In this document: positions 1-64,000 of the stretch, piece by piece | Numbering within the stretch: position 1 is the first letter of the stretch | Layout: each line of letters begins with the position of its first letter | Assembly (NCBI RefSeq): GCF_009617755.1 | Contig: NZ_BGZH01000001.1 | Location: 1,860,001 to 1,924,000, forward strand | From: Marinobacter salsuginis | GTDB taxonomy: Bacteria; Pseudomonadota; Gammaproteobacteria; Pseudomonadales; Oleiphilaceae | Length of the DNA: 64,000 nucleotides | Direction of reading: 5' to 3' | Notes under the pieces: model-generated | What the model saw: only the letters and a program-made list of their open reading frames with translations | What the model was told of the DNA's origin: nothing | The model's database searches: none | Position numbers and translations under genes: made by a program

Positions 1-2
1 AG

Positions 3-152
3 GGCGAGACCTGGTCGATCTGGCTGAACCGGGCTGATCAGGCCCTTTACGAAGCGAAATCCCGGGGTCGCAACCAGGTAGTCAATGCCGCTCGACCGCT
101 TCCGGTTGTGGGTCGGGGCGCCGAGGACATGCCCGATTCAGCATCGGGCTGA
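3..152 (+). CDS. C-terminal end of a GGDEF-domain protein (5' end outside window)
   Basis: Only the last 49 codons are present, reading from base 3 to a TGA at 150-152. The residues ADQALYEAKSRGRNQV are the conserved C-terminal helix of GGDEF diguanylate cyclase domains, which make or sense cyclic di-GMP. A tail of about 20 residues without recognisable features follows. The GGDEF signature itself lies upstream of the window, so it cannot be said whether the domain is catalytically intact or which sensor domains precede it. Confidence 0.75.
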   Translation, partial: GETWSIWLNRADQALYEAKSRGRNQVVNAARPLPVVGRGAEDMPDSASG

Positions 153-176
153 AGCACAGCACCTACCGTTTCGCCT

Positions 177-1097
177 TTACTGATCGCAGCGTTTACGAAA
201 TTCCCGGTAGGCGCTGAAAACCTCCCAGGGGCACTCAAAATGAGGGTAATGCCCGATGTTCCTCAGGGTGACCACATCGCCCTCCGGTATCAGTTCGCGA
301 TACCGACGCGCCATGCCGGCGCCAGAGACGGGGTCGGCCGTACCTGAGATCAGCCGCATCGGTTGCGTCGCCTTCTGCAGAGCGCCAACCCAACGATTCC
401 GATGACATCGACGTTCCTCCATAAACTGTATCAGCTGGTGCAGGATGCCCCGACCATTGTTGTAGGTCAGCAGGTGCCAGAAGTCTTCCATGTCCTGACG
501 ATCCGGCGGATTCTGGCTGCCGAACAGGCGGCGAAAGTTGCGCTCGAAACTGCGCCGGGTCAGACCACGGCTGATCAAGCCGCCAAAGGGGCTTCTCAAT
601 AGCTTCTGAATCAGCAACGGATTATGAACTTCCGGGAAAAGGGCACCATTGAGAAAGCAGACACCGGCAATCCGGAAAGGCAGTCCGTCTTCCTGCTCCC
701 GCGCCAATAGCTCCTGGGCCACACTGCAACCGTAATCGTGAACCAGCAGATGCACCGACGGGAGGCCAAGCCCCTCGATCCAGCCCTGAAACAGATCGGC
801 CTGGTCTTCAATACTGTAGTCGTAGTTGGAGGGCTTGTCCGAAAAGCCGAAGCCCAGCATGTCCAGCGTCAAAACGTTGTTGTGCTGCACCAGCATCGGC
901 CAGACACGGTTCCAGTCCCAGCTGGCGGTAGGAAAGCCATGGATCAGCACCAGCGGTTCCCCCGAGCCCGCCATCCGACTGAAAATGGCATGTCCCTCAA
1001 AACTGAACCACTTACCTCCCTGTTGCCACCCTTCAAGGGTGCCTTCCACGCGCGCTGCGGCGGAACCCCCACCGACGGTGGGCATCACCTCTTCCAT
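177..1097 (-). CDS. Alpha/beta hydrolase, MEST/haloalkane dehalogenase-like
   Basis: A 306-residue alpha/beta-fold hydrolase. The oxyanion-hole motif HGFPTASWDW is near residues 53-62. The nucleophile elbow is HDYGCSVAQE, with Asp121 in the nucleophile place, as in haloalkane dehalogenases, epoxide hydrolases and the MEST group. The catalytic His is probably His283 in GHYPHFE. An Asp nucleophile implies an ester-enzyme intermediate hydrolysed by water. The closest motif resemblance I recall is MEST-like proteins (HDYGDxVAQEL), whose substrate is unsettled. The first ATG at 1097 follows a GGGGA stretch; a second ATG at 1085 is also possible. It stands alone, convergent with the upstream GGDEF gene. 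Dehalogenase activity is an inference and is not shown. Confidence 0.8.
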   Translation of the reverse strand: MEEVMPTVGGGSAAARVEGTLEGWQQGGKWFSFEGHAIFSRMAGSGEPLVLIHGFPTASWDWNRVWPMLVQHNNVLTLDMLGFGFSDKPSNYDYSIEDQADLFQGWIEGLGLPSVHLLVHDYGCSVAQELLAREQEDGLPFRIAGVCFLNGALFPEVHNPLLIQKLLRSPFGGLISRGLTRRSFERNFRRLFGSQNPPDRQDMEDFWHLLTYNNGRGILHQLIQFMEERRCHRNRWVGALQKATQPMRLISGTADPVSGAGMARRYRELIPEGDVVTLRNIGHYPHFECPWEVFSAYREFRKRCDQ

Positions 1098-1286
1098 GTA
1101 TTGTCCCCGGCGAACATTTACAGCCTGAAACTGTAGAACAAAGCAGCCCCCACTGCCATAGCCGTACTGCCCAGACCGCCGGACGGGTCAGCCAGAGTGG
1201 TCTTTTCCTGCAATGACTTCGTAAACGTAGAGATGGTGGGCAAATTGCCTTAAGCTTTGGCCCTCGTAAGACACTGCTAACCGGAA

Positions 1287-1862
1287 ATGACTATGAGCAA
1301 ACTCCTTGACGACCTCTCCGGACACTTTCGTGCCATTATTGATGGCCTGGGCGAAGACCCGGACCGCGAGGGTCTGCAAGACACTCCAATGCGCGCCGCC
1401 AAGGCCATGCAGTTCCTCACCTGCGGTTACAATCAGGATCTGGGCGACCTGGTGAACGATGCGGTATTCGAGTCGGCCATGGACGAAATGGTCGTGGTAC
1501 AGGACATCGAGTTGTACAGCATGTGCGAGCACCACATGTTGCCGTTCATCGGTAAGTGTCACATCGCCTACCTGCCCGCTGGCAAGGTGCTGGGACTTTC
1601 CAAATTCGCTCGCATCGTCGATATGTACGCCCGTCGCCTGCAGATCCAGGAAAACCTGACCCGGCAGATTGCCGAAGCCGTCGAGAGCGTAACCGGCGCG
1701 AAGGGTGTGGCGGTGGTTATCGAGGCACAGCACATGTGCATGATGATGAGGGGCGTGGAGAAACAGAATTCCCGCATGAAGACGTCGATGATGCTGGGGC
1801 AGTTCCGTAAATCCCAGGCAACTCGCACCGAGTTTCTGACCCTGATCAGTAACAACCGCTGA
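1287..1862 (+). CDS. folE: GTP cyclohydrolase I
   Basis: This 191-residue protein converts GTP to 7,8-dihydroneopterin triphosphate, the first step of folate/pterin synthesis, in the cytoplasm. It carries the family signatures MCEHHMLPF and [12 protein letters not shown]. The zinc ligands are visible as Cys80, His83 and Cys151, the last in [10 protein letters not shown]. The substrate-binding segment KQNSRMKTS near residue 159 is also present. Length is normal for a bacterial FolE lacking a long N-terminal extension. The ATG at 1287 is followed two codons later by another ATG, and either could be used. It is followed after 24 bases by folX, so the two probably form an operon supplying tetrahydropterin. 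Confidence 0.95.
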
Positions 1863-1886
1863 AGCACCTGACCACTGGGAGGCCGC

Positions 1887-2261
1887 ATGACAGACGTTCA
1901 CGGGAATCATCTCGCAAAGGTCCGCATCAAGGATCTTCTTTTGAGAGCCTACATCGGCATCAAGGAAGAGGAAATCAACAATCAGCAGGACGTATTGATC
2001 AACGTTGCGCTGACGTACGATGCCTCTGAGGCGGTGAATCGGAACGAAATCTCGGCCGCCCTGAACTATCGCACCATCACCAAGCAGATCATCCATCATG
2101 TGGATGGCAACCGGTTTGCCCTTCTCGAACGCCTGACCCACGAGGTTCTGACCATCGTTATGGAGCATGAGGCGGTGCAGTGGGCCGAAGTGGAAATCGA
2201 CAAGCCTCACGCGCTACGCTACGCGGAGTCCGTGTCTGTATGTCTTCAGGCACACCGTTAA
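1887..2261 (+). CDS. folX: Dihydroneopterin triphosphate 2'-epimerase (FolX)
   Basis: This 124-residue member of the FolB/FolX tunnel-fold family resembles E. coli FolX throughout: [17 protein letters not shown] at the start, [15 protein letters not shown] in the middle, and [18 protein letters not shown] at the end. FolX epimerises dihydroneopterin triphosphate to the monapterin form; FolB is the related aldolase of folate synthesis. The extended [13 protein letters not shown] segment favours FolX over FolB. GGAGG at 1878-1882 precedes the ATG at a good distance. Position directly after folE fits a tetrahydromonapterin branch, although no folM or phhA is seen in the window. Confidence 0.88.
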
Positions 2262-2284
2262 TTCAAAGAGGCTCTGCCAGCAAC

Positions 2285-2722
2285 ATGCCCAGCAACACCC
2301 CGGACCAGATTCGCGACATCCTGACGACGGTCAAAACCATTGCCCTGGTTGGCGCCAGTGAGAAGACCAGCCGCCCCTCTCACGAAGTTATGGAGTTCCT
2401 TCAGAACCAGGGTTACCGGATCCTCCCGGTGAATCCCCGTCTGGCAGGCAAGACGCTACTCGGTGAAACCGTGTACGCCGACCTTCACGGTCTGCCGGAA
2501 CCTGTAGACATGGTTGATCTTTTCCTGGCACCGGAACGCACCGACGCCGTCATCGACCAGGCCATCGAACTCAACATCCCGGTGGTGTGGCTGCAGATTG
2601 GTGTGATCAATGACGAGGGTGCAGCCCGGGCAGAGGCTGCGGGGCTGAAGGTTGTAATGGATCGCTGCCCGAAGCAGGAAATCCCCCGTCTGGGTATTCG
2701 CAGGGTTGCCGAACAGCCCTGA
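2285..2722 (+). CDS. CoA-binding domain protein, YccU-like
   Basis: A small 145-residue Rossmann-fold protein of the CoA-binding family. The N-terminal nucleotide-binding segment is TIALVGASEKTSRPSHEV, followed by GYRILPVNPRLAGKTLLGE and the FLAPERTDAVIDQAIE helix. The C-terminal DRCPKQEIPRLG is typical of YccU-like proteins of about 140 residues. These bind CoA or acyl-CoA in the cytoplasm, and their physiological role is not established. The start was set at the ATG at 2285, because starting further upstream would overlap folX with residues foreign to the family. It lies 23 bases after folX and may be cotranscribed. Confidence 0.85.
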   Translation: MPSNTPDQIRDILTTVKTIALVGASEKTSRPSHEVMEFLQNQGYRILPVNPRLAGKTLLGETVYADLHGLPEPVDMVDLFLAPERTDAVIDQAIELNIPVVWLQIGVINDEGAARAEAAGLKVVMDRCPKQEIPRLGIRRVAEQP

Positions 2723-2989
2723 AACCTGATCTGAATCAGGAACTACGTCACACTTCCGGCACTCTTCTGTAACCGGTCTGTCAGGTCTGACATAATCACC
2801 GGACATAAACAGAAGACTGGTAGAGCCATGTGGTTCCGACGTAAATCCAGCCGACTGCACCGAACTCCGATCGGCGCTGTGCGCCCTTGCCAGCACTTCA
2901 ATTGATGGCGTTTATCAGTCGATATGCCTCATAATTGCGAGGGTGTAGCCCATCAGTTAGCAACACCCGTTCAAGTCACGGAGTAATGT

Positions 2990-5257
2990 GTGGATCAACC
3001 TGCATCACCCCCCAAAGCTGTGGTTTCGGGCCTATTGAGCCCGGCGTTTCCGGTGGTGATTTTCCTGGTTTTCCTCGGCCTCGCAGCCGGCCTGCGCTAT
3101 GGCCTGGTACAACAGGACAGGAATCAGGTTGAGGCAAACCTTGCCAACGAAGCCAGGGCCATGGCCAATCACCTTGAACGGGAATTCCTTATACACGCCG
3201 AAGCAATCCGGCGCATGGCCAAACGCCTGGAGACAGACCCTTCCAAAACCGAACAGGAATGGCGACGGGATGCCCGCAACTACCTCGACGATTTCGGCGT
3301 CTACCAGGCCATCGAGTGGATTGACTCCGATTTCATCATTCGCTGGCTGGAGCCAGTCACCGACAATGAAGAGGTCATTGGCTACAACGTCGCCTTCAAC
3401 GAGGAGCGACGCCAGGCACTGGAGCGGGCAAAGCAGTCCGGCACCTGGGATCTTTCCGGTGTGATCAATTTGCGCCAGGGCGGCAAGGGCATGGTCATCT
3501 ATGCGCCGGTGGGTGCCGGCCCCGAGAACAACGGCTTCATGGCGGGGGTATTCCGAATGGAAGTGCTGGCCCGCCAGCTTCTCACCGAACGGGTGCTGGA
3601 GTCTTTCCGGATCGAAATCCTCGAAGCCGGACAAGTGAGCTATGAGCTGAACGCGTCGCAGCCGGTCAGTGGCGATTTCTCTCGAGAACAAGCGGTTGAT
3701 CTGCCAACACTGGACTGGACCCTGACCCTGCGCCCGTCCACCGAATGGGTGGAAAGCCAGTACAGCCACTGGCCAGCGCTGACCTTTACCACGTTTCTGT
3801 TAATGGGCCTGCTGACCAGCCTGACCACACTGCTGGTGCAACTCATACTGAAACGCAACCGGGCCCTGTTGAAGACCCGCCGGGAGCTGGACCAGGAAAT
3901 CGAGCAGCGCACGGCCATTCAGAAGGATCTGGCGAGGCTGGAATCCACCGATACTCTCACCGGGCTGGCCAACCGTCGGTTTTTTATGGAGGACCTGTCC
4001 CACACCCTGAACATTGCCGACCGCCAGATGCGCCAGGTTGCCCTGGTGATGCTGGATCTGGACCGTTTCCAGACGCTCAACGACTCCCTCGGCCACCAGT
4101 TCGGGGATGAACTGCTCATCAAAGTGTCCGAGCGCCTGAACCGTCTCAGCAACGAACGCCTGCTGGTGGCCTACTCCGGGGGCGATGAGTTCATGTTCTG
4201 TCAGCAACAGGTGGACGACATTGATGACATCATCCACTTGCTGGGTCAGATCAAACAGTGCTTTGATCAGCCCTTCGAGGTTCAGGGCCAGTCCCACAGC
4301 ATTACCGCAACCATGGGTATTGCGGTGTACCCACAAAGCGGCCTGGACGCGGATACACTGTTGCGAAATGCAGACATAGCCCTCTACCGCGCCAAGGAAC
4401 AGGGCCGAAATACCTACCAGTTCTATACCGAGGGCATGCAGGAGCGTGAGGTCATGCGCCTTGAGCTGGACAAGGATCTGAGCCAGGCCCTGGCCAACAA
4501 TGAATTCGTGCTCTTCTACCAGCCTCAGCTGAACCTTGACACCGGTGAAATCCAGAGCGTCGAGGCGCTCATCCGCTGGCGCCATCCCCGCCGCGGGCTT
4601 CTGCCGCCGGTGGAATTCATCCCGCTGGCGGAGGAGAGTGGGCGTATCACCGATATTGGCCGCTGGGTGGTCCTCGCAGCCTGTCGGCAGCTGGCAGCGT
4701 GGAGAGGCACGCCGCAGGAGAACTTGCGCATTGCGGTCAATCTTTCCGGCCGGGAGCTGGACGACGAAGATCTGGTCGACCACATTCGGGAAGCCCTGGC
4801 GGCGGAGAATGTGCCGGCCGATCGTCTGGAGGTTGAGCTTACCGAGGAGATTTTCATCCAGAATATCGAGCACAACCTGAATCAGCTGTCCCGTCTGCAC
4901 CAGTTGGGAGTGCACCTTGCTATCGATGACTTCGGTGTGGGCTATTCGTCCCTGGGTTACCTGCGAGATTTCCCGGTCGATCTGCTGAAAATCGACCGGT
5001 CGTTTATCACGGAAGTCACGGAGCGCCATGACGACGCAGTGATCACCAGGGCAGTCATCAACCTGGCTCATAACCTGGGTATTGAGGTGGTGGCCGAGGG
5101 GGTTGAAACCGAGGAACAGCTGAATTTCCTCAAGAGCTACCGTTGTAACTTTGCCCAGGGTTACCTGATCAGCCGACCGATTCCGGTTTCAGACCTTGAA
5201 AAGGCGCTGGCCTCGGGCGTTCTAGTGGCAGATATTACGGCCGATTCCGGATTGTAA
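2990..5257 (+). CDS. Membrane CHASE-GGDEF-EAL cyclic di-GMP protein
   Basis: A 755-residue bifunctional-type cyclic di-GMP protein. A first membrane helix spans about 17-40. A periplasmic CHASE sensor domain (about 60-225) includes YQAIEWIDSDFIIRWLEPV and a YAPV segment. A second helix spans about 264-288, followed by a short coiled coil. The GGDEF domain (about 315-475) has an intact GGDEF at 397-401 but no RxxD inhibitory site before it. The EAL domain (about 490-745) has EALIRW, DDFGVGYSSLGYL, KIDRSFI and AEGVET intact, so phosphodiesterase activity is likely. Start is GTG at 2990 with GGAG seven to nine bases upstream. No partner gene is adjacent, and the CHASE ligand is unknown. Confidence 0.92.
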   Translation: MDQPASPPKAVVSGLLSPAFPVVIFLVFLGLAAGLRYGLVQQDRNQVEANLANEARAMANHLEREFLIHAEAIRRMAKRLETDPSKTEQEWRRDARNYLDDFGVYQAIEWIDSDFIIRWLEPVTDNEEVIGYNVAFNEERRQALERAKQSGTWDLSGVINLRQGGKGMVIYAPVGAGPENNGFMAGVFRMEVLARQLLTERVLESFRIEILEAGQVSYELNASQPVSGDFSREQAVDLPTLDWTLTLRPSTEWVESQYSHWPALTFTTFLLMGLLTSLTTLLVQLILKRNRALLKTRRELDQEIEQRTAIQKDLARLESTDTLTGLANRRFFMEDLSHTLNIADRQMRQVALVMLDLDRFQTLNDSLGHQFGDELLIKVSERLNRLSNERLLVAYSGGDEFMFCQQQVDDIDDIIHLLGQIKQCFDQPFEVQGQSHSITATMGIAVYPQSGLDADTLLRNADIALYRAKEQGRNTYQFYTEGMQEREVMRLELDKDLSQALANNEFVLFYQPQLNLDTGEIQSVEALIRWRHPRRGLLPPVEFIPLAEESGRITDIGRWVVLAACRQLAAWRGTPQENLRIAVNLSGRELDDEDLVDHIREALAAENVPADRLEVELTEEIFIQNIEHNLNQLSRLHQLGVHLAIDDFGVGYSSLGYLRDFPVDLLKIDRSFITEVTERHDDAVITRAVINLAHNLGIEVVAEGVETEEQLNFLKSYRCNFAQGYLISRPIPVSDLEKALASGVLVADITADSGL

Positions 5258-5307
5258 TTGCTGCGGCCCGTCCCCAAGATACGGGTAAATCATTCTGGTG
5301 AAATTCT

Positions 5308-5619
5308 ATGGCTGCCCAATACCTGACTCCCGAACAGGACGAGAAGATCCGCCAGTGGGAACGCTGGAACCGGAACTATTTCATTTTTGCGTTTGTGGCG
5401 CTGACCATCATTCTGGTGTTCAGCAGTCAATTGGGGTTGTCCAGTGGTGAAAGCTGGGGCCCTCTGGGCGTTCTGATCGCTGCCCTGATCACGCCGATCA
5501 TTGTTCTGCAGCTGAAGCTGGCCTGTCCGGCCTGCGGCCAAAAAATTGGCTGGCAGGCGAAGCTGATGGCGCCGGATCAGTGCAAGACCTGCGGGACGTT
5601 TTTGCGCTCCCGGGATTAA
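5308..5619 (+). CDS. Small two-helix membrane protein with CxxC...CxxC zinc-ribbon tail
   Basis: A 103-residue protein of unknown function. A charged N-terminal stretch is followed by two hydrophobic segments at about 26-42 and 52-70, then a cytoplasmic-looking tail with CPACGQKIGW and CKTCG, which would bind one zinc. It sits 50 bases after the GGDEF-EAL gene, on the same strand, and upstream of the metal-responsive promoter. The zinc knuckle could be structural. I do not recognise a named family. Confidence 0.65.
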   Translation: MAAQYLTPEQDEKIRQWERWNRNYFIFAFVALTIILVFSSQLGLSSGESWGPLGVLIAALITPIIVLQLKLACPACGQKIGWQAKLMAPDQCKTCGTFLRSRD

Positions 5620-5653
5620 TAACCCTTCCTCGATTTTCCTCCGAAGAAAACCT

Positions 5654-5685
5654 TTGACCTGTGAGTTGCTCACAGGTTTTAGTCT
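5654..5685 (+). promoter_or_regulatory. MerR-type metal-responsive promoter/operator
   Basis: A -35 TTGACC (5654-5659) and a -10-like TAGTCT (5680-5685) are separated by 20 bases, the over-long spacer typical of MerR-activated promoters. The spacer carries a perfect 9-bp inverted repeat, ACCTGTGAG and CTCACAGGT with three bases between (5657-5677), in the position where CueR/ZntR-type dimers bind. The promoter faces the merR-copA genes about 195 bases downstream. Repeat copy A lies between, so it would be in the leader RNA. Confidence 0.75.
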
Positions 5686-5709
5686 AATCTTACTGGTTTG
5701 GAGTTTGCC

Positions 5710-5819
5710 GTGTTGAGGTGGGTACGGCTTCCGAAAACCGCTGTGAATACGTCCCTGTACGCTTGCTCTGAACCTTCCCTGGTTCAGAGCATTTTCGGAA
5801 GCCGTACCCACCTCAACAC
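5710..5819 (+). repeat. Intergenic long inverted-repeat element, copy A
   Basis: Perfect 28-bp arms at 5710-5737 and 5792-5819 enclose a 54-base interior. The interior contains the conserved core beginning CGCTGTGAATACGTCC and a second perfect 10-bp hairpin, GCTCTGAACC with GGTTCAGAGC (5765-5774/5781-5790). The arms start GTGTTGAGGT and end CTTCCGAAAA. It lies between the MerR-type promoter and the merR start codon. Related copies occur at 21846, 26923, 29015 and 43525. Confidence 0.9.
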
Positions 5820-5880
5820 TCCGCTGACTTCAGTCTTTGGTTCCTGAAGCCACTATTTTTGGCACGTTGAGAACAAGACG

Positions 5881-6324
5881 ATGAAAGTAAAAGAGATTGC
5901 AGAAGCCGCCGGCGTTAACCCGGATACGGTTCGGTTCTACACCCGCGAGAACCTGCTGAAACCGACCCGTAACCCTGAGAATAACTACCAGCAGTTTGAT
6001 GCCGAGGATCTCCGGCGGCTTCGATTTGCCCGGAAAGCACGGCAACTGGGATTTTCCTTGCCGGAGATTCGACAGATTCTGGATCAGGCCGACGATCATC
6101 ATTCGCCCTGTCCGATGGTTCGGGATGTATTCCAGCACCGGTTGGCGGAAGTTGAGCGGGAGATTCGGGAGCTGCAGCAGTTGCGCAAGCGGATGACCGC
6201 CGCGCTAGCTGCCTGGCAAGACATGCCGGATGGCACGCCCGATGGCCATACCATTTGCCGGTTGATAGAACACTGGGATGATCCGGCGCCCTGTTGCGGG
6301 GCAAGCGAACAGAACGAGGAGTGA
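5881..6324 (+). CDS. MerR-family metal-responsive regulator
   Basis: A 147-residue MerR-family activator. The winged helix-turn-helix (KVKEIAEAAGVNPDTVRFYT, about 1-70) is followed by a long dimerisation helix and a short metal-binding tail. Candidate metal ligands are Cys77 (SPCP) at the start of the dimer helix, Cys126 in HTICRLIEHW, and Cys138-Cys139 (PCCG). Cys77 is the place where ZntR/CadR/PbrR/MerR proteins have Cys and CueR has Ser, so the sensor looks divalent- or Hg-type. Yet the next gene is a CopA-type ATPase. It starts seven bases before that gene and should act at the palindromic promoter at 5654-5685. Confidence 0.88.
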   Translation: MKVKEIAEAAGVNPDTVRFYTRENLLKPTRNPENNYQQFDAEDLRRLRFARKARQLGFSLPEIRQILDQADDHHSPCPMVRDVFQHRLAEVEREIRELQQLRKRMTAALAAWQDMPDGTPDGHTICRLIEHWDDPAPCCGASEQNEE

Positions 6325-6330
6325 TTCTGG

Positions 6331-8952
6331 ATGACTGACACACCTGTTTTGCAAACCATGCTGAGCATTTCCGGGGCTTCCTGCCAGGGCTGCGCCAAGA
6401 AGATTCGCAATGCGCTCGAGCCGTTGACCGGCGATATCGAGCTGGTTGAAGTGGACCTGGAAAACCAGACGGTGGCCTTGCCGGAGGGAGTGGATGCCGC
6501 TGAGGCGGCGCGTATTGTTACCGAGACCGGCTATCCCGCTGAGCCTTTCGAGGAAGATGCCCAGCCAGCCAGTTGCTGTGCTTCCTGGAACAAGAGCAAG
6601 AACCTTGCCGGCGACAATTCCGAAGACCATGCAGTGACCGAAGAATCGGTTCAGTCGAGCCCTGAATCGGCAACAGCGGCCGACGGGCAGGTTCATCTCT
6701 CGGTGACCGGTGCCACTTGTGCCTCCTGCGTTAACACGATTGAAAAAGCCCTGATGTCCGTCTCGGGTATTCACCATGCCCATATGAACCTGGCAGACAA
6801 TACCGCCACGGCCACGGGTGATGCCGACCCTCAGGCACTGGTGAAAGCAGTGGAAAGTGCCGGCTATGGCGCCAGCGTCATCGAAGACGAGGACGAAGCC
6901 GACGACCGGAAGCAGGAGGAAGACCGCAAGCAATACAGGTCTCTGCTGGTGAAGATGGCGGTGAGTCTGGGCCTGGGGCTTGGGCTGATGGTCTGGGGTA
7001 TGGGCTTCGGCACCATGATGGTGACCGACGCCAATCAGGGTACCTGGCTCGGCCTGGGTGTGCTGACATTGATCGTGATGGCAGCCACCGGCGGGCATTT
7101 CTATACCGGCGCGTGGAAGGCGTTCCGGCACCACAATGCCAATATGGATACCCTGATTGCCCTGGGTACCGGAACCGCCTGGCTCTATTCCATCGTGGTG
7201 GCCAGTGTTCCGACCGCGTTGCCGGAGATGGCCAGTCATGTGTACTTCGAGGCCTCGGCCATGATCATCGGCCTGATCAATCTGGGCCAGGCGCTGGAGC
7301 TTCGGGCCAAAGGCAAAACCTCGGAGGCGGTGCGCCGGTTACTGGATCTGCGGGCGAAAACCGCCCGGGTGATTCGCAACGGGGAAGAGCAGGACATTCC
7401 GGTCGAGGAGGTCCGCAAGGGCGATCATATCCGGGTCCGGCCCGGGGAAAAACTGCCGGTGGATGGCCTGATCGCCGAAGGCTCGACCCGCATTGACGAG
7501 AGCATGCTCACTGGCGAGCCGATGCCGGTCAGCAAGTCGGAAGGCGATGAGGTGTCCGCCGGCACGCTGAACACACACGGTTCCATCGTCTATGAGGCCA
7601 CTCGGGTGGGCAGTGAAACCGCGCTGGCCCAGATCATCAAGCTGGTGAAAAAAGCCCAGGGTTCAAAGCCCGCTATCGGACGTCTTGCGGACAAGATTTC
7701 CTCGGTATTCGTGCCGACGGTCATGCTGATTGCTGTCGTGGCGGCGCTGGTCTGGTACAACGTCGGACCAGAACCGGCGGTGGTTCATATGATGGTGGCC
7801 GCCACCACGGTGCTGATCATTGCCTGCCCCTGCGCTCTGGGCCTGGCGACACCCATGTCGGTGATGGTCGGCGTTGGCAAGGCCGCTGAATACGGCGCGC
7901 TGATCCGCCAGGGTGATGCCCTGCAAACCGCGGGCAAGCTGGATCTGGTCATTCTGGATAAGACCGGCACCATTACCGAGGGCCATCCGGCGGTTACGCG
8001 GCTTCACGCCAGCGACGGTGACGAGAAGCGCCTGCTGACCCTGGCGGCCGGGCTGGAACAGCACTCAGAACACCCTCTGGCCGAAGCCATCCTGGCGAAG
8101 GCCAAAGAGAAGCAGGCTGATCCCGAGAAGGTAACCGATTTTAAAGCCCTGAACGGCAAGGGCGTACAAGGCGAATTCGAAAGCAAGCCACTGCGCCTGG
8201 GCAACCGGCGGTGGCTGGAAAGCGAGGGTGTGGAACTTGCCGACCTTGCAGGTGCTGCCCGCTCGATTACCGAAGAAGCCGGCACGCCCCTGTTCCTGGC
8301 ATTGGGCAATGAGGCTCTGGGCGTCATTGGAGTGGCCGATGCCATCAAACCGGACTCCAAGGCGGCCATCCAGCGTCTTCACGACGCCGGCATCAGGGTG
8401 ATGATGGTGACCGGCGATGTCGACGCCACCGCCAAAGCCATCGCGAAAAAAGCCGGGATCGATGATTATCGTGCCGAGGTGCTGCCTAAAGACAAGGCCG
8501 AGGTGGTCAGTGAAATGCGCGGCAAGGGCCACACAGTCGCTATGGTCGGCGACGGCATCAATGATGCGCCGGCCCTGGCGGCGGCAGACGTCGGCTTTGC
8601 CATCGGCACCGGCACGGATGTCGCCATTGAGAGCGCCGGTATCACTCTGATGCGAGGTTCGCTCCACGGCGTTCCCGATGCCATCGAGATTTCCCGCGCC
8701 ACTGTGAAGAACATTCACCAGAATCTGTTCGGCGCATTCGTATACAACACAATGGGTATTCCGGTTGCCGCCGGCCTGCTCTACCCTGTCTGGGGAATAC
8801 TGATGAGCCCGATACTGGCCGGCGCTGCCATGTCCCTGTCTTCGGTCACCGTAGTCTCGAACGCCAACCGCCTGAGATTGTTCCGGACCAGTCACCGCCC
8901 GGAACGGAGCGACAGCGACAGTGATCCAAAACAGCAACAGGAGCGGAACTGA
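6331..8952 (+). CDS. copA: Heavy-metal (Cu+-type) P1B ATPase with two HMA domains
   Basis: An 873-residue inner-membrane metal exporter. Two N-terminal HMA domains carry CQGC (18-21) and CASC (130-133), separated by an acidic linker with an extra CC. The core has the TGEP actuator motif, the transmembrane CPC (499-501), the phosphorylated Asp543 in DKTGT, the SEHPLAEA nucleotide-binding His-Pro, and [10 protein letters not shown]. In the last helices YN (VYNTMGIP) and MSLSS are visible, the signature of the Cu+/Ag+ subgroup. It pumps monovalent metal from cytoplasm to periplasm. It follows merR by six bases and overlaps the next small gene at TGATG, indicating one operon. Confidence 0.92.
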
Positions 8953-9068
8953 TGGAAACACTACTGGTCAACGTCGGAGGTCTTGCCCTGATGGCAGCCA
9001 TCGTCTGGTGGTTCTGGCTTTCCGGTTCTGACGACACAGGCTCAAGTGAACATCAACATCACCACTGA
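8952..9068 (+). CDS. 38-residue single-span membrane protein with His-rich tail
   Basis: This short gene begins with an ATG overlapping the ATPase stop codon (TGATG) and ends at TGA 9066-9068. The peptide has one hydrophobic helix (about residues 5-24, ending IVWWFWL), a short acidic linker, and a terminal HQHHH. The N-terminal helix resembles the membrane anchor that precedes the cupredoxin domain in small proteins linked to CopA ATPases; here the cupredoxin domain is absent. Translational coupling and the His tail suggest a metal-binding accessory peptide of the exporter. Function is inferred from context only. Confidence 0.6.
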   Translation: METLLVNVGGLALMAAIVWWFWLSGSDDTGSSEHQHHH

Positions 9069-9078
9069 GGTACTTGCC

Positions 9079-9528
9079 ATGAAAAAACACACCCTGGCTT
9101 TTGGCCTGATGGCTGCCCTGGGATTCAGCACCACCACGGTGGCGGCCGGCGCTGCCCAGAGTATCCACGTCTACAAATCCCCCACGTGCGGCTGCTGTGA
9201 AGACTGGATCGATCACCTGGAAGCCAATGGCTTCGAGGTGGAGGCGACCAACACCAACGATATGGGCAGGATCAAAGCCGACGCAGGTCTGCTCGCCGGT
9301 CTTGGCAGTTGTCATACGGCATTCGTCGGTGATTACGTCATCGAAGGTCACGTGCCGGCCGACGACATCAAGCGCCTGATCAGCGAAGCACCCCAGGCCA
9401 CCGGCCTGAGCGTACCCGGGATGCCCATTGGTTCACCCGGCATGGAGATGGGCGAACGGAAAGATCATTACAAGGTCATCCTGTTCAACGAGGCCGGACA
9501 GACCCGAATCTTTTCCCAGCACAATTAA
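9079..9528 (+). CDS. DUF411 periplasmic metal-binding protein
   Basis: A 149-residue exported protein. A signal peptide (MKKHTLAFGLMAALGFSTTTVAAG) precedes a thioredoxin-like DUF411 domain with SPTCGCCEDW, a second Cys in GSCHTAFVGDYVIEGHVP, and a Met/Gly-rich stretch VPGMPIGSPGMEMG. DUF411 proteins are found with copper-resistance genes and are thought to bind copper in the periplasm. The ATG at 9079 is preceded by GAGG and gives a clean signal peptide; an upstream in-frame start would not. It is the last gene of the merR-copA operon and is followed by a terminator-like hairpin. Confidence 0.88.
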   Translation: MKKHTLAFGLMAALGFSTTTVAAGAAQSIHVYKSPTCGCCEDWIDHLEANGFEVEATNTNDMGRIKADAGLLAGLGSCHTAFVGDYVIEGHVPADDIKRLISEAPQATGLSVPGMPIGSPGMEMGERKDHYKVILFNEAGQTRIFSQHN

Positions 9529-9541
9529 CGGGAATCACCAG

Positions 9542-9580
9542 GCAAGGGACGGCATTTACCGGCCCTTGCTACCGCTTTTT
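9542..9580 (+). terminator. Rho-independent terminator of the metal-efflux operon
   Basis: GCAAGGG (9542-9548) pairs with CCCTTGC (9563-9569), with an inner CGG/CCG pair around a CATTTA loop and one mismatch. Six bases later a TTTTT run occurs at 9576-9580. It lies 13 bases after the DUF411 stop codon. Confidence 0.65.
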
Positions 9581-9683
9581 CCTTCCGGTTTACACCTTTC
9601 CCTGTCTGTTTTTCCTACACTCTGGTTAACCAGTGTTCTATCATTGGCGCCCAGAAACCCGGAAAATCCGAGAGGGATACTCG

Positions 9684-11402
9684 TTGAGTCTTAAAACCCG
9701 CATCCTTGGTCTGGCTGCCACTCTCATCATCGTGGCTTCTGCGGCTTCGTGGCTGGCCTATCGGGAGCTGTCCGAGAGCATCATCGAACGCTGGGGCCAA
9801 CAGGTCGCGGAAATACAGGTGCGCTACGACAGCGCCCGCCTGCTGCAATCCCTGGAGCGGGAAATCGGCTTGGCCAAACAAATGGCAAGCTCGTCCGCCC
9901 TGATCAACTGGGCCGCCAATCCGGATGACGCCGCGCTCAAAGCGGAAGCCATCCGCCAGATGGAAAGCTTTCGCTCCAATTTCAGGGACAACAACTACTT
10001 CGTTGCCCTCGTCCAGAATGGTCACTATTACTACAACAACGAAGAGAACGAATACGCTGGCAACCAGTTCCGGTATGTTCTCGATGAAGAAAAACCCGAT
10101 GACGCCTGGTTCTTCCAACTCATTGAAGAAGGTCGCGACTTTCACCTCAACGTAAACCCGGATACGGAGCTGGGTGTCACCAAACTCTGGATCGATGTGC
10201 TGATGCGCGATGAGGCTGGCCAGATCGTCGGCATGGTCGGCACCGGCCTTAGCCTGGACGCTTTCCTGCAGGATATTGTCGATATCGGTCAGGATGGCAT
10301 CACGACCCTGTTCGTGGATTACAACGGCGCCATCCAGCTGTACCGCGACCGGAACTACATCGACTTCGCCAGTATCATCAAACCCGAAGGCCAGAAGAAC
10401 ACCGTCGATCTGCTGTTCGATGATCCCCAGGACAAGCAGCAGATCCTCGGTATGCTGCAGCTGCTCAAGAAGCGGAGTGACCAGGCAGGCCAGGTGGAGA
10501 GTGGCTTTGTGACCGTAGATGGCCGAAAGCATCTGGCCGGCGTTGCCTTCCTCCCGGCCATTGGCTGGTTTGAGATCACCCTGCTCGACCTCAACACCCT
10601 CCTGCCAACCAGCTATCTGTGGCCGCTGGTAGCCGTGTTCCTGGGCACCTTGCTGATCACCCTGGTACTGTTCCACCTGATTATCCAGACCCGGATTCTC
10701 AAGCCCATCATGAGTCTGGAGCACGCCGTGGAAAAAGTCCGGGAAGGCAGCTTTGATCTGCCACGGCTGGATAAGCCGGATAATGAGATCGGCTGGCTGG
10801 CCGATCACTTCGAGAAAATGACCCAGAGCCTGGGTCACTCCACCCGGGAACTTGAGGAAAAAGTCGCACAGCGAACCGACGAGTTGAATCGACTGGCCCG
10901 GGTTGACCCCCTCACCGGTCTGAAAAACCGTCGGGGCCTGGACGAGGTTCTGGATGAGGAAATCCAGCGGGCCCGCCGCCAGGAGTCCGGCTTTGGCGTG
11001 ATCTGGCTGGACATCGACCATTTCAAGAGCATCAACGACAACCTTGGCCACCAGGCCGGTGATCAGATCCTGTGCCGCGTTGCCCTCTGGCTGAAAGCCG
11101 GCGTTCGCCCCTACGATCATCCCGGACGCTGGGGCGGCGACGAATTCGTGGTTCTGCTCTCACCCTGCGACCCGGAGACCCTGGGCCGTATCGCCCGTCG
11201 TATCCGCGAATCCGTGGAACAGGAAAGCCGCAAAACCGGGACTGCCGTCACTGTGAGTGTTGGTGGTTACTTCGCCCTGCCCGGCGATAACAGTGACACC
11301 ATTCTTCGTCACGCGGATCGGGCCCTCTATCAGGCCAAGCATGAGGGGCGCAATCGGGTCTGTATCACCGTCTCGGAAGACCCGGAGATTAACCCGGCGT
11401 AA
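9684..11402 (+). CDS. Membrane diguanylate cyclase with Cache-type sensor, HAMP and GGDEF
   Basis: About 572 residues from a TTG start at 9684, chosen because GAGGG lies eight bases upstream and the product opens directly with the first membrane helix (SLKTRILGLAATLIIV). A further upstream ATG at 9633 adds 17 unlikely residues. A large periplasmic region (about 35-300), with YYYNNEENEYAG and LGVTKLWIDVLM, looks like a double-Cache sensor. A second helix (about 313-335) and a HAMP-like linker follow. The GGDEF domain has GGDEF at 484-488 and RPYD at 475-478, exactly five residues before, the product-inhibition I-site. An active, feedback-inhibited cyclic di-GMP synthase is likely; the ligand is unknown. 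Confidence 0.9.
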   Translation: MSLKTRILGLAATLIIVASAASWLAYRELSESIIERWGQQVAEIQVRYDSARLLQSLEREIGLAKQMASSSALINWAANPDDAALKAEAIRQMESFRSNFRDNNYFVALVQNGHYYYNNEENEYAGNQFRYVLDEEKPDDAWFFQLIEEGRDFHLNVNPDTELGVTKLWIDVLMRDEAGQIVGMVGTGLSLDAFLQDIVDIGQDGITTLFVDYNGAIQLYRDRNYIDFASIIKPEGQKNTVDLLFDDPQDKQQILGMLQLLKKRSDQAGQVESGFVTVDGRKHLAGVAFLPAIGWFEITLLDLNTLLPTSYLWPLVAVFLGTLLITLVLFHLIIQTRILKPIMSLEHAVEKVREGSFDLPRLDKPDNEIGWLADHFEKMTQSLGHSTRELEEKVAQRTDELNRLARVDPLTGLKNRRGLDEVLDEEIQRARRQESGFGVIWLDIDHFKSINDNLGHQAGDQILCRVALWLKAGVRPYDHPGRWGGDEFVVLLSPCDPETLGRIARRIRESVEQESRKTGTAVTVSVGGYFALPGDNSDTILRHADRALYQAKHEGRNRVCITVSEDPEINPA

Positions 11403-11407
11403 CAGGT

Positions 11408-11436
11408 CTGACTCATACCGCCATAACCGTTATACT
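11408..11436 (+). promoter_or_regulatory. Predicted sigma-70 promoter for the RNase II gene
   Basis: CTGACT (11408-11413) and TATACT (11431-11436) are separated by 17 bases, with the start codon at 11476, giving a leader of about 30 bases. Each hexamer departs slightly from consensus, so this is a prediction. Confidence 0.45.
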
Positions 11437-11475
11437 CCGCCCCATCATTCATTTTTCTACCAGCCAGGTTACTTC

Positions 11476-13461
11476 ATGCTCAATGCCGACGCCCTCAGCC
11501 AGTTGCGCCAGCTGAAATCGGATATCAAGGACAATAAGGTGGTGTTTCCCGGGACGGTCAAAGCCACCAATGGCCGCTTCGGATTCGTTGCGCTCGACGA
11601 GGGCCGGGACGTCTTTCTGCCACCTGAGGAAATGCAGAAAGTGCTGCCCGGGGACCGGGTGAATGTCACCGAGCAGGAAGTTGAGAAAGGCAAAACCCAG
11701 GGCGTGGTGGACGAATTGCTGGAAACCCGCCTGAACACGTTTGTCGGGCGCTATCTGATCAAGGGCAAAGGGCATTTCGTGGTACCCGAGACGCCGGGTA
11801 TCAACCGCTGGATCTTCATTCCCCCCAAGGAACGGATGAACGCCCAGCAGGACGATTACATTTACTGCCAGATTCACCGGCATCCGATCAAGGACGGCAA
11901 AGGCCAGGCCAGGGTCCTGCGGGTGATCGGCAAGGCCGGGGAACCCGGTATCGAACGTTCCTTCACCCTGGCGACGTTTGATCTGGCAGACACCTGGCCC
12001 GATGCGGTGCGCGCGCAGGCCGACAGCCTCAGTGACAGCGACATTGAATCCCGGGAAGCCGGGCGGGAAGATCGCACGGACCGACCCTATGTGACCATCG
12101 ATAGCCCGGGCACCCAAGACATGGACGACGCCCTGCTGGCCGAACCCAACGCCACCGGCTGGACCCTGTCGATTGCCATTGCCGACCCGACCGCCGTGAT
12201 CGAGACCGACAGCCCGGCGGAGCAGGAAGCGTTCAATCGCGCCACCGCCATTTACTTCCCGGGCGAGCCCCTGCCCATGCTGCCGGACAGCATCAGCACC
12301 CGACTGTGCTCATTGATGCCGGATATGAAACGCCTGGCCCTGGTGTGTGATCTGCAGGTCAACAACGATGGCAGCCTGGGCGATTACAGCTTTCACCAGG
12401 CGGTTATCCGGTCCAAGGGCAAGCTCAGCTACGAGTTGGTCTCCAACCTGATTGAAGGCCGGGAAGACGATGAGATCAAGGCGCTCCCGGACGCCGTTGC
12501 CAACAGCCTGGATCAATTGCACCAGGCAGCGACAGCGCTCAGGAAATGGCGCAGCGAGCATGCGTTGCTGAGCGGCGACCGGCCGGAATTCCGGCTCCGC
12601 CTGGATGAAAACAAGCGTATCCGGCTGATCGAGCCGTCTATTCAGAACGAAGCCCACCGCCTGGTGGAAGAGTGTATGGTTGCTGCCAACCGCTGCGCCG
12701 CGGATTTTCTTGCCAACCAGACAGCGGGCTTGTTTATCCAGCACCCCGGGCTTCGGGATGATCGCGCCGATAACATCCGGGCGCTGCTCGACAGCCACGC
12801 CCCACACCTGTCCGGGGTTGATGCCCATCAGGCCGAGGGCTTCCGCAAACTGATGAAAGAAACCGACGCCCTGGAGGCCGAGGTACCGGTCAAGGCCATA
12901 CTGTCCCGCCAGCTTGCCCGGGCCGAGCTGAGCTTCAAGCCGGCTCCTCACCAGGGAATGGGCCTGGATGCCTACACCACGTTTACCTCGCCACTGCGCA
13001 AGTTCTCGGACTTTTACGTGCACCGGCTGATCAAGTCGGCGCTGTGGGATACTCCCATGAAACCCCTGACCGAGGATCAGCTTGAAGCCCTGCAAGCCGC
13101 CCAGATCCGCGCCCGTCAGGCGGCAAACAGCCTGGAAGCCTGGCTCAAGAGCGACTTTGCCAAGACACTGAGCGAAGAACCCATGACCGGGGTGATCAGC
13201 CGCACGGTGCCCGCCGGTTTCTTTGTGCGGCTGGACGCCAACGGGCTGGAAGGGTTTGTCAGCTGCAAGGACCTGGACGGCAAATACAGCTTCGATCCGG
13301 TCACCCTGCGCCTGATCCATAACAAGAACGGGCGCATCTTCCAGCTGGAGCAGCCGGTGACGGTTAGCTTTGCCGGGGTAGACGAAGAACGCAGGCAGAT
13401 TAATTTCAAGCTGGTGGAAGCGCAGGAGATAGCCACCGGATCCAGTTCCAAAGACGGTTGA
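11476..13461 (+). CDS. rnb: Exoribonuclease II (RNase II/RNase R family)
   Basis: A 661-residue 3'-to-5' hydrolytic exoribonuclease acting on single-stranded RNA in the cytoplasm. Two N-terminal cold-shock-like RNA-binding domains cover about 20-190. The catalytic RNB domain opens with TIDSPGTQDMDDALL, in which Asp209, Asp215, Asp217 and Asp218 match the four metal-binding Asp of E. coli RNase II. TTFTSPLRKFSDFYVHRLI is the second RNB signature. An S1 domain (about 560-645, GVISRTVPAGFFVRLDANG) ends the protein. The length is close to RNase II (about 644) and well short of RNase R (about 810). The ATG at 11476 fits; extending upstream adds non-homologous residues. Confidence 0.92.
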   Translation: MLNADALSQLRQLKSDIKDNKVVFPGTVKATNGRFGFVALDEGRDVFLPPEEMQKVLPGDRVNVTEQEVEKGKTQGVVDELLETRLNTFVGRYLIKGKGHFVVPETPGINRWIFIPPKERMNAQQDDYIYCQIHRHPIKDGKGQARVLRVIGKAGEPGIERSFTLATFDLADTWPDAVRAQADSLSDSDIESREAGREDRTDRPYVTIDSPGTQDMDDALLAEPNATGWTLSIAIADPTAVIETDSPAEQEAFNRATAIYFPGEPLPMLPDSISTRLCSLMPDMKRLALVCDLQVNNDGSLGDYSFHQAVIRSKGKLSYELVSNLIEGREDDEIKALPDAVANSLDQLHQAATALRKWRSEHALLSGDRPEFRLRLDENKRIRLIEPSIQNEAHRLVEECMVAANRCAADFLANQTAGLFIQHPGLRDDRADNIRALLDSHAPHLSGVDAHQAEGFRKLMKETDALEAEVPVKAILSRQLARAELSFKPAPHQGMGLDAYTTFTSPLRKFSDFYVHRLIKSALWDTPMKPLTEDQLEALQAAQIRARQAANSLEAWLKSDFAKTLSEEPMTGVISRTVPAGFFVRLDANGLEGFVSCKDLDGKYSFDPVTLRLIHNKNGRIFQLEQPVTVSFAGVDEERRQINFKLVEAQEIATGSSSKDG

Positions 13462-13522
13462 AAAACCACGCCGGCGGGCGCATCGTATCACTCAGGACAT
13501 GTTCCTTTGATGGAGGTGCGCC

Positions 13523-13723
13523 ATGCCCATCAGCCCTGACGAATTTCTCAGAAAGTACGGTTTCGACAAGGAGGAGGAAGAACGGGACCACAGCCTCCGC
13601 CACAACGCCATGGAGCACGCCAAACACCTCCGCCGGCCCCATGCAGGAACGCCTCATGACTGGGAAGAGTGGGAACGCTACAAGCGGGAGCATCCGGATG
13701 AGGTTGAAGACGATGATCAGTGA
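13523..13723 (+). CDS. Small highly charged protein, unknown function
   Basis: A 66-residue soluble protein rich in Glu, Asp, Arg and His (FDKEEEERDHSLRHNAMEH, WEEWERYKREHPDEVEDDDQ). TGGAGG lies seven bases before the ATG, which makes translation likely. No membrane segment or cysteine is present. It follows the RNase II gene by 61 bases on the same strand and could be cotranscribed with it. I do not recognise the family. Confidence 0.6.
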   Translation: MPISPDEFLRKYGFDKEEEERDHSLRHNAMEHAKHLRRPHAGTPHDWEEWERYKREHPDEVEDDDQ

Positions 13724-14000
13724 ACGATAAACGCCTCAGCAACGCCTGTTTCTGGCGTGGTTAACAAATTTTTGCATTGTTTTTCATTTCTCTATATTTC
13801 CGGAAAACCCCAAAGAATCTTATACATTTCATTTAGTTAGAAAAAACACCTTCCTGCCCGAACCATTCCACAGTGGCCCATGCCTCATGATGGTGCGTCT
13901 GAGGCAAGACGGGGTCATTAAAAATTGTTTATACATTTACCCGAATTCCGGAGTGTCGCTGTACCGGACTCATTACAACCAGTGGAATTTGGGTATCAAA
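13724..14000 (+). promoter_or_regulatory. AT-rich leader before the lipoprotein cluster
   Basis: This 277-base gap is conspicuously AT-richer than its surroundings, especially 13761-13850 and 13915-13940 (TTTTTGCATTGTTTTTC; AAAAATTGTTTATACATTT). Several TATA-like hexamers occur, and no single -35/-10 pair stands out. A weak ACGCC/GGCGT hairpin near 13742-13758 could end the upstream transcript. It probably holds the promoter of the six-gene envelope cluster. Confidence 0.4.
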
Positions 14001-15506
14001 ATGAAGTTCAGTCGTTTTCAAACCTTACTGAAAAAAGCCATAGCGGCCTCCGCCGTCGGGAAAGCGCTTGTCAGCCTTGCGACGGTCTTTTTACTGGCAG
14101 GATGTCAGGTGTACCAGTTTGACCGGAGCAGCGTGAGCGCCAACAGCACAGGCTCCTACGATACAGGGACAGTCCCTTTCACCATTGTCGGAGATGAGCG
14201 TCCTGACTGGCTTGTTCCGGAATCCCCCACAGCTCCCCAGGTAGTCGTCAGCCGGACCACAGAAACCAAGGGATCGACGGGCTTCAATGGCGCCAGCTTC
14301 CTCGGCTACATGGTCACCCTGTCACTGATTCCCTACTACGATGAGGTGCAGTACGAGGACGTCTACGCACTGAGCTGGCAAGGTGAGACCTTGCTGGAAA
14401 GCCGGGTGACCTATTCCATTGACTCCTACCTGTCCCTGTATTTCCCGACGCCCATGATGTTCATGGGGTCACTGAATGATGAAGCGGCCGAACAGGCGGT
14501 GGCACGAGACTTCATCACCGATCACCACAAGGACAGCGTCCTGGCAACGATCGATCAGCAACGCAGGGACTTCGAGCAGGCAAACCCGCAAACTGCCGCC
14601 GACATTGCGGCCTATCTGAAGGCGGGAGGAGCCAATTCAGTCTATCGCCCCTCGGCTGTCCTCAGGTTGATTGAACTGGCCCCTGAAACCGACACGCTTT
14701 CCTACCACGCCGCAAACAGCCAGGTACCGGGCTACGTCGAGCTGCTGCCTGCCCGCTACCAGGCCTGGTTGATTGGTCCGGAGGGTCTGCGCGGCATTGA
14801 TTTGAAGACACAACTCGCCAACGGTGTCGATGCCGATCAACTTCTGGTACGCATGCTTAATGCCTATCCGGAACAGACTGGCGACATTCAGTCCGGTTAT
14901 TACACCGGCATGACCCGGGCGCATCGGGAGTTGCTGAAAGAAGCGGGCCTGCCCGACGGACTCGTCGATCGCATGACCAATGAAGCGCCCTCCGCCCAGC
15001 TGTTGGCCGCCGCGAAAACCGGTAAACTTCGCGACAAGGATGGCAACATCCGGATTCCCACCGAAGAAGAACTGCTTGAACAGCTGGTGCGCCAGGACAA
15101 TCTCGGCAAATACATGAGCCCTTATACCAGCGATGATGTTCTGGCTGAGTGGGTGAACTCCGCAATCAATGCCAACATTGGCGCAACGGTTGGCACAGGA
15201 CTCGGAGCTGCGGCAGGCGCCTATGCAGGAGAGAAAGCCCTGGAGCAAATACCTTTCGTTGGTGGCTTCCTGGGCGGTGCCGTGGGGGCTGAAATCGGCA
15301 AGTCTGTTGGCCGGGAAACGGCGATCAGCGCCTCAGGTGGCTGGGAAGCCATTCGCGCCTCCTCAGACCGCAGCTTTGATGACATTCATTCCATGGCTCG
15401 CTACCTGAAGGCAAAATACGGCCACACCGGCAACTTTGCCGATGCCATGAAAGCCACACGACAGATCTACCCGGAATTGGCAGAAGCCCTCGCGCGTGCC
15501 TACTAA
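14001..15506 (+). CDS. Lipoprotein with glycine-rich C-terminal domain, unknown function
   Basis: A 501-residue predicted outer-membrane lipoprotein. A basic N-terminus and hydrophobic segment end in the lipobox LLAGC (Cys35). The large central region (about 60-360) matches no family I know. The last 134 residues (368-501) start KYMSPYTSDDVLAEWVN, continue through a glycine-zipper-like stretch (GTGLGAAAGAYAG, GGFLGGAVGAEIGKSVG), and close with a helical segment ending YPELAEALARAY. The same domain closes the lipoprotein at 18705-19565. The ATG at 14001 was chosen because it gives the lipoprotein signal. It lies 17 bases before the LpoB-like gene. Confidence 0.75.
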   Translation: MKFSRFQTLLKKAIAASAVGKALVSLATVFLLAGCQVYQFDRSSVSANSTGSYDTGTVPFTIVGDERPDWLVPESPTAPQVVVSRTTETKGSTGFNGASFLGYMVTLSLIPYYDEVQYEDVYALSWQGETLLESRVTYSIDSYLSLYFPTPMMFMGSLNDEAAEQAVARDFITDHHKDSVLATIDQQRRDFEQANPQTAADIAAYLKAGGANSVYRPSAVLRLIELAPETDTLSYHAANSQVPGYVELLPARYQAWLIGPEGLRGIDLKTQLANGVDADQLLVRMLNAYPEQTGDIQSGYYTGMTRAHRELLKEAGLPDGLVDRMTNEAPSAQLLAAAKTGKLRDKDGNIRIPTEEELLEQLVRQDNLGKYMSPYTSDDVLAEWVNSAINANIGATVGTGLGAAAGAYAGEKALEQIPFVGGFLGGAVGAEIGKSVGRETAISASGGWEAIRASSDRSFDDIHSMARYLKAKYGHTGNFADAMKATRQIYPELAEALARAY

Positions 15507-15523
15507 CCTAATTGGAGATATAC

Positions 15524-16165
15524 ATGTTCAGCAAAAACACCTTTAAACCGGCCTGCGCTCTGGTACTGACTTCCCTGGTCCTTTCCGGCTGTGCCAGCAA
15601 GATCGAAAACGTACAGGGCAAGCCCAGCGTCTATGAGGACGTATCCACCACAGGCAGCGTGGGCGGCGTCGGTATCGAGAGCCAGGACGTGGTCGCGATG
15701 ACCGACCAGATGATGCGCGACATGCTGGCCAACCCGATGCTCACCGGCCGCTCAACACCTCCCCGGATCATTATCGATAACGAATACATCAAGAACGAAA
15801 GCACCTCCGTGATCAACACCAACATGCTGACTGATCGCCTGCGCATCGAACTGAATCGCGCCGCCAACGGTCGGATGATCTTCGTGGGTCGTCACTTCTC
15901 CGACATGGTCCAGAAAGAGCGGGATCTCAAGCGGGATGGCGCGGTCGATGGCGGCACCATTCGTCAGACTGCGGCCCAGGCAGGTGCTGATTTCCGCCTT
16001 GGGGGCCGCATCTCGTCACTGGATGCCATCGATCGAAACACCGGAACCCAGTCCCGGTACAGCCAGGTCACCTTCGAGATGGTCGATCTTGAGCTGGGCA
16101 CCATCGTCTGGAGCGGACTCTATGAAATGAGAAAGGCGGCCCGTGACAATGTGGTTTACCGATAA
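15524..16165 (+). CDS. LpoB-like lipoprotein
   Basis: A 213-residue lipoprotein (lipobox LVLSGC, Cys23) of the LpoB family. In E. coli, LpoB is an outer-membrane activator of the peptidoglycan synthase PBP1b. Family features are MTDQMMRDMLANP, PPRIIIDNEYIKNES, RLRIELNRAANGRMIFVGR, QAGADFRLGGRISSLD and a closing beta-strand ELGTIVWSGLYEMRK. The start is ATG 15524 with TTGGAGA just upstream. Its 3' end overlaps the next gene. Neighbouring YcfL-like and TPR lipoproteins match a conserved gammaproteobacterial neighbourhood, as ycfL-lpoB are adjacent in E. coli. Whether it activates a PBP here is an inference. Confidence 0.85.
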   Translation: MFSKNTFKPACALVLTSLVLSGCASKIENVQGKPSVYEDVSTTGSVGGVGIESQDVVAMTDQMMRDMLANPMLTGRSTPPRIIIDNEYIKNESTSVINTNMLTDRLRIELNRAANGRMIFVGRHFSDMVQKERDLKRDGAVDGGTIRQTAAQAGADFRLGGRISSLDAIDRNTGTQSRYSQVTFEMVDLELGTIVWSGLYEMRKAARDNVVYR

Positions 16166-17393
16166 AACCTGGCTAAAGCCGGTGCTGGCGACAGCGATTG
16201 CCGGCACACTGGCCGGCTGCGCCAGCGGCCCGAAAGTCTACGATCGGGCAGCACTGGCACCGGCCGAACAATCGCTGATAGAGAGCAAACCCGCGGTTCT
16301 TCAGGCCGACTTCCAGAACCTCTTCGAGGAAGGCCAACGGAACAAGGTCCTGAACCTGATGGAGATCGGGGTCAAGGCATACCGTGCCGGCTATCGACAG
16401 GAAGCAAAGAACACGCTGACCCAGGCACGCCTGGAGATCGAGAATGTTTATGCTGACAGTGACGCCGCGCGCAAGGCGCGAAGCATCTGGTACGAAGAAG
16501 CCGAAAAGGACTTCAAGGGCGAGCCCTATGAGCGCGCCATGGTCTACCTGTATCTGGGCCTGATTTACCTGGAAGAAGGCGACTACGGCAACGCACGAGC
16601 CAGCTTCCTGGCTGGATTGCTGCAAGACGCGTTTGCCGAGGAGGAGCAGAACAGTACCGACTTCGCACTGCTGCTGTACCTGGCTGGCTGGTCCGCCATG
16701 CAGATGGGCAGTGACCAGCTCGCACGGGAGCATTTCGAAGAGCTGAAACTCTATCGGCCGGACGCCCCCATCCCGGAAGCCGACGACAACGCGCTTTTGA
16801 TCGTGGAAACCGGCAAGTCCCCCAGGAAACTGGGTGACGGTGTCGGGCACTACCAACTGGTCTATCGGCGTGGCAAGAACTTCCAGGATGTGGCTGCCGA
16901 AGTCCGCAACGGTGAAGAATGGTCCGCCCTGTACCCCATGGAAGACATCTTCTTCCAGGCCTCCACTCGCGGGGGCCGGGCTATCGATCGGATTGTAGAG
17001 GGCCAGATCCAGTTCAAGGAAAACACCCGGGCCGTCGGTTCAACCCTCAGCAGCGTCAGCCAGGACAGCATGCTCGCCGGCTTCAGTAGTGCGGCCGGCG
17101 GTGCCGTTGGCGCCGGATACGCTGCCATCAGTCTGATCAGCGTCGCGGCCGAGGGTATGTCAGCGTCCGCCAACACCCGGGCAGACATCCGGTACTGGGA
17201 GGGCCTGCCCGACACCATACACCTGTTGCCCGTGACGGCCGCCGAGGGCGATCCGGTCACTGTCCGCTTCCTGGATAAAAACGGTCAGCCTGTGCCAGGC
17301 CTTGCCGACACTACCGAATTCAAATTTGATGGTCGCGGGGCCGGCCTGGCCTTTGCCACGTCCCGCCGTCCGGATTCCGGAGGAACCCAATGA
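16143..17393 (+). CDS. TPR-containing lipoprotein (COG3014-like)
   Basis: A 416-residue lipoprotein from a GTG at 16143; an ATG two codons later is the alternative, and AAAGG at 16132-16136 suits the GTG. The lipobox is TLAGC (Cys26). The N-terminal half has helical TPR-like repeats (NLMEIGVKAYRAGYRQEAKN, YERAMVYLYLGLIYLEEGDY, FALLLYLAGWSAMQMG). The second half is beta-rich with VYRRGKNFQDVAAEV and a glycine/alanine stretch near 315. Its start overlaps the LpoB-like gene and its stop shares ATGA with the next gene, so expression is coupled. It probably scaffolds envelope lipoproteins; no specific function is established. Confidence 0.8.
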   Translation: MTMWFTDKTWLKPVLATAIAGTLAGCASGPKVYDRAALAPAEQSLIESKPAVLQADFQNLFEEGQRNKVLNLMEIGVKAYRAGYRQEAKNTLTQARLEIENVYADSDAARKARSIWYEEAEKDFKGEPYERAMVYLYLGLIYLEEGDYGNARASFLAGLLQDAFAEEEQNSTDFALLLYLAGWSAMQMGSDQLAREHFEELKLYRPDAPIPEADDNALLIVETGKSPRKLGDGVGHYQLVYRRGKNFQDVAAEVRNGEEWSALYPMEDIFFQASTRGGRAIDRIVEGQIQFKENTRAVGSTLSSVSQDSMLAGFSSAAGGAVGAGYAAISLISVAAEGMSASANTRADIRYWEGLPDTIHLLPVTAAEGDPVTVRFLDKNGQPVPGLADTTEFKFDGRGAGLAFATSRRPDSGGTQ

Positions 17394-17851
17394 AAACACT
17401 GATTAAATCCATGGCCACAGCGGCGATCTGTCTTGGTCTGCTGTCTGGCTGTGCCGCTAAATCCGCCAGCAGCACGGACCTGATTGAGCGCACCGCGCCC
17501 ATCACCATGAACTCCGTGGCATTCACCGACTACAACCTGAAGCGCACCTACACCCGCGGTTTTGGCCAACTGGAGGACGGCGAACGCTATCGACTGTCAT
17601 TGGTCCAGCACGGCCAGCGGCCGACGGCAACCGGAACCACAGAGGTCTACGTGGTCCTGCGCAACCACACGGATTACGATTACCGGATCGAAGCCCGCAC
17701 CCAGTTCTTCGATCAGGACGGCGTACCCACCGATGTGAAACCGACCTGGCAGCGCTCGACCATCCCGGCCAACAGCATCGCTACCTATCGTGAACTGTCT
17801 ACCACCACGCAACCTCTGCAATACCGCGTGGAAGTCCGGGAGCTCAACTGA
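17390..17851 (+). CDS. YcfL-like lipoprotein (DUF1425)
   Basis: A 153-residue lipoprotein (lipobox GLLSGC, Cys21) followed by a small beta-sandwich domain with VYVVLRNHTDYDYRIEARTQFFD and IPANSIATYRELS, the pattern of YcfL/DUF1425 proteins. Function is unknown in the family; E. coli ycfL sits beside lpoB. Here it overlaps the preceding TPR gene (ATGA) and the following gene (TGATG), so it is translated in a coupled block. Confidence 0.8.
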   Translation: MKTLIKSMATAAICLGLLSGCAAKSASSTDLIERTAPITMNSVAFTDYNLKRTYTRGFGQLEDGERYRLSLVQHGQRPTATGTTEVYVVLRNHTDYDYRIEARTQFFDQDGVPTDVKPTWQRSTIPANSIATYRELSTTTQPLQYRVEVRELN

Positions 17852-18663
17852 TGAAGCGATTTGCCCTGGCACTCTGCGTGCCTTTGCTGGCGCCAGGTTT
17901 TGCCCTGGCCGCCGGCCAGACCCATGAGGCTGCGCCGATGATGGCGCCGGCCCAGAAGCCGTTGACCGCGGACGATCTCGTCAATGAGGCGAACGCGCCT
18001 CAACGTTCGGAATCGGCCAAAACGATCCTCGACCGTTTCACTGCGGGCCTGGGACAGACCAACCCCCGAATTGCCATCTTCTGGAACCGGGCGTTCAACG
18101 ACCAGGTCAGTGACTGGGCTAGCCGCCGCCGGGTGGTGGTATCCGGCACCGGCAGCGTGCGTGGCGAAGTACCGGAGGGGGATCTGAACCTGGACGGCGA
18201 ATCCCGCGCGGCGGTGCAAAGTGAAACCCGCTCCGGGCGCAGCTCGGGGCCTGCTGCACCAGCCTTTGATTTGCAAAGCGGCTTCGTCTCCCAGTTGAGC
18301 CGCGCAGGCGTCAGAGTCGTCGACCGAAACGCGATCATGCGCATCACCGATAACGCGCTCGAAGACGGCACCTTCGAACGACTGTCACCGGACCAGGCCC
18401 GCCTCGAAATGCGCGCGCTGGATCAGCACGCCGATTATCTTCTGGTGCTCAGCGAAGTGGCCGCTGATCAGTTCCAGATTCGCGTACTCAGCGTCAAAGA
18501 CGGCTCGGTGGCCGCTCTGGTCAGCTCCAATGGCATGCCGCCCGAAACCGAGGAAGATCGCCGCTGGGTCGCCACCGACCGCGGCTTTGAGAAGCGTGAG
18601 AGGCGCGTATCGTTGAAGGATGTAGGCCAGGAGCTGGCGCTTCAAACCCTTGAGGCGCTGTAA
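17851..18663 (+). CDS. Exported protein with CsgG/LpoB-like fold (tentative)
   Basis: A 270-residue protein with a cleavable signal peptide (MKRFALALCVPLLAPGFALA) and no lipobox Cys. The mature part has alternating strand/helix segments PRIAIFWNRAFNDQVSDW, QSGFVSQLSRAGVRVVDR and HADYLLVLSEVAADQFQIRV. These resemble the nucleotide-binding-like fold of CsgG, LpoB and TolB N-terminal domains. I propose this fold, but no family signature is decisive. The first half (about 95-135) is low-complexity and charged. Its ATG overlaps the YcfL-like stop codon, and 41 bases separate it from the last gene of the cluster. Confidence 0.65.
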   Translation: MKRFALALCVPLLAPGFALAAGQTHEAAPMMAPAQKPLTADDLVNEANAPQRSESAKTILDRFTAGLGQTNPRIAIFWNRAFNDQVSDWASRRRVVVSGTGSVRGEVPEGDLNLDGESRAAVQSETRSGRSSGPAAPAFDLQSGFVSQLSRAGVRVVDRNAIMRITDNALEDGTFERLSPDQARLEMRALDQHADYLLVLSEVAADQFQIRVLSVKDGSVAALVSSNGMPPETEEDRRWVATDRGFEKRERRVSLKDVGQELALQTLEAL

Positions 18664-18704
18664 AAACCCTGGCCCGTAACTGCGCAACCACCGTAGGGAC
18701 TCAC

Positions 18705-19565
18705 ATGATAAACCGCGTTTTCAAGCATTTTCTGCCGTTCAATCTCATTTCAGTCTGCACACTGATGCTTCTGGGTTGCGCCTCGTTCGGACCTCAGATC
18801 GGTGATGGACGAATCGGTATACATTTGGAAGATAGAGGTGGTCAGTGGTTTGTCGCCAAGGTGATTGAGAACGGCGCTGTCTATCGAACAGGTCAATTAA
18901 GCGAAGGGGACCTTTTGGTCGCGGTTGCCGAATTGAGGGATGAGCCGCAACCGGTAAACGGTATGTCGCTCAACGAGCTGGCCTCCAGAATTACGGGAGA
19001 ACCGGGCACGGCCGTCGATCTGGTGATCAAACCAGCCAACAGCGAGATCACCCGGAAGGTGACAATCACACGGGCGCGATTTGGCTCCCGGGAAACGGCC
19101 CAGCCCGCAATGCAGCAAAGGGCCGAAGCGCAGCTGACCGCCGGATCTTTGGTGATAGAAGGCACCAGCGGGAACTTTATGAGCCCCTATACCAGTGATG
19201 GCGTCACCGCAGAATGGGTCAACAAGGCGATTAACGCGAACATCGGCTCAACCGTTGGATCAGGCGTTGGCGCCGCAGCCGGCGCCTATGCCGCCGAGCA
19301 AGCACTCGATTCTGTCCCATTCGGTGGATTCATTGGCGGCATGATCGGGTCAAGCCTTGGCAAGTCGGTCGGTCGCGAGGCAGCCATCGAAGCTTCGGGA
19401 GGCTGGGATTACATTCGTTCGACCTCCGATCAGAGCTTTCGCTCTCTGGCGGACATGGCCCGCTATCTGAAACTGACTCACGGCAATGAGCCCACTTTTA
19501 ACGAGGCAATGGCGGCCGCAGCGCAGGTTTATCCAGAATTATCAGACGCGCTCGCCAATTATTGA
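18705..19565 (+). CDS. PDZ lipoprotein with glycine-rich C-terminal domain
   Basis: A 286-residue lipoprotein (lipobox MLLGC, Cys25). Residues about 35-125 form a PDZ domain (VAKVIENGAVYRTGQLSEGD, GMSLNELASRITGEPGTAV), which binds C-terminal or internal peptides. Residues 155-286 repeat the domain that ends the first protein of the cluster: MSPYTSDGVTAEWVNKAINANIG in pattern, the glycine-zipper stretch GSGVGAAAGAYAAE, GKSVGREAAIEASGGW, and a YPELSDALANY end. More than half the aligned residues are identical by eye, but the DNA has diverged, so the duplication is old. Its 3' end overlaps the convergent acyltransferase by seven bases. Confidence 0.8.
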   Translation: MINRVFKHFLPFNLISVCTLMLLGCASFGPQIGDGRIGIHLEDRGGQWFVAKVIENGAVYRTGQLSEGDLLVAVAELRDEPQPVNGMSLNELASRITGEPGTAVDLVIKPANSEITRKVTITRARFGSRETAQPAMQQRAEAQLTAGSLVIEGTSGNFMSPYTSDGVTAEWVNKAINANIGSTVGSGVGAAAGAYAAEQALDSVPFGGFIGGMIGSSLGKSVGREAAIEASGGWDYIRSTSDQSFRSLADMARYLKLTHGNEPTFNEAMAAAAQVYPELSDALANY

Positions 19566-20452
19566 CGCAGCATTGCGGATAGACGTTCATCCTTTGCCGT
19601 CCAGATCTCTCCGAGCCAGTTCTTCACGTTTCGGCGGTGCTCCGCATCCGTTGAGTAATCCCGGCCTTTCAGGTGGTCCGGGATATCAACGGTGTGGATT
19701 TCCAGTTTCACTTCCTTCACCCGGCCACAGATAAACTCCCAGAAGGTGGGTGCGCCACCCGGATAGGCGATGGTCACATCCACCAGGGTCTGGATAGATT
19801 CCCCCATGGCGTCGAGTACGAAGGCGGCACCGCCGGCCTTGGGTATCAGCAGGTGCTTGTAGGGCGACTTTTGCTTGTCGTGTTTGGCCTGGGTGAACCG
19901 TGTGCCTTCCACGAAGTTCATGACGCTCACCGGGGTATAGCGGAACTTCTCACAGGCCCGGCGGGTTGAACGAAGGTCCTCGCCCCGCTTCTCCGGGTGC
20001 TTGATCAGATATTCCCGGGTGTAGCGCTTCATGAAGGGGAAATCGAGGCCCCACCAGGCAAGACCGATTACCGGTACCCAGATTAGCTGCTGCTTGAGGA
20101 AAAATTTGAGAAACGGCGCCCGGTGGTTGAACACCCGCTGCATGGCAAAGATATCCACCCAGCTCTGGTGGTTGGCCAGCACCAAATACCAGCTTTCCCG
20201 CTTGAGATTCTCCGCGCCTTTCACATCCCATTTCGTGCCATGGGTCAGCTTCATCCAACCGGTGTTGCAGGCCACCCAGGCCTCGGCAATCCAGATAATC
20301 ACCTTGGTGCACAACACCCGGAAGCCGGTGATAGGAATAATCAGTTTCAGGATGGCCGGGATGTAAAGCAGGATGCACCAGAACAGGGTGTTGATTCCCA
20401 GCAGGATGGAATTGATGACACCAATCACGGGGGCGGGTAGAAAGCTGAGCAT
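19559..20452 (-). CDS. Lysophospholipid acyltransferase family protein, YihG-like
   Basis: A 297-residue membrane-associated acyltransferase of the PlsC/LPLAT superfamily. Two hydrophobic segments cover about 5-60. The catalytic block is NHQSWVD (HX4D) near residue 94; the acceptor-binding block FVEGTRFT is near 160, and IPKAGGAAFVLDAM follows. Length and motif wording match E. coli YihG, a 1-acylglycerol-3-phosphate-type acyltransferase of uncertain acceptor. AGGA lies close upstream of the ATG at 20452. It is divergent from the PHA-synthase-like gene, with a gap of about 200 bases. Confidence 0.85.
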   Translation of the reverse strand: MLSFLPAPVIGVINSILLGINTLFWCILLYIPAILKLIIPITGFRVLCTKVIIWIAEAWVACNTGWMKLTHGTKWDVKGAENLKRESWYLVLANHQSWVDIFAMQRVFNHRAPFLKFFLKQQLIWVPVIGLAWWGLDFPFMKRYTREYLIKHPEKRGEDLRSTRRACEKFRYTPVSVMNFVEGTRFTQAKHDKQKSPYKHLLIPKAGGAAFVLDAMGESIQTLVDVTIAYPGGAPTFWEFICGRVKEVKLEIHTVDIPDHLKGRDYSTDAEHRRNVKNWLGEIWTAKDERLSAMLRQ

Positions 20453-20659
20453 GGCGATCCTGTTTTCTGGTTATTCTTTGCAAATGGGAGCTAATGATAG
20501 CAACCCCGGGGCCCCTTGGGCAGTGGCCTGAAGTGACCGGTTTGCCCTTCGCTTTGGACACTTCTGCCATGGTGATTTCCGCCTCACCATGGATAATCCC
20601 GGTTTGCAACCTGCAAGACCAGGTCTTCAGAAATCAGTAAAGTGTGCTTCAAATTCTCC

Positions 20660-21823
20660 ATGGACACCCCCATGCCCAATCTCTTCAAATCAGCTGCTGA
20701 CCGCGCGGCGGGCGTTACCCGGCAAACGGCCCTCTATGCCGGCAATGCCTTCGACCGTATCTTCCGAGCCGCCAGTCTGGTCCAGGCCGGACAGACGCCG
20801 TTTGAGACGCTCCATACCGATGGCCTGGTCAGCCTGCGCTACTATCCGCCGCTGGCCGAGGATTTCATCGAGCTGGACGGTGAAACCATTGCGGTGGAGC
20901 GGACAGCCCACAAGACCCCGATTGTGATCGTGCCGCCACTGGCGGTAAACATGCTGATTTACGATCTGTTTCCCCAGCGCAGTCTGATCCGATTTCTTCG
21001 CGCCAAAGGGTTCGAGGTCTATCTGATTGACTGGGGCATACCAACGCGGGAGCACAGTCATTACAACCTGCATACCTATGTGGCGGAGCTGTTACCGGCG
21101 TACCTTAACCGGGTTCGGGAGCACAGCAGTGAGCAGGAGCTGTCGCTGCATGGCTGGAGCATGGGTGGCATGTTTACGTTGTTCTATTCGGCGCTCAGCA
21201 ACGATCAGCACGTGCGCAACGCCATTGTGCTGGGATCGCCGATTGACAGTCACGCGTCGGGGATTCTAGGGCTTTTGAACCAGCGTATGGCGGATGTGGC
21301 CGGCTTTGTCCGCAAGCGCACCGGGTTCCGTCTTCACGATGTGAAACCGCACTGGTTTCATACCCCGGGCTGGGCGAACACCATCGGATTCAAGCTGACC
21401 AATCCGATTGCCAGCGTAATGAGCTACTGGGAGCTGATTATCCGCCTGGGTGACCGTGAGTTTGTCACCAGTCACGCGACCACGTCGGCGTTTCTGGACC
21501 GCATGGTGGCCTATCCCGGCGGGATCATTCAGGACACGGTGGTGCGGGTGTGGATAGACAATCAGCTGTCGAAAGGTGAGATCCAGATTGGGGAGGATAT
21601 CGCCAGGCTGGAAAATGTAAGTGCCAACTTACTGGCTATCGCAGGTGGCGACGATACGCTCGTGACGCCGGGTGCGGCCAAGCGGGTGATGGATCATGTG
21701 AGCTCTACGGACAAGACGTTCAGGGTCGTTCCGGGTGGGCATATGGGCATTCTTGCGGGGAGCAAGGCGCCTCGTCAGAGTTGGCTGGAGTTGGCGGAGT
21801 GGCTTGCTTCTCGGTCAGACTGA
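20660..21823 (+). CDS. PHA synthase-like alpha/beta hydrolase with Ser nucleophile
   Basis: A 387-residue protein with the architecture of PhaC-type polyhydroxyalkanoate synthases: IVIVPPLAVNMLIYDLFPQRSLIRFL, then FEVYLIDWGIPTREHSHYN, a nucleophile elbow, GGDDTLVTP and a catalytic PGGHMG. The elbow reads LHGWSMGGMF with Ser167, whereas true PHA synthases have Cys (GYCxGG). A Ser here suggests hydrolysis or acyl transfer rather than processive polymerisation. ATGs at 20660 and 20672 are both plausible starts, and a GTG at 20642 is possible. No phasin or phaA/phaB genes are near. Repeat copy B follows it. Confidence 0.8.
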   Translation: MDTPMPNLFKSAADRAAGVTRQTALYAGNAFDRIFRAASLVQAGQTPFETLHTDGLVSLRYYPPLAEDFIELDGETIAVERTAHKTPIVIVPPLAVNMLIYDLFPQRSLIRFLRAKGFEVYLIDWGIPTREHSHYNLHTYVAELLPAYLNRVREHSSEQELSLHGWSMGGMFTLFYSALSNDQHVRNAIVLGSPIDSHASGILGLLNQRMADVAGFVRKRTGFRLHDVKPHWFHTPGWANTIGFKLTNPIASVMSYWELIIRLGDREFVTSHATTSAFLDRMVAYPGGIIQDTVVRVWIDNQLSKGEIQIGEDIARLENVSANLLAIAGGDDTLVTPGAAKRVMDHVSSTDKTFRVVPGGHMGILAGSKAPRQSWLELAEWLASRSD

Positions 21824-21845
21824 TTGTCTTGATTTGAAGTTTGCC

Positions 21846-21961
21846 GGCAGGTGTTGAGGTAGGCTTTCCAAAACGCGCTCCTTGCGGCACGTCCATGTGA
21901 CGCTTGACTGTCGCCATCCATGGCGACAGACAGTTTTGGAAAGCCTACCTCAACACCTGCC
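21846..21961 (+). repeat. Intergenic long inverted-repeat element, copy B
   Basis: Perfect 29-bp arms at 21846-21874 and 21933-21961 enclose a 58-base interior. Arms begin GGCAGGTGTTGAGGTA and end GGCTTTCCAAAAC. The interior contains GGCACGTCCATGTGACGCTT and an inner 9-bp hairpin, CTGTCGCCA/TGGCGACAG (21908-21929). The interior matches copy D at 56 of 58 bases although the outer arms differ. It lies between two convergent genes and could also stop transcription from both sides. Confidence 0.9.
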
Positions 21962-21971
21962 TCCTTTGGCT

Positions 21972-22643
21972 TCAGAGGTTTTTCAGAGTTGCCTCCAGTT
22001 CTGAAAGACTTTTGATCACTGCTGACGGCTGAATATCCCAGTCTTCAAAAACCTTTTCCGGATCCCTCTTTACCCAGATTGCGAGCAATCCTGCTGCCCG
22101 GGCACCAATTACATCCCAGGCGTTACTGGAGACAAGGCACAGGGGCTTTTCCCAGGAACCGGTTGCACGCCGCGCATAGGTGTAAACGGCAGGATCAGGT
22201 TTGAAACTCTTGATATCGTCTACCGATACCAGACCTTCGAACTGCTCCAGCAGTTCGTTATGTCCCAGGACCTTTTCCAGCGCCGGATAACTTCCATTGG
22301 AAAACGCGAACAGCGGATACTGCCCTTTCAGGCTCTTCAATGCCGGTAACGCGTCGTCGAAGGCGGGCAGGGAGAGGTATGCTGCCATCAGGGCGTTTTC
22401 GCGTTCTTCGGACAGGGTCAGTTTGTGGGTTGCCATCGCGTAGCGCAGGGCTTGGCGGGTGCAGACACCGAAGTCTTCGTAGACTTTCATCAGGCCCTTT
22501 CGGAATGAGAATTCCAGCTGTTTCTCCCGCCACAGTGCGGCTACGGCTTCTGCCCTGTCGCCGGCGTCCTCCGCCAGGAGGCGGGACATGCCCATGGGGT
22601 CGACCAGGGTTCCGTAAACGTCGAAAGCGAGGGTCATGCTCAT
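21972..22643 (-). CDS. Haloacid dehalogenase, type II (HAD superfamily)
   Basis: A 223-residue cytoplasmic HAD-family enzyme that resembles L-2-haloacid dehalogenases, which hydrolyse 2-halocarboxylic acids to 2-hydroxy acids. The nucleophile is Asp8 in DVYGTLVD. FSFRKGLM, FSNGS, the KPDPAVY lysine motif and SSNAWDVIGARAAG follow in the expected order for type II enzymes. GAGGAG precedes the ATG at 22643; a second ATG two codons later is equally near. It is divergent from the lipoprotein hydrolase gene. Many members of this group have other phosphatase-like or unknown substrates. Confidence 0.85.
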   Translation of the reverse strand: MSMTLAFDVYGTLVDPMGMSRLLAEDAGDRAEAVAALWREKQLEFSFRKGLMKVYEDFGVCTRQALRYAMATHKLTLSEERENALMAAYLSLPAFDDALPALKSLKGQYPLFAFSNGSYPALEKVLGHNELLEQFEGLVSVDDIKSFKPDPAVYTYARRATGSWEKPLCLVSSNAWDVIGARAAGLLAIWVKRDPEKVFEDWDIQPSAVIKSLSELEATLKNL

Positions 22644-22776
22644 CAGTGGGGCTCCTCATCCGGAAGGGGGTTCGGGGTCGTATACTGAGGTCACAGTATC
22701 GGGATTTGAACGATCACTCAACACAGCCAGCAATGACGACGGTTTAAACGAAAAGAGCGAATCTGACTCGGCAGCT

Positions 22777-24000
22777 ATGACTATCCTCAGGAATCTGCTC
22801 GTTTTACTGGTGCTGGGCACCACCGCGGCCTGTGCCACCAGCACTCAATTCTATACCCCCGGGCCCTCAACATTGGGAGCCGAACCCATGTCCGATTTCG
22901 ACCGCTATGTCGAATCTGCCAATGCCTATGTCGATACCAATCTGGTTCCGGTGGAGGGGTTTGATCGGGAGCAGCAGGTGCTGTGGAATCTGCCCTACCG
23001 GATGAAACCGGGGGCAAACTGTAGTTCGGGCGATCGCACCGGGCTGTTGTTGATTCACGGCCTGAGCGATTCGCCCTTTGTGTTCCGGGATCTGAGCCGT
23101 TACCTGGCTGATGAATGCATTGAGGTGCGGACCCTGTTGCTGCAGGGGCACGGTACACGGCCCGGCGATATGGTGACGGCCAGTGCCGATGTGTGGCGTG
23201 AGCAGGTGCGCAATCACTTCGTCGCCCTGTCGAAGGAGGTGGACCTGGCGTTTATTGGGGGCTTTTCACTGGGTGGTGCTCTGGCCACGGATTATGCCCT
23301 TTCGAAAACCGGGCCCAGACCGGAGGGCCTGGTTGCGGTCGCACCCGCCTGGCAGCTCAACGGTCTTCGGGACTACCTCTGGTTGGCGCCAATTGCCGAC
23401 GTGTTTGGTGACTTTGTGGAGAAAGAGCCGGAGCTGAACCCGGTAAAATACGAGTCGTTTTCGTTTAACGCCGGCAGTCAGATCGGCGATGTTATCTCGT
23501 CAGCTCAGGGCCGCATCGTCCAACAGGAAAATATTGATATGCCGTTGTTCCTGGCTGCGACAGAGGCCGACTCGGTGATCAACCTCGATTATCTGGTCAC
23601 GCAGTTCCGGGAACGGTTCCGCCAGCCCGGGAACGCCATGATGATTTTTCGGGATAGCCGAACCCCCTGGCCCGACGCACAGGCTGATGAACGCATCCGG
23701 TTTATGAACAGCTACCTGCCTGATGCCAATATTCTGGAATTCTCTCATCAATCCCTGCTGATCTCGCCTGACAATGAGCTCTATGGTCTGGGGGCGCCGC
23801 TGCAACGCTGCCTGGAACCGAACAATATTTCCCTCGAGGGTTGCCGCCAGCTGCCGGAGCAAGACCTCTGGTTCAGTGCCTGGCACGACACGGAACGCCC
23901 GGTATACACCAGCCGGTTGACCTACAACCCCTGGTTCGATGATCTGGCAGAGGCGATTGGGGCATTTATTCGTACACACGCTTCAGCCGAGGAGCCGTAG
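22777..24000 (+). CDS. Alpha/beta hydrolase lipoprotein
   Basis: A 407-residue predicted lipoprotein (MTILRNLLVLLVLGTTAAC, Cys19) carrying a serine hydrolase domain. LLLIHGLSDSPFVFRDLSRYL is the oxyanion region, GFSLGG carries the nucleophile Ser164, and LQGHGTRPGDM resembles carboxylesterase/monoacylglycerol-lipase-like folds. Later residues likely supply the acid and His. The protein would act on lipids or esters at the envelope. The ATG at 22777 was chosen because it gives the lipoprotein signal; upstream in-frame codons do not. It is followed 33 bases later by a LysR gene. Confidence 0.82.
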   Translation: MTILRNLLVLLVLGTTAACATSTQFYTPGPSTLGAEPMSDFDRYVESANAYVDTNLVPVEGFDREQQVLWNLPYRMKPGANCSSGDRTGLLLIHGLSDSPFVFRDLSRYLADECIEVRTLLLQGHGTRPGDMVTASADVWREQVRNHFVALSKEVDLAFIGGFSLGGALATDYALSKTGPRPEGLVAVAPAWQLNGLRDYLWLAPIADVFGDFVEKEPELNPVKYESFSFNAGSQIGDVISSAQGRIVQQENIDMPLFLAATEADSVINLDYLVTQFRERFRQPGNAMMIFRDSRTPWPDAQADERIRFMNSYLPDANILEFSHQSLLISPDNELYGLGAPLQRCLEPNNISLEGCRQLPEQDLWFSAWHDTERPVYTSRLTYNPWFDDLAEAIGAFIRTHASAEEP

Positions 24001-24033
24001 CGCCACCGAGGACATCGGGTTACACTGCCATTC

Positions 24034-24945
24034 ATGAACCCGATTGATACATTCAACCTGGATTTCCGGGCCCTGAGCACGTTTCTGGCAGTGCTCGATG
24101 AAGGCAGCGTGTCCCGCGCTGCGATTCGGCTAGGCGTTACCCAGTCCGCGGTGAGTCACACCCTGGAACGCCTCCGCCAGGCATTGGGCGATCCGCTGTT
24201 CGTGAAGTCGGGGCGGGGCATTGTGCCAACCCGCTACGCACTCCAGGCGGGCCCCCATGTTCGCCAGATTCTGGACGACCTGCAGTCGCTGTCTTCTGGC
24301 CCTCCGTTCAGTCCGGCCACGGCCGAGTTTACGTTCACGATTGCCGCCAATGACTACCAGCGGGATCTTCTGCTGCCCGGTCTCGTACGTACGTTGCGGC
24401 AAGAGGCCCCGGGTATCAGTCTGCAGGTTATTCCTTCTGGCATTCCCCGGGCTGACCTGTTGCGGAAGGATGTATGCGATCTGGTGATTTCGCCCCACGC
24501 GCCGGAGGCGACGGACATTATGCAGCGGGGTCTGATGGCCGACCGGATGGTGGTGTTCTATGACCCTGAATACCGGAAACCGCCAGTGGATCTGCCGGAA
24601 TACCTGAAGGCAGACCACATCGCCCTGTTGTTCGCTACCGGTGAGAAACCCACTGTGGAAACCGCGATTGAGGCGCGTGGACTGGTTCGTCGCAATGTGG
24701 TGACGGTGTCCAATTTTTCGGGTCTGCCTGAGTTTCTGCGGGGTACCGACATGCTGGCGACGGCGCCTGAAGGCATGAGCAAACACTTACTTCGCGACTT
24801 CGCCTGGGTTCCCCTGCCCTTTGATTTCAAGCCGTTCACCTTGCTTATGCTGTGGCATCGCCGCAATCAGAATGACCCTGCCCACAAGTGGCTGCGCAAT
24901 CAGGTGAATGCCGTGGCCGCTACGCTCAACGGTCTGAAAAGTTAA
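24034..24945 (+). CDS. LysR-family transcriptional regulator
   Basis: A 303-residue LysR regulator. The N-terminal winged helix (ALSTFLAVLDEGSVSRAAIRLGVTQSAVSHTLERLR in pattern, residues about 11-48) precedes a periplasmic-binding-protein-like effector domain. The first half most resembles NodD/LinR-type LysR proteins (GDPLFVKSGRGIVPT). It precedes the Bcr/CflA transporter on the same strand, with a perfect 7-bp inverted repeat between the genes, so it may control that transporter; this is inference from position. Confidence 0.85.
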   Translation: MNPIDTFNLDFRALSTFLAVLDEGSVSRAAIRLGVTQSAVSHTLERLRQALGDPLFVKSGRGIVPTRYALQAGPHVRQILDDLQSLSSGPPFSPATAEFTFTIAANDYQRDLLLPGLVRTLRQEAPGISLQVIPSGIPRADLLRKDVCDLVISPHAPEATDIMQRGLMADRMVVFYDPEYRKPPVDLPEYLKADHIALLFATGEKPTVETAIEARGLVRRNVVTVSNFSGLPEFLRGTDMLATAPEGMSKHLLRDFAWVPLPFDFKPFTLLMLWHRRNQNDPAHKWLRNQVNAVAATLNGLKS

Positions 24946-24957
24946 TCAATTAGTTTT

Positions 24958-24976
24958 GCTCATAGGTTGTATGAGC
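24958..24976. promoter_or_regulatory. Inverted repeat between LysR and MFS genes
   Basis: GCTCATA and TATGAGC, separated by five bases, form a perfect 7-bp inverted repeat 13 bases after the LysR stop codon and about 110 before the transporter. A T-run does not follow on either strand, so it is more like an operator or a processed 3' end than a classic terminator. Confidence 0.35.
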
Positions 24977-25085
24977 CTTCTTGCCGTTATCTTCCATCTC
25001 CTTCTGCCCTAGACTGCGTTTACTCCCGTGTCGGCCGGGTCGGGTAGGGCTGTTGGACTTTTTGAGATAACACATCAGGAAAACC

Positions 25086-26306
25086 ATGCTGACTTTAACC
25101 AGTGTCTGGACAACGATACTTCTCGCCGCCGCTGTGGCCCTTGGGCCGCTGGCGACGGATATGTATCTGCCGGCGCTGCCACAAATCGGTTCAGACTTCG
25201 GCACCGGTACCGATCAGGTTCAGCTGACGCTGAGTCTTTATTTGGTGGGGTTTGCCATTGCTCAGCTGATTTGCGGTCCGTTGGCCGACCGTTTTGGTCG
25301 CAAGCCGATCATGATTGGCGGTTTTGTGCTGTTCGCCATTGCCAGTATTGGCTGTGCCCTGGCGACCAATATTGAAACCCTGATCCTGTGCCGTTTTCTG
25401 CAAGCGCTTGGTGGTTCTGCCGGGCCGGTTCTGGGTAGGGCGGCGATTCGAGATATTTACACGCCCCGCGAAGCCGCGAAGATCCTGGCAATTCTGGCCA
25501 GCATCATGGCCCTGGCGCCGGCCGTGGCGCCGACCATTGGTGGTCTACTAACCGCCAGCCTTGGCTGGGCTTCTGTGTTCCTGGCGTTGGGTGGCTATGC
25601 CCTGGTCATGGCGTTGGTAGTGGCCTTCGGCATTCCCGAGCCCATGCGCCCGGAACATCGGCAATCTTTGAAGCCCTGCAGTCTGCTGCGGAACTATCGG
25701 ACTATCTCGAAGGACATCAGCTTCGTGGGCTACACCCTGACCAATGCGCTGATTTTTTCCGGTCTGTTCGCCTTCCTGTCTGGTTCTTCGTTCGTCCTGA
25801 TCGATTTCCTGGGCGTGCCAACCGAGCAGTTCGGTCTTTACTTTGCGTGCATGGTGGCCGGGTACATCGTAGGAAACCTGACTGCCGTCCGTCTCGGCCG
25901 TCGCCTGTTGCCGGACCAGATCCTGATGCGGGGACTAATCATTGCCGTGGCTGGTGGCAGTCTGATGGCCGTGCTGGCACTGAGTGAAGTGTTCAACGTC
26001 TGGGCGGTGATCCTGCCCCAGGCCCTGTTCATGATCGGAACCGGGATGGTGCTGCCCCAGACCATGGCCGGTGCCCTGGCCAACTTCCCGAGCATGGCGG
26101 GCTCCGCTTCTGCCCTGTTCGGCTTCACCCAGATGGCCGTTGCGGCCGTCGCCGGTATGCTGGTGGGCCACCTGCACGATGGCACCTCTCTGGTCATGGC
26201 CCTGATCATTGCAGCCTGCGCCGCAATCGCCATGGGCTGTTATCTGGTGCTGGTTCAGCGTTATCCTGCGAAAGGTTTCGAGCCACAAGGCGCGACCGGC
26301 AATTAA
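25086..26306 (+). CDS. Bcr/CflA-family multidrug efflux MFS transporter
   Basis: A 406-residue inner-membrane drug/H+ antiporter with about twelve hydrophobic segments. The N-terminal signature LGPLATDMYLPALPQIG is diagnostic of the Bcr/CflA group, followed by PLADRFGRKPIMIGG (MFS motif A) and ALGGSAGPVLGRAAIRDIY. The loop after helix six is short and basic. It is preceded by a LysR regulator and followed by thiol peroxidase. Substrates cannot be predicted; members export bicyclomycin, chloramphenicol or small metabolites. Confidence 0.9.
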   Translation: MLTLTSVWTTILLAAAVALGPLATDMYLPALPQIGSDFGTGTDQVQLTLSLYLVGFAIAQLICGPLADRFGRKPIMIGGFVLFAIASIGCALATNIETLILCRFLQALGGSAGPVLGRAAIRDIYTPREAAKILAILASIMALAPAVAPTIGGLLTASLGWASVFLALGGYALVMALVVAFGIPEPMRPEHRQSLKPCSLLRNYRTISKDISFVGYTLTNALIFSGLFAFLSGSSFVLIDFLGVPTEQFGLYFACMVAGYIVGNLTAVRLGRRLLPDQILMRGLIIAVAGGSLMAVLALSEVFNVWAVILPQALFMIGTGMVLPQTMAGALANFPSMAGSASALFGFTQMAVAAVAGMLVGHLHDGTSLVMALIIAACAAIAMGCYLVLVQRYPAKGFEPQGATGN

Positions 26307-26376
26307 GGCAAAATCATCCAAAGTGGTCTACACAGAGTACTTAACACTCTAAACCAGACACCGAGGAGCAAAGACT

Positions 26377-26874
26377 ATGAGCAGCGTTAACCTGGACGGC
26401 AATCCCATTGAACTGAGCGGCAAATTTCCCGAAACAGGCGACAACGCGCCTCCCTTTACCCTGACCAACAGCGGCCTGGAAGAAGTCAAACTCGACAACT
26501 GGGCCGGCAAGCGCAAGATCCTGAACATCATCCCCAGCATCGACACCGGCGTCTGCGCCGCGTCTACCCGGAAGTTCAACGAAAAAGCCGGCAGCCTGGA
26601 CAACACCGTGGTACTCGTCGTCTCCGCCGATCTGCCCTTCGCGGCCGCCCGTTTCTGCGGCGCTGAAGGCCTGAAAAACGTCGAAACCCTCTCCACCTTC
26701 CGGAACTACAGCTTCCAGCAGGATTACGGCGTCGCCATCCAGGACGGCCCCCTTGCCGGTCTCTGCGCCCGGGCGGTGGTTGTACTGGATGAAAACAACA
26801 AGGTAATCCATAGCCAGCTGGTTGATGAGATCAAGAACGAGCCGGATTACGATGCGGCCTTGAAGGCACTTTGA
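26377..26874 (+). CDS. tpx: Thiol peroxidase (Tpx)
   Basis: A 165-residue atypical 2-Cys peroxiredoxin that reduces hydrogen peroxide and alkyl hydroperoxides using thioredoxin. The peroxidatic Cys60 is in [15 protein letters not shown] and the resolving Cys94 in [14 protein letters not shown]; both match E. coli Tpx (61 and 95). [14 protein letters not shown] and the full length agree with the family. A GAGGAG site precedes the ATG at 26377. It is monocistronic by spacing, with repeat copy C following. Confidence 0.95.
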
Positions 26875-26922
26875 TCGTTTTCTCCAAAACCGAGCGGTTG
26901 GCTTAACCGCCAATTGCCGGGG

Positions 26923-27031
26923 CAGCCGGATGGGGGCGACTTTCTGAAACCGTGCGGAGCCAGGGATGGCGGAGCCGAGCGTACACGGAAGTATTTACAG
27001 CGTGTTTCAGAAAGTCGCCCCCATCTGGCTG
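26923..27031 (-). repeat. Intergenic long inverted-repeat element, copy C
   Basis: 28-base arms at 26923-26950 and 27004-27031 are complementary except for one G-T wobble; they begin CAGCCGGATGGGGGCGA and end CTTTCTGAAAC. The 53-base interior carries the family core in the opposite orientation to copies A, B and D (reverse complement CGCTGTAAATACTTCC, then GTGTACGCTC). The inner hairpin is reduced to GCCA/TGGC. It lies between tpx and the MATE transporter gene. Confidence 0.85.
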
Positions 27032-27134
27032 AATGCACCCAAAGCCGCGCCGAAGGGCCTGCTAACACCCAAGCCAGGACCTGTTAGAATCCCCGCACAA
27101 AGCCCGAATCCTAACCAAAGGCCCCTGACGCCCC

Positions 27135-28472
27135 GTGCAGACCACCACCCAGAACCCATCCCTGGCCCGCCAGCTCTACAGCATGACCTGGCCCATGCTC
27201 TTCGGGGTACTGTCCCTGATGACCTTCCAGCTGGCCGACAGTGCCTTCGTGGGTCAACTGGGTCGGGATCCGCTGGCGGCCCTGGGCTTTACCCTGCCGA
27301 TGCAGCAACTGATCATCGGCCTTCAAGTGGGTCTGGGTATTGCCACCACGGCGATCGTCTCCCGCACATTGGGTGCCGGCGATGAGCTTCGAGCCTATCG
27401 CCTGGGCGGGCTGATCATCACCGTTGGCGGCAGCCTCGTTTTCGTCATCTGCGTGGCCCTGTGGTTTCTGCAGGAGCACATCATGACAGCCCTGGGCGCG
27501 GAGGAATCACTGCTGCCATTGATCCGCCAGTACTGGGTGCCCTGGCTGATGGCCGCCTGGACCGGCGCGTTCCTGTATTTTGGCTACAGCGTTTGCCGGT
27601 CCCATGGCGACACCAAATTGCCCGGGTACATGATGGTGGCTACCAGCCTTACCAACATCGCCCTGGACCCGCTGTACATTTTCGTTTTCGGCTGGGGCCT
27701 GCCCGGTGCCGCCTGGGCCACCATTACCTCTTTTGGTATCGGCTGCCTGGTGATCTACCCGAAGCTCCTGAAACGCCACTGGGTTCGGTTCGATCTTCAG
27801 GAGCTTGCGCTCTGGAAGGCCCTGAAACAGCTCAACGGCATCATGGCGCCGGCCATGGTCAGCCAACTGATGCCGGCGGTTTCCGCGATGCTTGCGACGG
27901 CCCTGGTAGCGGGATTCGGCTCGGCCTCGGTGGCCGCCTGGGGCCTGGGCACCCGCCTGGAATTCTTCTCGATTGTGGTGGTACTGGCACTGACCATGTC
28001 GATGCCGCCGATGATTGGCCGCATGCTGGGGGCTGGCGATATCGAGCAGATCCGGAAGCTGGTTCGTCTGGCCGTGCGTTTCGTGGTGGTCTGGCAATTG
28101 GCCATTGGCCTGGCCTGGGTGGTGGCATCCGGATTGGTGTCCGAGCTGTTCTCCAGCGACGGTGACGTTCAGGAGGTTCTGGCCGGTTATCTGTTGCGGG
28201 TGCCACTCAGTTACAGCGGTCTGGGCGTGTGTATGCTGATGGTGTCGGTGTGCAATGCCCTGGGGCTGGCAATGCGGGCCCTGCTGGTGTCCACCCTGCG
28301 CCTGTTTCTGTGCTTCCTGCCTCTGCTCTGGCTGGGCAGCCAGATCAATGGCATCTATGGCCTGATGAGTGGTGCGCTGGTCGGCAATCTGTTTGCCGGC
28401 GCCATGGCGTACAGCTTTTACCGGTCCGGCATGGCGCGCTTGAAGGCCGAGGTGGCCTCAGGCAAAGCGTGA
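27135..28472 (+). CDS. MATE-family efflux transporter
   Basis: A 445-residue inner-membrane transporter with about twelve helices of the MatE superfamily (DinF/NorM-like). It starts at GTG 27135. Family features include SMTWPMLFGVLSLMTFQLADSAFVGQLG in pattern, IATTAIVSRTLGAGD, the symmetrical second half VAAWGLGTRLEFFSIVV, and MPPMIGRMLGAGD. Such proteins export cationic drugs or metabolites with Na+ or H+. The 3' end overlaps the convergent thioesterase gene by 15 bases. Confidence 0.9.
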   Translation: MQTTTQNPSLARQLYSMTWPMLFGVLSLMTFQLADSAFVGQLGRDPLAALGFTLPMQQLIIGLQVGLGIATTAIVSRTLGAGDELRAYRLGGLIITVGGSLVFVICVALWFLQEHIMTALGAEESLLPLIRQYWVPWLMAAWTGAFLYFGYSVCRSHGDTKLPGYMMVATSLTNIALDPLYIFVFGWGLPGAAWATITSFGIGCLVIYPKLLKRHWVRFDLQELALWKALKQLNGIMAPAMVSQLMPAVSAMLATALVAGFGSASVAAWGLGTRLEFFSIVVVLALTMSMPPMIGRMLGAGDIEQIRKLVRLAVRFVVVWQLAIGLAWVVASGLVSELFSSDGDVQEVLAGYLLRVPLSYSGLGVCMLMVSVCNALGLAMRALLVSTLRLFLCFLPLLWLGSQINGIYGLMSGALVGNLFAGAMAYSFYRSGMARLKAEVASGKA

Positions 28473-28883
28473 ACGGAAGCTTTCGGGTATTGGCACCACT
28501 TCTTTGCGGTGGTAGTTGAAGAAGACGAAGCCGTATTTCGCCAGGGCCACGGGCTGGCCGCTTTCGGCCTTGGTAACCCGGAATACGAAATCCCCGCCAT
28601 ACTTGTTGAAGTCCATAACGCCTACTTCAAACCTGAGCATTTCCGGAAAGAAGGATTCGGACTGATACATGGTGGCCAGGTCGGTGACGATGATGCCGGT
28701 GCCATCCTTGCTGGCTTCCTGGATGCCATAACTGACCAGGAACTGGGCCCGGGCTTCGGACAGCATGGAGATCAGGGCGTCGTTGCCGAGGTGGTTGGCG
28801 CCGTTGATGTCGGTGATTCTTACCGGCATTCTGGTTTCGAAGCAGAAGACGTCGTCCGGGAAGGAGAGTTTGATTCGGGCCAC
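28458..28883 (-). CDS. Thioesterase-superfamily (hot-dog fold) protein
   Basis: A 141-residue 4-hydroxybenzoyl-CoA-thioesterase-like protein. MPVRITDINGANHLGNDALIS carries the Asp/His region of the hot-dog active site, followed by the long helix SEARAQFLVSYGI and beta strands ending VALAKYGFVFFNYHRKEVV. It probably hydrolyses an acyl-CoA in the cytoplasm; chain length is unknown. The start is GTG at 28883, with AGGAA six bases upstream. It is divergent from the Nudix fusion gene, with repeat copy D between. Confidence 0.78.
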   Translation of the reverse strand: MARIKLSFPDDVFCFETRMPVRITDINGANHLGNDALISMLSEARAQFLVSYGIQEASKDGTGIIVTDLATMYQSESFFPEMLRFEVGVMDFNKYGGDFVFRVTKAESGQPVALAKYGFVFFNYHRKEVVPIPESFRSRFA

Positions 28884-29014
28884 GGGGGTTCCTGTTTTCG
28901 TTTCGTATCCTGGGGCGAATCATACGCTGTTCGACTTTAGTGTTCATCTCAAGACGCCCCGTCCCAAATCGGTTATCTTGCTATGAGATCTCCGCGCCGT
29001 TGGTTTTGGTGGAG

Positions 29015-29126
29015 CGACGGCAGGGAAGGGCTTTCCAAAACACGCTCCTTGCGGCACGTCCATGTGACGCTTGACTGTCGCCATCCCTGGCGACAGACAG
29101 TTTTGGAAAGCCCTTCCCTGCCATCG
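29015..29126 (+). repeat. Intergenic long inverted-repeat element, copy D
   Basis: Arms at 29015-29041 and 29100-29126 pair over 23 perfect base pairs (29019-29041 with 29100-29122), then one mismatch and three more pairs. Arms run GGCAGGGAAG then GGCTTTCCAAAAC. The 58-base interior differs from copy B at only two positions, including the same 9-bp inner hairpin CTGTCGCCA/TGGCGACAG. It lies between divergent genes, in the place where their promoters would be. Confidence 0.9.
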
Positions 29127-29175
29127 TTCGTATCACTCCCGCGCACTGGCAATAAATATTTGAAGATGGAGTCTT

Positions 29176-30813
29176 ATGGAAATTCGTCCTGCTGCCACAC
29201 TGGTTCTGGTTCGTGATACTTCCGATGGCCTTGAGGTCCTGTTGCTGCAACGCACTTGGGACGCAGTGTTCATGCCCGGCTATTTTGTGTTTCCTGGCGG
29301 GCGGGTCGAGGAAGACGAGACTCATGGCCAGGAGCATGTGATCGGGGCCGGAGACGCCGAGATCAGTCAGATCATGAGCGTCGATGAAGGCGGCGCGGAC
29401 TATATGCTGGCGGCGGTTCGGGAATGTTTTGAGGAGTCCGGGGTTCTAGTTGCCGTGGATAAACAGGGGAATCCCATATCCGGCGATCATCCTGTTCACG
29501 CTGACCGGAAGTCGGTGTTCGACGGCGAGCTTTCTCTGGCCAATCTGTGTGAAAAGTATGGGTTGGCAATTCCGCTGGACAGGCTGGCTTACCTTGGCCA
29601 CTGGATCACGCCGCCGGGGCCGCCACGGCGTTTCGATACGCGGTTTTTTGTGACGCCCGCGCCGGAAGGTCAACTGGCCGGTCACGACGGGGTGGAGACC
29701 ATTGATCATGTCTGGATTCGCCCGGAGCAGGCCCTTGAGGATCATCGGAATGGCCAGCGGTTGCTGGGGTTGCCGACGATCCGGACGCTGCGGGTGCTCA
29801 GTGATTTCGACACCGCTGAGGCGCTGATGCGCTACGCCCATGCCAATCCGCCGGAGCCCTACCCGAGTCAGCCCTGGCCGGCCCTGAAAAAGGGCAAGGC
29901 GGTGACTCTGGAACCGGGGGCGCCAGCCTATGATGAGGCGGCGAAGCTGGATCCGGAAGGTGAAGGCTCAACCCGGGCAGAGATTATTCCTGGTGAACCG
30001 GTTGAGGTTGCGGCCCGGGTGATACGGCTGACGGCGCCCAATCCGGGCATGATGACGGGGCCGGGCACCAACACCTATATCCTGGGCCATGAGCGTTTCA
30101 CGGTGATTGATCCAGGTCCCGCCAACGAGTCTCATATCGAGCGGATTCTGGAGGTGACCGGTGGCGTGGTTGATCAGGTTCTGGTGACTCACACGCATCA
30201 GGACCATTCGCCGGCCGTAGCCGCCCTGAAAGAGCGCACAGGCTGCCGGGTGTTCGGTTGGCCGGCGCCCGAAGGTGCGGGGCAAGACCAGACCTTCCGT
30301 GCCGACGATGAGCCGGAGCACGGCGATCTGATTGTGACCGAGGCCGGGATTCTGAAGGTGCTGCATACCCCGGGCCATGCGTCGAACCACCTGTGTTTTC
30401 TGCTGACCGAGCAGAAGCTGCTGTTTTCCGGCGATCACATCATGCAGGGTTCAACGGTGGTGATTAATCCGCCGGACGGCGACATGAAGGCGTATATCGA
30501 GTCGCTGTACGAGTTGCTGGCCGAGTCCGTTCGTTACATTGCGCCAGCACACGGTTTCCTGATGGGGCAGCCCGAGGCCGTGATCGATTTCCTGATTACC
30601 CATCGATTGTCCCGTGAGCACAAGGTGGCCCGGGCGCTGGAGGCCCTGGCTCCAGTGGATCTGAAAACCCTCACAGCGAAAGCCTATGACGATGTTCCGG
30701 CCGCCATCCATGGCCTTGCGGCGCGATCAGCACTGGCGCATTTGCTGAAACTGGAGGCCGAGCACCGGGCGTTCCGGGAGCACGACCTGTGGCACGCCGT
30801 ACACGACAGCTAA
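29176..30813 (+). CDS. Nudix hydrolase / metallo-beta-lactamase-fold fusion
   Basis: A 545-residue two-domain enzyme. The N-terminal Nudix domain (1-215) has a Nudix box interrupted by about 30 residues, GG at 41-42 and RECFEESG at 82-89, the arrangement of the NUDT19/coenzyme-A-diphosphatase-like subgroup. The C-terminal MBL domain (270-545, LACTB2-like) has PGMMTGPGTNTYIL, the zinc motif THTHQDH (His339, His341, Asp343, His344), HTPGHASNHLCF, FSGDH and PAHG. Both active sites look intact. It might hydrolyse a nucleoside-diphosphate-linked metabolite or CoA and then an ester or RNA product. The fusion rather than any single substrate is the robust observation. ATG 29176 follows repeat copy D. 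Confidence 0.85.
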   Translation: MEIRPAATLVLVRDTSDGLEVLLLQRTWDAVFMPGYFVFPGGRVEEDETHGQEHVIGAGDAEISQIMSVDEGGADYMLAAVRECFEESGVLVAVDKQGNPISGDHPVHADRKSVFDGELSLANLCEKYGLAIPLDRLAYLGHWITPPGPPRRFDTRFFVTPAPEGQLAGHDGVETIDHVWIRPEQALEDHRNGQRLLGLPTIRTLRVLSDFDTAEALMRYAHANPPEPYPSQPWPALKKGKAVTLEPGAPAYDEAAKLDPEGEGSTRAEIIPGEPVEVAARVIRLTAPNPGMMTGPGTNTYILGHERFTVIDPGPANESHIERILEVTGGVVDQVLVTHTHQDHSPAVAALKERTGCRVFGWPAPEGAGQDQTFRADDEPEHGDLIVTEAGILKVLHTPGHASNHLCFLLTEQKLLFSGDHIMQGSTVVINPPDGDMKAYIESLYELLAESVRYIAPAHGFLMGQPEAVIDFLITHRLSREHKVARALEALAPVDLKTLTAKAYDDVPAAIHGLAARSALAHLLKLEAEHRAFREHDLWHAVHDS

Positions 30814-31004
30814 CGCGGCAGTAACGAAAGCACACCGGATTTCGCAAAATAACCATATAGTTGATCGCTTTTGCGGCGTATAACTATTGCCGATATCACT
30901 TGCCCGGATTTCATGAAAGTGGCATTAAACCTTTGTCACAGCAGTATTCATGACCGCCAGAGGCACTCTATCCTTGAGCGCACACTGACGAACCGTGAGG
31001 AAAT

Positions 31005-32390
31005 ATGCTGTTTGAGCGGCTTCAAAAACCGTCCCACCGGACCCTGCTGATTGCCCTGGTTATTCCCTGGCTCTCGGCCCCCCTGTTTGCCGAAACCGAT
31101 TCGAAAGAAGCCGGCAAAAAATCCGAGGTGCTGATTGCGGAGCTGGCCGAAGACGAGAGCGTCGAGGATGTCGAGCATTCGGCTCCGCTGCAGCGGGACG
31201 GACAGAAAGAAAAAGCGCCGAAACCAAAAACCTCACGGGGCGGTGCCGGTGTTGATACCCCCTCATCAGCTTCCCGCAAGGTGGCTCCGAACATCGATCT
31301 GAAAGAGGTAGCGCCACCACCCGAGGCGCAGACCTCTGCGCCGCCTGAAACCGATGCGGACGCTGCCGAATCCGAGGTCATGGCAACGGAAGCGTTGGCT
31401 GAACCCGAGCCGCAACCCGAGATTCGCGAGGGCAAGGTGTTTACCCTGCTCGACAACGATGTCATGCCTGGCACCTCTACCCGCCTGGCGTGGACACCCG
31501 GCATCCAGATTGCCGGCCTGTCCCAGACAACCCCGGTTCTGGTGGTCAACGGCATCAACGCCGGCCCCACCCTGTGCCTCACCGGCGCCATCCACGGGGA
31601 TGAGTTGAATGGCATCGAGATCATCCGCCAGACCATGTATGACCTGAACCCCGAAAAACTGTCGGGCACGGTGGTGGGTGTGCCGATCGTGAACCTGCCG
31701 GGGTTCCAGCAGGGCAGCCGGTATCTGCCCGATCGTCGCGATCTCAACCGGCATTTCCCGGGCAGCCCCGACGGCAGCCTGGCCGACCGCATTGCCCATT
31801 CGCTGTTCGAGAACGTGATTCGCAAGTGCGACATGCTGGTGGACATCCACACCGGCTCACTGAAGCGCACCAACCTGCCGCAACTTCGTGCCGACATGAA
31901 CAACCCGGACGTGGCGGAATTCACTCGCGGCTTTGATCGCATGGCAGTGGTGCACAGCACAGGTTCGGCAGGCATGCTGCGCACGGCGGCTGTGGAAGCC
32001 GGGATTCGAACAGTCACCCTGGAAGCCGGCGAGTCTCACCGCATCCAGCAACACCAGATCAGCGCCGGCGTGAACAGCCTGACCAGCCTGATGGAACGCC
32101 AGGGCATGATCTCCCGGATGTTCGTCTGGGGCGATCCGGAACCGGTCTATTACGATTCCGACTGGATCCGCGCGGACCACGGCGGAATCCTGTTCAGCGA
32201 AATCGAGCTGGGGGCAAACGTGTCGGAAGGGGAAATTCTCGGTTACGTCTCCGACCCGATCACCAATGCCCAGCACCCGATTCGGTCCACCAGCGATGGC
32301 CGGGTTATCGGCATGGCCGTGGATCAGGTGGTGATGGCCGGTTTCGCCGCCTACCACATTGGTACGGAGGCAGAAGTTCCCGGAGAGTAG
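31005..32390 (+). CDS. Periplasmic aspartoacylase/succinylglutamate desuccinylase-like zinc acylase
   Basis: A 461-residue protein with a signal peptide (cleavage near APLFA-E, residue 29). A long Pro/Glu/Ala/Lys-rich linker (about 30-140) precedes an M14-like AstE/aspartoacylase domain. Zinc ligands are His197 and Glu200 in GAIHGDELNG and His282 in DIHTGS; DRRDLNRHFPG and ESHRIQQH follow. The C-terminal beta domain (about 375-455) resembles the biotinyl-like cap of these acylases. A secreted zinc hydrolase cleaving an N-acyl or peptide bond in the periplasm is likely, with substrate unknown. GAGG precedes ATG 31005. Confidence 0.82.
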   Translation: MLFERLQKPSHRTLLIALVIPWLSAPLFAETDSKEAGKKSEVLIAELAEDESVEDVEHSAPLQRDGQKEKAPKPKTSRGGAGVDTPSSASRKVAPNIDLKEVAPPPEAQTSAPPETDADAAESEVMATEALAEPEPQPEIREGKVFTLLDNDVMPGTSTRLAWTPGIQIAGLSQTTPVLVVNGINAGPTLCLTGAIHGDELNGIEIIRQTMYDLNPEKLSGTVVGVPIVNLPGFQQGSRYLPDRRDLNRHFPGSPDGSLADRIAHSLFENVIRKCDMLVDIHTGSLKRTNLPQLRADMNNPDVAEFTRGFDRMAVVHSTGSAGMLRTAAVEAGIRTVTLEAGESHRIQQHQISAGVNSLTSLMERQGMISRMFVWGDPEPVYYDSDWIRADHGGILFSEIELGANVSEGEILGYVSDPITNAQHPIRSTSDGRVIGMAVDQVVMAGFAAYHIGTEAEVPGE

Positions 32391-32435
32391 TATGCTAGGC
32401 TTTTTTCGGGCACCACCAACCCCACAGGAGCCTTT

Positions 32436-33404
32436 GTGTCTTCCGAGAACGCCGGAGTCTTGTCACGTATTCCCGGCCTGGCCTACATTGGCCTGGTTCT
32501 TACACCCCTGTTCTGGGCCGGCAACGCGGTTGTGGCCCGGGGCACGGTAGAGAGCATACCGCCACTCTCCATGTCGTTCTGGCGCTGGGTTATCGCCCTG
32601 GCTATCCTGCTGCCTTTCGGGCTTCCGGGAATCTGGCGCCACCGCGAGGTTATCCGTCAGCGCTTCGGCTCCATGCTGGCCCTGGCGACTTTCAGTGTTG
32701 GCGCGTTCAATACTCTGCTGTATCTGGCGGCCACCACAACCACCGCCACCAATATTGCCCTGATCAACGCCACCATTCCCATTTTCGTCGCACTGCTGGC
32801 GTGGATTCTGCTCGGGGACCGCACCCGTCCGATCCAGGCCTTCGGGATAGCCCTGGCCATTACAGGCATCGTTACCGTAATCGCCCGCGGTGACCTCTCG
32901 GTGCTGACCAGCCTTGAAGCCCAGCCGGGGGATCTGATCATGGTGGCGGCGGTATTCAGTTGGGGACTGTTTTCAGTGCTGTTGCGGCGACAGGCCGTGC
33001 CTCTGCCTGCGTTGACCTTTCTGACCACGCAGATCCTTCTGGGAACCCTGGTTGTACTGCCGTTCTACCTGACCGATCTGATTTTCTTTTCCGGTGGCTT
33101 CGAGCTTTCCCGGAGCACGGCACTGCCACTCCTGTATTTCGCAATCTTCCCGGGGATCCTGGCCTATGGATTCTGGAATCATGGTGTGCATAAAATTGGC
33201 CCGGCCCGAGCGGCCATCTTCATGTACCTGACGCCTGTCTTCGCCTCGATTCTGGCGAGCATTTTCCTGGCCGAATCCCTCGGGCTGTTTCACATTATTG
33301 GAGGTGCGCTGATTCTTGCCGGGCTGGTGCTGGCCACGCAGACCCGAAAACGCACCCACTACCCAACCCCAGAACAGTCAGCAAAAGGAGACCCCAATGA
33401 TTAG
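32436..33404 (+). CDS. EamA/DMT-family transporter
   Basis: A 322-residue inner-membrane protein with ten hydrophobic segments in two EamA repeats (TPLFWAGNAVVARGTVESIPP and AIFPGILAYGFWNHGVHKIGP). It starts at GTG 32436 with AGGAG five bases upstream. Members export amino acids or other small metabolites; none can be assigned. It overlaps the start of the next gene by eight bases, suggesting cotranscription. Confidence 0.85.
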   Translation: MSSENAGVLSRIPGLAYIGLVLTPLFWAGNAVVARGTVESIPPLSMSFWRWVIALAILLPFGLPGIWRHREVIRQRFGSMLALATFSVGAFNTLLYLAATTTTATNIALINATIPIFVALLAWILLGDRTRPIQAFGIALAITGIVTVIARGDLSVLTSLEAQPGDLIMVAAVFSWGLFSVLLRRQAVPLPALTFLTTQILLGTLVVLPFYLTDLIFFSGGFELSRSTALPLLYFAIFPGILAYGFWNHGVHKIGPARAAIFMYLTPVFASILASIFLAESLGLFHIIGGALILAGLVLATQTRKRTHYPTPEQSAKGDPND

Positions 33405-33942
33405 ATCTATCCCAGGAAACGCTCACAGCTTCTTTTGCCTGGTTCTGGTCCTTCTGGCCGCCGGCCTGTCTTTGCCGGCTGCCGCAGAACCCTGCGATCC
33501 TGAAGAGTCCAAGTGGGTACCCAGCCGCTACTACCCGGCAGGCTCCGCAGTGTTTCACAAGGGCAACTGGTACGAATCCCGCGAACTGCATCAGGGGCTG
33601 GAGCCAGGCATTACCTTCGACTGGAAAGAGCTGGATTCTGTGCCGGACTGCGAGGGCCGTAAGCAAGCGGTTGAACAGTCCCAGACCGAAGAAGGTCAAC
33701 AGGGACCCGAGGCCGGTACCAGCCAGACTGCCGGCAAGAGCAAGCGGGGCGAGACGGCTTCCGGCATGTGCGTCCGGCCCGACCCATGGCTCTTCTCCAA
33801 AAGCTACACGGTTGGCAGCCTCGCTACCCATGGCGGTCAGATCTGGGAGGCCATTCGGCCAACCAATGGCGATATGCCCGGCATGAACAAGCCTCCGCGC
33901 TGGAAACTGGTGGAGGATCACTGTTCCATGGAGCGACAGTAA
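33397..33942 (+). CDS. Secreted protein with two chitin-binding-type-3-like modules
   Basis: A 181-residue exported protein (signal peptide ending SLPAAA-E). Two similar modules of about 45 residues are visible: SKWVPSRYYPAGSAVFHKGNWYE with WKELDS, then WLFSKSYTVGSLATHGGQIWEA with PPRWKLVEDHC. The pattern of aromatic residues (Y..G..V...G..Y.....PG....W) is that of carbohydrate-binding module 5/12. Each module is bounded by Cys residues. They are joined by a Gln/Glu/Gly/Lys linker. It may bind a polysaccharide in the periplasm or outside; no catalytic domain is present. Its ATG overlaps the upstream EamA gene. Confidence 0.65.
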   Translation: MIRSIPGNAHSFFCLVLVLLAAGLSLPAAAEPCDPEESKWVPSRYYPAGSAVFHKGNWYESRELHQGLEPGITFDWKELDSVPDCEGRKQAVEQSQTEEGQQGPEAGTSQTAGKSKRGETASGMCVRPDPWLFSKSYTVGSLATHGGQIWEAIRPTNGDMPGMNKPPRWKLVEDHCSMERQ

Positions 33943-33958
33943 CCCTCCTGGCCAGTAG

Positions 33959-35143
33959 TCAGAGAGCCGCTTCTATCCGGCCGACAACCTCTTCCAGAAC
34001 CGACCGCGGGCAGCCGATATTCAGGCGCATAAAGCCGCTGCCCGGGTCGCCGAAGGAGATTCCGGGGTTCATGCCCACCCCGGCTTGCCGGACGAAAAAG
34101 CGTTTCAGGCCCGCATCGTCCAGGCCCAGCTCGCGACAATCCAGCCACATGAGGTAGGTACCCTCGGGAGCGGATACGCGAATGCCAGGCAGTCGCTGAC
34201 CAACAGCCTCCACCACATAGTCCCGGTTTGCCTGCAAATAGACCATCAGGTCGTCCAGCCACGGGCCGCCGTGGCGATAGCCGGCCTCGAACCCGGCAAT
34301 ACTGAACGGATTGCACTGGGGCAGATGCATGGACTCGAACACTGTCTTCATCGCCTTGCGTCGGTCCGCATCGGGGATCACAAGGGCTGACAGCCCCAAT
34401 CCGGGCATATTGAAACTCTTGCTGGGTGCGACTGCCGTGACCAGTGCGTCGTCAGGGCCTGCCAGGTTGGCCAGCATCGTGTGGCGAGGTTTATCAGGGA
34501 ACGTCAGGTCGCAATGGATCTCGTCGGACACCACCACCAGCTGGTGTCGTCGCGCTATATCGAGAACCGCCCCCAGTTCCTCCTCCGACCAGACCCGGCC
34601 AACCGGGTTATGGGGCGAACACAGCAGCAGAATTCGGGCATCGGGGCGGGCCGCACACTGCTCCAGGTGATCCAGATCCATGCGGTAATGACCCGTATCT
34701 CCGGTATCCGGATCTTCCGGCACCAGCGGGTTCTCGATCACCACCCGGCCACTGTGCCGCACCGAACTGAAAAACGGCGGGTAGACCGGGGGCTGGATGA
34801 TGACCCCCTCACCGGGCCCGGCGTAAGCCATGCAGGCCGCGTTGATCGAGGGCACCACGCCGGGCGCCATCAGTATCCACTCTCGCTGGATTTCCCAGGC
34901 ATGGCGACTGGCGAACCAGTCAATCATCGACTGGTATAGACTGTCCGGAAACAGCGTGTAGCCATAGACCGGATGTTTGGCCCTCTCCGCCAACGCCTGG
35001 GTGACAGCCTCCGGTGCCGCGAAATCCATATCGGCTACCCAGACCGGAATCACATCCTCGGTGCCAAATACCGCCTTGCGGGCATCAAATTTGACGGAAC
35101 AGGTATGTTCCCGGCGAACGGGGTGATCAAACGGGCTGGACAC
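33959..35143 (-). CDS. MalY/PatB-type PLP-dependent cystathionine beta-lyase/aminotransferase
   Basis: A 394-residue fold-type I PLP enzyme. Family marks are KFDARKAVFGTEDVIPVWVADMDF, LLCSPHNPVGRVWS, VVSDEIHCDLTF and the PLP lysine in APSKSFNMPGLGLS. MalY/PatB enzymes cleave C-S bonds of cystathionine or cysteine conjugates to give thiol/homocysteine, pyruvate and ammonia. The start is the GTG at 35143 with GGAG seven bases upstream; further in-frame sequence upstream is not family-like. It is divergent from an AEC transporter, so amino acid export or import could be linked. Confidence 0.88.
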   Translation of the reverse strand: MSSPFDHPVRREHTCSVKFDARKAVFGTEDVIPVWVADMDFAAPEAVTQALAERAKHPVYGYTLFPDSLYQSMIDWFASRHAWEIQREWILMAPGVVPSINAACMAYAGPGEGVIIQPPVYPPFFSSVRHSGRVVIENPLVPEDPDTGDTGHYRMDLDHLEQCAARPDARILLLCSPHNPVGRVWSEEELGAVLDIARRHQLVVVSDEIHCDLTFPDKPRHTMLANLAGPDDALVTAVAPSKSFNMPGLGLSALVIPDADRRKAMKTVFESMHLPQCNPFSIAGFEAGYRHGGPWLDDLMVYLQANRDYVVEAVGQRLPGIRVSAPEGTYLMWLDCRELGLDDAGLKRFFVRQAGVGMNPGISFGDPGSGFMRLNIGCPRSVLEEVVGRIEAAL

Positions 35144-35353
35144 GGGCACTCTCCAGGGCAGATAACGTGGTAAAAAACGATATTGTGGTGGGCCCGTGCG
35201 ACCATCGCAACTGTCGTCCAGAGATGTCGTCATTGTGTTCATATCCGGCTTTGGTCGAACATCGTCGATAAACACTTGCCCAGGCAGTGCAATACTTGCG
35301 AACCTAACGGTTTATCCAATAACAATGCCGAATTTTCTCCCGGAGCCTTTTCA

Positions 35354-36241
35354 ATGATTGGCCAGATCCTGTCCACCATGTTGCCGGTATTCCTCATCGC
35401 CGGTTGCGGCGCCCTGTACGGTCGCTATCGGACGCCCGACATCCAGGGGCTGAACGTACTCAACATGGAGCTGTTTGTTCCCATGCTGGTCTTTGCCGTG
35501 CTCGCAGACCAGCAGGCCCCGCTGCAGGAGTATGCCAGGCTGGCATTGGCCGCCACGGTGGTTGTACTCGGATCGGGGATTGTCCTGTATCCACTGGCCA
35601 AGGTTCTGAAGCTGAACCTGAAGACCTTCCTGCCACCGATGATGTTCAACAATTCCGGTAACATGGGCATTCCGCTGCTGGTTCTGGCCTTCGGTGATGA
35701 GGCCCTGCCGGCGGCCATCGTGCTGTTCATCGTGGAAATGCTGCTGCACTTTTCGGTGGGGTTGTACATGCTCGACCCCCATACCTCCATCATAAAACGC
35801 CTTAAGCTGCCCATTGTCTTTGCCAGTATTGCCGGGCTGTCGGTCAATCTCGGCGGCGTGCATTTGCCAGAGTGGCTGCTGGAAACCCTGAACATGCTCG
35901 GTGGTGTGTGCATTCCGCTGATGCTCTTTGCCCTCGGTGTGCGCATGCTGGATATCGATTTCAGCGACTGGAAAATGGGCATGCTGGGGGCCATTGCCTG
36001 CCCTGCCAGCGGCCTGCTACTGGCCTGGCCAATGATTGCGATTCTCGATCTTCCCGGGTTGCAGGTGGCAGCGCTCTGGGTATTCGCAGCCTTGCCTCCG
36101 GCGGTGCTCAATTACATGGTGGCGGAACAGTATCGTCAGGAGCCACACACGGTCGCCTCGCTGGTATTATTAAGCAACCTGGGCAGTCTGGTGGTGATGC
36201 CCGTTGTGCTGGGCCTGGTGTTTGCCGCGGGCTACGTGTGA
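35354..36241 (+). CDS. AEC-family transporter (auxin efflux carrier-like)
   Basis: A 295-residue membrane protein with about ten hydrophobic helices. PPMMFNNSGNMGIPLLVLAFGDEALP is the family's cross-over motif. Members transport malate, malonate or amino acid-like substrates; none is assignable. GGAG lies eight bases before ATG 35354; a longer upstream reading would overlap the divergent lyase promoter and is rejected. Confidence 0.85.
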   Translation: MIGQILSTMLPVFLIAGCGALYGRYRTPDIQGLNVLNMELFVPMLVFAVLADQQAPLQEYARLALAATVVVLGSGIVLYPLAKVLKLNLKTFLPPMMFNNSGNMGIPLLVLAFGDEALPAAIVLFIVEMLLHFSVGLYMLDPHTSIIKRLKLPIVFASIAGLSVNLGGVHLPEWLLETLNMLGGVCIPLMLFALGVRMLDIDFSDWKMGMLGAIACPASGLLLAWPMIAILDLPGLQVAALWVFAALPPAVLNYMVAEQYRQEPHTVASLVLLSNLGSLVVMPVVLGLVFAAGYV

Positions 36242-36284
36242 ACGCCTGCCCGGTGAACGGCTCTGTTAGCTGAGGAAAGAACGG

Positions 36285-37175
36285 ATGTCTGAAACCGTTG
36301 CGGTGGTGCGCGCCTCCCGACCCAATTTTCTGGTCCTCGCACCCCTGTGCGCCGGCCTTGGCGTGGCGGTAGCCTGGCACCAGGGCGAACCACCCACCCT
36401 GATCAATACTCTCCTGGTTCTGATTGGCGCCCTGCTGGCTCATGCCGCCGTCAATCTGCTCAACGAATACGAGGACTTTACCTCCGGGCTGGATCTGATG
36501 ACCCGCCGCACCCCGTTCTCCGGCGGCAGTGGGGCCTTGCCGGAAGTGCCCTCGGCCGCCAGACAGGTTTTGCTGGCCGCGTTTGGCACCCTGGGACTGG
36601 TGATAGCCATTGGCCTCTACTTCCTCTGGCTCCGGGGCCTGCCCATGCTGGTGTTAGGCGCCGCCGGCGTGGCACTGGTGCTCACGTACACCCGCTGGAT
36701 TACCCGTTCTCCGCTGATTTGCCTGCTGGCTCCGGGGCTGGGCTTCGGCCCGGTCATGATTCTCGGCAGCCTGATCGCCCTGGGGGCACGGTTGGATGTA
36801 ACTGCCGTGACTGTGTCTGCCATCGGCCTTTTGCTGGTCAGCGAATTGCTGCTGATCAATCAGATTCCGGATGCAGACGCCGACCGGAAAGTCGGCCGTC
36901 GGCATCTGGTTATTACCCTGGGGCAGCCAGCCGCGGCCCGCCTGGTAGCGCTCCTGTTACTGAGCAGCTACGGCCTTCTCGAGGCTGCAATCTGGATCGG
37001 CTGGTTGCCGGTGTGGGCCACTCTTGCCCTTGCGCCTCTGCCGGCAGCGATCTGGGTAAGTGTCAAACTGCCAGGTGCGCTCGCCAACCCAGTACAGCTG
37101 AATACCCTCCTGGGAATCAACGTCGCGGTGCTGCTGGCAACCCTGGCGCTGTTGATCTGCGGGCTCAGCCTTTAA
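36285..37175 (+). CDS. UbiA/MenA-like prenyltransferase family protein
   Basis: A 296-residue membrane enzyme of the UbiA prenyltransferase superfamily with eight or nine helices. The first Asp-rich region is [14 protein letters not shown] (residues about 57-70) and the second is [15 protein letters not shown] (about 198). Both bind Mg-prenyl diphosphate. The first motif resembles MenA (COG1575) more than UbiA. The acceptor (naphthoate, homogentisate, or other) cannot be told. Convergent 11-base overlap with the following MCP gene. Confidence 0.8.
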
Positions 37176-38808
37176 ACCGGAACACACTGACCCGGGAACG
37201 CAGTTGCCCGGCCAGCACCGCCAGATCCCGGCTGGCCCCGGCCACCTGCTCAGAGCCGGCTGAAGTTTCCACCGTGGCATCGTGAATGCGGCTGATATTG
37301 CGATTAACCTCTTCCGCCACGGAACTCTGCTCTTCCGACGCACTGGCAATCTGAGCGTTCATGTCGTTGATGGCGCCGACCTCGCTGCGGATTCTGGCCA
37401 GGGCAGCCTCCGCCTCACTGGTCTTGTCTACCGTGGTGCGCGCCAGTTCCCGGCTGCTTTCCATAACCTCGGTCGCCTCGCCTGCACCGGCCTGGAGGTT
37501 TCCAACCATTTCCTGAATTTCCCGGGTGGAATCCTGGGTCCGGGATGCCAGGGAACGGACTTCGTCGGCAACAACGGCGAAGCCCCGGCCATGTGTACCG
37601 GCCCGGGCCGCCTCGATTGCAGCATTCAGGGCCAGCAGGTTGGTCTGTTCGGCGATGGCGTTGATCACCTCGATGATCTTCTCGATGTTCGCACTGTCCT
37701 CCGACACCCGCTGTACGGTCCGGGTTGCCTGCTCCAGGGTCTCGGCCAGCTCTCCGATGGAAGCAGCCGTTTCCTGCACCACGCGATTGCCACTTTCTAC
37801 TTCGGTATCGGCTTTCTGGGTGGCGGTTGCAGCGCTGGCGGCGAATCCGGCCACTTCGTTCACCGTGGCCGCCATCTGGTTCACGGCCGTAGCCATCTGT
37901 TCCGCCTCGCTGGCCTGCAGACGGATCTGCTGGCTGTTGTTGTCCGAGGTGTTTTCAAGTTCAGACGAAGAACTGGATAGCTCTTCGGCCGCCGACCGGA
38001 CTTCCCGGATAATGCCGCCCAGTCGCTCAACTGTATCCTGCAACGCGCCCATCACGCTGTCGGGATATCGGGTTTGAATATCCTGATCCAGCTCTCCATC
38101 AGCCAGATGGCGAATGGCTGTTGCAACATCCTCCGGCTCACCGCCAAGAATCTTCTTCAATCGGCGGATGATCACCAGGGCTACCAGAGCACCGAGAACC
38201 ACCGCAAGTCCGGTCACTGACAGGTTCAACACATTGAATGTACTGGCGACCTCTCGTACTTCATCCACGCCGGTGGTGACCACGTCTTCCTGGTAATCGA
38301 TAAAGGCGTTCACTCGCTTCAGCCACTCAGAGTAAGCGCCGGACACATCGCTGAGCAGAAACGACCGGGCCCGGTCGATGTTGCCGGCCAGTCTGAGATC
38401 GAGGAGCTCATCGGTCAGAGTCAGGGCCCTGAGCTCTATCTCTTTGATCGCGGCTAGCAGTTCCTTTTCCCGGCTGGTTGCGCCTTCTTCCCGGAACATG
38501 GCATCCATCGGGCCCGCGGAATCCCGGTAAAACGCTTTCAGCCGCTCGATGTCGGCGAGATGCCGTTGCAGATCCCGGTCGTTTTCCACCAGCACCGCAT
38601 CGCGGATGGCGATGGCCCGATCGTGGACACTGCCGCGAAAATTGATCGCGTATCGCTGTTTTACGGCAGCGCCATCGCCCACGTCGGTGAGGGTCCGGTC
38701 GATAAAACCGACCCGCTGGTTGCCAATCAAACTGACCGCAATGACCAGGGACAGAATCAGACCAAAGCCAAGGGCGAGGCGTTTCGCAACGGTGAGCTGG
38801 CCAAACAT
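37165..38808 (-). CDS. Methyl-accepting chemotaxis protein
   Basis: A 547-residue chemoreceptor. Two membrane helices (about 10-28 and 191-212) flank a periplasmic four-helix-bundle sensor (4HB_MCP). A HAMP linker follows (about 213-270). The signalling hairpin tip contains [34 protein letters not shown] and adjacent methylation helices. Class appears to be 36- or 40-heptad by length. The ligand is unknown and no che genes are adjacent. GGAG precedes ATG 38808. Confidence 0.93.
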
Positions 38809-38900
38809 GTTTACACTCCGGACACTTTTTATTGAATGAAGCTATGTGCTCTCTAAAAGTTGCAGTCTGGATCAATCAATAACGTCTTCAGCCCGGTTTT

Positions 38901-38929
38901 TTGACAAGACTTTTCATTACTGCAATCAA
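38901..38929 (+). promoter_or_regulatory. Possible promoter for fadE
   Basis: A perfect -35 TTGACA (38901-38906) is followed after 17 bases by AATCAA, a poor -10; the fadE start is about 100 bases downstream. The -10 is the weak point, and the true element may lie slightly further on. No clear PsrA/FadR-like palindrome was found here. Confidence 0.3.
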
Positions 38930-39029
38930 TCTTTACATACCGCCCCGGAACCCCTTGCAACCGCATGGACTTTGACCGATGGTTAAAGTTGATTCTGAGC
39001 GATTGCATTCACGATACGGAGGTCTCCCC

Positions 39030-41537
39030 ATGAGTGTTCTTCTCCTGCTGGTCAGCGCCCTGGTGCTGATCTATCTGGGTATAGGGGGCAGCACAGCCGC
39101 TGCCGTCATGTCCATTGCCACCGTTGTGGGCCTGTTCCAGGATGGATGGCACCTGATCAGCATTCTGTGCGGCGGCGTTCTGCTGGCCCTGGCGCTGATA
39201 CTGGTGATTCCCGGCGATTTGCGCCTCGACAAGCTCAGCCGCCCCCTGCTTGGCTGGGTTCGCAGCCGGCTCCCGAAACTTTCCGACACCGAAGCTGAAG
39301 CCCTGAAATCCGGCTCGGTGGATTGGGACGGCGAACTCTTCTCCGGCAAGCCAAAATGGAACAAGCTGCTGGACGCTAAGCCCGCGCATCTGACCAGCGA
39401 AGAGCAGGCCTTTCTGGACGGCCCGGTGGAGAAGCTCTGCGCCATGCTCGACGACTGGAAAATCACCCACGAACAGTACGACCTGCCGGACAAGGTCTGG
39501 AAATTTATCCGTGAGAACGGTTTTTTCGGTCTGGTGATTCCAAAAGAAGACGGCGGCCTGGGTTTCTCGAACACCGCCCATTCCGAAATCGTGATGAAGA
39601 TTTCCACCCGGAGCGTGTCCGCAGCGGTTACCGTGATGGTGCCCAACTCCCTCGGCCCCGGTGAGTTGCTGATGCATTACGGCACTGATGAGCAGAAACA
39701 GCACTACTTGCCCAGACTGGCCGGCGGCGACGAGATTCCCTGTTTCGCACTGACTTCGCCAGTGGCCGGCTCCGACGCCGGCGCCATTCCGGACAAGGGC
39801 ATCGTCTGCAAGGGCCAGTGGAACGGCAAGGAAGTGCTGGGGCTGAAAGTCACCTGGAACAAGCGCTACATCACCCTGGCCCCGGTGGCGACACTGATCG
39901 GCCTGGCCATCAAGGTCTACGACCCGGACAAGCTGCTGGGTGAGTCTGACGAGATCGGCGTTACCTGCGTGCTGGTACCAAGGGACACCGAGGGCGTCAA
40001 CGCCGGTGCCCGCCACCTGCCTATGAACACCGTGTTCATGAATGGCCCGACCTGGGGCAACGATGTGTTTATCCCCATGGAACAGGTGATCGGTGGCCAG
40101 GACATGCTCGGCAAGGGCTGGACCATGCTGCTGGAATGCCTCTCCATCGGCCGCTCCATCTCCCTTCCCGCCCTCGGCACCGGAGCCGGCAAGGTGGCCA
40201 GCCTGGCCACCGGTTCATATTCCTACACCCGGGAACAGTTCGGCCGTACCATCAGCCAGTTTGAGGGTGTGCAGGAAGCCCTGGAGCCCATCGCCGGCTA
40301 CACCTACATGATGGACGCAGCCCGGCTGCTGACCTCCGGCATGCTGGACCGGGGCGTGCGCCCGTCGGTGCCCTCTGCCGTGCTGAAATACCGCAATACC
40401 GACCTGATGCGGGAAGTCATCAACCACGCCATGGATGTGGTCGCCGGTCGGGGCGTGATCACCGGGCCCCGCAACTTCCTGGCCCGGGCCTACCAGGCAG
40501 TGCCCATCGGTATCACCGTGGAAGGCGCCAATATCCTAACCCGGAGCCTGATGATCTTTGGCCAGGGGTCCATCCGCTGCCACCCGTTCATTGTTGAAGA
40601 AATCGAAGCCGCGGGCATGGAAGACGAGGACAAAGCGGCCAAGAAATTCGACGGTATCTTCTATCGCCACCTGGCCCACACCACCCGTAACGCCCTGCGA
40701 GCATTGCTACTGGGGCTTACCCGAGGCTGGATTGAATCTGTGCCACGGCAGGGCGATATCAAGCTCTGTTACCGGCAACTGGCCCGGTTCTCGGCGGCGT
40801 TCGCCCTGATGACCGATGTTACCCTGCTGACCGTTGGCGGCGGCCTCAAGGCCCGCCAGCGGCTCTCCGGCCGGATGGCCGACTGCCTGGTACAGCTTTA
40901 CTACGCCACCGCCGTCATCAAACAGTGGCATGAGGAAGGCTACCCGGACGACCAGCGGCCGCTGGTGGAATGGTGCCTGAAGACCTGCCTGAGAGACCTC
41001 CAGGACTCCATGCGCGAGGCCATCATCAACTTCCCGGTACCGGCCCTGCGCTGGCCCCTGCGCCTGCTGGTGTTCCCGCTGGGCGCCACCGGCCTGAACG
41101 GTCCGGATGACAAGCTCGGCGCAAAGGTCGCGGAATCCATCGTCAAGGACACCCCGGTACGCCAGCGCATCAGTCGCGGCGCCTACACCACCATGGATCC
41201 GGACGACCCGCTCGGCCGCGTATTGAATGCCTACAAGCTGGCGAACGAAACGGCGGATATGCGTCACCGGCTCCACGATGCCATGCGCAACCGCGATGAG
41301 GACGAACTGGGCGGCATTGACCTGCTCATGGGGCATCAGCGCAAGGAACTGGTGGACTGGGCCTGCGCCCAGGGCGTGGTCAAGGCAGACGAGTGCGACA
41401 AGCTGCTGGAAGCACTGGAGGCACTCTACGATGTGATCCGCGTGGATGCGTTCGACGCCGATGGCCTGAAGGCGCTTTCAAGGTGCGCCAAAGGTAAGCG
41501 CAAGGTCGTCGAACGTCCGCCACGGGAAGAGAAATAA
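39030..41537 (+). CDS. fadE: Acyl-CoA dehydrogenase FadE
   Basis: An 835-residue FAD-dependent acyl-CoA dehydrogenase of the long FadE type (E. coli FadE is 814), catalysing the first step of beta-oxidation. Two N-terminal hydrophobic segments (about 1-65) anchor it to the membrane. The ACAD core follows with CFALTSPVAGSDAGAIPD (FAD/substrate motif), GRSISLPALGTGAG, FGRTISQFEGVQEALEPIAGY and GRGVITGPRNFLARAYQ. A long FadE-specific C-terminal domain completes it. GGAGG is seven bases before ATG 39030. It precedes trmO by 15 bases. Confidence 0.93.
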   Translation: MSVLLLLVSALVLIYLGIGGSTAAAVMSIATVVGLFQDGWHLISILCGGVLLALALILVIPGDLRLDKLSRPLLGWVRSRLPKLSDTEAEALKSGSVDWDGELFSGKPKWNKLLDAKPAHLTSEEQAFLDGPVEKLCAMLDDWKITHEQYDLPDKVWKFIRENGFFGLVIPKEDGGLGFSNTAHSEIVMKISTRSVSAAVTVMVPNSLGPGELLMHYGTDEQKQHYLPRLAGGDEIPCFALTSPVAGSDAGAIPDKGIVCKGQWNGKEVLGLKVTWNKRYITLAPVATLIGLAIKVYDPDKLLGESDEIGVTCVLVPRDTEGVNAGARHLPMNTVFMNGPTWGNDVFIPMEQVIGGQDMLGKGWTMLLECLSIGRSISLPALGTGAGKVASLATGSYSYTREQFGRTISQFEGVQEALEPIAGYTYMMDAARLLTSGMLDRGVRPSVPSAVLKYRNTDLMREVINHAMDVVAGRGVITGPRNFLARAYQAVPIGITVEGANILTRSLMIFGQGSIRCHPFIVEEIEAAGMEDEDKAAKKFDGIFYRHLAHTTRNALRALLLGLTRGWIESVPRQGDIKLCYRQLARFSAAFALMTDVTLLTVGGGLKARQRLSGRMADCLVQLYYATAVIKQWHEEGYPDDQRPLVEWCLKTCLRDLQDSMREAIINFPVPALRWPLRLLVFPLGATGLNGPDDKLGAKVAESIVKDTPVRQRISRGAYTTMDPDDPLGRVLNAYKLANETADMRHRLHDAMRNRDEDELGGIDLLMGHQRKELVDWACAQGVVKADECDKLLEALEALYDVIRVDAFDADGLKALSRCAKGKRKVVERPPREEK

Positions 41538-41552
41538 GGTGCAGATCAGCCC

Positions 41553-42038
41553 ATGACCGACCCCGGAGATCTGCGACCCAACGAGGAGGCCGTGGAACTT
41601 GAACCGGCCTCCGATGCCTCGCTTCGCTTCATCGGCACCATCCGCACGCCCTGGCGCGACCGCAAAGACTGCCCGCGCCAGGGCAAGCTCGACGGCCCCG
41701 AATGTCAGCTGGTACTGGACCCGGTCTGGCACCAGGCCCTGGAGGGCCTTGAAAACTATGACACCATCGAAGTGCTCTACTGGCTCGACCAGAGCCGCCG
41801 GGATCTGATCCGGCAAAGCCCTATAAGCGATGGCCAGACGTTTGGCACCTTTGCCCTGCGATCGCCGGTTCGGCCCAACCCGATCGGCACCTCCATGGTT
41901 AAACTGGTTCGCATCGAAAAAGGAACGCTGGTTGTGCGCGGCCTGGACTGTCTGGACGAAACGCCCTTACTGGACATCAAACCGGACCGGTGCGCCTTCA
42001 GCCCGAAGGCGCCGGATAAACCTGGGAGTAGAGACTGA
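41553..42038 (+). CDS. trmO: TrmO-type SAM-dependent tRNA methyltransferase (TsaA/YaeB family)
   Basis: A 161-residue protein of the TsaA/YaeB beta-barrel methyltransferase family, which N6-methylates threonylcarbamoyl-A37 of tRNAs in E. coli. Marks are FIGTIRTPWRDRKDCPRQG, LENYDTIEVLYWLDQ, RSPVRPNPIGTSMVKLVRI and GLDCLDETPLLDIKP. It has only the conserved barrel and lacks the C-terminal extension of E. coli TrmO (235 residues), so its substrate may differ. It directly follows fadE and is convergent with a small exported protein gene. Confidence 0.8.
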   Translation: MTDPGDLRPNEEAVELEPASDASLRFIGTIRTPWRDRKDCPRQGKLDGPECQLVLDPVWHQALEGLENYDTIEVLYWLDQSRRDLIRQSPISDGQTFGTFALRSPVRPNPIGTSMVKLVRIEKGTLVVRGLDCLDETPLLDIKPDRCAFSPKAPDKPGSRD

Positions 42039-42042
42039 ATCT

Positions 42043-42348
42043 TTACTGATCGAGGATGTCGATGATTTCCCGAGTGTCCTTGATGACCGTATAGATGCGG
42101 TCTTCCACTCTCACTTCTGCCCGTCCATCGCCGATATCGCGAACATCGCCGTAATCGTATAGCTCACGATGCAAACGGTCGCCGCGGCCAATATCCAGCT
42201 TTTTCTGCCAGCCCGGAGGCAGCGGCTTGCCCTGCTCCACCTTCTTCTGCAGTCCGGGCGGCAATGCATCGCTATGGTTGCCAGCGTTTACAGGCATGGT
42301 CGCACCGAACAGCAGCACCATTGCGACAGCGGATAGAGTTTTAAACAT
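42043..42348 (-). CDS. Small secreted RcnB/CigR-like protein
   Basis: A 101-residue exported protein (signal peptide MFKTLSAVAMVLLFGATMPVNA). The mature part has two LPPG-x-QKK motifs (DALPPGLQKKVEQGKPLPPGWQKKL) and a C-terminal beta region VRVEDRIYTVIKDTREIIDIL. These are the marks of the RcnB/CigR family, small periplasmic proteins linked to metal homeostasis or envelope stress. ATG 42348 was chosen because it begins the signal peptide and has GAGGAG upstream. A second, longer family member lies at 44578-45030. Confidence 0.7.
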   Translation of the reverse strand: MFKTLSAVAMVLLFGATMPVNAGNHSDALPPGLQKKVEQGKPLPPGWQKKLDIGRGDRLHRELYDYGDVRDIGDGRAEVRVEDRIYTVIKDTREIIDILDQ

Positions 42349-42482
42349 GAATAGCTTGCTCCTCTCGGGCATGGATTGCGTTCATTTAAACTGGATGGCC
42401 AGCATACGAGATCTTTGTGTCTACACGCTGAGTCTTCGGCTTGCGTTCCCTGACAGAACAAAAGCTCTGTTCGCCGGGCAAT

Positions 42483-43442
42483 TTACTGAGGTATAGCTTC
42501 CGGACGCAAACCAGAACTGATCGCCTCTGCGACCAGCCACCGGCGAAGGAGCTGAATCCCTCGTTCACGGCGCCGGCTGGTTTTCCATGCAAAATAGAAA
42601 ATATCGCCCGTCATGACGGAATGGCAGGGCAAGCGCACGAAGTCGCTGGAATCCTTCCGGGTACTGAGCATGTAATCGTTGGTCAATGCGATTCCCTGGT
42701 GAAAGCGCGCGGCTTCAAGCGACAGCAGCATATGGCTTGAATGCAGCAAACGGCTCGATCGGGGCAGCTCCAGGCCCGCCTCGCGGTACCAGGCTTCCCA
42801 GTCCCCGCCCTGCCGGTCATAGATACTGTAGGTCGATAACAACGGAAACTCCGCCACCATTTCCGGCGTCAACGAGACCGATGACGGGTCACCAGCCACT
42901 TCCTCCAAGTCCAGTTCCCGACGAATCTTCTGCCAATAGTCCTGACTGCACACCGGGAACAGACGCTCCTCGTAAAGCAGCTCATAGCTGAACGCCGGCG
43001 ACGTGGGTTTAACGGTAACAAAGCAATCCGCCACCCGATCCGACAACACCGGATTCTGACTGCTCATTTCCAGCGACAGATCCAGCTGAGGATGCAACCG
43101 CTTCAGATCCGGCAACCTGGGCACCAACCACCGAACAGCAAATGAGCTGAACACCGACAGCCGCAGCAAGGACTCCTCATGGCCCAGCAACTGCTCACTG
43201 GCCCGCTCAATCTGCAGCAGCGCCGAGCTGACTGCATCCAGATACTGCCGCCCCTCATCGGTCAACGACAGCGTTCGCCCACTGCGCCAGAACAACTGCT
43301 CCCCCAGATAGGTTTCCAGCTGTTTTATCTGGTGACTGACCGCACTCTGGCTCACCGCCAGCTCTTCGGCAGCAAGGGAAAAGCTGTTGAGACGGGCAAC
43401 GGCTTCAAATACGGGCAGGGCTTTCAGGGGTGGCAGCTTCAT
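42483..43442 (-). CDS. LysR-family regulator, GcvA-like
   Basis: A 319-residue LysR regulator opening with LPPLKALPVFEAVARLNSFSLAAEEL and TQSAVSH-type helix-turn-helix (SQSAVSHQIKQLETYLGEQLF), characteristic of the GcvA subgroup. The effector domain follows from about 90. It is divergent from an EamA exporter gene, the usual arrangement for control of an exporter, with repeat copy E sitting in the shared upstream region. Confidence 0.88.
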   Translation of the reverse strand: MKLPPLKALPVFEAVARLNSFSLAAEELAVSQSAVSHQIKQLETYLGEQLFWRSGRTLSLTDEGRQYLDAVSSALLQIERASEQLLGHEESLLRLSVFSSFAVRWLVPRLPDLKRLHPQLDLSLEMSSQNPVLSDRVADCFVTVKPTSPAFSYELLYEERLFPVCSQDYWQKIRRELDLEEVAGDPSSVSLTPEMVAEFPLLSTYSIYDRQGGDWEAWYREAGLELPRSSRLLHSSHMLLSLEAARFHQGIALTNDYMLSTRKDSSDFVRLPCHSVMTGDIFYFAWKTSRRRERGIQLLRRWLVAEAISSGLRPEAIPQ

Positions 43443-43524
43443 TATCTAATTTTCTAATAGGTCGTGAATAATGATCATTTTATCGGATATTAAAGCCCAA
43501 ATAGAATGCCTGAGCCAGTTAGGG

Positions 43525-43636
43525 GAGCTCGGGCAGCAAATGGCTTCCGAAAATGCTCGGAGCCATGGAAGGCGAGGAGCAAGCGTACATGGACGTACTC
43601 GCAGCGGTTTTCGGAAGCCATTTGCTGACCGGGCTC
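43525..43636 (-). repeat. Intergenic long inverted-repeat element, copy E
   Basis: 29-base arms at 43525-43553 and 43608-43636 pair with one G-T wobble and one mismatch; the inner 20 pairs (CAGCAAATGGCTTCCGAAAA with its complement) are perfect. The 54-base interior is in reverse orientation: its complement matches the copy A interior at about 44 of 54 positions, including GTACGTCCATGTACGCTTGC. It separates a divergent LysR/EamA gene pair. Confidence 0.88.
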
Positions 43637-43670
43637 ATGCACCCAAAGTTCAGGAATTGAGGAGAAAAAC

Positions 43671-44621
43671 ATGTCAGGAAAAACCGTAAACAGCGCCATC
43701 CTTCTGCTGGTGATCGGCAACGCCATGGCATTGATCTCTGACGTATTCATCAAACTGCTTGAACCCGGCGCCCCGGTGTTCCAGTTTGCTTTCCTGCGCT
43801 GCCTGATCACCCTGGCCTTCCTTTTACCGCTGGCCAAACAACTGGACCGGAAAAACCTGTTCGCCGGCCTGAAAATCCACACCTTCCGGGCTCACGTTCA
43901 CCTGGCTGGAATTCTGTGCATGGTGATCGCCCTGGGCAACCTGCCCCTGGCGACTGCCAACGCCGTGTTCTATGCAGCGCCGATCCTGGTCATGGTGCTC
44001 TCGGTGTTCCTGTTCCGGGAAAAGCTGACTCCACTGAGCGTCACCGCTGTGTTCAGCGGCTTTGCCGGCATCGTGCTAATCCTTCGGCCGGTGGAATTCA
44101 ACTGGGCGGCCGTGGCGGCACTCGCCTCAGCCTTTGCCCTGGCCATCAACGCCGTACTGGTGAGGAAACTGCCGAAACAGCAGAGCACCGTCCACAAACT
44201 GTTCCTGAACTACCTGCTGATTCTGCCAGCGGCTGGTGCCCTGGCCTGGTGGGAAGGTGCCGAATGGGATTCGGGCATCCTGATCGGCGCCATGGGCTCG
44301 GCGCTGTTCATTCTGGGCTACAACATTACCGTGCTGCTGGCCTACCGGCAGGTGGATGCCAACCAGGTTACCAGCGCCGAGTACACTGGTCTGATCTGGG
44401 CCGTGGGGATTGGCTGGATCTGGTTCGGGGAAGTGCCCGACCTGTGGTTCCTGGCGGGCAGCCTGATGATTGTTGTGCCCTTGCTGCTGATCGGGTTGCA
44501 GCACCGGCGCAGGGAACCGCCCAGGGGATTCAATCCGGCCCCTGAGCAACAGGAACGCAGGGGCCGGGAGGCGTCATTCAGTGCCGGGAAGATTCGATTA
44601 GCACATGAGTGTCGTGAATGA
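43671..44621 (+). CDS. EamA/DMT-family transporter
   Basis: A 316-residue inner-membrane exporter with ten hydrophobic segments in two EamA repeats (NAMALISDVFIKLLEPGAPVF; VDANQVTSAEYTGLIWAVGIG). A GAGGAG site precedes ATG 43671. The last 15 codons, an Arg/Glu-rich tail, overlap the convergent RcnB-like gene by 44 bases. The divergent GcvA-like LysR gene is the likely regulator. Substrate unknown. Confidence 0.85.
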   Translation: MSGKTVNSAILLLVIGNAMALISDVFIKLLEPGAPVFQFAFLRCLITLAFLLPLAKQLDRKNLFAGLKIHTFRAHVHLAGILCMVIALGNLPLATANAVFYAAPILVMVLSVFLFREKLTPLSVTAVFSGFAGIVLILRPVEFNWAAVAALASAFALAINAVLVRKLPKQQSTVHKLFLNYLLILPAAGALAWWEGAEWDSGILIGAMGSALFILGYNITVLLAYRQVDANQVTSAEYTGLIWAVGIGWIWFGEVPDLWFLAGSLMIVVPLLLIGLQHRRREPPRGFNPAPEQQERRGREASFSAGKIRLAHECRE

Positions 44622-45030
44622 TCCGACCGATCCTGGCCTCCGGTGGCAATCCGTCACCGTAGCCCAGCTTGATGCGGTAATGGCCCGAATCGTGGCGATG
44701 CCAGTCACGCCGGCGGTCATAGCGGTCACGATAGACATCGCGCTTGTGTTTCTTGCCCCAGTGACGCTTGTCAGCATGATATCTGTGGCGATCGTGGTAC
44801 TTTCGGTCCCACTTATGCTGCTTGTGGTGCCGGGGCTTGTGATGATGCCGATCATAACGGTCGTCGCGGTAATGGGCCTGCAGGAACTTTTTCTGTTGGC
44901 CCGGCGGCAGGGCATTGCCCCGCTCATGGTGCTTTTGCCAGCCGTGACCACGGCGGTCATCGTCGGCCATCACCGGAGCAGATCCCATCAGGAAGGCCGT
45001 TATCAGGCTTCCGATCAACAATCGTTTCAT
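44578..45030 (-). CDS. Secreted His/Arg/Lys-rich RcnB-like protein
   Basis: A 150-residue exported protein (signal peptide MKRLLIGSLITAFLMGSAPVMA). The mature chain has one GNALPPGQQKKFLQ motif, a long middle part very rich in His, Arg, Asp, Lys and Tyr (RYDRHHHKPRHHKQHKWDRK), and a C-terminal RIKLGYGDGLPPEARIGRII. The LPPG motif and RcnB-like tail place it with RcnB/CigR proteins; the His-rich region suggests metal binding. GGGAG precedes the ATG. A nested hairpin lies directly upstream at 45049-45095. Confidence 0.7.
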   Translation of the reverse strand: MKRLLIGSLITAFLMGSAPVMADDDRRGHGWQKHHERGNALPPGQQKKFLQAHYRDDRYDRHHHKPRHHKQHKWDRKYHDRHRYHADKRHWGKKHKRDVYRDRYDRRRDWHRHDSGHYRIKLGYGDGLPPEARIGRIIHDTHVLIESSRH

Positions 45031-45048
45031 GATGATTCTCCCGTTCTG

Positions 45049-45095
45049 TTCAGAGACGGATCCTGCATCCGGACCCAGTGCCGGATGCCTCTGAA
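45049..45095. promoter_or_regulatory. Nested hairpin upstream of the His-rich gene
   Basis: TTCAGAG (45049-45055) pairs with CTCTGAA (45089-45095). Inside, GCATCCGG (45065-45072) pairs perfectly with CCGGATGC (45081-45088), leaving a nine-base bulge on one side. On the minus strand it would sit in the leader of the gene starting at 45030, or at the 3' end of chaC RNA. No T-run follows, so a classic terminator is less likely than a leader or processing structure. Confidence 0.45.
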
Positions 45096-45181
45096 CCCAG
45101 ATTATCGAACCGGGAGAGAATGTCAGTGCCCCGGGGCGGGCTTTGCAGGATCTTTACGAAATGCCCGGTCTGCTTGACGTT

Positions 45182-45766
45182 CTAGTGGCCCTTCGTGTCG
45201 TTTTCGAAGGCAGACTTCAGGTGGGATTCAAGGGCAAACGTGTGGGGACAATCGGCACCGAGGGCGCGGAGCGATTCAGCCAGCCGTAACAGATACTCGG
45301 CATTGGGACCACTGGGCCCCGAGGCAGAGGCTATTTGTCTGGCAATATCGGCGTCCGGCGCATGGCCGAGGAAGGCTTCGTTGTCTTCGGTGGCAATGTA
45401 AACCAGACCCTCGGCATGGCTGCCATCGTCGAAGGTGAGCCTGGTACTCAGGCGCAGATAGCCGTTCTTTTCCCGGACATCCAGGTGTTCGAACACATTG
45501 GGCGACACCCGGAACGCCATACCCTTGCAGACGGCCTCCGGCTTTTCTATGAGGGTTACCACCCTTCCAGGCGCTTCGGGGGTTCCCCGGTGATCGTGTG
45601 ACCCCTGCCAGAACCGCCGCTCCCAACCCCGAATCGACGCCGGGCGCTGCTCAAGAAAAGGAAAATCGACCTTGTAGATCAGGGAACCATAGCCGAACAA
45701 CCAGACCGACTCGACACCGGAAAAATCGTGCCTTTTGCGATTGTGTTCAATGGTATTGGCAGACAT
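45182..45766 (-). CDS. chaC: Gamma-glutamylcyclotransferase, ChaC family
   Basis: A 194-residue ChaC-type enzyme that degrades glutathione to 5-oxoproline and Cys-Gly. The substrate-binding loop VWLFGYGSLIYK, RGWERRFWQGSHDHRGTPEAPGRVV and the catalytic Glu region DVREKNGYLR are all present in the expected order. AGGGTG precedes the ATG at 45766. It is upstream of the His-rich gene and downstream of nothing obvious on the same strand except marC. Confidence 0.88.
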   Translation of the reverse strand: MSANTIEHNRKRHDFSGVESVWLFGYGSLIYKVDFPFLEQRPASIRGWERRFWQGSHDHRGTPEAPGRVVTLIEKPEAVCKGMAFRVSPNVFEHLDVREKNGYLRLSTRLTFDDGSHAEGLVYIATEDNEAFLGHAPDADIARQIASASGPSGPNAEYLLRLAESLRALGADCPHTFALESHLKSAFENDTKGH

Positions 45767-45802
45767 CAGACACCCTGCAGCAAAAACGGACCGCCGAATA
45801 CT

Positions 45803-46426
45803 TTAGGTGGAGGCAATAAAACCGGCAATACCCGTCAGGACAATTTCAGCCGCCATGGCCGAGAGGATCAGACCGCTGATCTTGGACATGATGTTCAGGC
45901 CGGTCTTGCCCAGCACTTTCTCAAGATAGCCTGACAGGTGCAGCAGAACCGCCAGGATTACCAGGCTCGATACCAGCCCCAGCAGCCCGCCGGCTACTTC
46001 GGACACCCGGTTGAGTTCCGCACCGTACACCATAATCGCACCGATGGTGGCCGGACCAATCATCACCGGTATGGCCAGCGGCACAACGGCAATGTCATCC
46101 CGATCCTCATCCGGCAAACCGGTGGCGTGATTCCGGGTACCACTGGTGACCAGACTGATGGCAGTCAGGAACAGCAGACTACCGGCACCGATACGGAAAG
46201 AATTCAGAGTAATGCCGATGGCGCTGAACAGCAGCGGGCCGGCGAAGAACAGAATGACTCCCAGAATGAACGCCGAAATGCAGGCCCGGCGGATAATCGA
46301 CGTCTTCTCGGTTGCCGGCAGGCCGCGGGTAAGCGCCAGGAACATGGTCACCACAAAGAAAGGCGCCAGCAGGAACAGGAAGCGAATGGTGCTGCTGATG
46401 TAGGTGGAGAAAAATGTTTCAATCAT
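45803..46426 (-). CDS. MarC/YhgN-family integral membrane protein
   Basis: A 207-residue inner-membrane protein with six hydrophobic helices. It has the MarC-family duplicated motif (LFLTAISLVTSG and PLAIPVMIGPATIGAIMVYGAE). Function is unknown; despite the name, marC is not needed for multiple antibiotic resistance. ATG 46426 was chosen to open the first helix; in-frame sequence upstream is unlike the family. It lies between chaC and the transglutaminase block on the same strand. Confidence 0.85.
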   Translation of the reverse strand: MIETFFSTYISSTIRFLFLLAPFFVVTMFLALTRGLPATEKTSIIRRACISAFILGVILFFAGPLLFSAIGITLNSFRIGAGSLLFLTAISLVTSGTRNHATGLPDEDRDDIAVVPLAIPVMIGPATIGAIMVYGAELNRVSEVAGGLLGLVSSLVILAVLLHLSGYLEKVLGKTGLNIMSKISGLILSAMAAEIVLTGIAGFIAST

Positions 46427-46541
46427 TCCGTGTTGTCCAGGTGCCGTCGAAAGCCCGCAAGCATAGCTTGCTACGGGGTACTCTGCCGTAAGGAAGTGAA
46501 CGTATGGAGAAGCTGAACCATCAACTACCGGGTGGATCAGG

Positions 46542-47495
46542 TTATGTGGAAAGCTCCTCGAGATAGGTCTCGCCGTCTCCGTACAGGGAGGAGAATTCGG
46601 CCTCGGGCACCACGGTAACAGCAATCTCCGGCTCGTGATCACCGCCGCCGAGCAGCACGCCCCGCATGGGCGTGATATCGGAAAAGTCCCGGCCCCAACC
46701 GAGGGTGATGTGTTCAAGATCCGGTCTCACGGCGTTGGTGGGATCCAGCTCCAGCCAGCCGAAATCCGGCACGAATACAGCGACCCAGGCATGGGTGGCA
46801 TCGGCGCCGACCAGCCGCTCCTTGCCCTCGGGCGGATGTGTCAGGATATACCCGCTCATATAGCGGGCAGCCAGACCGACGGAGCGCAGACAGGCAATCA
46901 TGATGTGTGAGAAATCCTGGCACACTCCGCGACGGGCCTTGAATGCCTGCTCGACCGGGGTGAAGGTTTCCGTGGCCGTTGCATCGAAGCTGAAATCGCG
47001 ATGAATCATCCGCATCAGGGCATCCGCCGCCTCCACCAGGGGCCGGCCCGGAAGAAAGGCCTCTCGTGCGTAGGCGGCATACTGGGAATCAATGGGCACG
47101 TTGGTGGAGACAAACCGGAACGCCGTGGCCTGAAGATGGTCCGGCGGGAACTTCCTGTCTGCACGGTACCGCAGGCTATCGCGCACGGCCTCCCAGGGCA
47201 CCTTGGCAGCCGCAGCCGAGGGCTTCGGCCGGTCGCGCAATTCCACCCAGAACTCGCTGACGATCTCCAGGTACTCGTGGTCACCGGTGAAATGAATCTT
47301 GGTGATCCGGTTGCCGAAGCAGTCGAGAAACGAGCGCCGTGCCGACGGCTCCGGCGAGATCGCCAGGTGGTGCTCAAGGTTTCTTTGCCACGGAAGCGCC
47401 CGTGGCGTCAGCCTCAGCAAATGATGGGACTCCCCCACCACCTGGTCGTACTGGTACAGGGTCTCATGACGCACATGGTAACGGACAAATGTCAT
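46542..47495 (-). CDS. Bacterial transglutaminase-like protein (short form)
   Basis: A 317-residue protein: a beta-rich Bact_transglu_N domain (1-90, YHVRHETLYQYDQVVGESHHLLRL) and a transglutaminase core with Cys192 in RRGVCQDFSH, His235 in ATHAWVAVF and Asp251 in ELDPTN, an intact papain-like triad. Such domains cleave or transfer peptide/isopeptide bonds. It is the last gene of the six-gene minus-strand block, ten bases after the ATP-grasp/alpha-E fusion. GAGGGGG precedes the ATG. It lacks a signal peptide, so action is cytoplasmic. Confidence 0.9.
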   Translation of the reverse strand: MTFVRYHVRHETLYQYDQVVGESHHLLRLTPRALPWQRNLEHHLAISPEPSARRSFLDCFGNRITKIHFTGDHEYLEIVSEFWVELRDRPKPSAAAAKVPWEAVRDSLRYRADRKFPPDHLQATAFRFVSTNVPIDSQYAAYAREAFLPGRPLVEAADALMRMIHRDFSFDATATETFTPVEQAFKARRGVCQDFSHIMIACLRSVGLAARYMSGYILTHPPEGKERLVGADATHAWVAVFVPDFGWLELDPTNAVRPDLEHITLGWGRDFSDITPMRGVLLGGGDHEPEIAVTVVPEAEFSSLYGDGETYLEELST

Positions 47496-47505
47496 GACAG
47501 CCCCC

Positions 47506-50010
47506 TCAATCCGGTTTCACAGGCCGGTCCGAATACCGGGTGTGAATGAAACACTGCCGCTGGATTTCATCCGATACACGATAGGCCTCCGACCGGATGT
47601 CGTACAACAACTCCGCCAGAACCTCGCAGGCTTTGTCCGGTCGTTTGCGCTCAAATGGGTGCAGATCAAGTGCCTGGAGACGCTGAAGTGATTCGTTCAG
47701 GTCCGGGGGGAAGAGTTGGCCGGTTTTCCGGCTCATCTCCGGCAGATCCTTCTGTAGCTGCCGCAGCTGGAACATCACCGAATGGGGGTTGCTCGCGTCG
47801 ATCACCAGGGTATGAATGACGCCCAGCAACTCCGGTGTCCGACGGTATCGGGTCCGATAGGTCACTTCCGAGTTGGCCACTTCCAGCAGCCACTCCAGCA
47901 TCGCCTGACGGCTGAATCTGTCGCTCAACAACGGCACGCAGATCAGGGTACAGAGATTGGCAAGGCGCTCCAGGCGCCGACCGATCACCAGGAAAACCCA
48001 GCTGGCATCCCGTGTGATGTCATCCATGGCGAAACCGGCCAGGGAGATACAGTCCAGCAACACCAGATTCAACGCCCGGATGGACTGGTCCGGGGTGGTT
48101 GGCGCCGGTCTCAGGGGCTTACCCACCCGATTAAGCGTGTGCCAGTTGTCGGAGGACAGCCTATCCCGAACCTGGCTGGCATTGAACAGCAGCGCCTGGA
48201 GAATGGCCGCGATCGAACCAGGGGATGTCACGTCGCTCACCGCCCTGAGCAACACGTCTGGAAGCGGCTCGGGTACCGCGTCTTCTTCAGGTTCCGGGAG
48301 AGTGCCAAACTGCTCGGCCGCCTGCTGGAGCCCGAGCAGGGCTTCCTCGCTGGCCTGGTCGTGCCCCGACAGGCGGTTGAAAGCCGCCCGCAACAACCGG
48401 GCGGTACCTTCCGCCCGCTCCGAGTGCCGGCCCATCCAGAACAGGTTTTCGCCCACCCGCGAGGGCGTGTCCCGCTCTCCGTCCAGCAGGTCGGAAACCT
48501 GCAGACGTTTCTTGATCAGCGATTTGGAGGGTGCCGTATAGCGAGCCTGCACCCAGGTATCCTTTGAAAGTCCACCCCGCTGCATGGAGATGACTTCCAC
48601 ACCCTCATCCATGGCCACCCGGGTCAGCCCACCGGGCATGACCCGCCAGCCCGAAGGCGTGGCTGCCGCGAACAACCGCAAGCCGATGGACCGGGTTGCC
48701 AGCGGCTGGTCCTGATCACCCTTCCAGACCGGCGCCTGCGATAGGTGGACCAGTTCCTGACCGACAAAGGCATGGGGATGGGCATGCATCTTTTTGAGCA
48801 GGGCCTCCCGCTCTGCGCCTTTTACCTGATAGCCGAACACCGGTTCCATGCGCATGCTTGCAAACGCCGGCTTGATCACCAGTTCATCCAGGTGCTCGAT
48901 CACGTAGTCCAGGGCCGGTTTTTCACCACACCACCAGGAGGCTACCGACGGCATGGCCAGAGGCGAGCCCAGCAGCTTCTTCGAAATCTCCGGCAGGAAG
49001 CCAAACAACGCGGCACTTTCAAGAACGCCAGAACCCAGGGCATTTGCCATCAACACCTTGCCGGCCCGCACTGCACCCAGAAGCCCGGGAATGCCCAGTA
49101 CGGAATCGGCGCGAAGTTCCAGCGGATCACAGAAACCGTCGTCCAGCCGGCGATAGATGGCATGCACCCGGCGCAGGCCCTGGAGGGTTTTCAAGTAGAC
49201 GGTGTCATCACGCACGGTCAGATCCTGGCCTTCAACCAGGGGGAACCCCAGATAACGGGCCAGGAATACATGCTCGAAATAGGTTTCGTTGAACCGCCCG
49301 GGGGTCAAAAGCACGCAAAGCGGCGATTCGGTTCCGGCTGGCGACATACCCGCCAGGCTGTTCTGAAAGCCCTGGAAAAACTCAGAAAGGTTGGTCACCG
49401 GCAGGTTGTGGAACGGCGCCGGGAACGCCCGGGAAATCACCAGCCGGTTCTGAAGCGCGTAACCAGCCCCGGAAGGCGCCTGGGTTCTGTCCGCCATCAC
49501 CCACCAGCCGCCGTCCGGCGCGCGCGCCAGATCCACGGCGTACAGGTGCAGGAACCGGCCACCGGCAGGCTTAATGCCCTGGCACGGCCACTGGAAACCG
49601 GCCTGGCCATAGACCAGGGCCGGTGGCATAAGACCTTGTTTTAAAAGCGATTGCTCGCCATAAAGATCGGCCAGAACGCTGTCCAGAAGCTCGGCACGCT
49701 GGGTAACCGCCTTCGAGAGCCACTGCCACTCATCGGCGCCCAGCACCAGCGGCAGCAGATCCACCTCCCAGGGCCGGGTATCGCCGCGGGGGTCTTCATA
49801 GACGTTGTAGGTTACGCCGTCTTCAGCAATGGCATTGGAAACGGCCTGGGCCCGGAGGTTGAGGCCGGCAACCGACTCCAGGTTCAGCTGCTGCAACAAG
49901 GGCCGCCAGTGTGGCTTCGGCCCCGAACCCAGTGAGCCAAGCTCATCAAACCGATCCGGCACCGGGTGGTACTGGCGGAGGATGTCAGTAACTGCTTGCT
50001 GCTTCGCCAC
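47506..50010 (-). CDS. Circularly permuted ATP-grasp / alpha-E fusion protein
   Basis: An 834-residue fusion. Residues 1-500 form a circularly permuted ATP-grasp ligase (formerly DUF404/DUF407): GVTYNVYED, WVMADRTQAPSGAGYALQNR, LTPGRFNETYFEHVFLARYLG, AIYRRLDDGFCDP, ELVIKPAF and the C-terminal TRVAMDEGVEVISMQRGGLSKDTWV. From about 515 an alpha-E helical domain (DUF403) begins, SRVGENLFWMGRHSERAEG. ATP-grasp enzymes ligate carboxylates to amines through acyl phosphates; the alpha-E partner is of unknown role. The start is GTG 50010 with GGAG upstream. Its partner residues differ from the separate ATP-grasp at 54378-55838: ADR versus EDN at the metal-site region. Confidence 0.9.
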   Translation of the reverse strand: MAKQQAVTDILRQYHPVPDRFDELGSLGSGPKPHWRPLLQQLNLESVAGLNLRAQAVSNAIAEDGVTYNVYEDPRGDTRPWEVDLLPLVLGADEWQWLSKAVTQRAELLDSVLADLYGEQSLLKQGLMPPALVYGQAGFQWPCQGIKPAGGRFLHLYAVDLARAPDGGWWVMADRTQAPSGAGYALQNRLVISRAFPAPFHNLPVTNLSEFFQGFQNSLAGMSPAGTESPLCVLLTPGRFNETYFEHVFLARYLGFPLVEGQDLTVRDDTVYLKTLQGLRRVHAIYRRLDDGFCDPLELRADSVLGIPGLLGAVRAGKVLMANALGSGVLESAALFGFLPEISKKLLGSPLAMPSVASWWCGEKPALDYVIEHLDELVIKPAFASMRMEPVFGYQVKGAEREALLKKMHAHPHAFVGQELVHLSQAPVWKGDQDQPLATRSIGLRLFAAATPSGWRVMPGGLTRVAMDEGVEVISMQRGGLSKDTWVQARYTAPSKSLIKKRLQVSDLLDGERDTPSRVGENLFWMGRHSERAEGTARLLRAAFNRLSGHDQASEEALLGLQQAAEQFGTLPEPEEDAVPEPLPDVLLRAVSDVTSPGSIAAILQALLFNASQVRDRLSSDNWHTLNRVGKPLRPAPTTPDQSIRALNLVLLDCISLAGFAMDDITRDASWVFLVIGRRLERLANLCTLICVPLLSDRFSRQAMLEWLLEVANSEVTYRTRYRRTPELLGVIHTLVIDASNPHSVMFQLRQLQKDLPEMSRKTGQLFPPDLNESLQRLQALDLHPFERKRPDKACEVLAELLYDIRSEAYRVSDEIQRQCFIHTRYSDRPVKPD

Positions 50011-50099
50011 CGTGAATTCGGGCTCCGTTAGTCAGTGAGCTGGAAGCATAGCCGCTTTGTACTCTTCGGAGCCAGCATCAAAACACACGTCCATGCATC

Positions 50100-53000
50100 T
50101 TATTTGTGATATCGCAGATCCAGAGTGAACGGGAACTCCCGATGCTCCGGAACTGGCCGCAGGGGTTGTTGCCCCGAGCTGTGTCCCATCCGGAAGAAGC
50201 GCGCCATGCGGCGGCCTTCTGCCTCGAACGAATTCACCGGCAGAGTCTCGAAATTCCGGCCACCGGGATGGGTCACGTGGTATTCACACCCGCCCAGGCT
50301 GCGTTCATTCCAGGTATCTACGATATCAAACACCAGCGGCCCATCCACACCAATGGTCGGGTGCATGCACTGCGACGGCTGCCAGGCCCGGTAACGGACT
50401 CCGGCAACCGATTCTCCCACCATGCCGGTGGGCTGAAGTGGCAGAGGCACCCGATTGCAGGTGATCTGGTAGCGATCCGGCGCAGCACCGCGCACCTTTA
50501 CCTGCAAACGCTCCAGGGAGGAGTCCACATAGCGTGCGGTGCCACCGATCGCACCGTGCTCCCCCGTTACGTGCCAGGGCTCCAGGGCCGAGCGCAGCTC
50601 AAGGGTAATGCCTTTAACCTTGTAGTCGCCGATCCGGGGGAACCGGAACTCGAAATGGGGCGCAAACCACTCGCTCTCGAGCGGGTAACCGCGCGCCTTC
50701 ATATCGTCGATCACATCTTCGAAGTCCTGCCAGACATAGTGGGGCAGCAGGAAACGGTCGTGCAGTTCGGTGCCCCAGCGCACCAGCCCTGGCGGCTTGT
50801 AGGGTTGCTCCCAGAAGCGTGCCACCAGCGCGCGCAACAGCAGCTGCTGGGTCAGGCTCATGCGGGCATGGGGCGGCATCTCGAAGGCACGCAGCTCCAG
50901 CAAACCGTGACGCCCGCCCGGACCGTCCGGGGAATAGAGCTTGTCGATACAGAACTCGGCTCGATGGGTATTGCCCGTGACATCCGTGAGCAGATCCCGG
51001 AGCAAGCGGTCCACCACCCAGGGCGCGACTTTCTTGCCCACCGGACAGAGCCGCTCCATCTCCTTGAAGGCCAGCTCCATTTCGAACACATGGTCGTTAC
51101 GGGCCTCGTCAATCCTGGGGGCCTGGGAGCTGGGGCCGATGAACAGGCCGGAGAACAGGTAGGACAGACTGGGATGGTTATGCCAGTAGCTGATCAGGCT
51201 GCGCAACAGATCCGGGCGCCGCAGGAACGGAGAATCCTCGGCCCTTTGCGAGCCCAGCACAAAATGGTTACCGCCACCGGTGCCGGTATGACGGCCGTCC
51301 ATCATGAACTTCTCGGACGTGAGCCGGCATTCGTAGGCGTATGCATAGAGCGTCTCGGTCTGTTCAACCAGCTCATCCCAGGTCTTGACCGGCTGCACAT
51401 TCACTTCGATCACCCCCGGATCCGGCGTAATCCGGAAATGACTCAACCGTGGGTCGCTGGGTGGCTCATAGCCTTCCAGCAAGACCGGTTGTTTGAGCTC
51501 TGCGGCGGTCTTCTCGATGGCCGAGACCAGCGCAAGATAAGGCTCAAGCTCCGCCAGCGGCGGCATGAAAACGCGAAGGATGCCATCCCGGGGCTCCACA
51601 CAAAGGGCCGTTCGGACAATCTCGGGTGCTGACTTGCCTTTGACAGGTGGCTTCAGCTCCGAAGACGGCTGGCCAGCCTGGCTGTGGCTGTTCCACTGAC
51701 GGATCTGTTCGCTGACAGGCAAGGGCCCGCGAGGGGCAAACGGGTCCTGTTCGTGGATCCAGGGGTAATCCGCTTCTTCCACCCAGGGCTGACTGTCCAG
51801 GGGCAGCCGGTGGCCCATGGGGGAGCCGCCCGGAATCAGGTAGCAACGCTCACTGCGCAGGAACCAGGGTCCGGTCTCCCAGGCCTTCTCCTTTTCGGAA
51901 ACACGCAGTGGCAGCACGTAGCCGACGGGCTTATCCAGACCCCGGCTGAATATCTGCTGAAGCTGCTTCCGCTCAAGGGCATTCTCAAGCTTGGCATCAA
52001 AGGGATCGACGTTGACCGGCAGCCGTCGTTCCCGCCAAAGGTAATAAAAGGCATCCTCGAACCCCGGGAACAGGTGCTTTTCATCGACACCCAGTTCCGT
52101 CGCCAGGGCCGACAAAAACCGGTGAGCATCTTCCGGGCCTGCCTTGCCTTCCGTGCGTTCGTCCGCCAGCCAACGCTCGTCATGCCAGATCGGCTCGCCA
52201 TCCTTGCGCCAGAAACAGTTCAGTGACCAGCGGGGCAGCGGCTCTCCCGGGTACCATTTGCCCTGGCCGAAATGCACCAGCCCACCGGCACCATAGCGGT
52301 CCCGCATCCGGTGATAGAGCTCAATGGCCTTCTTGCGCTTTGTGGGGCCCATGGCCTCGGTGTTCCACTCGGGCTCATCACGGTCGTGATTGGCCACGAA
52401 AGTGGGTTCACCGCCCTGAGTCAGACGCACATCGAGCTCGGTCAGGCGCTGGTCCACCTCATGCCCCAGATCCACGACGCGTTGCCACTGCTCCTCGGTG
52501 TAGGGTTTGGTCACCCGCGGCGCTTCCCAGATGCGCTGGACGCCCATCTGATGCTCGAATTCGACCTCGCAGTCTTCCACCATGCCGGATATGGGCGCGG
52601 CCGAAGACGGATCCGGGCTGCAGGCCAGCGGAATGTGACCTTCCCCGGCAAACAGGCCAGACGTGGGATCCAGTCCCACCCAACCGGCGCCGGGCAGGAA
52701 GACCTCGCACCAGGCGTGCAGGTCAGTGAAGTCTTCCTCCGCGCCCGAGGGGCCATCCAGTGCTTTCAGGTCCGCCTTGAGCTGAATCAGGTAACCGGAG
52801 ACGAACCGCGCCGCCAGCCCAAGGTGCCGAAGCGTCTGGACCAGCAACCAGGTGGAATCCCGACAGGATCCGGAGCCTTTTTTCAGGGTCTCTTCCGGCG
52901 TCTGCACGCCCGGCTCCATCCGGATCAGATAATCAATCCGGTTGGCTAGCCGCTGGTTTACGCCCACCAAGAAATCGACGCTGGGCGTTTCCTTGCGGTC

Positions 53001-53402
53001 TATGGTGGCCATCCATTTACGGAATTCCGGTGTTTCCGGCAATTTCTGCAAGTAAGGCGCCAGCTCCGCCGTCTGCCATTCCTCATAGTCGAAGGGAATG
53101 GTCTCCGCCCGGGGTTCCAGAAAGAAATCGAAAGGGTTGATCACCGCCATCTCGGCAACCAGGTCCACCGTGATTTTCAGCTCGTCGGTCTTTTCCGGAA
53201 ACACCAGCCGGGCCAGATAGTTGGCCTGCGGGTCCTGTTGCCAGTTCAGGAAGTGACCTTCCGGCTCAACCTTCAGTGAGTAACTGAGAATTCGGGTTCG
53301 CGCATGTGGACAGGGGCGCAAACGAACGATCTGCGGCCCCAGGGTGATGGGCCGCTCGTAGCGATAGTGAGTGGTGTGGCTCAGGGCAACGTGAATCGAC
53401 AT
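50100..53402 (-). CDS. Transglutaminase / DUF2126 two-domain protein
   Basis: An 1100-residue protein. The first 290 residues are a transglutaminase module with Bact_transglu_N, then Cys180 in GSGSCRDSTW, His229 in DLHAWCEVF and Asp245 in GLDPTSG, an intact triad. The remaining 800 residues are DUF2126, marked by RLTQGGEPTFV, GQGKWYPGEPLPRWSLNCFWR, FMMDGRHTGTGGGNHFVLG, and NTHRAEFCIDKLYSPDGPGG. The latter resembles glutamine-synthetase-like amidoligase architecture in gene-neighbourhood studies. It probably works with the ATP-grasp enzymes on a peptide or amide product. It follows the alpha-E gene by 35 bases. Confidence 0.92.
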   Translation of the reverse strand: MSIHVALSHTTHYRYERPITLGPQIVRLRPCPHARTRILSYSLKVEPEGHFLNWQQDPQANYLARLVFPEKTDELKITVDLVAEMAVINPFDFFLEPRAETIPFDYEEWQTAELAPYLQKLPETPEFRKWMATIDRKETPSVDFLVGVNQRLANRIDYLIRMEPGVQTPEETLKKGSGSCRDSTWLLVQTLRHLGLAARFVSGYLIQLKADLKALDGPSGAEEDFTDLHAWCEVFLPGAGWVGLDPTSGLFAGEGHIPLACSPDPSSAAPISGMVEDCEVEFEHQMGVQRIWEAPRVTKPYTEEQWQRVVDLGHEVDQRLTELDVRLTQGGEPTFVANHDRDEPEWNTEAMGPTKRKKAIELYHRMRDRYGAGGLVHFGQGKWYPGEPLPRWSLNCFWRKDGEPIWHDERWLADERTEGKAGPEDAHRFLSALATELGVDEKHLFPGFEDAFYYLWRERRLPVNVDPFDAKLENALERKQLQQIFSRGLDKPVGYVLPLRVSEKEKAWETGPWFLRSERCYLIPGGSPMGHRLPLDSQPWVEEADYPWIHEQDPFAPRGPLPVSEQIRQWNSHSQAGQPSSELKPPVKGKSAPEIVRTALCVEPRDGILRVFMPPLAELEPYLALVSAIEKTAAELKQPVLLEGYEPPSDPRLSHFRITPDPGVIEVNVQPVKTWDELVEQTETLYAYAYECRLTSEKFMMDGRHTGTGGGNHFVLGSQRAEDSPFLRRPDLLRSLISYWHNHPSLSYLFSGLFIGPSSQAPRIDEARNDHVFEMELAFKEMERLCPVGKKVAPWVVDRLLRDLLTDVTGNTHRAEFCIDKLYSPDGPGGRHGLLELRAFEMPPHARMSLTQQLLLRALVARFWEQPYKPPGLVRWGTELHDRFLLPHYVWQDFEDVIDDMKARGYPLESEWFAPHFEFRFPRIGDYKVKGITLELRSALEPWHVTGEHGAIGGTARYVDSSLERLQVKVRGAAPDRYQITCNRVPLPLQPTGMVGESVAGVRYRAWQPSQCMHPTIGVDGPLVFDIVDTWNERSLGGCEYHVTHPGGRNFETLPVNSFEAEGRRMARFFRMGHSSGQQPLRPVPEHREFPFTLDLRYHK

Positions 53403-53437
53403 GGAACCTATCTCGCAGGCGAATAGTGTTGGGAGTT

Positions 53438-54376
53438 TCAGGCTGTCTCGTAGACAGGAAACCAGGTCTCTGCAATGTCGTCGTGAAGTTCACCGATCTC
53501 CAGCTGCAGGTTCTCCAGGAACAGGATCACGTCCTCCTTGCGGATCAACGCATCCACGTCGCCTTCACGGGTGTGACGGACCGCCTGCAGCGCCGTGCGC
53601 AGCGGAATCTCGTTCCTGGGCAGGCGACCGAGGGCACCGGCCACTTCGCTGAGACTGTGTAGCACCGAGCGCGGGAAGGGTTCGTTCTGCAACAGGAAGC
53701 GAATCACCAGAGGCCCGCTGACCTTGCGCCGCACGTTGTGGCGGTACATCTGGAAGGCACTCTGGTAGCGCAGAACGCTCGTCCACAATAGCCCGCCGTA
53801 GGTTTCCGTGCCGTCCCAGCCATCGAGGAACTGCAGAGCTCCCACTTCAATCTGACGGGTGGCCATGTCGGCCCGCTCAAGGTTGCGACCCACCCGGATG
53901 AAGTCGTAGCCCTCGTCGTGACTCATACACCCGGCCAGCAAACCATTGAGCATCTGGCAGCGACCGACGATCTCGTTCAGGAACTCGTACCGCGCCCGTT
54001 TCCCCACTCCCTGGTCGATGTGCTCCTGGATGTAGCGGTACAGTTCATTGATGACTTCCCAGGCGTCGGTCGGCACCTGGTCCCGGGTGGTGCGCACATT
54101 CTCCCGGGCAGCCTTGATGCAGGAGGCGATGGAACTCGGGTTGTAACTGTCGGCCATCAGAAACTTCACACAGTTGCGCTCATCGGCCTTCTGGTGGTGC
54201 TGGTCAAACAACGCGCCCATGCCCGTTACCGCCACCAGCCCCTTCCAGGACAGCTGGGTCTCCTTGGGCATATCCAGCGCCAGGGAATTGAAAGCCATGA
54301 TCATCCGGGCGTTGTTCTCGGCCCGTTCAAGGTATCTGGCCATCCAGTACAGTCTTTCCGCTACACGTGACAGCAC
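53438..54376 (-). CDS. Stand-alone alpha-E (DUF403) protein
   Basis: A 312-residue, almost wholly helical alpha-E protein. The N-terminus LSRVAERLYWMARYLERAEN parallels the fused domain's SRVGENLFWMGRHSERAEG, so the block holds two paralogous alpha-E modules. Other marks are SYNPSSIASCIKAARENVR, HDEGYDFIRVGRNLERADM and YQSAFQMYRHNVRRKVSG. The start is GTG 54376, one base after the upstream stop codon region, with GAGGAG seven bases before. It is translationally coupled to the ATP-grasp gene. Function unknown; co-occurrence with ATP-grasp and transglutaminase is strong in bacteria. Confidence 0.9.
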   Translation of the reverse strand: MLSRVAERLYWMARYLERAENNARMIMAFNSLALDMPKETQLSWKGLVAVTGMGALFDQHHQKADERNCVKFLMADSYNPSSIASCIKAARENVRTTRDQVPTDAWEVINELYRYIQEHIDQGVGKRARYEFLNEIVGRCQMLNGLLAGCMSHDEGYDFIRVGRNLERADMATRQIEVGALQFLDGWDGTETYGGLLWTSVLRYQSAFQMYRHNVRRKVSGPLVIRFLLQNEPFPRSVLHSLSEVAGALGRLPRNEIPLRTALQAVRHTREGDVDALIRKEDVILFLENLQLEIGELHDDIAETWFPVYETA

Positions 54377-54377
54377 A

Positions 54378-55838
54378 TCAGTTCTCCTCGTCCACGATCC
54401 AGGTATCCTTGCTTCCACCGCCCTGGGAGGAATTCACCACCAGGGAGCCCTTGCGCATCGCTACCCGCGTCAGCCCGCCGGCCGTTACATAGGTTCTCAC
54501 GCCCTGCAGCACAAAAGGCCGCAAATCCAGATGCCGTGGCGCCAACCCCTCGTCGCACAGGGTGGGCGCCACCGACAGGCTCAGCGTAGGCTGCGCGATG
54601 TAATTGCGCGGGTTCTTCTTGATCAGGCGGGCGAACTCGGTGCGTTGCTTCTTGGTGGAATGCGGCCCCACCAGCATGCCGTAGCCACCGGATTCGTTCG
54701 CCGGCTTCACCACCAGCTCGTCGAGGTGCTCAAGCACATACTCCTGATCCTGCTTGTTTACGCACATATAGGTGGGCACGTTCGGGATGATCGGCTCCTC
54801 ATCGAGGTAGTAGCGGATCATGTCCGGCACGAAGGCGTAGATCACCTTGTCATCGGCCACGCCGGCACCAGGCGCATTGGCAAGACCAACCTTGCCGTTG
54901 CGCCAGGCCCGCATAAGCCCTGGTACACCAAGAGTGGAATCCGCCCGGAACACCTCGGGGTCCAGGAAGTCGTCATCAATGCGGCGATAGATCACATCGA
55001 CACGCTCCAGTCCCTCGACCGTGCGCATGTAGACACAATCGTCCTCACCCACCACCAGGTCAGCTCCCTCCACCAGTTCAGCGCCCATGCGCTGGGCCAG
55101 GAACGAGTGCTCGAAATAGGCAGAGTTGAAAATACCCGGCGTGAGCACCGCAATTCTGGGATGATCCTGTGGCCTGGGCGATATAGACGCCAGCATGTCG
55201 AACAGCTGGTTGGTGTAGTCATCCACTGGCAGGATGCTGGTGTTGTCGAACAGCTCCGGGAATACCCGCTTGGTGAGCTGACGGTTCTCCAGCATGTAGG
55301 AAACGCCCGAGGGAACCCGCAGGTTGTCCTCCAGGACATAAACTTTGCCGTCCTTGTCCCGTACCAGGTCCGATCCGCAGATGTGGGCCCAGACCCCCAG
55401 GGGTGGCGTAAAGCCCCGGCACTGCTCGCGGAAGTTCTTGGAGTTGGCGAACACGTACTTGGGGATCACCTTGTCCTTGACGATGTTCTGATCGTTGTAG
55501 ATGTCGTTGATGAACATGTTGAGGGCGGTCAGGCGCTGGGCAAGTCCCTGCTCAATGGTCTCCCACTCGCGGAGCGAGATCACCCGGGGAATGATGTCGA
55601 ACGGCCAGGCCCGGTCGATATTCTCGCCCTCACTGTAGATGGTGAAGCTGATCCCCATCTCCAGTATCGCAAGCTCGGCCGCTTGCTGGCGTGCCTGGAT
55701 TTCCTCTGAACCGAGATTGCCCAGGTAGTCGGTAATCGCCGTGGCCGCGCGTCGGGGCTTCCCCTTTGCAGCGATCAGCTCATCGTAGAAGTCATTTGGA
55801 TCGTAATTTTTCCAGTCTATCGATTTGTTCTTTTTCAT
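54378..55838 (-). CDS. Circularly permuted ATP-grasp protein
   Basis: A 486-residue stand-alone circularly permuted ATP-grasp ligase. Key regions are GISFTIYSEGENIDRAWPFDIIPR, VYVLEDNLRVPSGVSYMLENR (Glu170, Asp171, Asn172, Arg174), LTPGIFNSAYFEHSFLAQRMG, VIYRRIDDDFLDPE, HLDELVVKPANESGGYGM and TRVAMRKGSLVVNSSQGGGSKDTW. It has the canonical metal/phosphate residues that the fused paralogue partly lacks. It probably forms a peptide-like amide bond. The ATG at 55838 has AAAGGA six bases upstream; the stop codon abuts the alpha-E start. Confidence 0.92.
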   Translation of the reverse strand: MKKNKSIDWKNYDPNDFYDELIAAKGKPRRAATAITDYLGNLGSEEIQARQQAAELAILEMGISFTIYSEGENIDRAWPFDIIPRVISLREWETIEQGLAQRLTALNMFINDIYNDQNIVKDKVIPKYVFANSKNFREQCRGFTPPLGVWAHICGSDLVRDKDGKVYVLEDNLRVPSGVSYMLENRQLTKRVFPELFDNTSILPVDDYTNQLFDMLASISPRPQDHPRIAVLTPGIFNSAYFEHSFLAQRMGAELVEGADLVVGEDDCVYMRTVEGLERVDVIYRRIDDDFLDPEVFRADSTLGVPGLMRAWRNGKVGLANAPGAGVADDKVIYAFVPDMIRYYLDEEPIIPNVPTYMCVNKQDQEYVLEHLDELVVKPANESGGYGMLVGPHSTKKQRTEFARLIKKNPRNYIAQPTLSLSVAPTLCDEGLAPRHLDLRPFVLQGVRTYVTAGGLTRVAMRKGSLVVNSSQGGGSKDTWIVDEEN

Positions 55839-55852
55839 TTGGGGTCCTTTCG

Positions 55853-56911
55853 TTAACCACCGCGTGCTATTCGGTGCACCAGACGGAGCTTTTCGACCAC
55901 CGGAGCTGCCAGCACGAAGGGGTAGGCGTCCTCGTGCCCCATGCTCCGGTTCAGGCTGTTGAGTGCGAGCGTGAGGGGAAACCAGTGCTTGATCAGCGCA
56001 TCGAAGTCGTCTGCCTGATAGGGATCAAAGGCAGGATCAAGTTCACTGCGCGTCGGGCTCTGTTCGGCATGCAGTCGCAGGCCGAACTGCCAGGCCGTTT
56101 CCAATGTGTCCACCATATGCAGGTAGTGTGCCCAGGTCTCGGCCCAGTCTTCCCAGGCATGGCTGCTGGCGTAGGCGCTGATGTACCAGCTTTGCCAGTC
56201 ACCCGGCGGACCGTACTGGTAATGCTGGTCCATCGCCTGTTTATAGTCTCTGGTGTCATCGCCAAACATCTCCCGGACCGGCCCGAGCCATGGCCCGGAC
56301 CGGACCAGCAGATCCCAGTAGTAATGGCCGGATTCGTGGCGAAAATGCCCCAAAACGGTGCGATAAGGTTCAGCCATCTGGCTGCGCATCCGTTCCCGTT
56401 CCACCGGGTCCGCCTCGGCAATGTTCACAGTGATCACACCATTGGCATGGCCGGTTTTTACCTTCGACCGCTCGTCAAACATCGCGGGCTGGTCGGCCAG
56501 AAAATCGAATGCCATGCCGTACTGATCTTCGTTCCTGGGTTCGCAGGGCAGCTTGAGACGCAGCACGGAATACACCAGGCGCCGTTTTTCCTTCTCAAGA
56601 CGGCGCCAGAGATCCTGATTTTTGGGGACACTGAGATCGGGAATAGTGCGATTGAGGCGACAGGCAACGCAGAAAGCGTGAAGGTCGGTTTGAGGGATCA
56701 GCCAGTTGCAAGTGCCCTGGCTCTGGTAGTTGCCACAGAGCCGGTAAAGATCGCCCCGGGCGACTGCCGCCCAGGTGCCATCATCTTTTGGCTCGATAGC
56801 CAGCAAGTCCATGACATCGGGTGCAAAGCCGAGGCCAGACCCGCAACTGGTACAACGACAGTTTTCAAAATACAGCAGGTTGGCGCATCGGCCGCAGTGA
56901 AACAGCTTCAT
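55853..56911 (-). CDS. Zinc-ribbon putative metallopeptidase (Peptidase_Mx type)
   Basis: A 352-residue cytoplasmic protein. The N-terminal zinc ribbon has Cys6-x2-Cys9 and Cys20-x2-Cys23, followed by further Cys at 59, 68, 81 and 84. The catalytic-type segment is LGHFRHESGHYYWD with an HExxH (His192, Glu193, His196), and SHAWEDWAETWAHYLHMVDT would supply the third ligand region. This matches putative zinc-binding metallopeptidases that accompany alpha-E/ATP-grasp genes. It is the first gene of the block, 14 bases before the ATP-grasp. It may trim a precursor or product of the ligases. Confidence 0.85.
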   Translation of the reverse strand: MKLFHCGRCANLLYFENCRCTSCGSGLGFAPDVMDLLAIEPKDDGTWAAVARGDLYRLCGNYQSQGTCNWLIPQTDLHAFCVACRLNRTIPDLSVPKNQDLWRRLEKEKRRLVYSVLRLKLPCEPRNEDQYGMAFDFLADQPAMFDERSKVKTGHANGVITVNIAEADPVERERMRSQMAEPYRTVLGHFRHESGHYYWDLLVRSGPWLGPVREMFGDDTRDYKQAMDQHYQYGPPGDWQSWYISAYASSHAWEDWAETWAHYLHMVDTLETAWQFGLRLHAEQSPTRSELDPAFDPYQADDFDALIKHWFPLTLALNSLNRSMGHEDAYPFVLAAPVVEKLRLVHRIARGG

Positions 56912-56953
56912 TGGGGGACATCCTTGGCCGATACCGGCAAGACCATTGCTTCA

Positions 56954-56981
56954 AGTATTGGCCATTCGGGCCAAAACGCAA
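56954..56981 (-). promoter_or_regulatory. Predicted promoter with palindromic operator for the six-gene block
   Basis: On the minus strand a -35-like TTGCGT (56976-56981) and a -10-like AATACT (56954-56959) are 16 bases apart, about 45-65 bases before the metallopeptidase ATG. A perfect inverted repeat, TTGGCC and GGCCAA with five bases between (56958-56974), fills the spacer. A DNA-binding dimer there could block or activate transcription. Confidence 0.4.
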
Positions 56982-57026
56982 CTTAACTACCACGAAACCC
57001 GACCGGATGCCCCCGAAAATCCGACG

Positions 57027-58610
57027 CTAGACAGCCATGGCAGTCTCAGTTCCGGAAACGCTGTCACTCGCGCCTTTACACAGGTATTGCTCTGAGTCGA
57101 AGCGCCGCGTCTGGTTCCGGAACTGCCACGTAAAGCCCGGCCACAGTGTGGTGTTCTTACCGTTTTCATTCACGTACCAGCTCTTGCAACCGGTTTGCCA
57201 CACGGAGTCGCCCAGCCTGGCATGAACAGAGGCGTTATAACGGCTCTGGGCATCCGGTTTCACGTCGATGCTGGTCCACTGCTGCCGGCGCATCTGTTGG
57301 AGGGCATCCAGCACGTACTGGATCTGACTCTCGATCATATACACCATGGAGCTGTGGCCGAGGCCGGTATTCGGCCCCATCAGCATGAAGAAATTGGGAA
57401 AGCCACTGACGGTGGTGCCTTTGTAAGCCTCGGCGCCGTCTTTCCAGGCATCCAGCAGGTCCTGGCCATTGCGGCCAAAGATCATGCCCGCAGGGATCGG
57501 ATCCTGGGCCCGGAAACCGGTTCCGTAGATGATGCAATCCACCTGCCGCTCGTTGCCCTGACCGTCGATCACGGTGTTGCCCTGCACCTCACGGATACCC
57601 TCGGTCACCACATCCACATGGTCCTGTGCCAGCGCCGGATAGTAGTTGTTGGAAATCAGCACCCGCTTGCAGCCGAAATGGAAATCCGGAGTGACCTTCC
57701 TGCGCAGCGCCTTGTCCGGGATCTGGCTACGGATATGCCGGCGGGCCTGCAACTCGCCAAGCTTCAGAATCCGGGGGTTGCCCACAAAGCCCAGCACCCG
57801 CGCCTCAAGCGACCAGTAGATACTCTGGCGGAAGGCGTTGAGTGTTTGCGGGAACACCCGGAACAGCCGCTTCTCCAGCCGTCGGATAGCGCGATCCGGC
57901 TTGGGCATGATCCACGGCGGTGTGCGCTGGTACAGATCCACCCGTGCCGCCTGCTTTGCCACTTCTGGAACAAACTGGATGGCCGAGGCACCGGTGCCGA
58001 TCACCGCCACCCGCTTGCCGCGCAGATCGTAGTCGTGGTCCCAGTCCTGGGAATGAAAGCGCTTGCCGGTGAAGGACTCGATTCCCTTGATCTCCGGATA
58101 AGCTGGTGTACTCAATCCCCCCATCCCGGAAACAAGGATATCCGCCTTCAACGTGCTGAATTCGGGCAGCTTTTCATCGGTGCGATCCAACCGGTCTCCA
58201 GGCTTCATACCCTTGTCCTGCATATACGCCCACAATGCTGGGCCATCACAGGTCTCAAGGGTCCACCGCTGTCGGTTTTCGTCAAATCGCGCCCCGGCCA
58301 CATGGGTGTTCAGGCGGATGTGCTTCATCAGGCCGTATTTCTCGGCACAGTGCTTCAGATAGGCCTTGATCTCGTGCTGCTGGGCATACATCCGGCTCCA
58401 GTTGGGGTTCTGTTCGAAGGAAAAGGAGTAGAGTGCAGACTGCACGTCACAGGCACACCCCGGGTAGTGGTTCTGGTGCCAGGTGCCGCCAATGTCGTCA
58501 CTCTGCTCCAGGATCACGAAGTCGTTGTAGCCGGCTTCCTTGAGTTTGATGGCCATGCCCAGGCCGGAGAAGCCGGTGCCGATGATGGCGATCTGTGTGT
58601 TCTGTTCCAT
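57027..58610 (-). CDS. Flavin-containing Baeyer-Villiger-type monooxygenase
   Basis: A 527-residue class B flavoprotein monooxygenase. FAD-binding GTGFSG is at 11-16, followed by EQSDDIGGTWHQNHYPGCACD. The Baeyer-Villiger fingerprint FTGKRFHSQDW fits FxGxxxHxxxW exactly. The NADPH-binding VAVIGTGASAIQFV and ATG-like IIYGTGFRAQDP follow. It would insert oxygen beside a ketone to give an ester, or oxygenate heteroatoms. ATG 58610 has GGAG seven bases upstream. It is divergent from a TetR regulator with direct repeats between the two genes. Confidence 0.9.
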   Translation of the reverse strand: MEQNTQIAIIGTGFSGLGMAIKLKEAGYNDFVILEQSDDIGGTWHQNHYPGCACDVQSALYSFSFEQNPNWSRMYAQQHEIKAYLKHCAEKYGLMKHIRLNTHVAGARFDENRQRWTLETCDGPALWAYMQDKGMKPGDRLDRTDEKLPEFSTLKADILVSGMGGLSTPAYPEIKGIESFTGKRFHSQDWDHDYDLRGKRVAVIGTGASAIQFVPEVAKQAARVDLYQRTPPWIMPKPDRAIRRLEKRLFRVFPQTLNAFRQSIYWSLEARVLGFVGNPRILKLGELQARRHIRSQIPDKALRRKVTPDFHFGCKRVLISNNYYPALAQDHVDVVTEGIREVQGNTVIDGQGNERQVDCIIYGTGFRAQDPIPAGMIFGRNGQDLLDAWKDGAEAYKGTTVSGFPNFFMLMGPNTGLGHSSMVYMIESQIQYVLDALQQMRRQQWTSIDVKPDAQSRYNASVHARLGDSVWQTGCKSWYVNENGKNTTLWPGFTWQFRNQTRRFDSEQYLCKGASDSVSGTETAMAV

Positions 58611-58672
58611 TGCTGCACTCCTGTGTTGGCCTGCCTGGCCTTGTCTGTTGTTGTCTAGTTGGTCATGATGAC

Positions 58673-58717
58673 TGGTAGACACATGTATACACAGATTGGT
58701 AGACAACCGTATACTCC
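58673..58717. promoter_or_regulatory. Direct repeats in the BVMO/tetR intergenic region
   Basis: TGGTAGACACATGTATACAC (from 58673) and TGGTAGACAACCGTATACTC (from 58697) are direct repeats 24 bases apart, sharing TGGTAGACA and GTATAC. Two turns of DNA separate them, as expected for adjacent TetR dimers. They lie between the divergent monooxygenase and TetR genes and are likely operator sites. Confidence 0.5.
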
Positions 58718-58840
58718 TGGATCGGTGATTGGCCTCGGTTGACTGGTAGTTGGCCTTTACGGCGGGCTCTGGTTGGGGGGCTGGCCGTTTGTGGGAAGGT
58801 GGCCCCGACAGCCGCTCTTGCACCCCACCAAGAGGAAAAG

Positions 58841-59473
58841 ATGAACGGATTAACCGGCGGAAAACTGAAACTCATTCAGGCGGCGCTTCGGCTGATTACC
58901 GAAACCCGGAGCCTGACGTCGCTGGGACTGCGGGAGCTTGCCCGTGAGGCGGGGCTGAATCCGAATACGTTTTACCGGCACTTCAAGAGTCTGGATGAAT
59001 TTGGGCTGACGGTATTGGGCTACATTGCCGAAGAGATGAAAGCCGGCGTCCGGGATTTGCGGCAGATGGCGGACTCGTCCGAACAGGCATCGCGAGATAC
59101 GGTGGCGTTCGTGTATCACTACTTTCTCGCCAATCCGGCGGCAACTACGGTGGCTGTCCGGGAACTCCACGGCCCTTCCCCGATACTGCGCCGTGCCCTG
59201 GAATCACAACTTGAAGCCAGCGCCCGGGAAATGGCCGAGGATATTATCGAGCGGCAGCTGGTGAGCGCCGTGCCGCCCGAAACCATTCATGAAATCTCCC
59301 GCATGACGATCCGCTACATCCTGTTCCGGGCCATGGATTACATCGAGAAACCCGCCCAGCGGGAAACCATCCAGACCGAAACCGAGCACTTCATCAACCG
59401 GCAGTTCCGCGGGGCAATGCTTGATCACCTGTCGCAGACAGAAGTCGAACGCCTCGCCCTGAAACACAGCTGA
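58841..59473 (+). CDS. TetR-family transcriptional regulator
   Basis: A 210-residue TetR repressor-type protein. The helix-turn-helix is in SLTSLGLRELAREAGLNPNTFYRHFKSLDE (residues about 25-50). The C-terminal ligand domain is helical. AGAGGAAA precedes the ATG at 58841; longer upstream reading is not family-like. Its divergent neighbour is the Baeyer-Villiger monooxygenase, whose expression it probably controls by binding the repeats at 58673-58717. The ligand may be the monooxygenase's substrate. Confidence 0.85.
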   Translation: MNGLTGGKLKLIQAALRLITETRSLTSLGLRELAREAGLNPNTFYRHFKSLDEFGLTVLGYIAEEMKAGVRDLRQMADSSEQASRDTVAFVYHYFLANPAATTVAVRELHGPSPILRRALESQLEASAREMAEDIIERQLVSAVPPETIHEISRMTIRYILFRAMDYIEKPAQRETIQTETEHFINRQFRGAMLDHLSQTEVERLALKHS

Positions 59474-59577
59474 AAAACCTGCGATAACTCCGCTTTCCGG
59501 GCAGATCTGGCAACCTGCACTAGTATGTAGATAACCAGAACAAGTGATTGATCGGGAAATCCGGAGGCACTCCAATA

Positions 59578-61155
59578 ATGAAAATCGGTATCCCCAAGGA
59601 AATCTTTGAGGACGAGCGGCGAGTAGCCGCGACGCCACCTTCTGTTCACAAGTTAATCGGGCTCGGCTATGAGGTGATCGTTGAAAGCGGCGCCGGCGAA
59701 GCCGCGAACTACTCCGATGCTGCATACGAGAAAGTCGAGGCAGCCATCGCAACGGATACCAGCTCTCTCTGGAAAGAGGCCGACTTTATCCTGAAGGTTC
59801 GCGCGCCCATGGAGAATCCGGCACTGGGCAAGCACGAAGCGGATCTGATGAAGGAGGGCGCATTTCTGGTGAGCTACATCTGGCCGGCGCAAAACCCGGA
59901 ATTGCTGGAAAAGCTGGCGGCCAGAAAAATTACGTCTTTCGCCATCGACAGCCTGCCCCGGATCAGCCGCGCCCAGAAAATGGACGCTCTCAGTGCCATG
60001 GCTAACATTGCCGGCTATCGGGCGGTGATTGAGGCGGCCAATAACTTCGGGCGATTCTTTACCGGGCAGGTCACCGCCGCAGGCAAAGTACCTCCGGCGA
60101 AAATTATGGTGATCGGTGCCGGGGTTGCAGGCCTCGCAGCGATCGGCGCCGCCAACAGCATGGGCGCGATCGTGCGGGCCTTTGATACCCGTCTTGAGGT
60201 GAAGGAACAGGTCGAGAGCATGGGGGCCGAGTTCCTGGTTCTGGACTTTGAGGACGAGGATGGCAGCGGCAGTGGCGGCTACGCCAAGCAGATGAGCGAC
60301 GAGTTCATCAAGGCGGAGATGGCGCTGTTCGCCGAACAAGCAAAAGAAGTGGACATCATCATCACCACCGCCCTGATTCCCGGCAAGCCGGCGCCGAAAC
60401 TGATCACGGCCGATATGGTGAAATCCATGAAGCCTGGCAGTGTCATCGTGGATCTGGCGTCCGAGCGCGGCGGCAACTGCGAACTCACCGAGCCAGGCAA
60501 GGTGGCGCACCATCATGGCGTTACCCTGATCGGGTACACCGACCTGCCCAGTCGCATGGCCAAGGTGGCCAGTGAACTCTACGCCACCAACCTGGTGCAC
60601 CTGCTTACCGAGCTGACCCCCGAGAAAGACGGCAAACCCGTGGTGAACATGGATGACGAAGTCATCCGGGGCCTGACGGTGGTGCACGAGGAGGACATCA
60701 CCTGGCCGCCACCAAAACCGGAATCGCCGGTCAGCCCCAAGCCTGCACCCGGCACCGAGGAACCCTCGGCCGCCGACAAGGCAGCGGCCAAGAAAGACGC
60801 CGATCGCAAAAGCCTGATTGGCAAAACCGTTCTTCTGGTTGTAACGGCCCTCGCCCTCTACGGCGTTGGCGCTCACGCACCGGAGAGCTTCCTGCAACAC
60901 TTTACGGTGTTTGTTCTGTCCTGCTTCATCGGTTGGCAGGTCATCTGGAACGTTACGCCTTCCCTGCATACGCCACTTATGAGCGTCACCAATGCGATCA
61001 GTGGCATCATCGTTATCGGCGCCATTCTGCACCTGGCCCAGGCGGAGAACATTGCCGTCGGCATCATGGCTTTTGTCGCGGTGCTGATCGCCAGCATCAA
61101 CGTGGGGGGCGGCTTCCGGGTCACCCATCGCATGCTCAAAATGTTCCGCAAGTAG
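59578..61155 (+). CDS. pntA: NAD(P) transhydrogenase subunit alpha
   Basis: A 525-residue alpha subunit of the proton-translocating transhydrogenase, which reduces NADP+ with NADH using the proton gradient. The N-terminal dI domain resembles alanine dehydrogenase ([20 protein letters not shown]), with the NAD-binding [21 protein letters not shown] Pro/Ala/Lys linker (about 380-420) precedes three to four C-terminal membrane helices. It is full length like E. coli PntA, not split into alpha-1/alpha-2 chains. GGAGG lies upstream of ATG 59578. pntB follows 12 bases later. Confidence 0.95.
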
Positions 61156-61167
61156 GAGGCGCCCGAT

Positions 61168-62559
61168 ATGAGCACAGGACTGGTGAGCGTGGCCTACGTG
61201 GTCGCAAGCATTTGTTTCATTCTCAGCCTGGGTGGTCTCAGCCACCAGGAATCCGCGCGGCGCGGCAATCTTTACGGGGTCGCCGGCATTATCATCGCCG
61301 TGGGCGCAACCCTGGCCAGTGTTGACGGCGGTATCGTTTCGATCGTGATTGCCGTGTTGCTGGGTGCGGGCATTGGCATTGCCATCGCCAACAAGGTGGA
61401 AATGACCCAGATGCCACAACTGGTGGCCCTGCTGCACAGCTTCGTGGGCGCGGCTGCCGTGTTTGTCGGCTTTTCCGGCTACATCGAGCCGTTGATTGCC
61501 ACCTCCGGTGCCGAGCACACCATCAAACTGGTGGAAGTCTACGTTGGCATCTTCATTGGCGCGGTGACTTTCACCGGCTCCCTGGTTGCCTGTGGCAAGC
61601 TCGATGGTCGCATCGACAGCAAGGCTCTGACCCTACCCGGCCGGCATATGATGAACCTGGTGGCCGTTATTGTCTGCGTGTTCCTGGGCGCCTGGTTCCT
61701 CGGTACCGACAGCATGGCCCTGGGCATCGTGGCGCTCGTTCTGATGACAGCCATTGCGTCCGTCCTCGGTATTCATCTGATCATGGCGATCGGCGGTGCC
61801 GATATGCCGGTAGTGGTCTCCATGCTCAACAGCTATTCCGGTTGGGCCGCGGCCTCCATCGGCTTCATGCTGGGTAATGATCTGCTGATTGTTACCGGCG
61901 CCCTGGTGGGCAGCAGTGGTGCCATTCTCAGCTACATCATGTGCAAGGCCATGAACCGCTCGTTCATCAGCGTGATTCTTGGTGGCTTCGGCCAGACCAG
62001 CAGCAGTTCGGCGGCCGCCGATGCCGACCAGACGGTGCACGAATCCAGTGTCGACGACGTCTGTGAAGAGCTGCGCAACGCCCAGTCGGTGATCATCGTG
62101 CCCGGTTACGGCATGGCGGTGGCCCAGGCCCAAAACGGCGTCAGCGAAATGACCAAGATCCTGCGGGACAAGGGTGTGAACGTGCGTTTCGGCATCCACC
62201 CGGTCGCCGGTCGCCTGCCCGGGCACATGAACGTTCTCCTGGCAGAAGCCCATGTGCCCTATGACATCGTGCTGGAGATGGACGAGATCAACGAGGACTT
62301 CCCGGATACCGACGTGGTGCTGGTGATCGGTGCCAACGACACGGTGAACCCGGCCGCCGCCGAAGACCCCGGCAGTCCGATCGCCGGTATGCCGGTGCTG
62401 GAAGTCTGGAAGGCTCACCAGGTGGTTATTCTCAAGCGAGGCATGGCCACCGGTTATTCCGGGGTGGAGAACCCGCTCTTCTTCAAGGATAACGCCCGCA
62501 TGCTGTTCGGCGATGCCAAGGAAAGTATCGACAAGCTGGTGTCAGGTCTGCGGGGCTGA
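61168..62559 (+). CDS. pntB: NAD(P) transhydrogenase subunit beta
   Basis: A 463-residue beta subunit: eight or nine membrane helices forming the proton channel (dII), then the NADP-binding dIII domain with [37 protein letters not shown] and [13 protein letters not shown]. Complete in length. It forms an operon with pntA (GGAGG before the ATG), followed by a GC-rich hairpin at 62550-62570 that could end the transcript. Confidence 0.95.
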
Positions 62560-62570
62560 GCCAGCCCCGC
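62550..62570 (+). terminator. GC-rich hairpin at the end of pntAB
   Basis: GCGGGGCTG (62550-62558) pairs with CAGCCCCGC (62562-62570) around a three-base loop. The stop codon TGA lies within. No clear T-run follows (GCCTGTTTA), so it is a weak or RNA-stabilising terminator. Confidence 0.45.
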
Positions 62571-62588
62571 GCCTGTTTACCTCAGTGA

Positions 62589-62900
62589 TTACTCAGTCGT
62601 GTTGTAAACGTAAGACGAGACAGTGCCGTCCTGGTTGAACCGAACGACCAGGTCGGTGGTTTCCGCATCACCAAAGGCAGACCACTTGTACTTGCCATAG
62701 GTCCAGGTGCGTTTGCCATCCTCGATACCGGTACGCCACGGCTCGCCGAACATCTCCTGGATATCGGCTCGCGTGGTTTCACCAATCTGGATCTGGTCGA
62801 CATTGTGGGTGGCAAAGTCTTTACCAACGGTCGCACAACCCACCATGGCAACCATCACAAGTGCCACAGACAGCGCTCTAATCGAACTAATCATCGACAT
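62589..62900 (-). CDS. SmpA/OmlA (BamE-like) lipoprotein
   Basis: A 103-residue lipoprotein (lipobox AMVGC, Cys22) with a SmpA/OmlA domain: QIQIGETTRADIQEMFGEPWRTG is the conserved turn-helix, then DLVVRFNQDGTVSSYVY ends the beta sheet. It resembles BamE, which stabilises the outer-membrane assembly machinery, but short homologues also occur elsewhere and the exact role is uncertain. GAGGGA precedes ATG 62900. Confidence 0.8.
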   Translation of the reverse strand: MSMISSIRALSVALVMVAMVGCATVGKDFATHNVDQIQIGETTRADIQEMFGEPWRTGIEDGKRTWTYGKYKWSAFGDAETTDLVVRFNQDGTVSSYVYNTTE

Positions 62901-62986
62901 ACTGATCCCTCATATTCGGGTGAATTTCATCCATCATAACGTGTCTCTGAGCAGACGCGATTACGAAGACGACAGGTTCATCGGAT

Positions 62987-63017
62987 AAAAAAGCCGCAGG
63001 CCCGAAGGCACTGCGGC
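62987..63017 (-). terminator. Rho-independent terminator of the Old Yellow Enzyme gene
   Basis: On the minus strand GCCGCAG pairs with CTGCGGC (63011-63017 and 62993-62999), followed directly by a six-T run (A at 62987-62992 on the plus strand). It lies 30 bases after the stop codon of the gene ending at 63048, a classic terminator. Confidence 0.85.
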
Positions 63018-63047
63018 AAGTGTCGATCGTCCGATCGAAGGGGATAA

Positions 63048-64000
63048 TCAATACAGCTTGGCGAGAGACTTCTTGGCGAAGGATTCCACTTCGTTCAGGC
63101 GGCCTTCTTTCACCTTGATCAACCATTCAGGGTCTTGCAGAAGCGCTCGACCAACGGCGATCAGCTCAAACTCGTGGTTGTTCATCCGCTCCACCAGTTC
63201 ATCGATACCGGCCTTCTCAACCGCTTCCTGCTTGCTCGCAAAGGTGCCGCTGATGAAATCCTCAGTCAGCCCGACACTGCCTACCGACATGGTGGGCTTG
63301 CCCGAAAGCTTCTGGGTCCAACCAGCGAGGTTCAGATCCGAGCCCTCGAATTCCGGCTCCCAGAAACGGCGGGTGGATGCGTGGAAAATGTCCACACCGG
63401 CTTCCACCAGAGGCTTCAGGAACCGCTCGAGTTCCTCGGGGCTATGAACCAGTTTGGCTTCGTAATCCTGCTGCTTCCACTGGGAGAAGCGCAGCATGAT
63501 CGGGAAGTCGGGGCCTACCCGGTGACGCACTGCTTCCACAATCTCGACCACAAAGCGCAGGCGATCTTCCAGGCTGCCGCCGTACTCGTCATCGCGCTGG
63601 TTGGTGCCCTCCCACAGGAACTGGTCCAGCAGGTAACCATGGGCACCATGGATCTCCACGCCGTCAAAACCGAGGGCTTTGGCATCCTGGGCTGCGTCGG
63701 CAAACGCGGTGATCACGTCGTCAATATCTTCTTTGGTCATAGCCTTGCCGTTGGGCTTGCCCGGGGCAAACAGACCGGAGGGGCTGTAGCCCGGAACTGC
63801 GGGATCCGGAGGTGTTCCCTCCTTCCGGACGGCACCCACATGCCAGAGCTGCGGAAAAATCGCGCCGCCGGCCTCGTGTACCGCGTCTACCACGTTCTTC
63901 CAGCCTTCGAGGGCCTCAGACCCATGAAATGCCGGTACGTTCGGATAACCATTGGCGGCGGAATGATTCACCGTTGTACCTTCGGTGATGATCAGGCCCA
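63048..64000 (-). CDS. Old Yellow Enzyme-family NADH:flavin oxidoreductase (5' end outside window)
   Basis: The C-terminal 317 codons or so of an FMN-dependent Old Yellow Enzyme; reading runs off the window at 64000 in frame (GLIITEGTTVNHSAANG). Substrate-binding EIHGAHGYLLDQFLWEGTNQR, RFVVEIVEAVRHRVG and the FMN-phosphate GFELIAVGRALLQDPEW-like end are present. These enzymes reduce activated C=C bonds or nitro groups with NAD(P)H. The barrel is otherwise complete up to the stop at 63048, followed by a terminator. Confidence 0.9.
   Translation of the reverse strand, partial: GLIITEGTTVNHSAANGYPNVPAFHGSEALEGWKNVVDAVHEAGGAIFPQLWHVGAVRKEGTPPDPAVPGYSPSGLFAPGKPNGKAMTKEDIDDVITAFADAAQDAKALGFDGVEIHGAHGYLLDQFLWEGTNQRDDEYGGSLEDRLRFVVEIVEAVRHRVGPDFPIMLRFSQWKQQDYEAKLVHSPEELERFLKPLVEAGVDIFHASTRRFWEPEFEGSDLNLAGWTQKLSGKPTMSVGSVGLTEDFISGTFASKQEAVEKAGIDELVERMNNHEFELIAVGRALLQDPEWLIKVKEGRLNEVESFAKKSLAKLY

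Follow-up and report, generated by a model that had tools for sequence, protein, structure and literature searches.

The 64-kb window of Marinobacter salsuginis DNA, by which we mean the whole stretch analysed, carries five long intergenic hairpins (Table 1), the first of which, at site A, occupies the spacer that separates an EAL/GGDEF gene from a MerR gene, and the last of which, copy E, is located 34 bp upstream of the ATG of an EamA-type frame. A scan of the whole window for inverted repeats without gaps (arm at least 14, loop 40-100) recovered exactly these five, where the initial annotation had placed them; their arms measure 27-29 bp and their loops 53-58 nt. The two arms had been claimed to stay complementary within each copy and depart from the perfect complement at only 0, 0, 1, 1 and 2 positions in copies A to E, and the near-identity of the B and D interiors holds at 56 of 58 bases. 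The outer arms, described as differing between copies, do so in their letters but are not unrelated, as a weak G-rich consensus is common to them (columns 12-14 are G-C in 43, 48 and 42 of 57 aligned sequences); in the same alignment, the inner stems likewise vary with compensation. None of 200 shuffles per copy folded as well as the copy itself (z -9.35 to -13.11); in the predicted minimum-energy fold of copy E the loops are partly paired. Pfam analysis of nine genes near the copies found no transposase, in agreement with the earlier statement that none is adjacent. Adjoining site A, a terminator-like hairpin AAAACCTTTGACCTGTGAG..CTCACAGGTTTT (window 5640-5690) is strongly kept in the congener spacers compared.

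Table 1. Hairpin copies in the window, with the loop motifs on the strand indicated, and two examples of close copy pairs elsewhere in the genome.
Feature	Position	Strand	Arms	Core	CANGGANG in loops	Remark
Copy A	5710..5819	(-)	5710-5737 + 5792-5819	5738-5791	5781-5774 and 5757-5750, minus strand	predicted fold: both loops open
Copy B	21846..21961	(-)	21846-21874 + 21933-21961	21875-21932	21922-21915 and 21897-21890, minus strand	
Copy C	26923..27031	(+)	26923-26950 + 27004-27031	26951-27003	26961-26968 and 26984-26991, plus strand	
Copy D	29015..29126	(-)	29015-29041 + 29100-29126	29042-29099	29089-29082 and 29064-29057, minus strand	
Copy E	43525..43636	(+)	43525-43553 + 43608-43636	43554-43607	43564-43571 and 43588-43595, plus strand	
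Close pair	C1:144812/144955	minus-then-plus				
Close pair	C2:512091/512284	minus-then-plus				

The initial annotation had regarded a lack of further copies as speaking against a family; the 4.15 Mb genome contains at least 87 full-length ones. R1, a covariance model trained on 57 elements, gave 101 matches, consisting of the 87 full-length copies (at least 67.8 bits), 9 reverse-complement echoes and 5 partial cores, where 87 is a lower bound drawn from the best 150 of 1612 candidates by a model that scores structure. With copy D as a query, blastn gave 37 matches in the own genome, two of which are the reverse complement of copy D itself, and the plasmids searched had no match to the element. 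For the alignment A1, the 81 distinct elements were reduced to 57 by filtering at 93% identity and a few changes by hand; its outer pairing of 98.2% is partly a product of selection, since nearly all members were found through their complementary arms. Copies close to each other are arranged minus-then-plus in 9 of 9 pairs less than 200 bp and 13 of 14 pairs less than 1 kb apart, so that the CANGGANG strands diverge. Divergent promoters between such pairs were considered and rejected, as no motif shared by the spacers was found. A second palindromic repeat, GTAGGTCGGATTAG...CTAATCCGACCTAC, which we take to be REP-like by its resemblance, is located between the paired copies C1:585399/585670 and C1:761105/761379 and also at L013 1628-1718.

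In its common build, the element consists of two inner hairpins enclosed by a long outer stem, which measures 26-30 bp in 72 of 87 copies. The inner end of the outer stem is conserved, often CTTTCCAAAAC or CTTCCGAAAA, and the outer-stem pairs otherwise assume up to six pair types, with a covariation score of 0.582 versus 0.138 upon shuffling; none of 500 shuffles reached the observed score, and slid controls did not exceed 0.110. Located by A.GGA, which is present in every two-hairpin copy, the loop motif conforms to CANGGANG in the loop of hairpin 1 in 86 of 86 and of hairpin 2 in 85 of 86 such copies, both N positions being free. ANGGA occurs in all 86; the base before GGA is Y in 43 of the first and 66 of the second loops, and G or A in the other 43 first loops. 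The motifs of the two loops are spaced by 23, 24 or 25 nt. One copy, C1:907540, has lost hairpin 1. As a fairer test than A1 for the presence of arms, a search that starts from the loops and is blind to the arms was run on two 460 kb blocks of relatives, where G069 yielded 14 candidates, 9 of them armed, and G042 yielded 7, 2 of them armed, with arm scores of 18-29 in the armed candidates and at most 5 in the rest; in stretches of the own genome 85 of 88 candidates are armed, these stretches having been chosen around model matches.

Several further features were observed around this architecture. The 3' arm is followed by a weakly conserved stretch, approximately CaCCaaA, at +3 to +10 of the CANGGANG strand (83 copies). 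In G069, the orthologues of site C and C1:1715529 carry another repeat (about 70-80 bp, GAAGC..GCTTCATGCG) inside the second hairpin. Congeners also possess other long intergenic hairpins with G-rich arms and unrelated short cores (L062 10467-10554, L064 9545-9622, L060 17509-17600 and L037 2421-2508).

With respect to distribution, R1 matches are present in 60 of 61 Marinobacter genomes, the own genome included, and absent from G062, with 3-11 copies in ten genomes and at least 50 in 38, counts that consider at most the best 62 places per genome and are lower bounds. Among other Gammaproteobacteria, 48 of 273 genomes matched (49 of 274 with the own genome; E up to 1e-4), and in 18 of the 273 R1 matched at least 10 of the best 13 places. 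A draw from the phylum gave matches in 17 of 299 genomes, all of the same class. The per-genome counts are lower bounds here as well, covering the best 13 places for R1 in the class, the best 12 for R1 in the phylum and the best 9 for the Rfam model RF01731 in the class. A motif search found the element in 18 of 19 foreign loci, and exact matches to a 27-base core from B and D occur in the genome collection at 8 loci, all in Marinobacter.

The persistence of the element was followed at site A in stretches from 17 congeners. The short EAL-MerR spacer exists in 15 of them, with 12 intact elements by motif search, two altered ones (an insert in the core in G044, one GGA lost in G064) and one spacer without the element (G001). 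In G018, the element is located upstream of MerR with no close EAL relative within the stretch, and in G016, where the EAL and MerR genes are 2.8 kb apart, it was not found. An alignment that includes the window copy comprises 14 sequences, 13 of them distinct; in it, 98.9% of the outer-stem cells are paired and 23 of 30 pairs have changed on both sides, and the orientation relative to MerR is constant and both CANGGANG motifs are invariant. The element is thus old at site A, the only site traced. Four near relatives are devoid of the element at this site, and as distant congeners are occupied, a loss is the best reading of the one-armed site A in the near relatives. By eye, one arm was left in element-free near relatives at sites A, D, E, C1:1615399 and C1:1816603, less cleanly at C1:1762495; these one-armed sites look like losses, with site A the only one for which this has been shown. 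Comparison by eye revealed no arm at another eight element-free sites, and no clear target duplication accompanies the element-free sites, bar a possible 5-base repeat at C1:1615399. Insertion accompanied by inverted copying of one flank, conceived from the six one-armed sites, was dropped in view of the occupation of site A in distant congeners, which equally leaves unsupported the earlier proposal that the element enters pre-existing hairpins.

The interior of the element moves between copies. G069 at site B combines orthologous arms with a core of a different type. Conversely, at site E the flanks of G069 and G009 are 97 and 99% identical, the cores differ at 6 of 54 positions and the arms are wholly different. 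At C1:1573568, the G042 core is of the same subtype as that of G000 in inverted orientation, and the arms differ too. Cores are exchanged between loci, which would explain the near-identical interiors of B and D in different stems. Reversed orientation with respect to the window was observed at site B in G010 and at site D in G067, G010 and G021, and such a difference between species at one site could reflect an inversion or a separate origin.

These patterns bring to mind a miniature transposable element, in which core and tips would be mobilized by a transposase in trans, with the arms taken from the target or made at insertion. High copy number, near-identical cores within different arms, congener counts from 0 to at least 62, the patchy occurrence in 44 of 222 genera of the class (own genus included) and the six one-armed sites are in its favour. 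We nevertheless consider it unlikely, as 14 of 15 congener spacers have the element at site A and several distant species have it at sites B, C and D, the element-free sites do not offer the clean empty sites with target duplication that characterize such elements, and neutral insertions would not yield the strand asymmetry described below. Furthermore, a search of the own genome (99.93% complete) for Y1_Tnp, the one transposase family searched, gave 0 matches (E up to 0.001), so that the REP-associated tyrosine transposase envisaged elsewhere in the genome by the initial annotation was not detected, which rules against RAYT/IS200 as a resident driver.

The strand on which the structure matters can be deduced from the imperfect pairs, as a G-U on one strand of a palindromic stem is an A-C on the other, with both scored alike. 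On the CANGGANG strand, the outer stems of the 87 copies contain 59 G-U versus 7 A-C (p 2e-11, assuming independent cells), and mismatches are purine-purine in 34 and pyrimidine-pyrimidine in 5 cases. In 94 distinct elements of other Marinobacter, which include orthologues and are not independent, the numbers are 58 versus 13 and 30 versus 12, and in 20 elements of other genera 6 versus 1 and 2 versus 0. As G-U is tolerated and A-C hardly so, the single-stranded fold of the CANGGANG strand appears to be under selection. Of the three options given for the covarying arms, selection on stem structure is therefore supported, in a strand-specific manner. Formally, strand-biased mutation could be the source of the asymmetry, but the purine-purine excess misfits a simple C-to-T bias.

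The asymmetry fits RNA and single-stranded DNA alike. Folded alone, the outer stem of the CANGGANG strand is more stable in 52 and less stable in 5 of the 87 copies with RNA parameters, and DNA parameters give the same preference (54 versus 3). An RNA stem that evolves by single steps would be expected to contain more G-U than the 59 of 2420 outer-stem cells found. The fold could thus act as single-stranded DNA, for example at replication forks or in recombination, a reading to which the few G-U pairs, the DNA parameters and the lack of bias to transcription direction lend themselves. We regard it as rather improbable, since the loops match an RNA-binding consensus exactly, with the N positions free, and the Rfam family that matches best consists of RNAs for which CsrA binding has been predicted; we infer that the selected molecule is RNA.

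How the arms remain complementary upon sequence change can be followed at seven orthologous sites of near relatives (sites E, C1:1573568 and C1:1732099 left out of the count), where 20 of 557 cells are not Watson-Crick and 25 mirrored columns consist of 18 transitions and 7 transversions, the latter of which cannot pass through a G-U intermediate. Template switching is a published mechanism for RNA hairpins (PMC8794818), and spacer inversion is a named outcome of quasipalindrome template switching (PMC8604942). The proposal of the initial annotation that copying rebuilds one arm from the other is accordingly plausible as template switching in replication, but is inseparable here from selection, and the mirrored changes fit a fold kept by selection with the help of template switching, which presumably acts on the arms. 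That mutation alone homogenizes any inverted repeat, with no selection on the fold, draws on the same 25 changes, including the 7 transversions, and the same published mechanism; it is very unlikely, as it explains neither the strand asymmetry of the unmatched pairs, which recurs in the (related) congeners, nor the conserved loops and the persistence at site A. Template switching may contribute beside selection.

No orientation bias was found with respect to gene context, for which a simple caller gave approximate gene starts; the tandem-gene and distance counts leave aside the 18 of 87 copies that overlap a called frame. The upstream neighbour is on the same strand in 45 and on the opposite strand in 42 cases, the downstream neighbour in 35 and 49, and of 34 copies between tandem genes 14 are sense and 20 antisense. 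An mRNA leader or 3'UTR element was rejected for this reason; mixed orientation would be tolerable for a distributed decoy. In simple consensus scans, a downstream terminator signature follows 2 of 87 copies versus 11 of 87 in the mirror control, and the promoter signal is marginal (p 0.048), so the element does not present the own promoter and terminator of a CsrB/RsmZ-type sRNA gene. Although many copies are close to a stop codon (median distance 28.5 bp for the 42 copies with a gene end 3' of them and 44 bp for the 36 with a gene end 5' of them), REP-like 3' hairpins that stabilize or end the transcripts of neighbouring genes are very unlikely, as these should work either way round, need neither conserved loops nor strand asymmetry, and no T-tract follows the element.

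The loop motif is the RsmE/CsrA consensus CANGGANG, reported in its extended form as A/U-CANGGANG-U/A (PMC6849547), and resembles the CsrA SELEX site RUACARGGAUGU (PMC7652899). CsrA dual-site binding is described to span 10-63 nt with an optimum above 18 nt (PMC7652899). The element presents CANGGANG in hairpin loops at a distance within the range of CsrA/RsmA targets, though in predicted minimum-energy folds both GGA are unpaired in only 50 of 87 copies, one in 31 and none in 6. The own genome encodes CsrA. Co-occurrence is weak, with CsrA matches in 45 of 49 genomes with the element versus 190 of 225 others; G269 (98% complete), a genome with the element, is not among the CsrA matches listed. 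Taken together, loop consensus, bivalent spacing and favoured strand point to predicted binding of CsrA/RsmA, and CsrA is the probable ligand of the loops.

We therefore favour, with a probability of about 0.58, a family of dispersed structured elements in which the fold of the CANGGANG strand is selected and binds CsrA, while the stems turn over and the cores are exchanged. The CANGGANG strand would fold into a three-way junction in which an outer stem, mostly 26-30 bp long, meets two short hairpins; the loops of the latter would present CsrA/RsmA-type sites 23-25 nt apart, a spacing that one CsrA dimer can bridge. As selection would keep the fold and not the letters of the stem, the latter could turn over quickly, with paired changes in the two arms, to which template switching from one arm to the other during replication probably contributes, and ectopic conversion would exchange cores between loci. 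The copies would serve as distributed CsrA-binding modules or decoys, each perhaps a bivalent CsrA-binding RNA. A bolder extension, in which at least 87 elements with approximately 170 predicted binding hairpins act as a genome-wide sponge that sets free CsrA and replaces CsrB/RsmZ-type genes, with a repeat kept by the host and spreading through the gammaproteobacteria, is put forward tentatively, as we are inclined to doubt it.

If the RNA reading is true, a global regulator faces a hidden binding capacity distributed over many intergenic loci, at least 87 in this genome. Current RNA annotation misses much of it, as the nearest Rfam model exceeds its cut-off in 13 of 274 genomes of the class versus the 49 with R1 matches (E up to 1e-4). 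With many copies, a traceable site and many species, the family also offers a good natural test of how long RNA stems stay paired as their letters change.

Among known systems, REP/REPIN sequences with RAYT are similar as intergenic palindromes in high copy; the present element differs in its size of about 110 bp, the two inner hairpins and a genome without a Y1_Tnp match. Template-switch (quasipalindrome) hairpins equally show mirrored changes in both arms; here, by contrast, the inferred mechanism would operate on an element that is dispersed in dozens of copies and retains a conserved core. No paper on this repeat in Marinobacter was recognized by titles and the beginnings of abstracts. CsrB/RsmZ-type decoy RNAs are alike in presenting CsrA sites on repeated GGA hairpins (PMC7652899), whereas the element offers a pair of sites at each of dozens of loci, with neither terminator signature nor orientation bias. 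The PrrB_RsmZ model had no match over cut-off in the own genome, and two weak RsmZ matches were rejected as they resemble terminators or the ends of genes.

In Rfam, TwoAYGGAY (RF01731) comes nearest, with 41.8 bits for copy B and 39.0 for copy D at a cut-off of 43, so that no RF01731 match was obtained in the window at gathering score. In the own genome, 27 matches were listed at E up to 1 from the best 150 of 196 candidates, all at places of the element, the best at 41.8, none reaching the cut-off and copy D not among them. One congener copy passes (43.6 versus 43; 18 loci scanned). Five of the 13 genomes of the class over cut-off fill all of the best 9 places; R1 and RF01731 share at least 3 of the 274 genomes (E up to 1e-4), and the RF01731 survey misses the own genome. 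The founding paper (Weinberg 2010) reported TwoAYGGAY from human gut, gammaproteobacteria and Clostridiales, rated it as probably an RNA and probably not cis-regulatory, and mentions neither CsrA nor Marinobacter in its main text (PMC2864571); binding to CsrA was predicted by Gardner and Eldai in 2014 (PMC4333381). The purine interruption in hairpin 1 of the element may be the tandem-GA feature named for TwoAYGGAY. The listed matches in the own genome all below cut-off, the G or A before GGA in half of the first loops and the small overlap between the genomes matched by the two models set the element apart, and as an external stem with two hairpins, in multiple copies in some genomes, is a property of both, it is TwoAYGGAY-like rather than filed as a member of the family.
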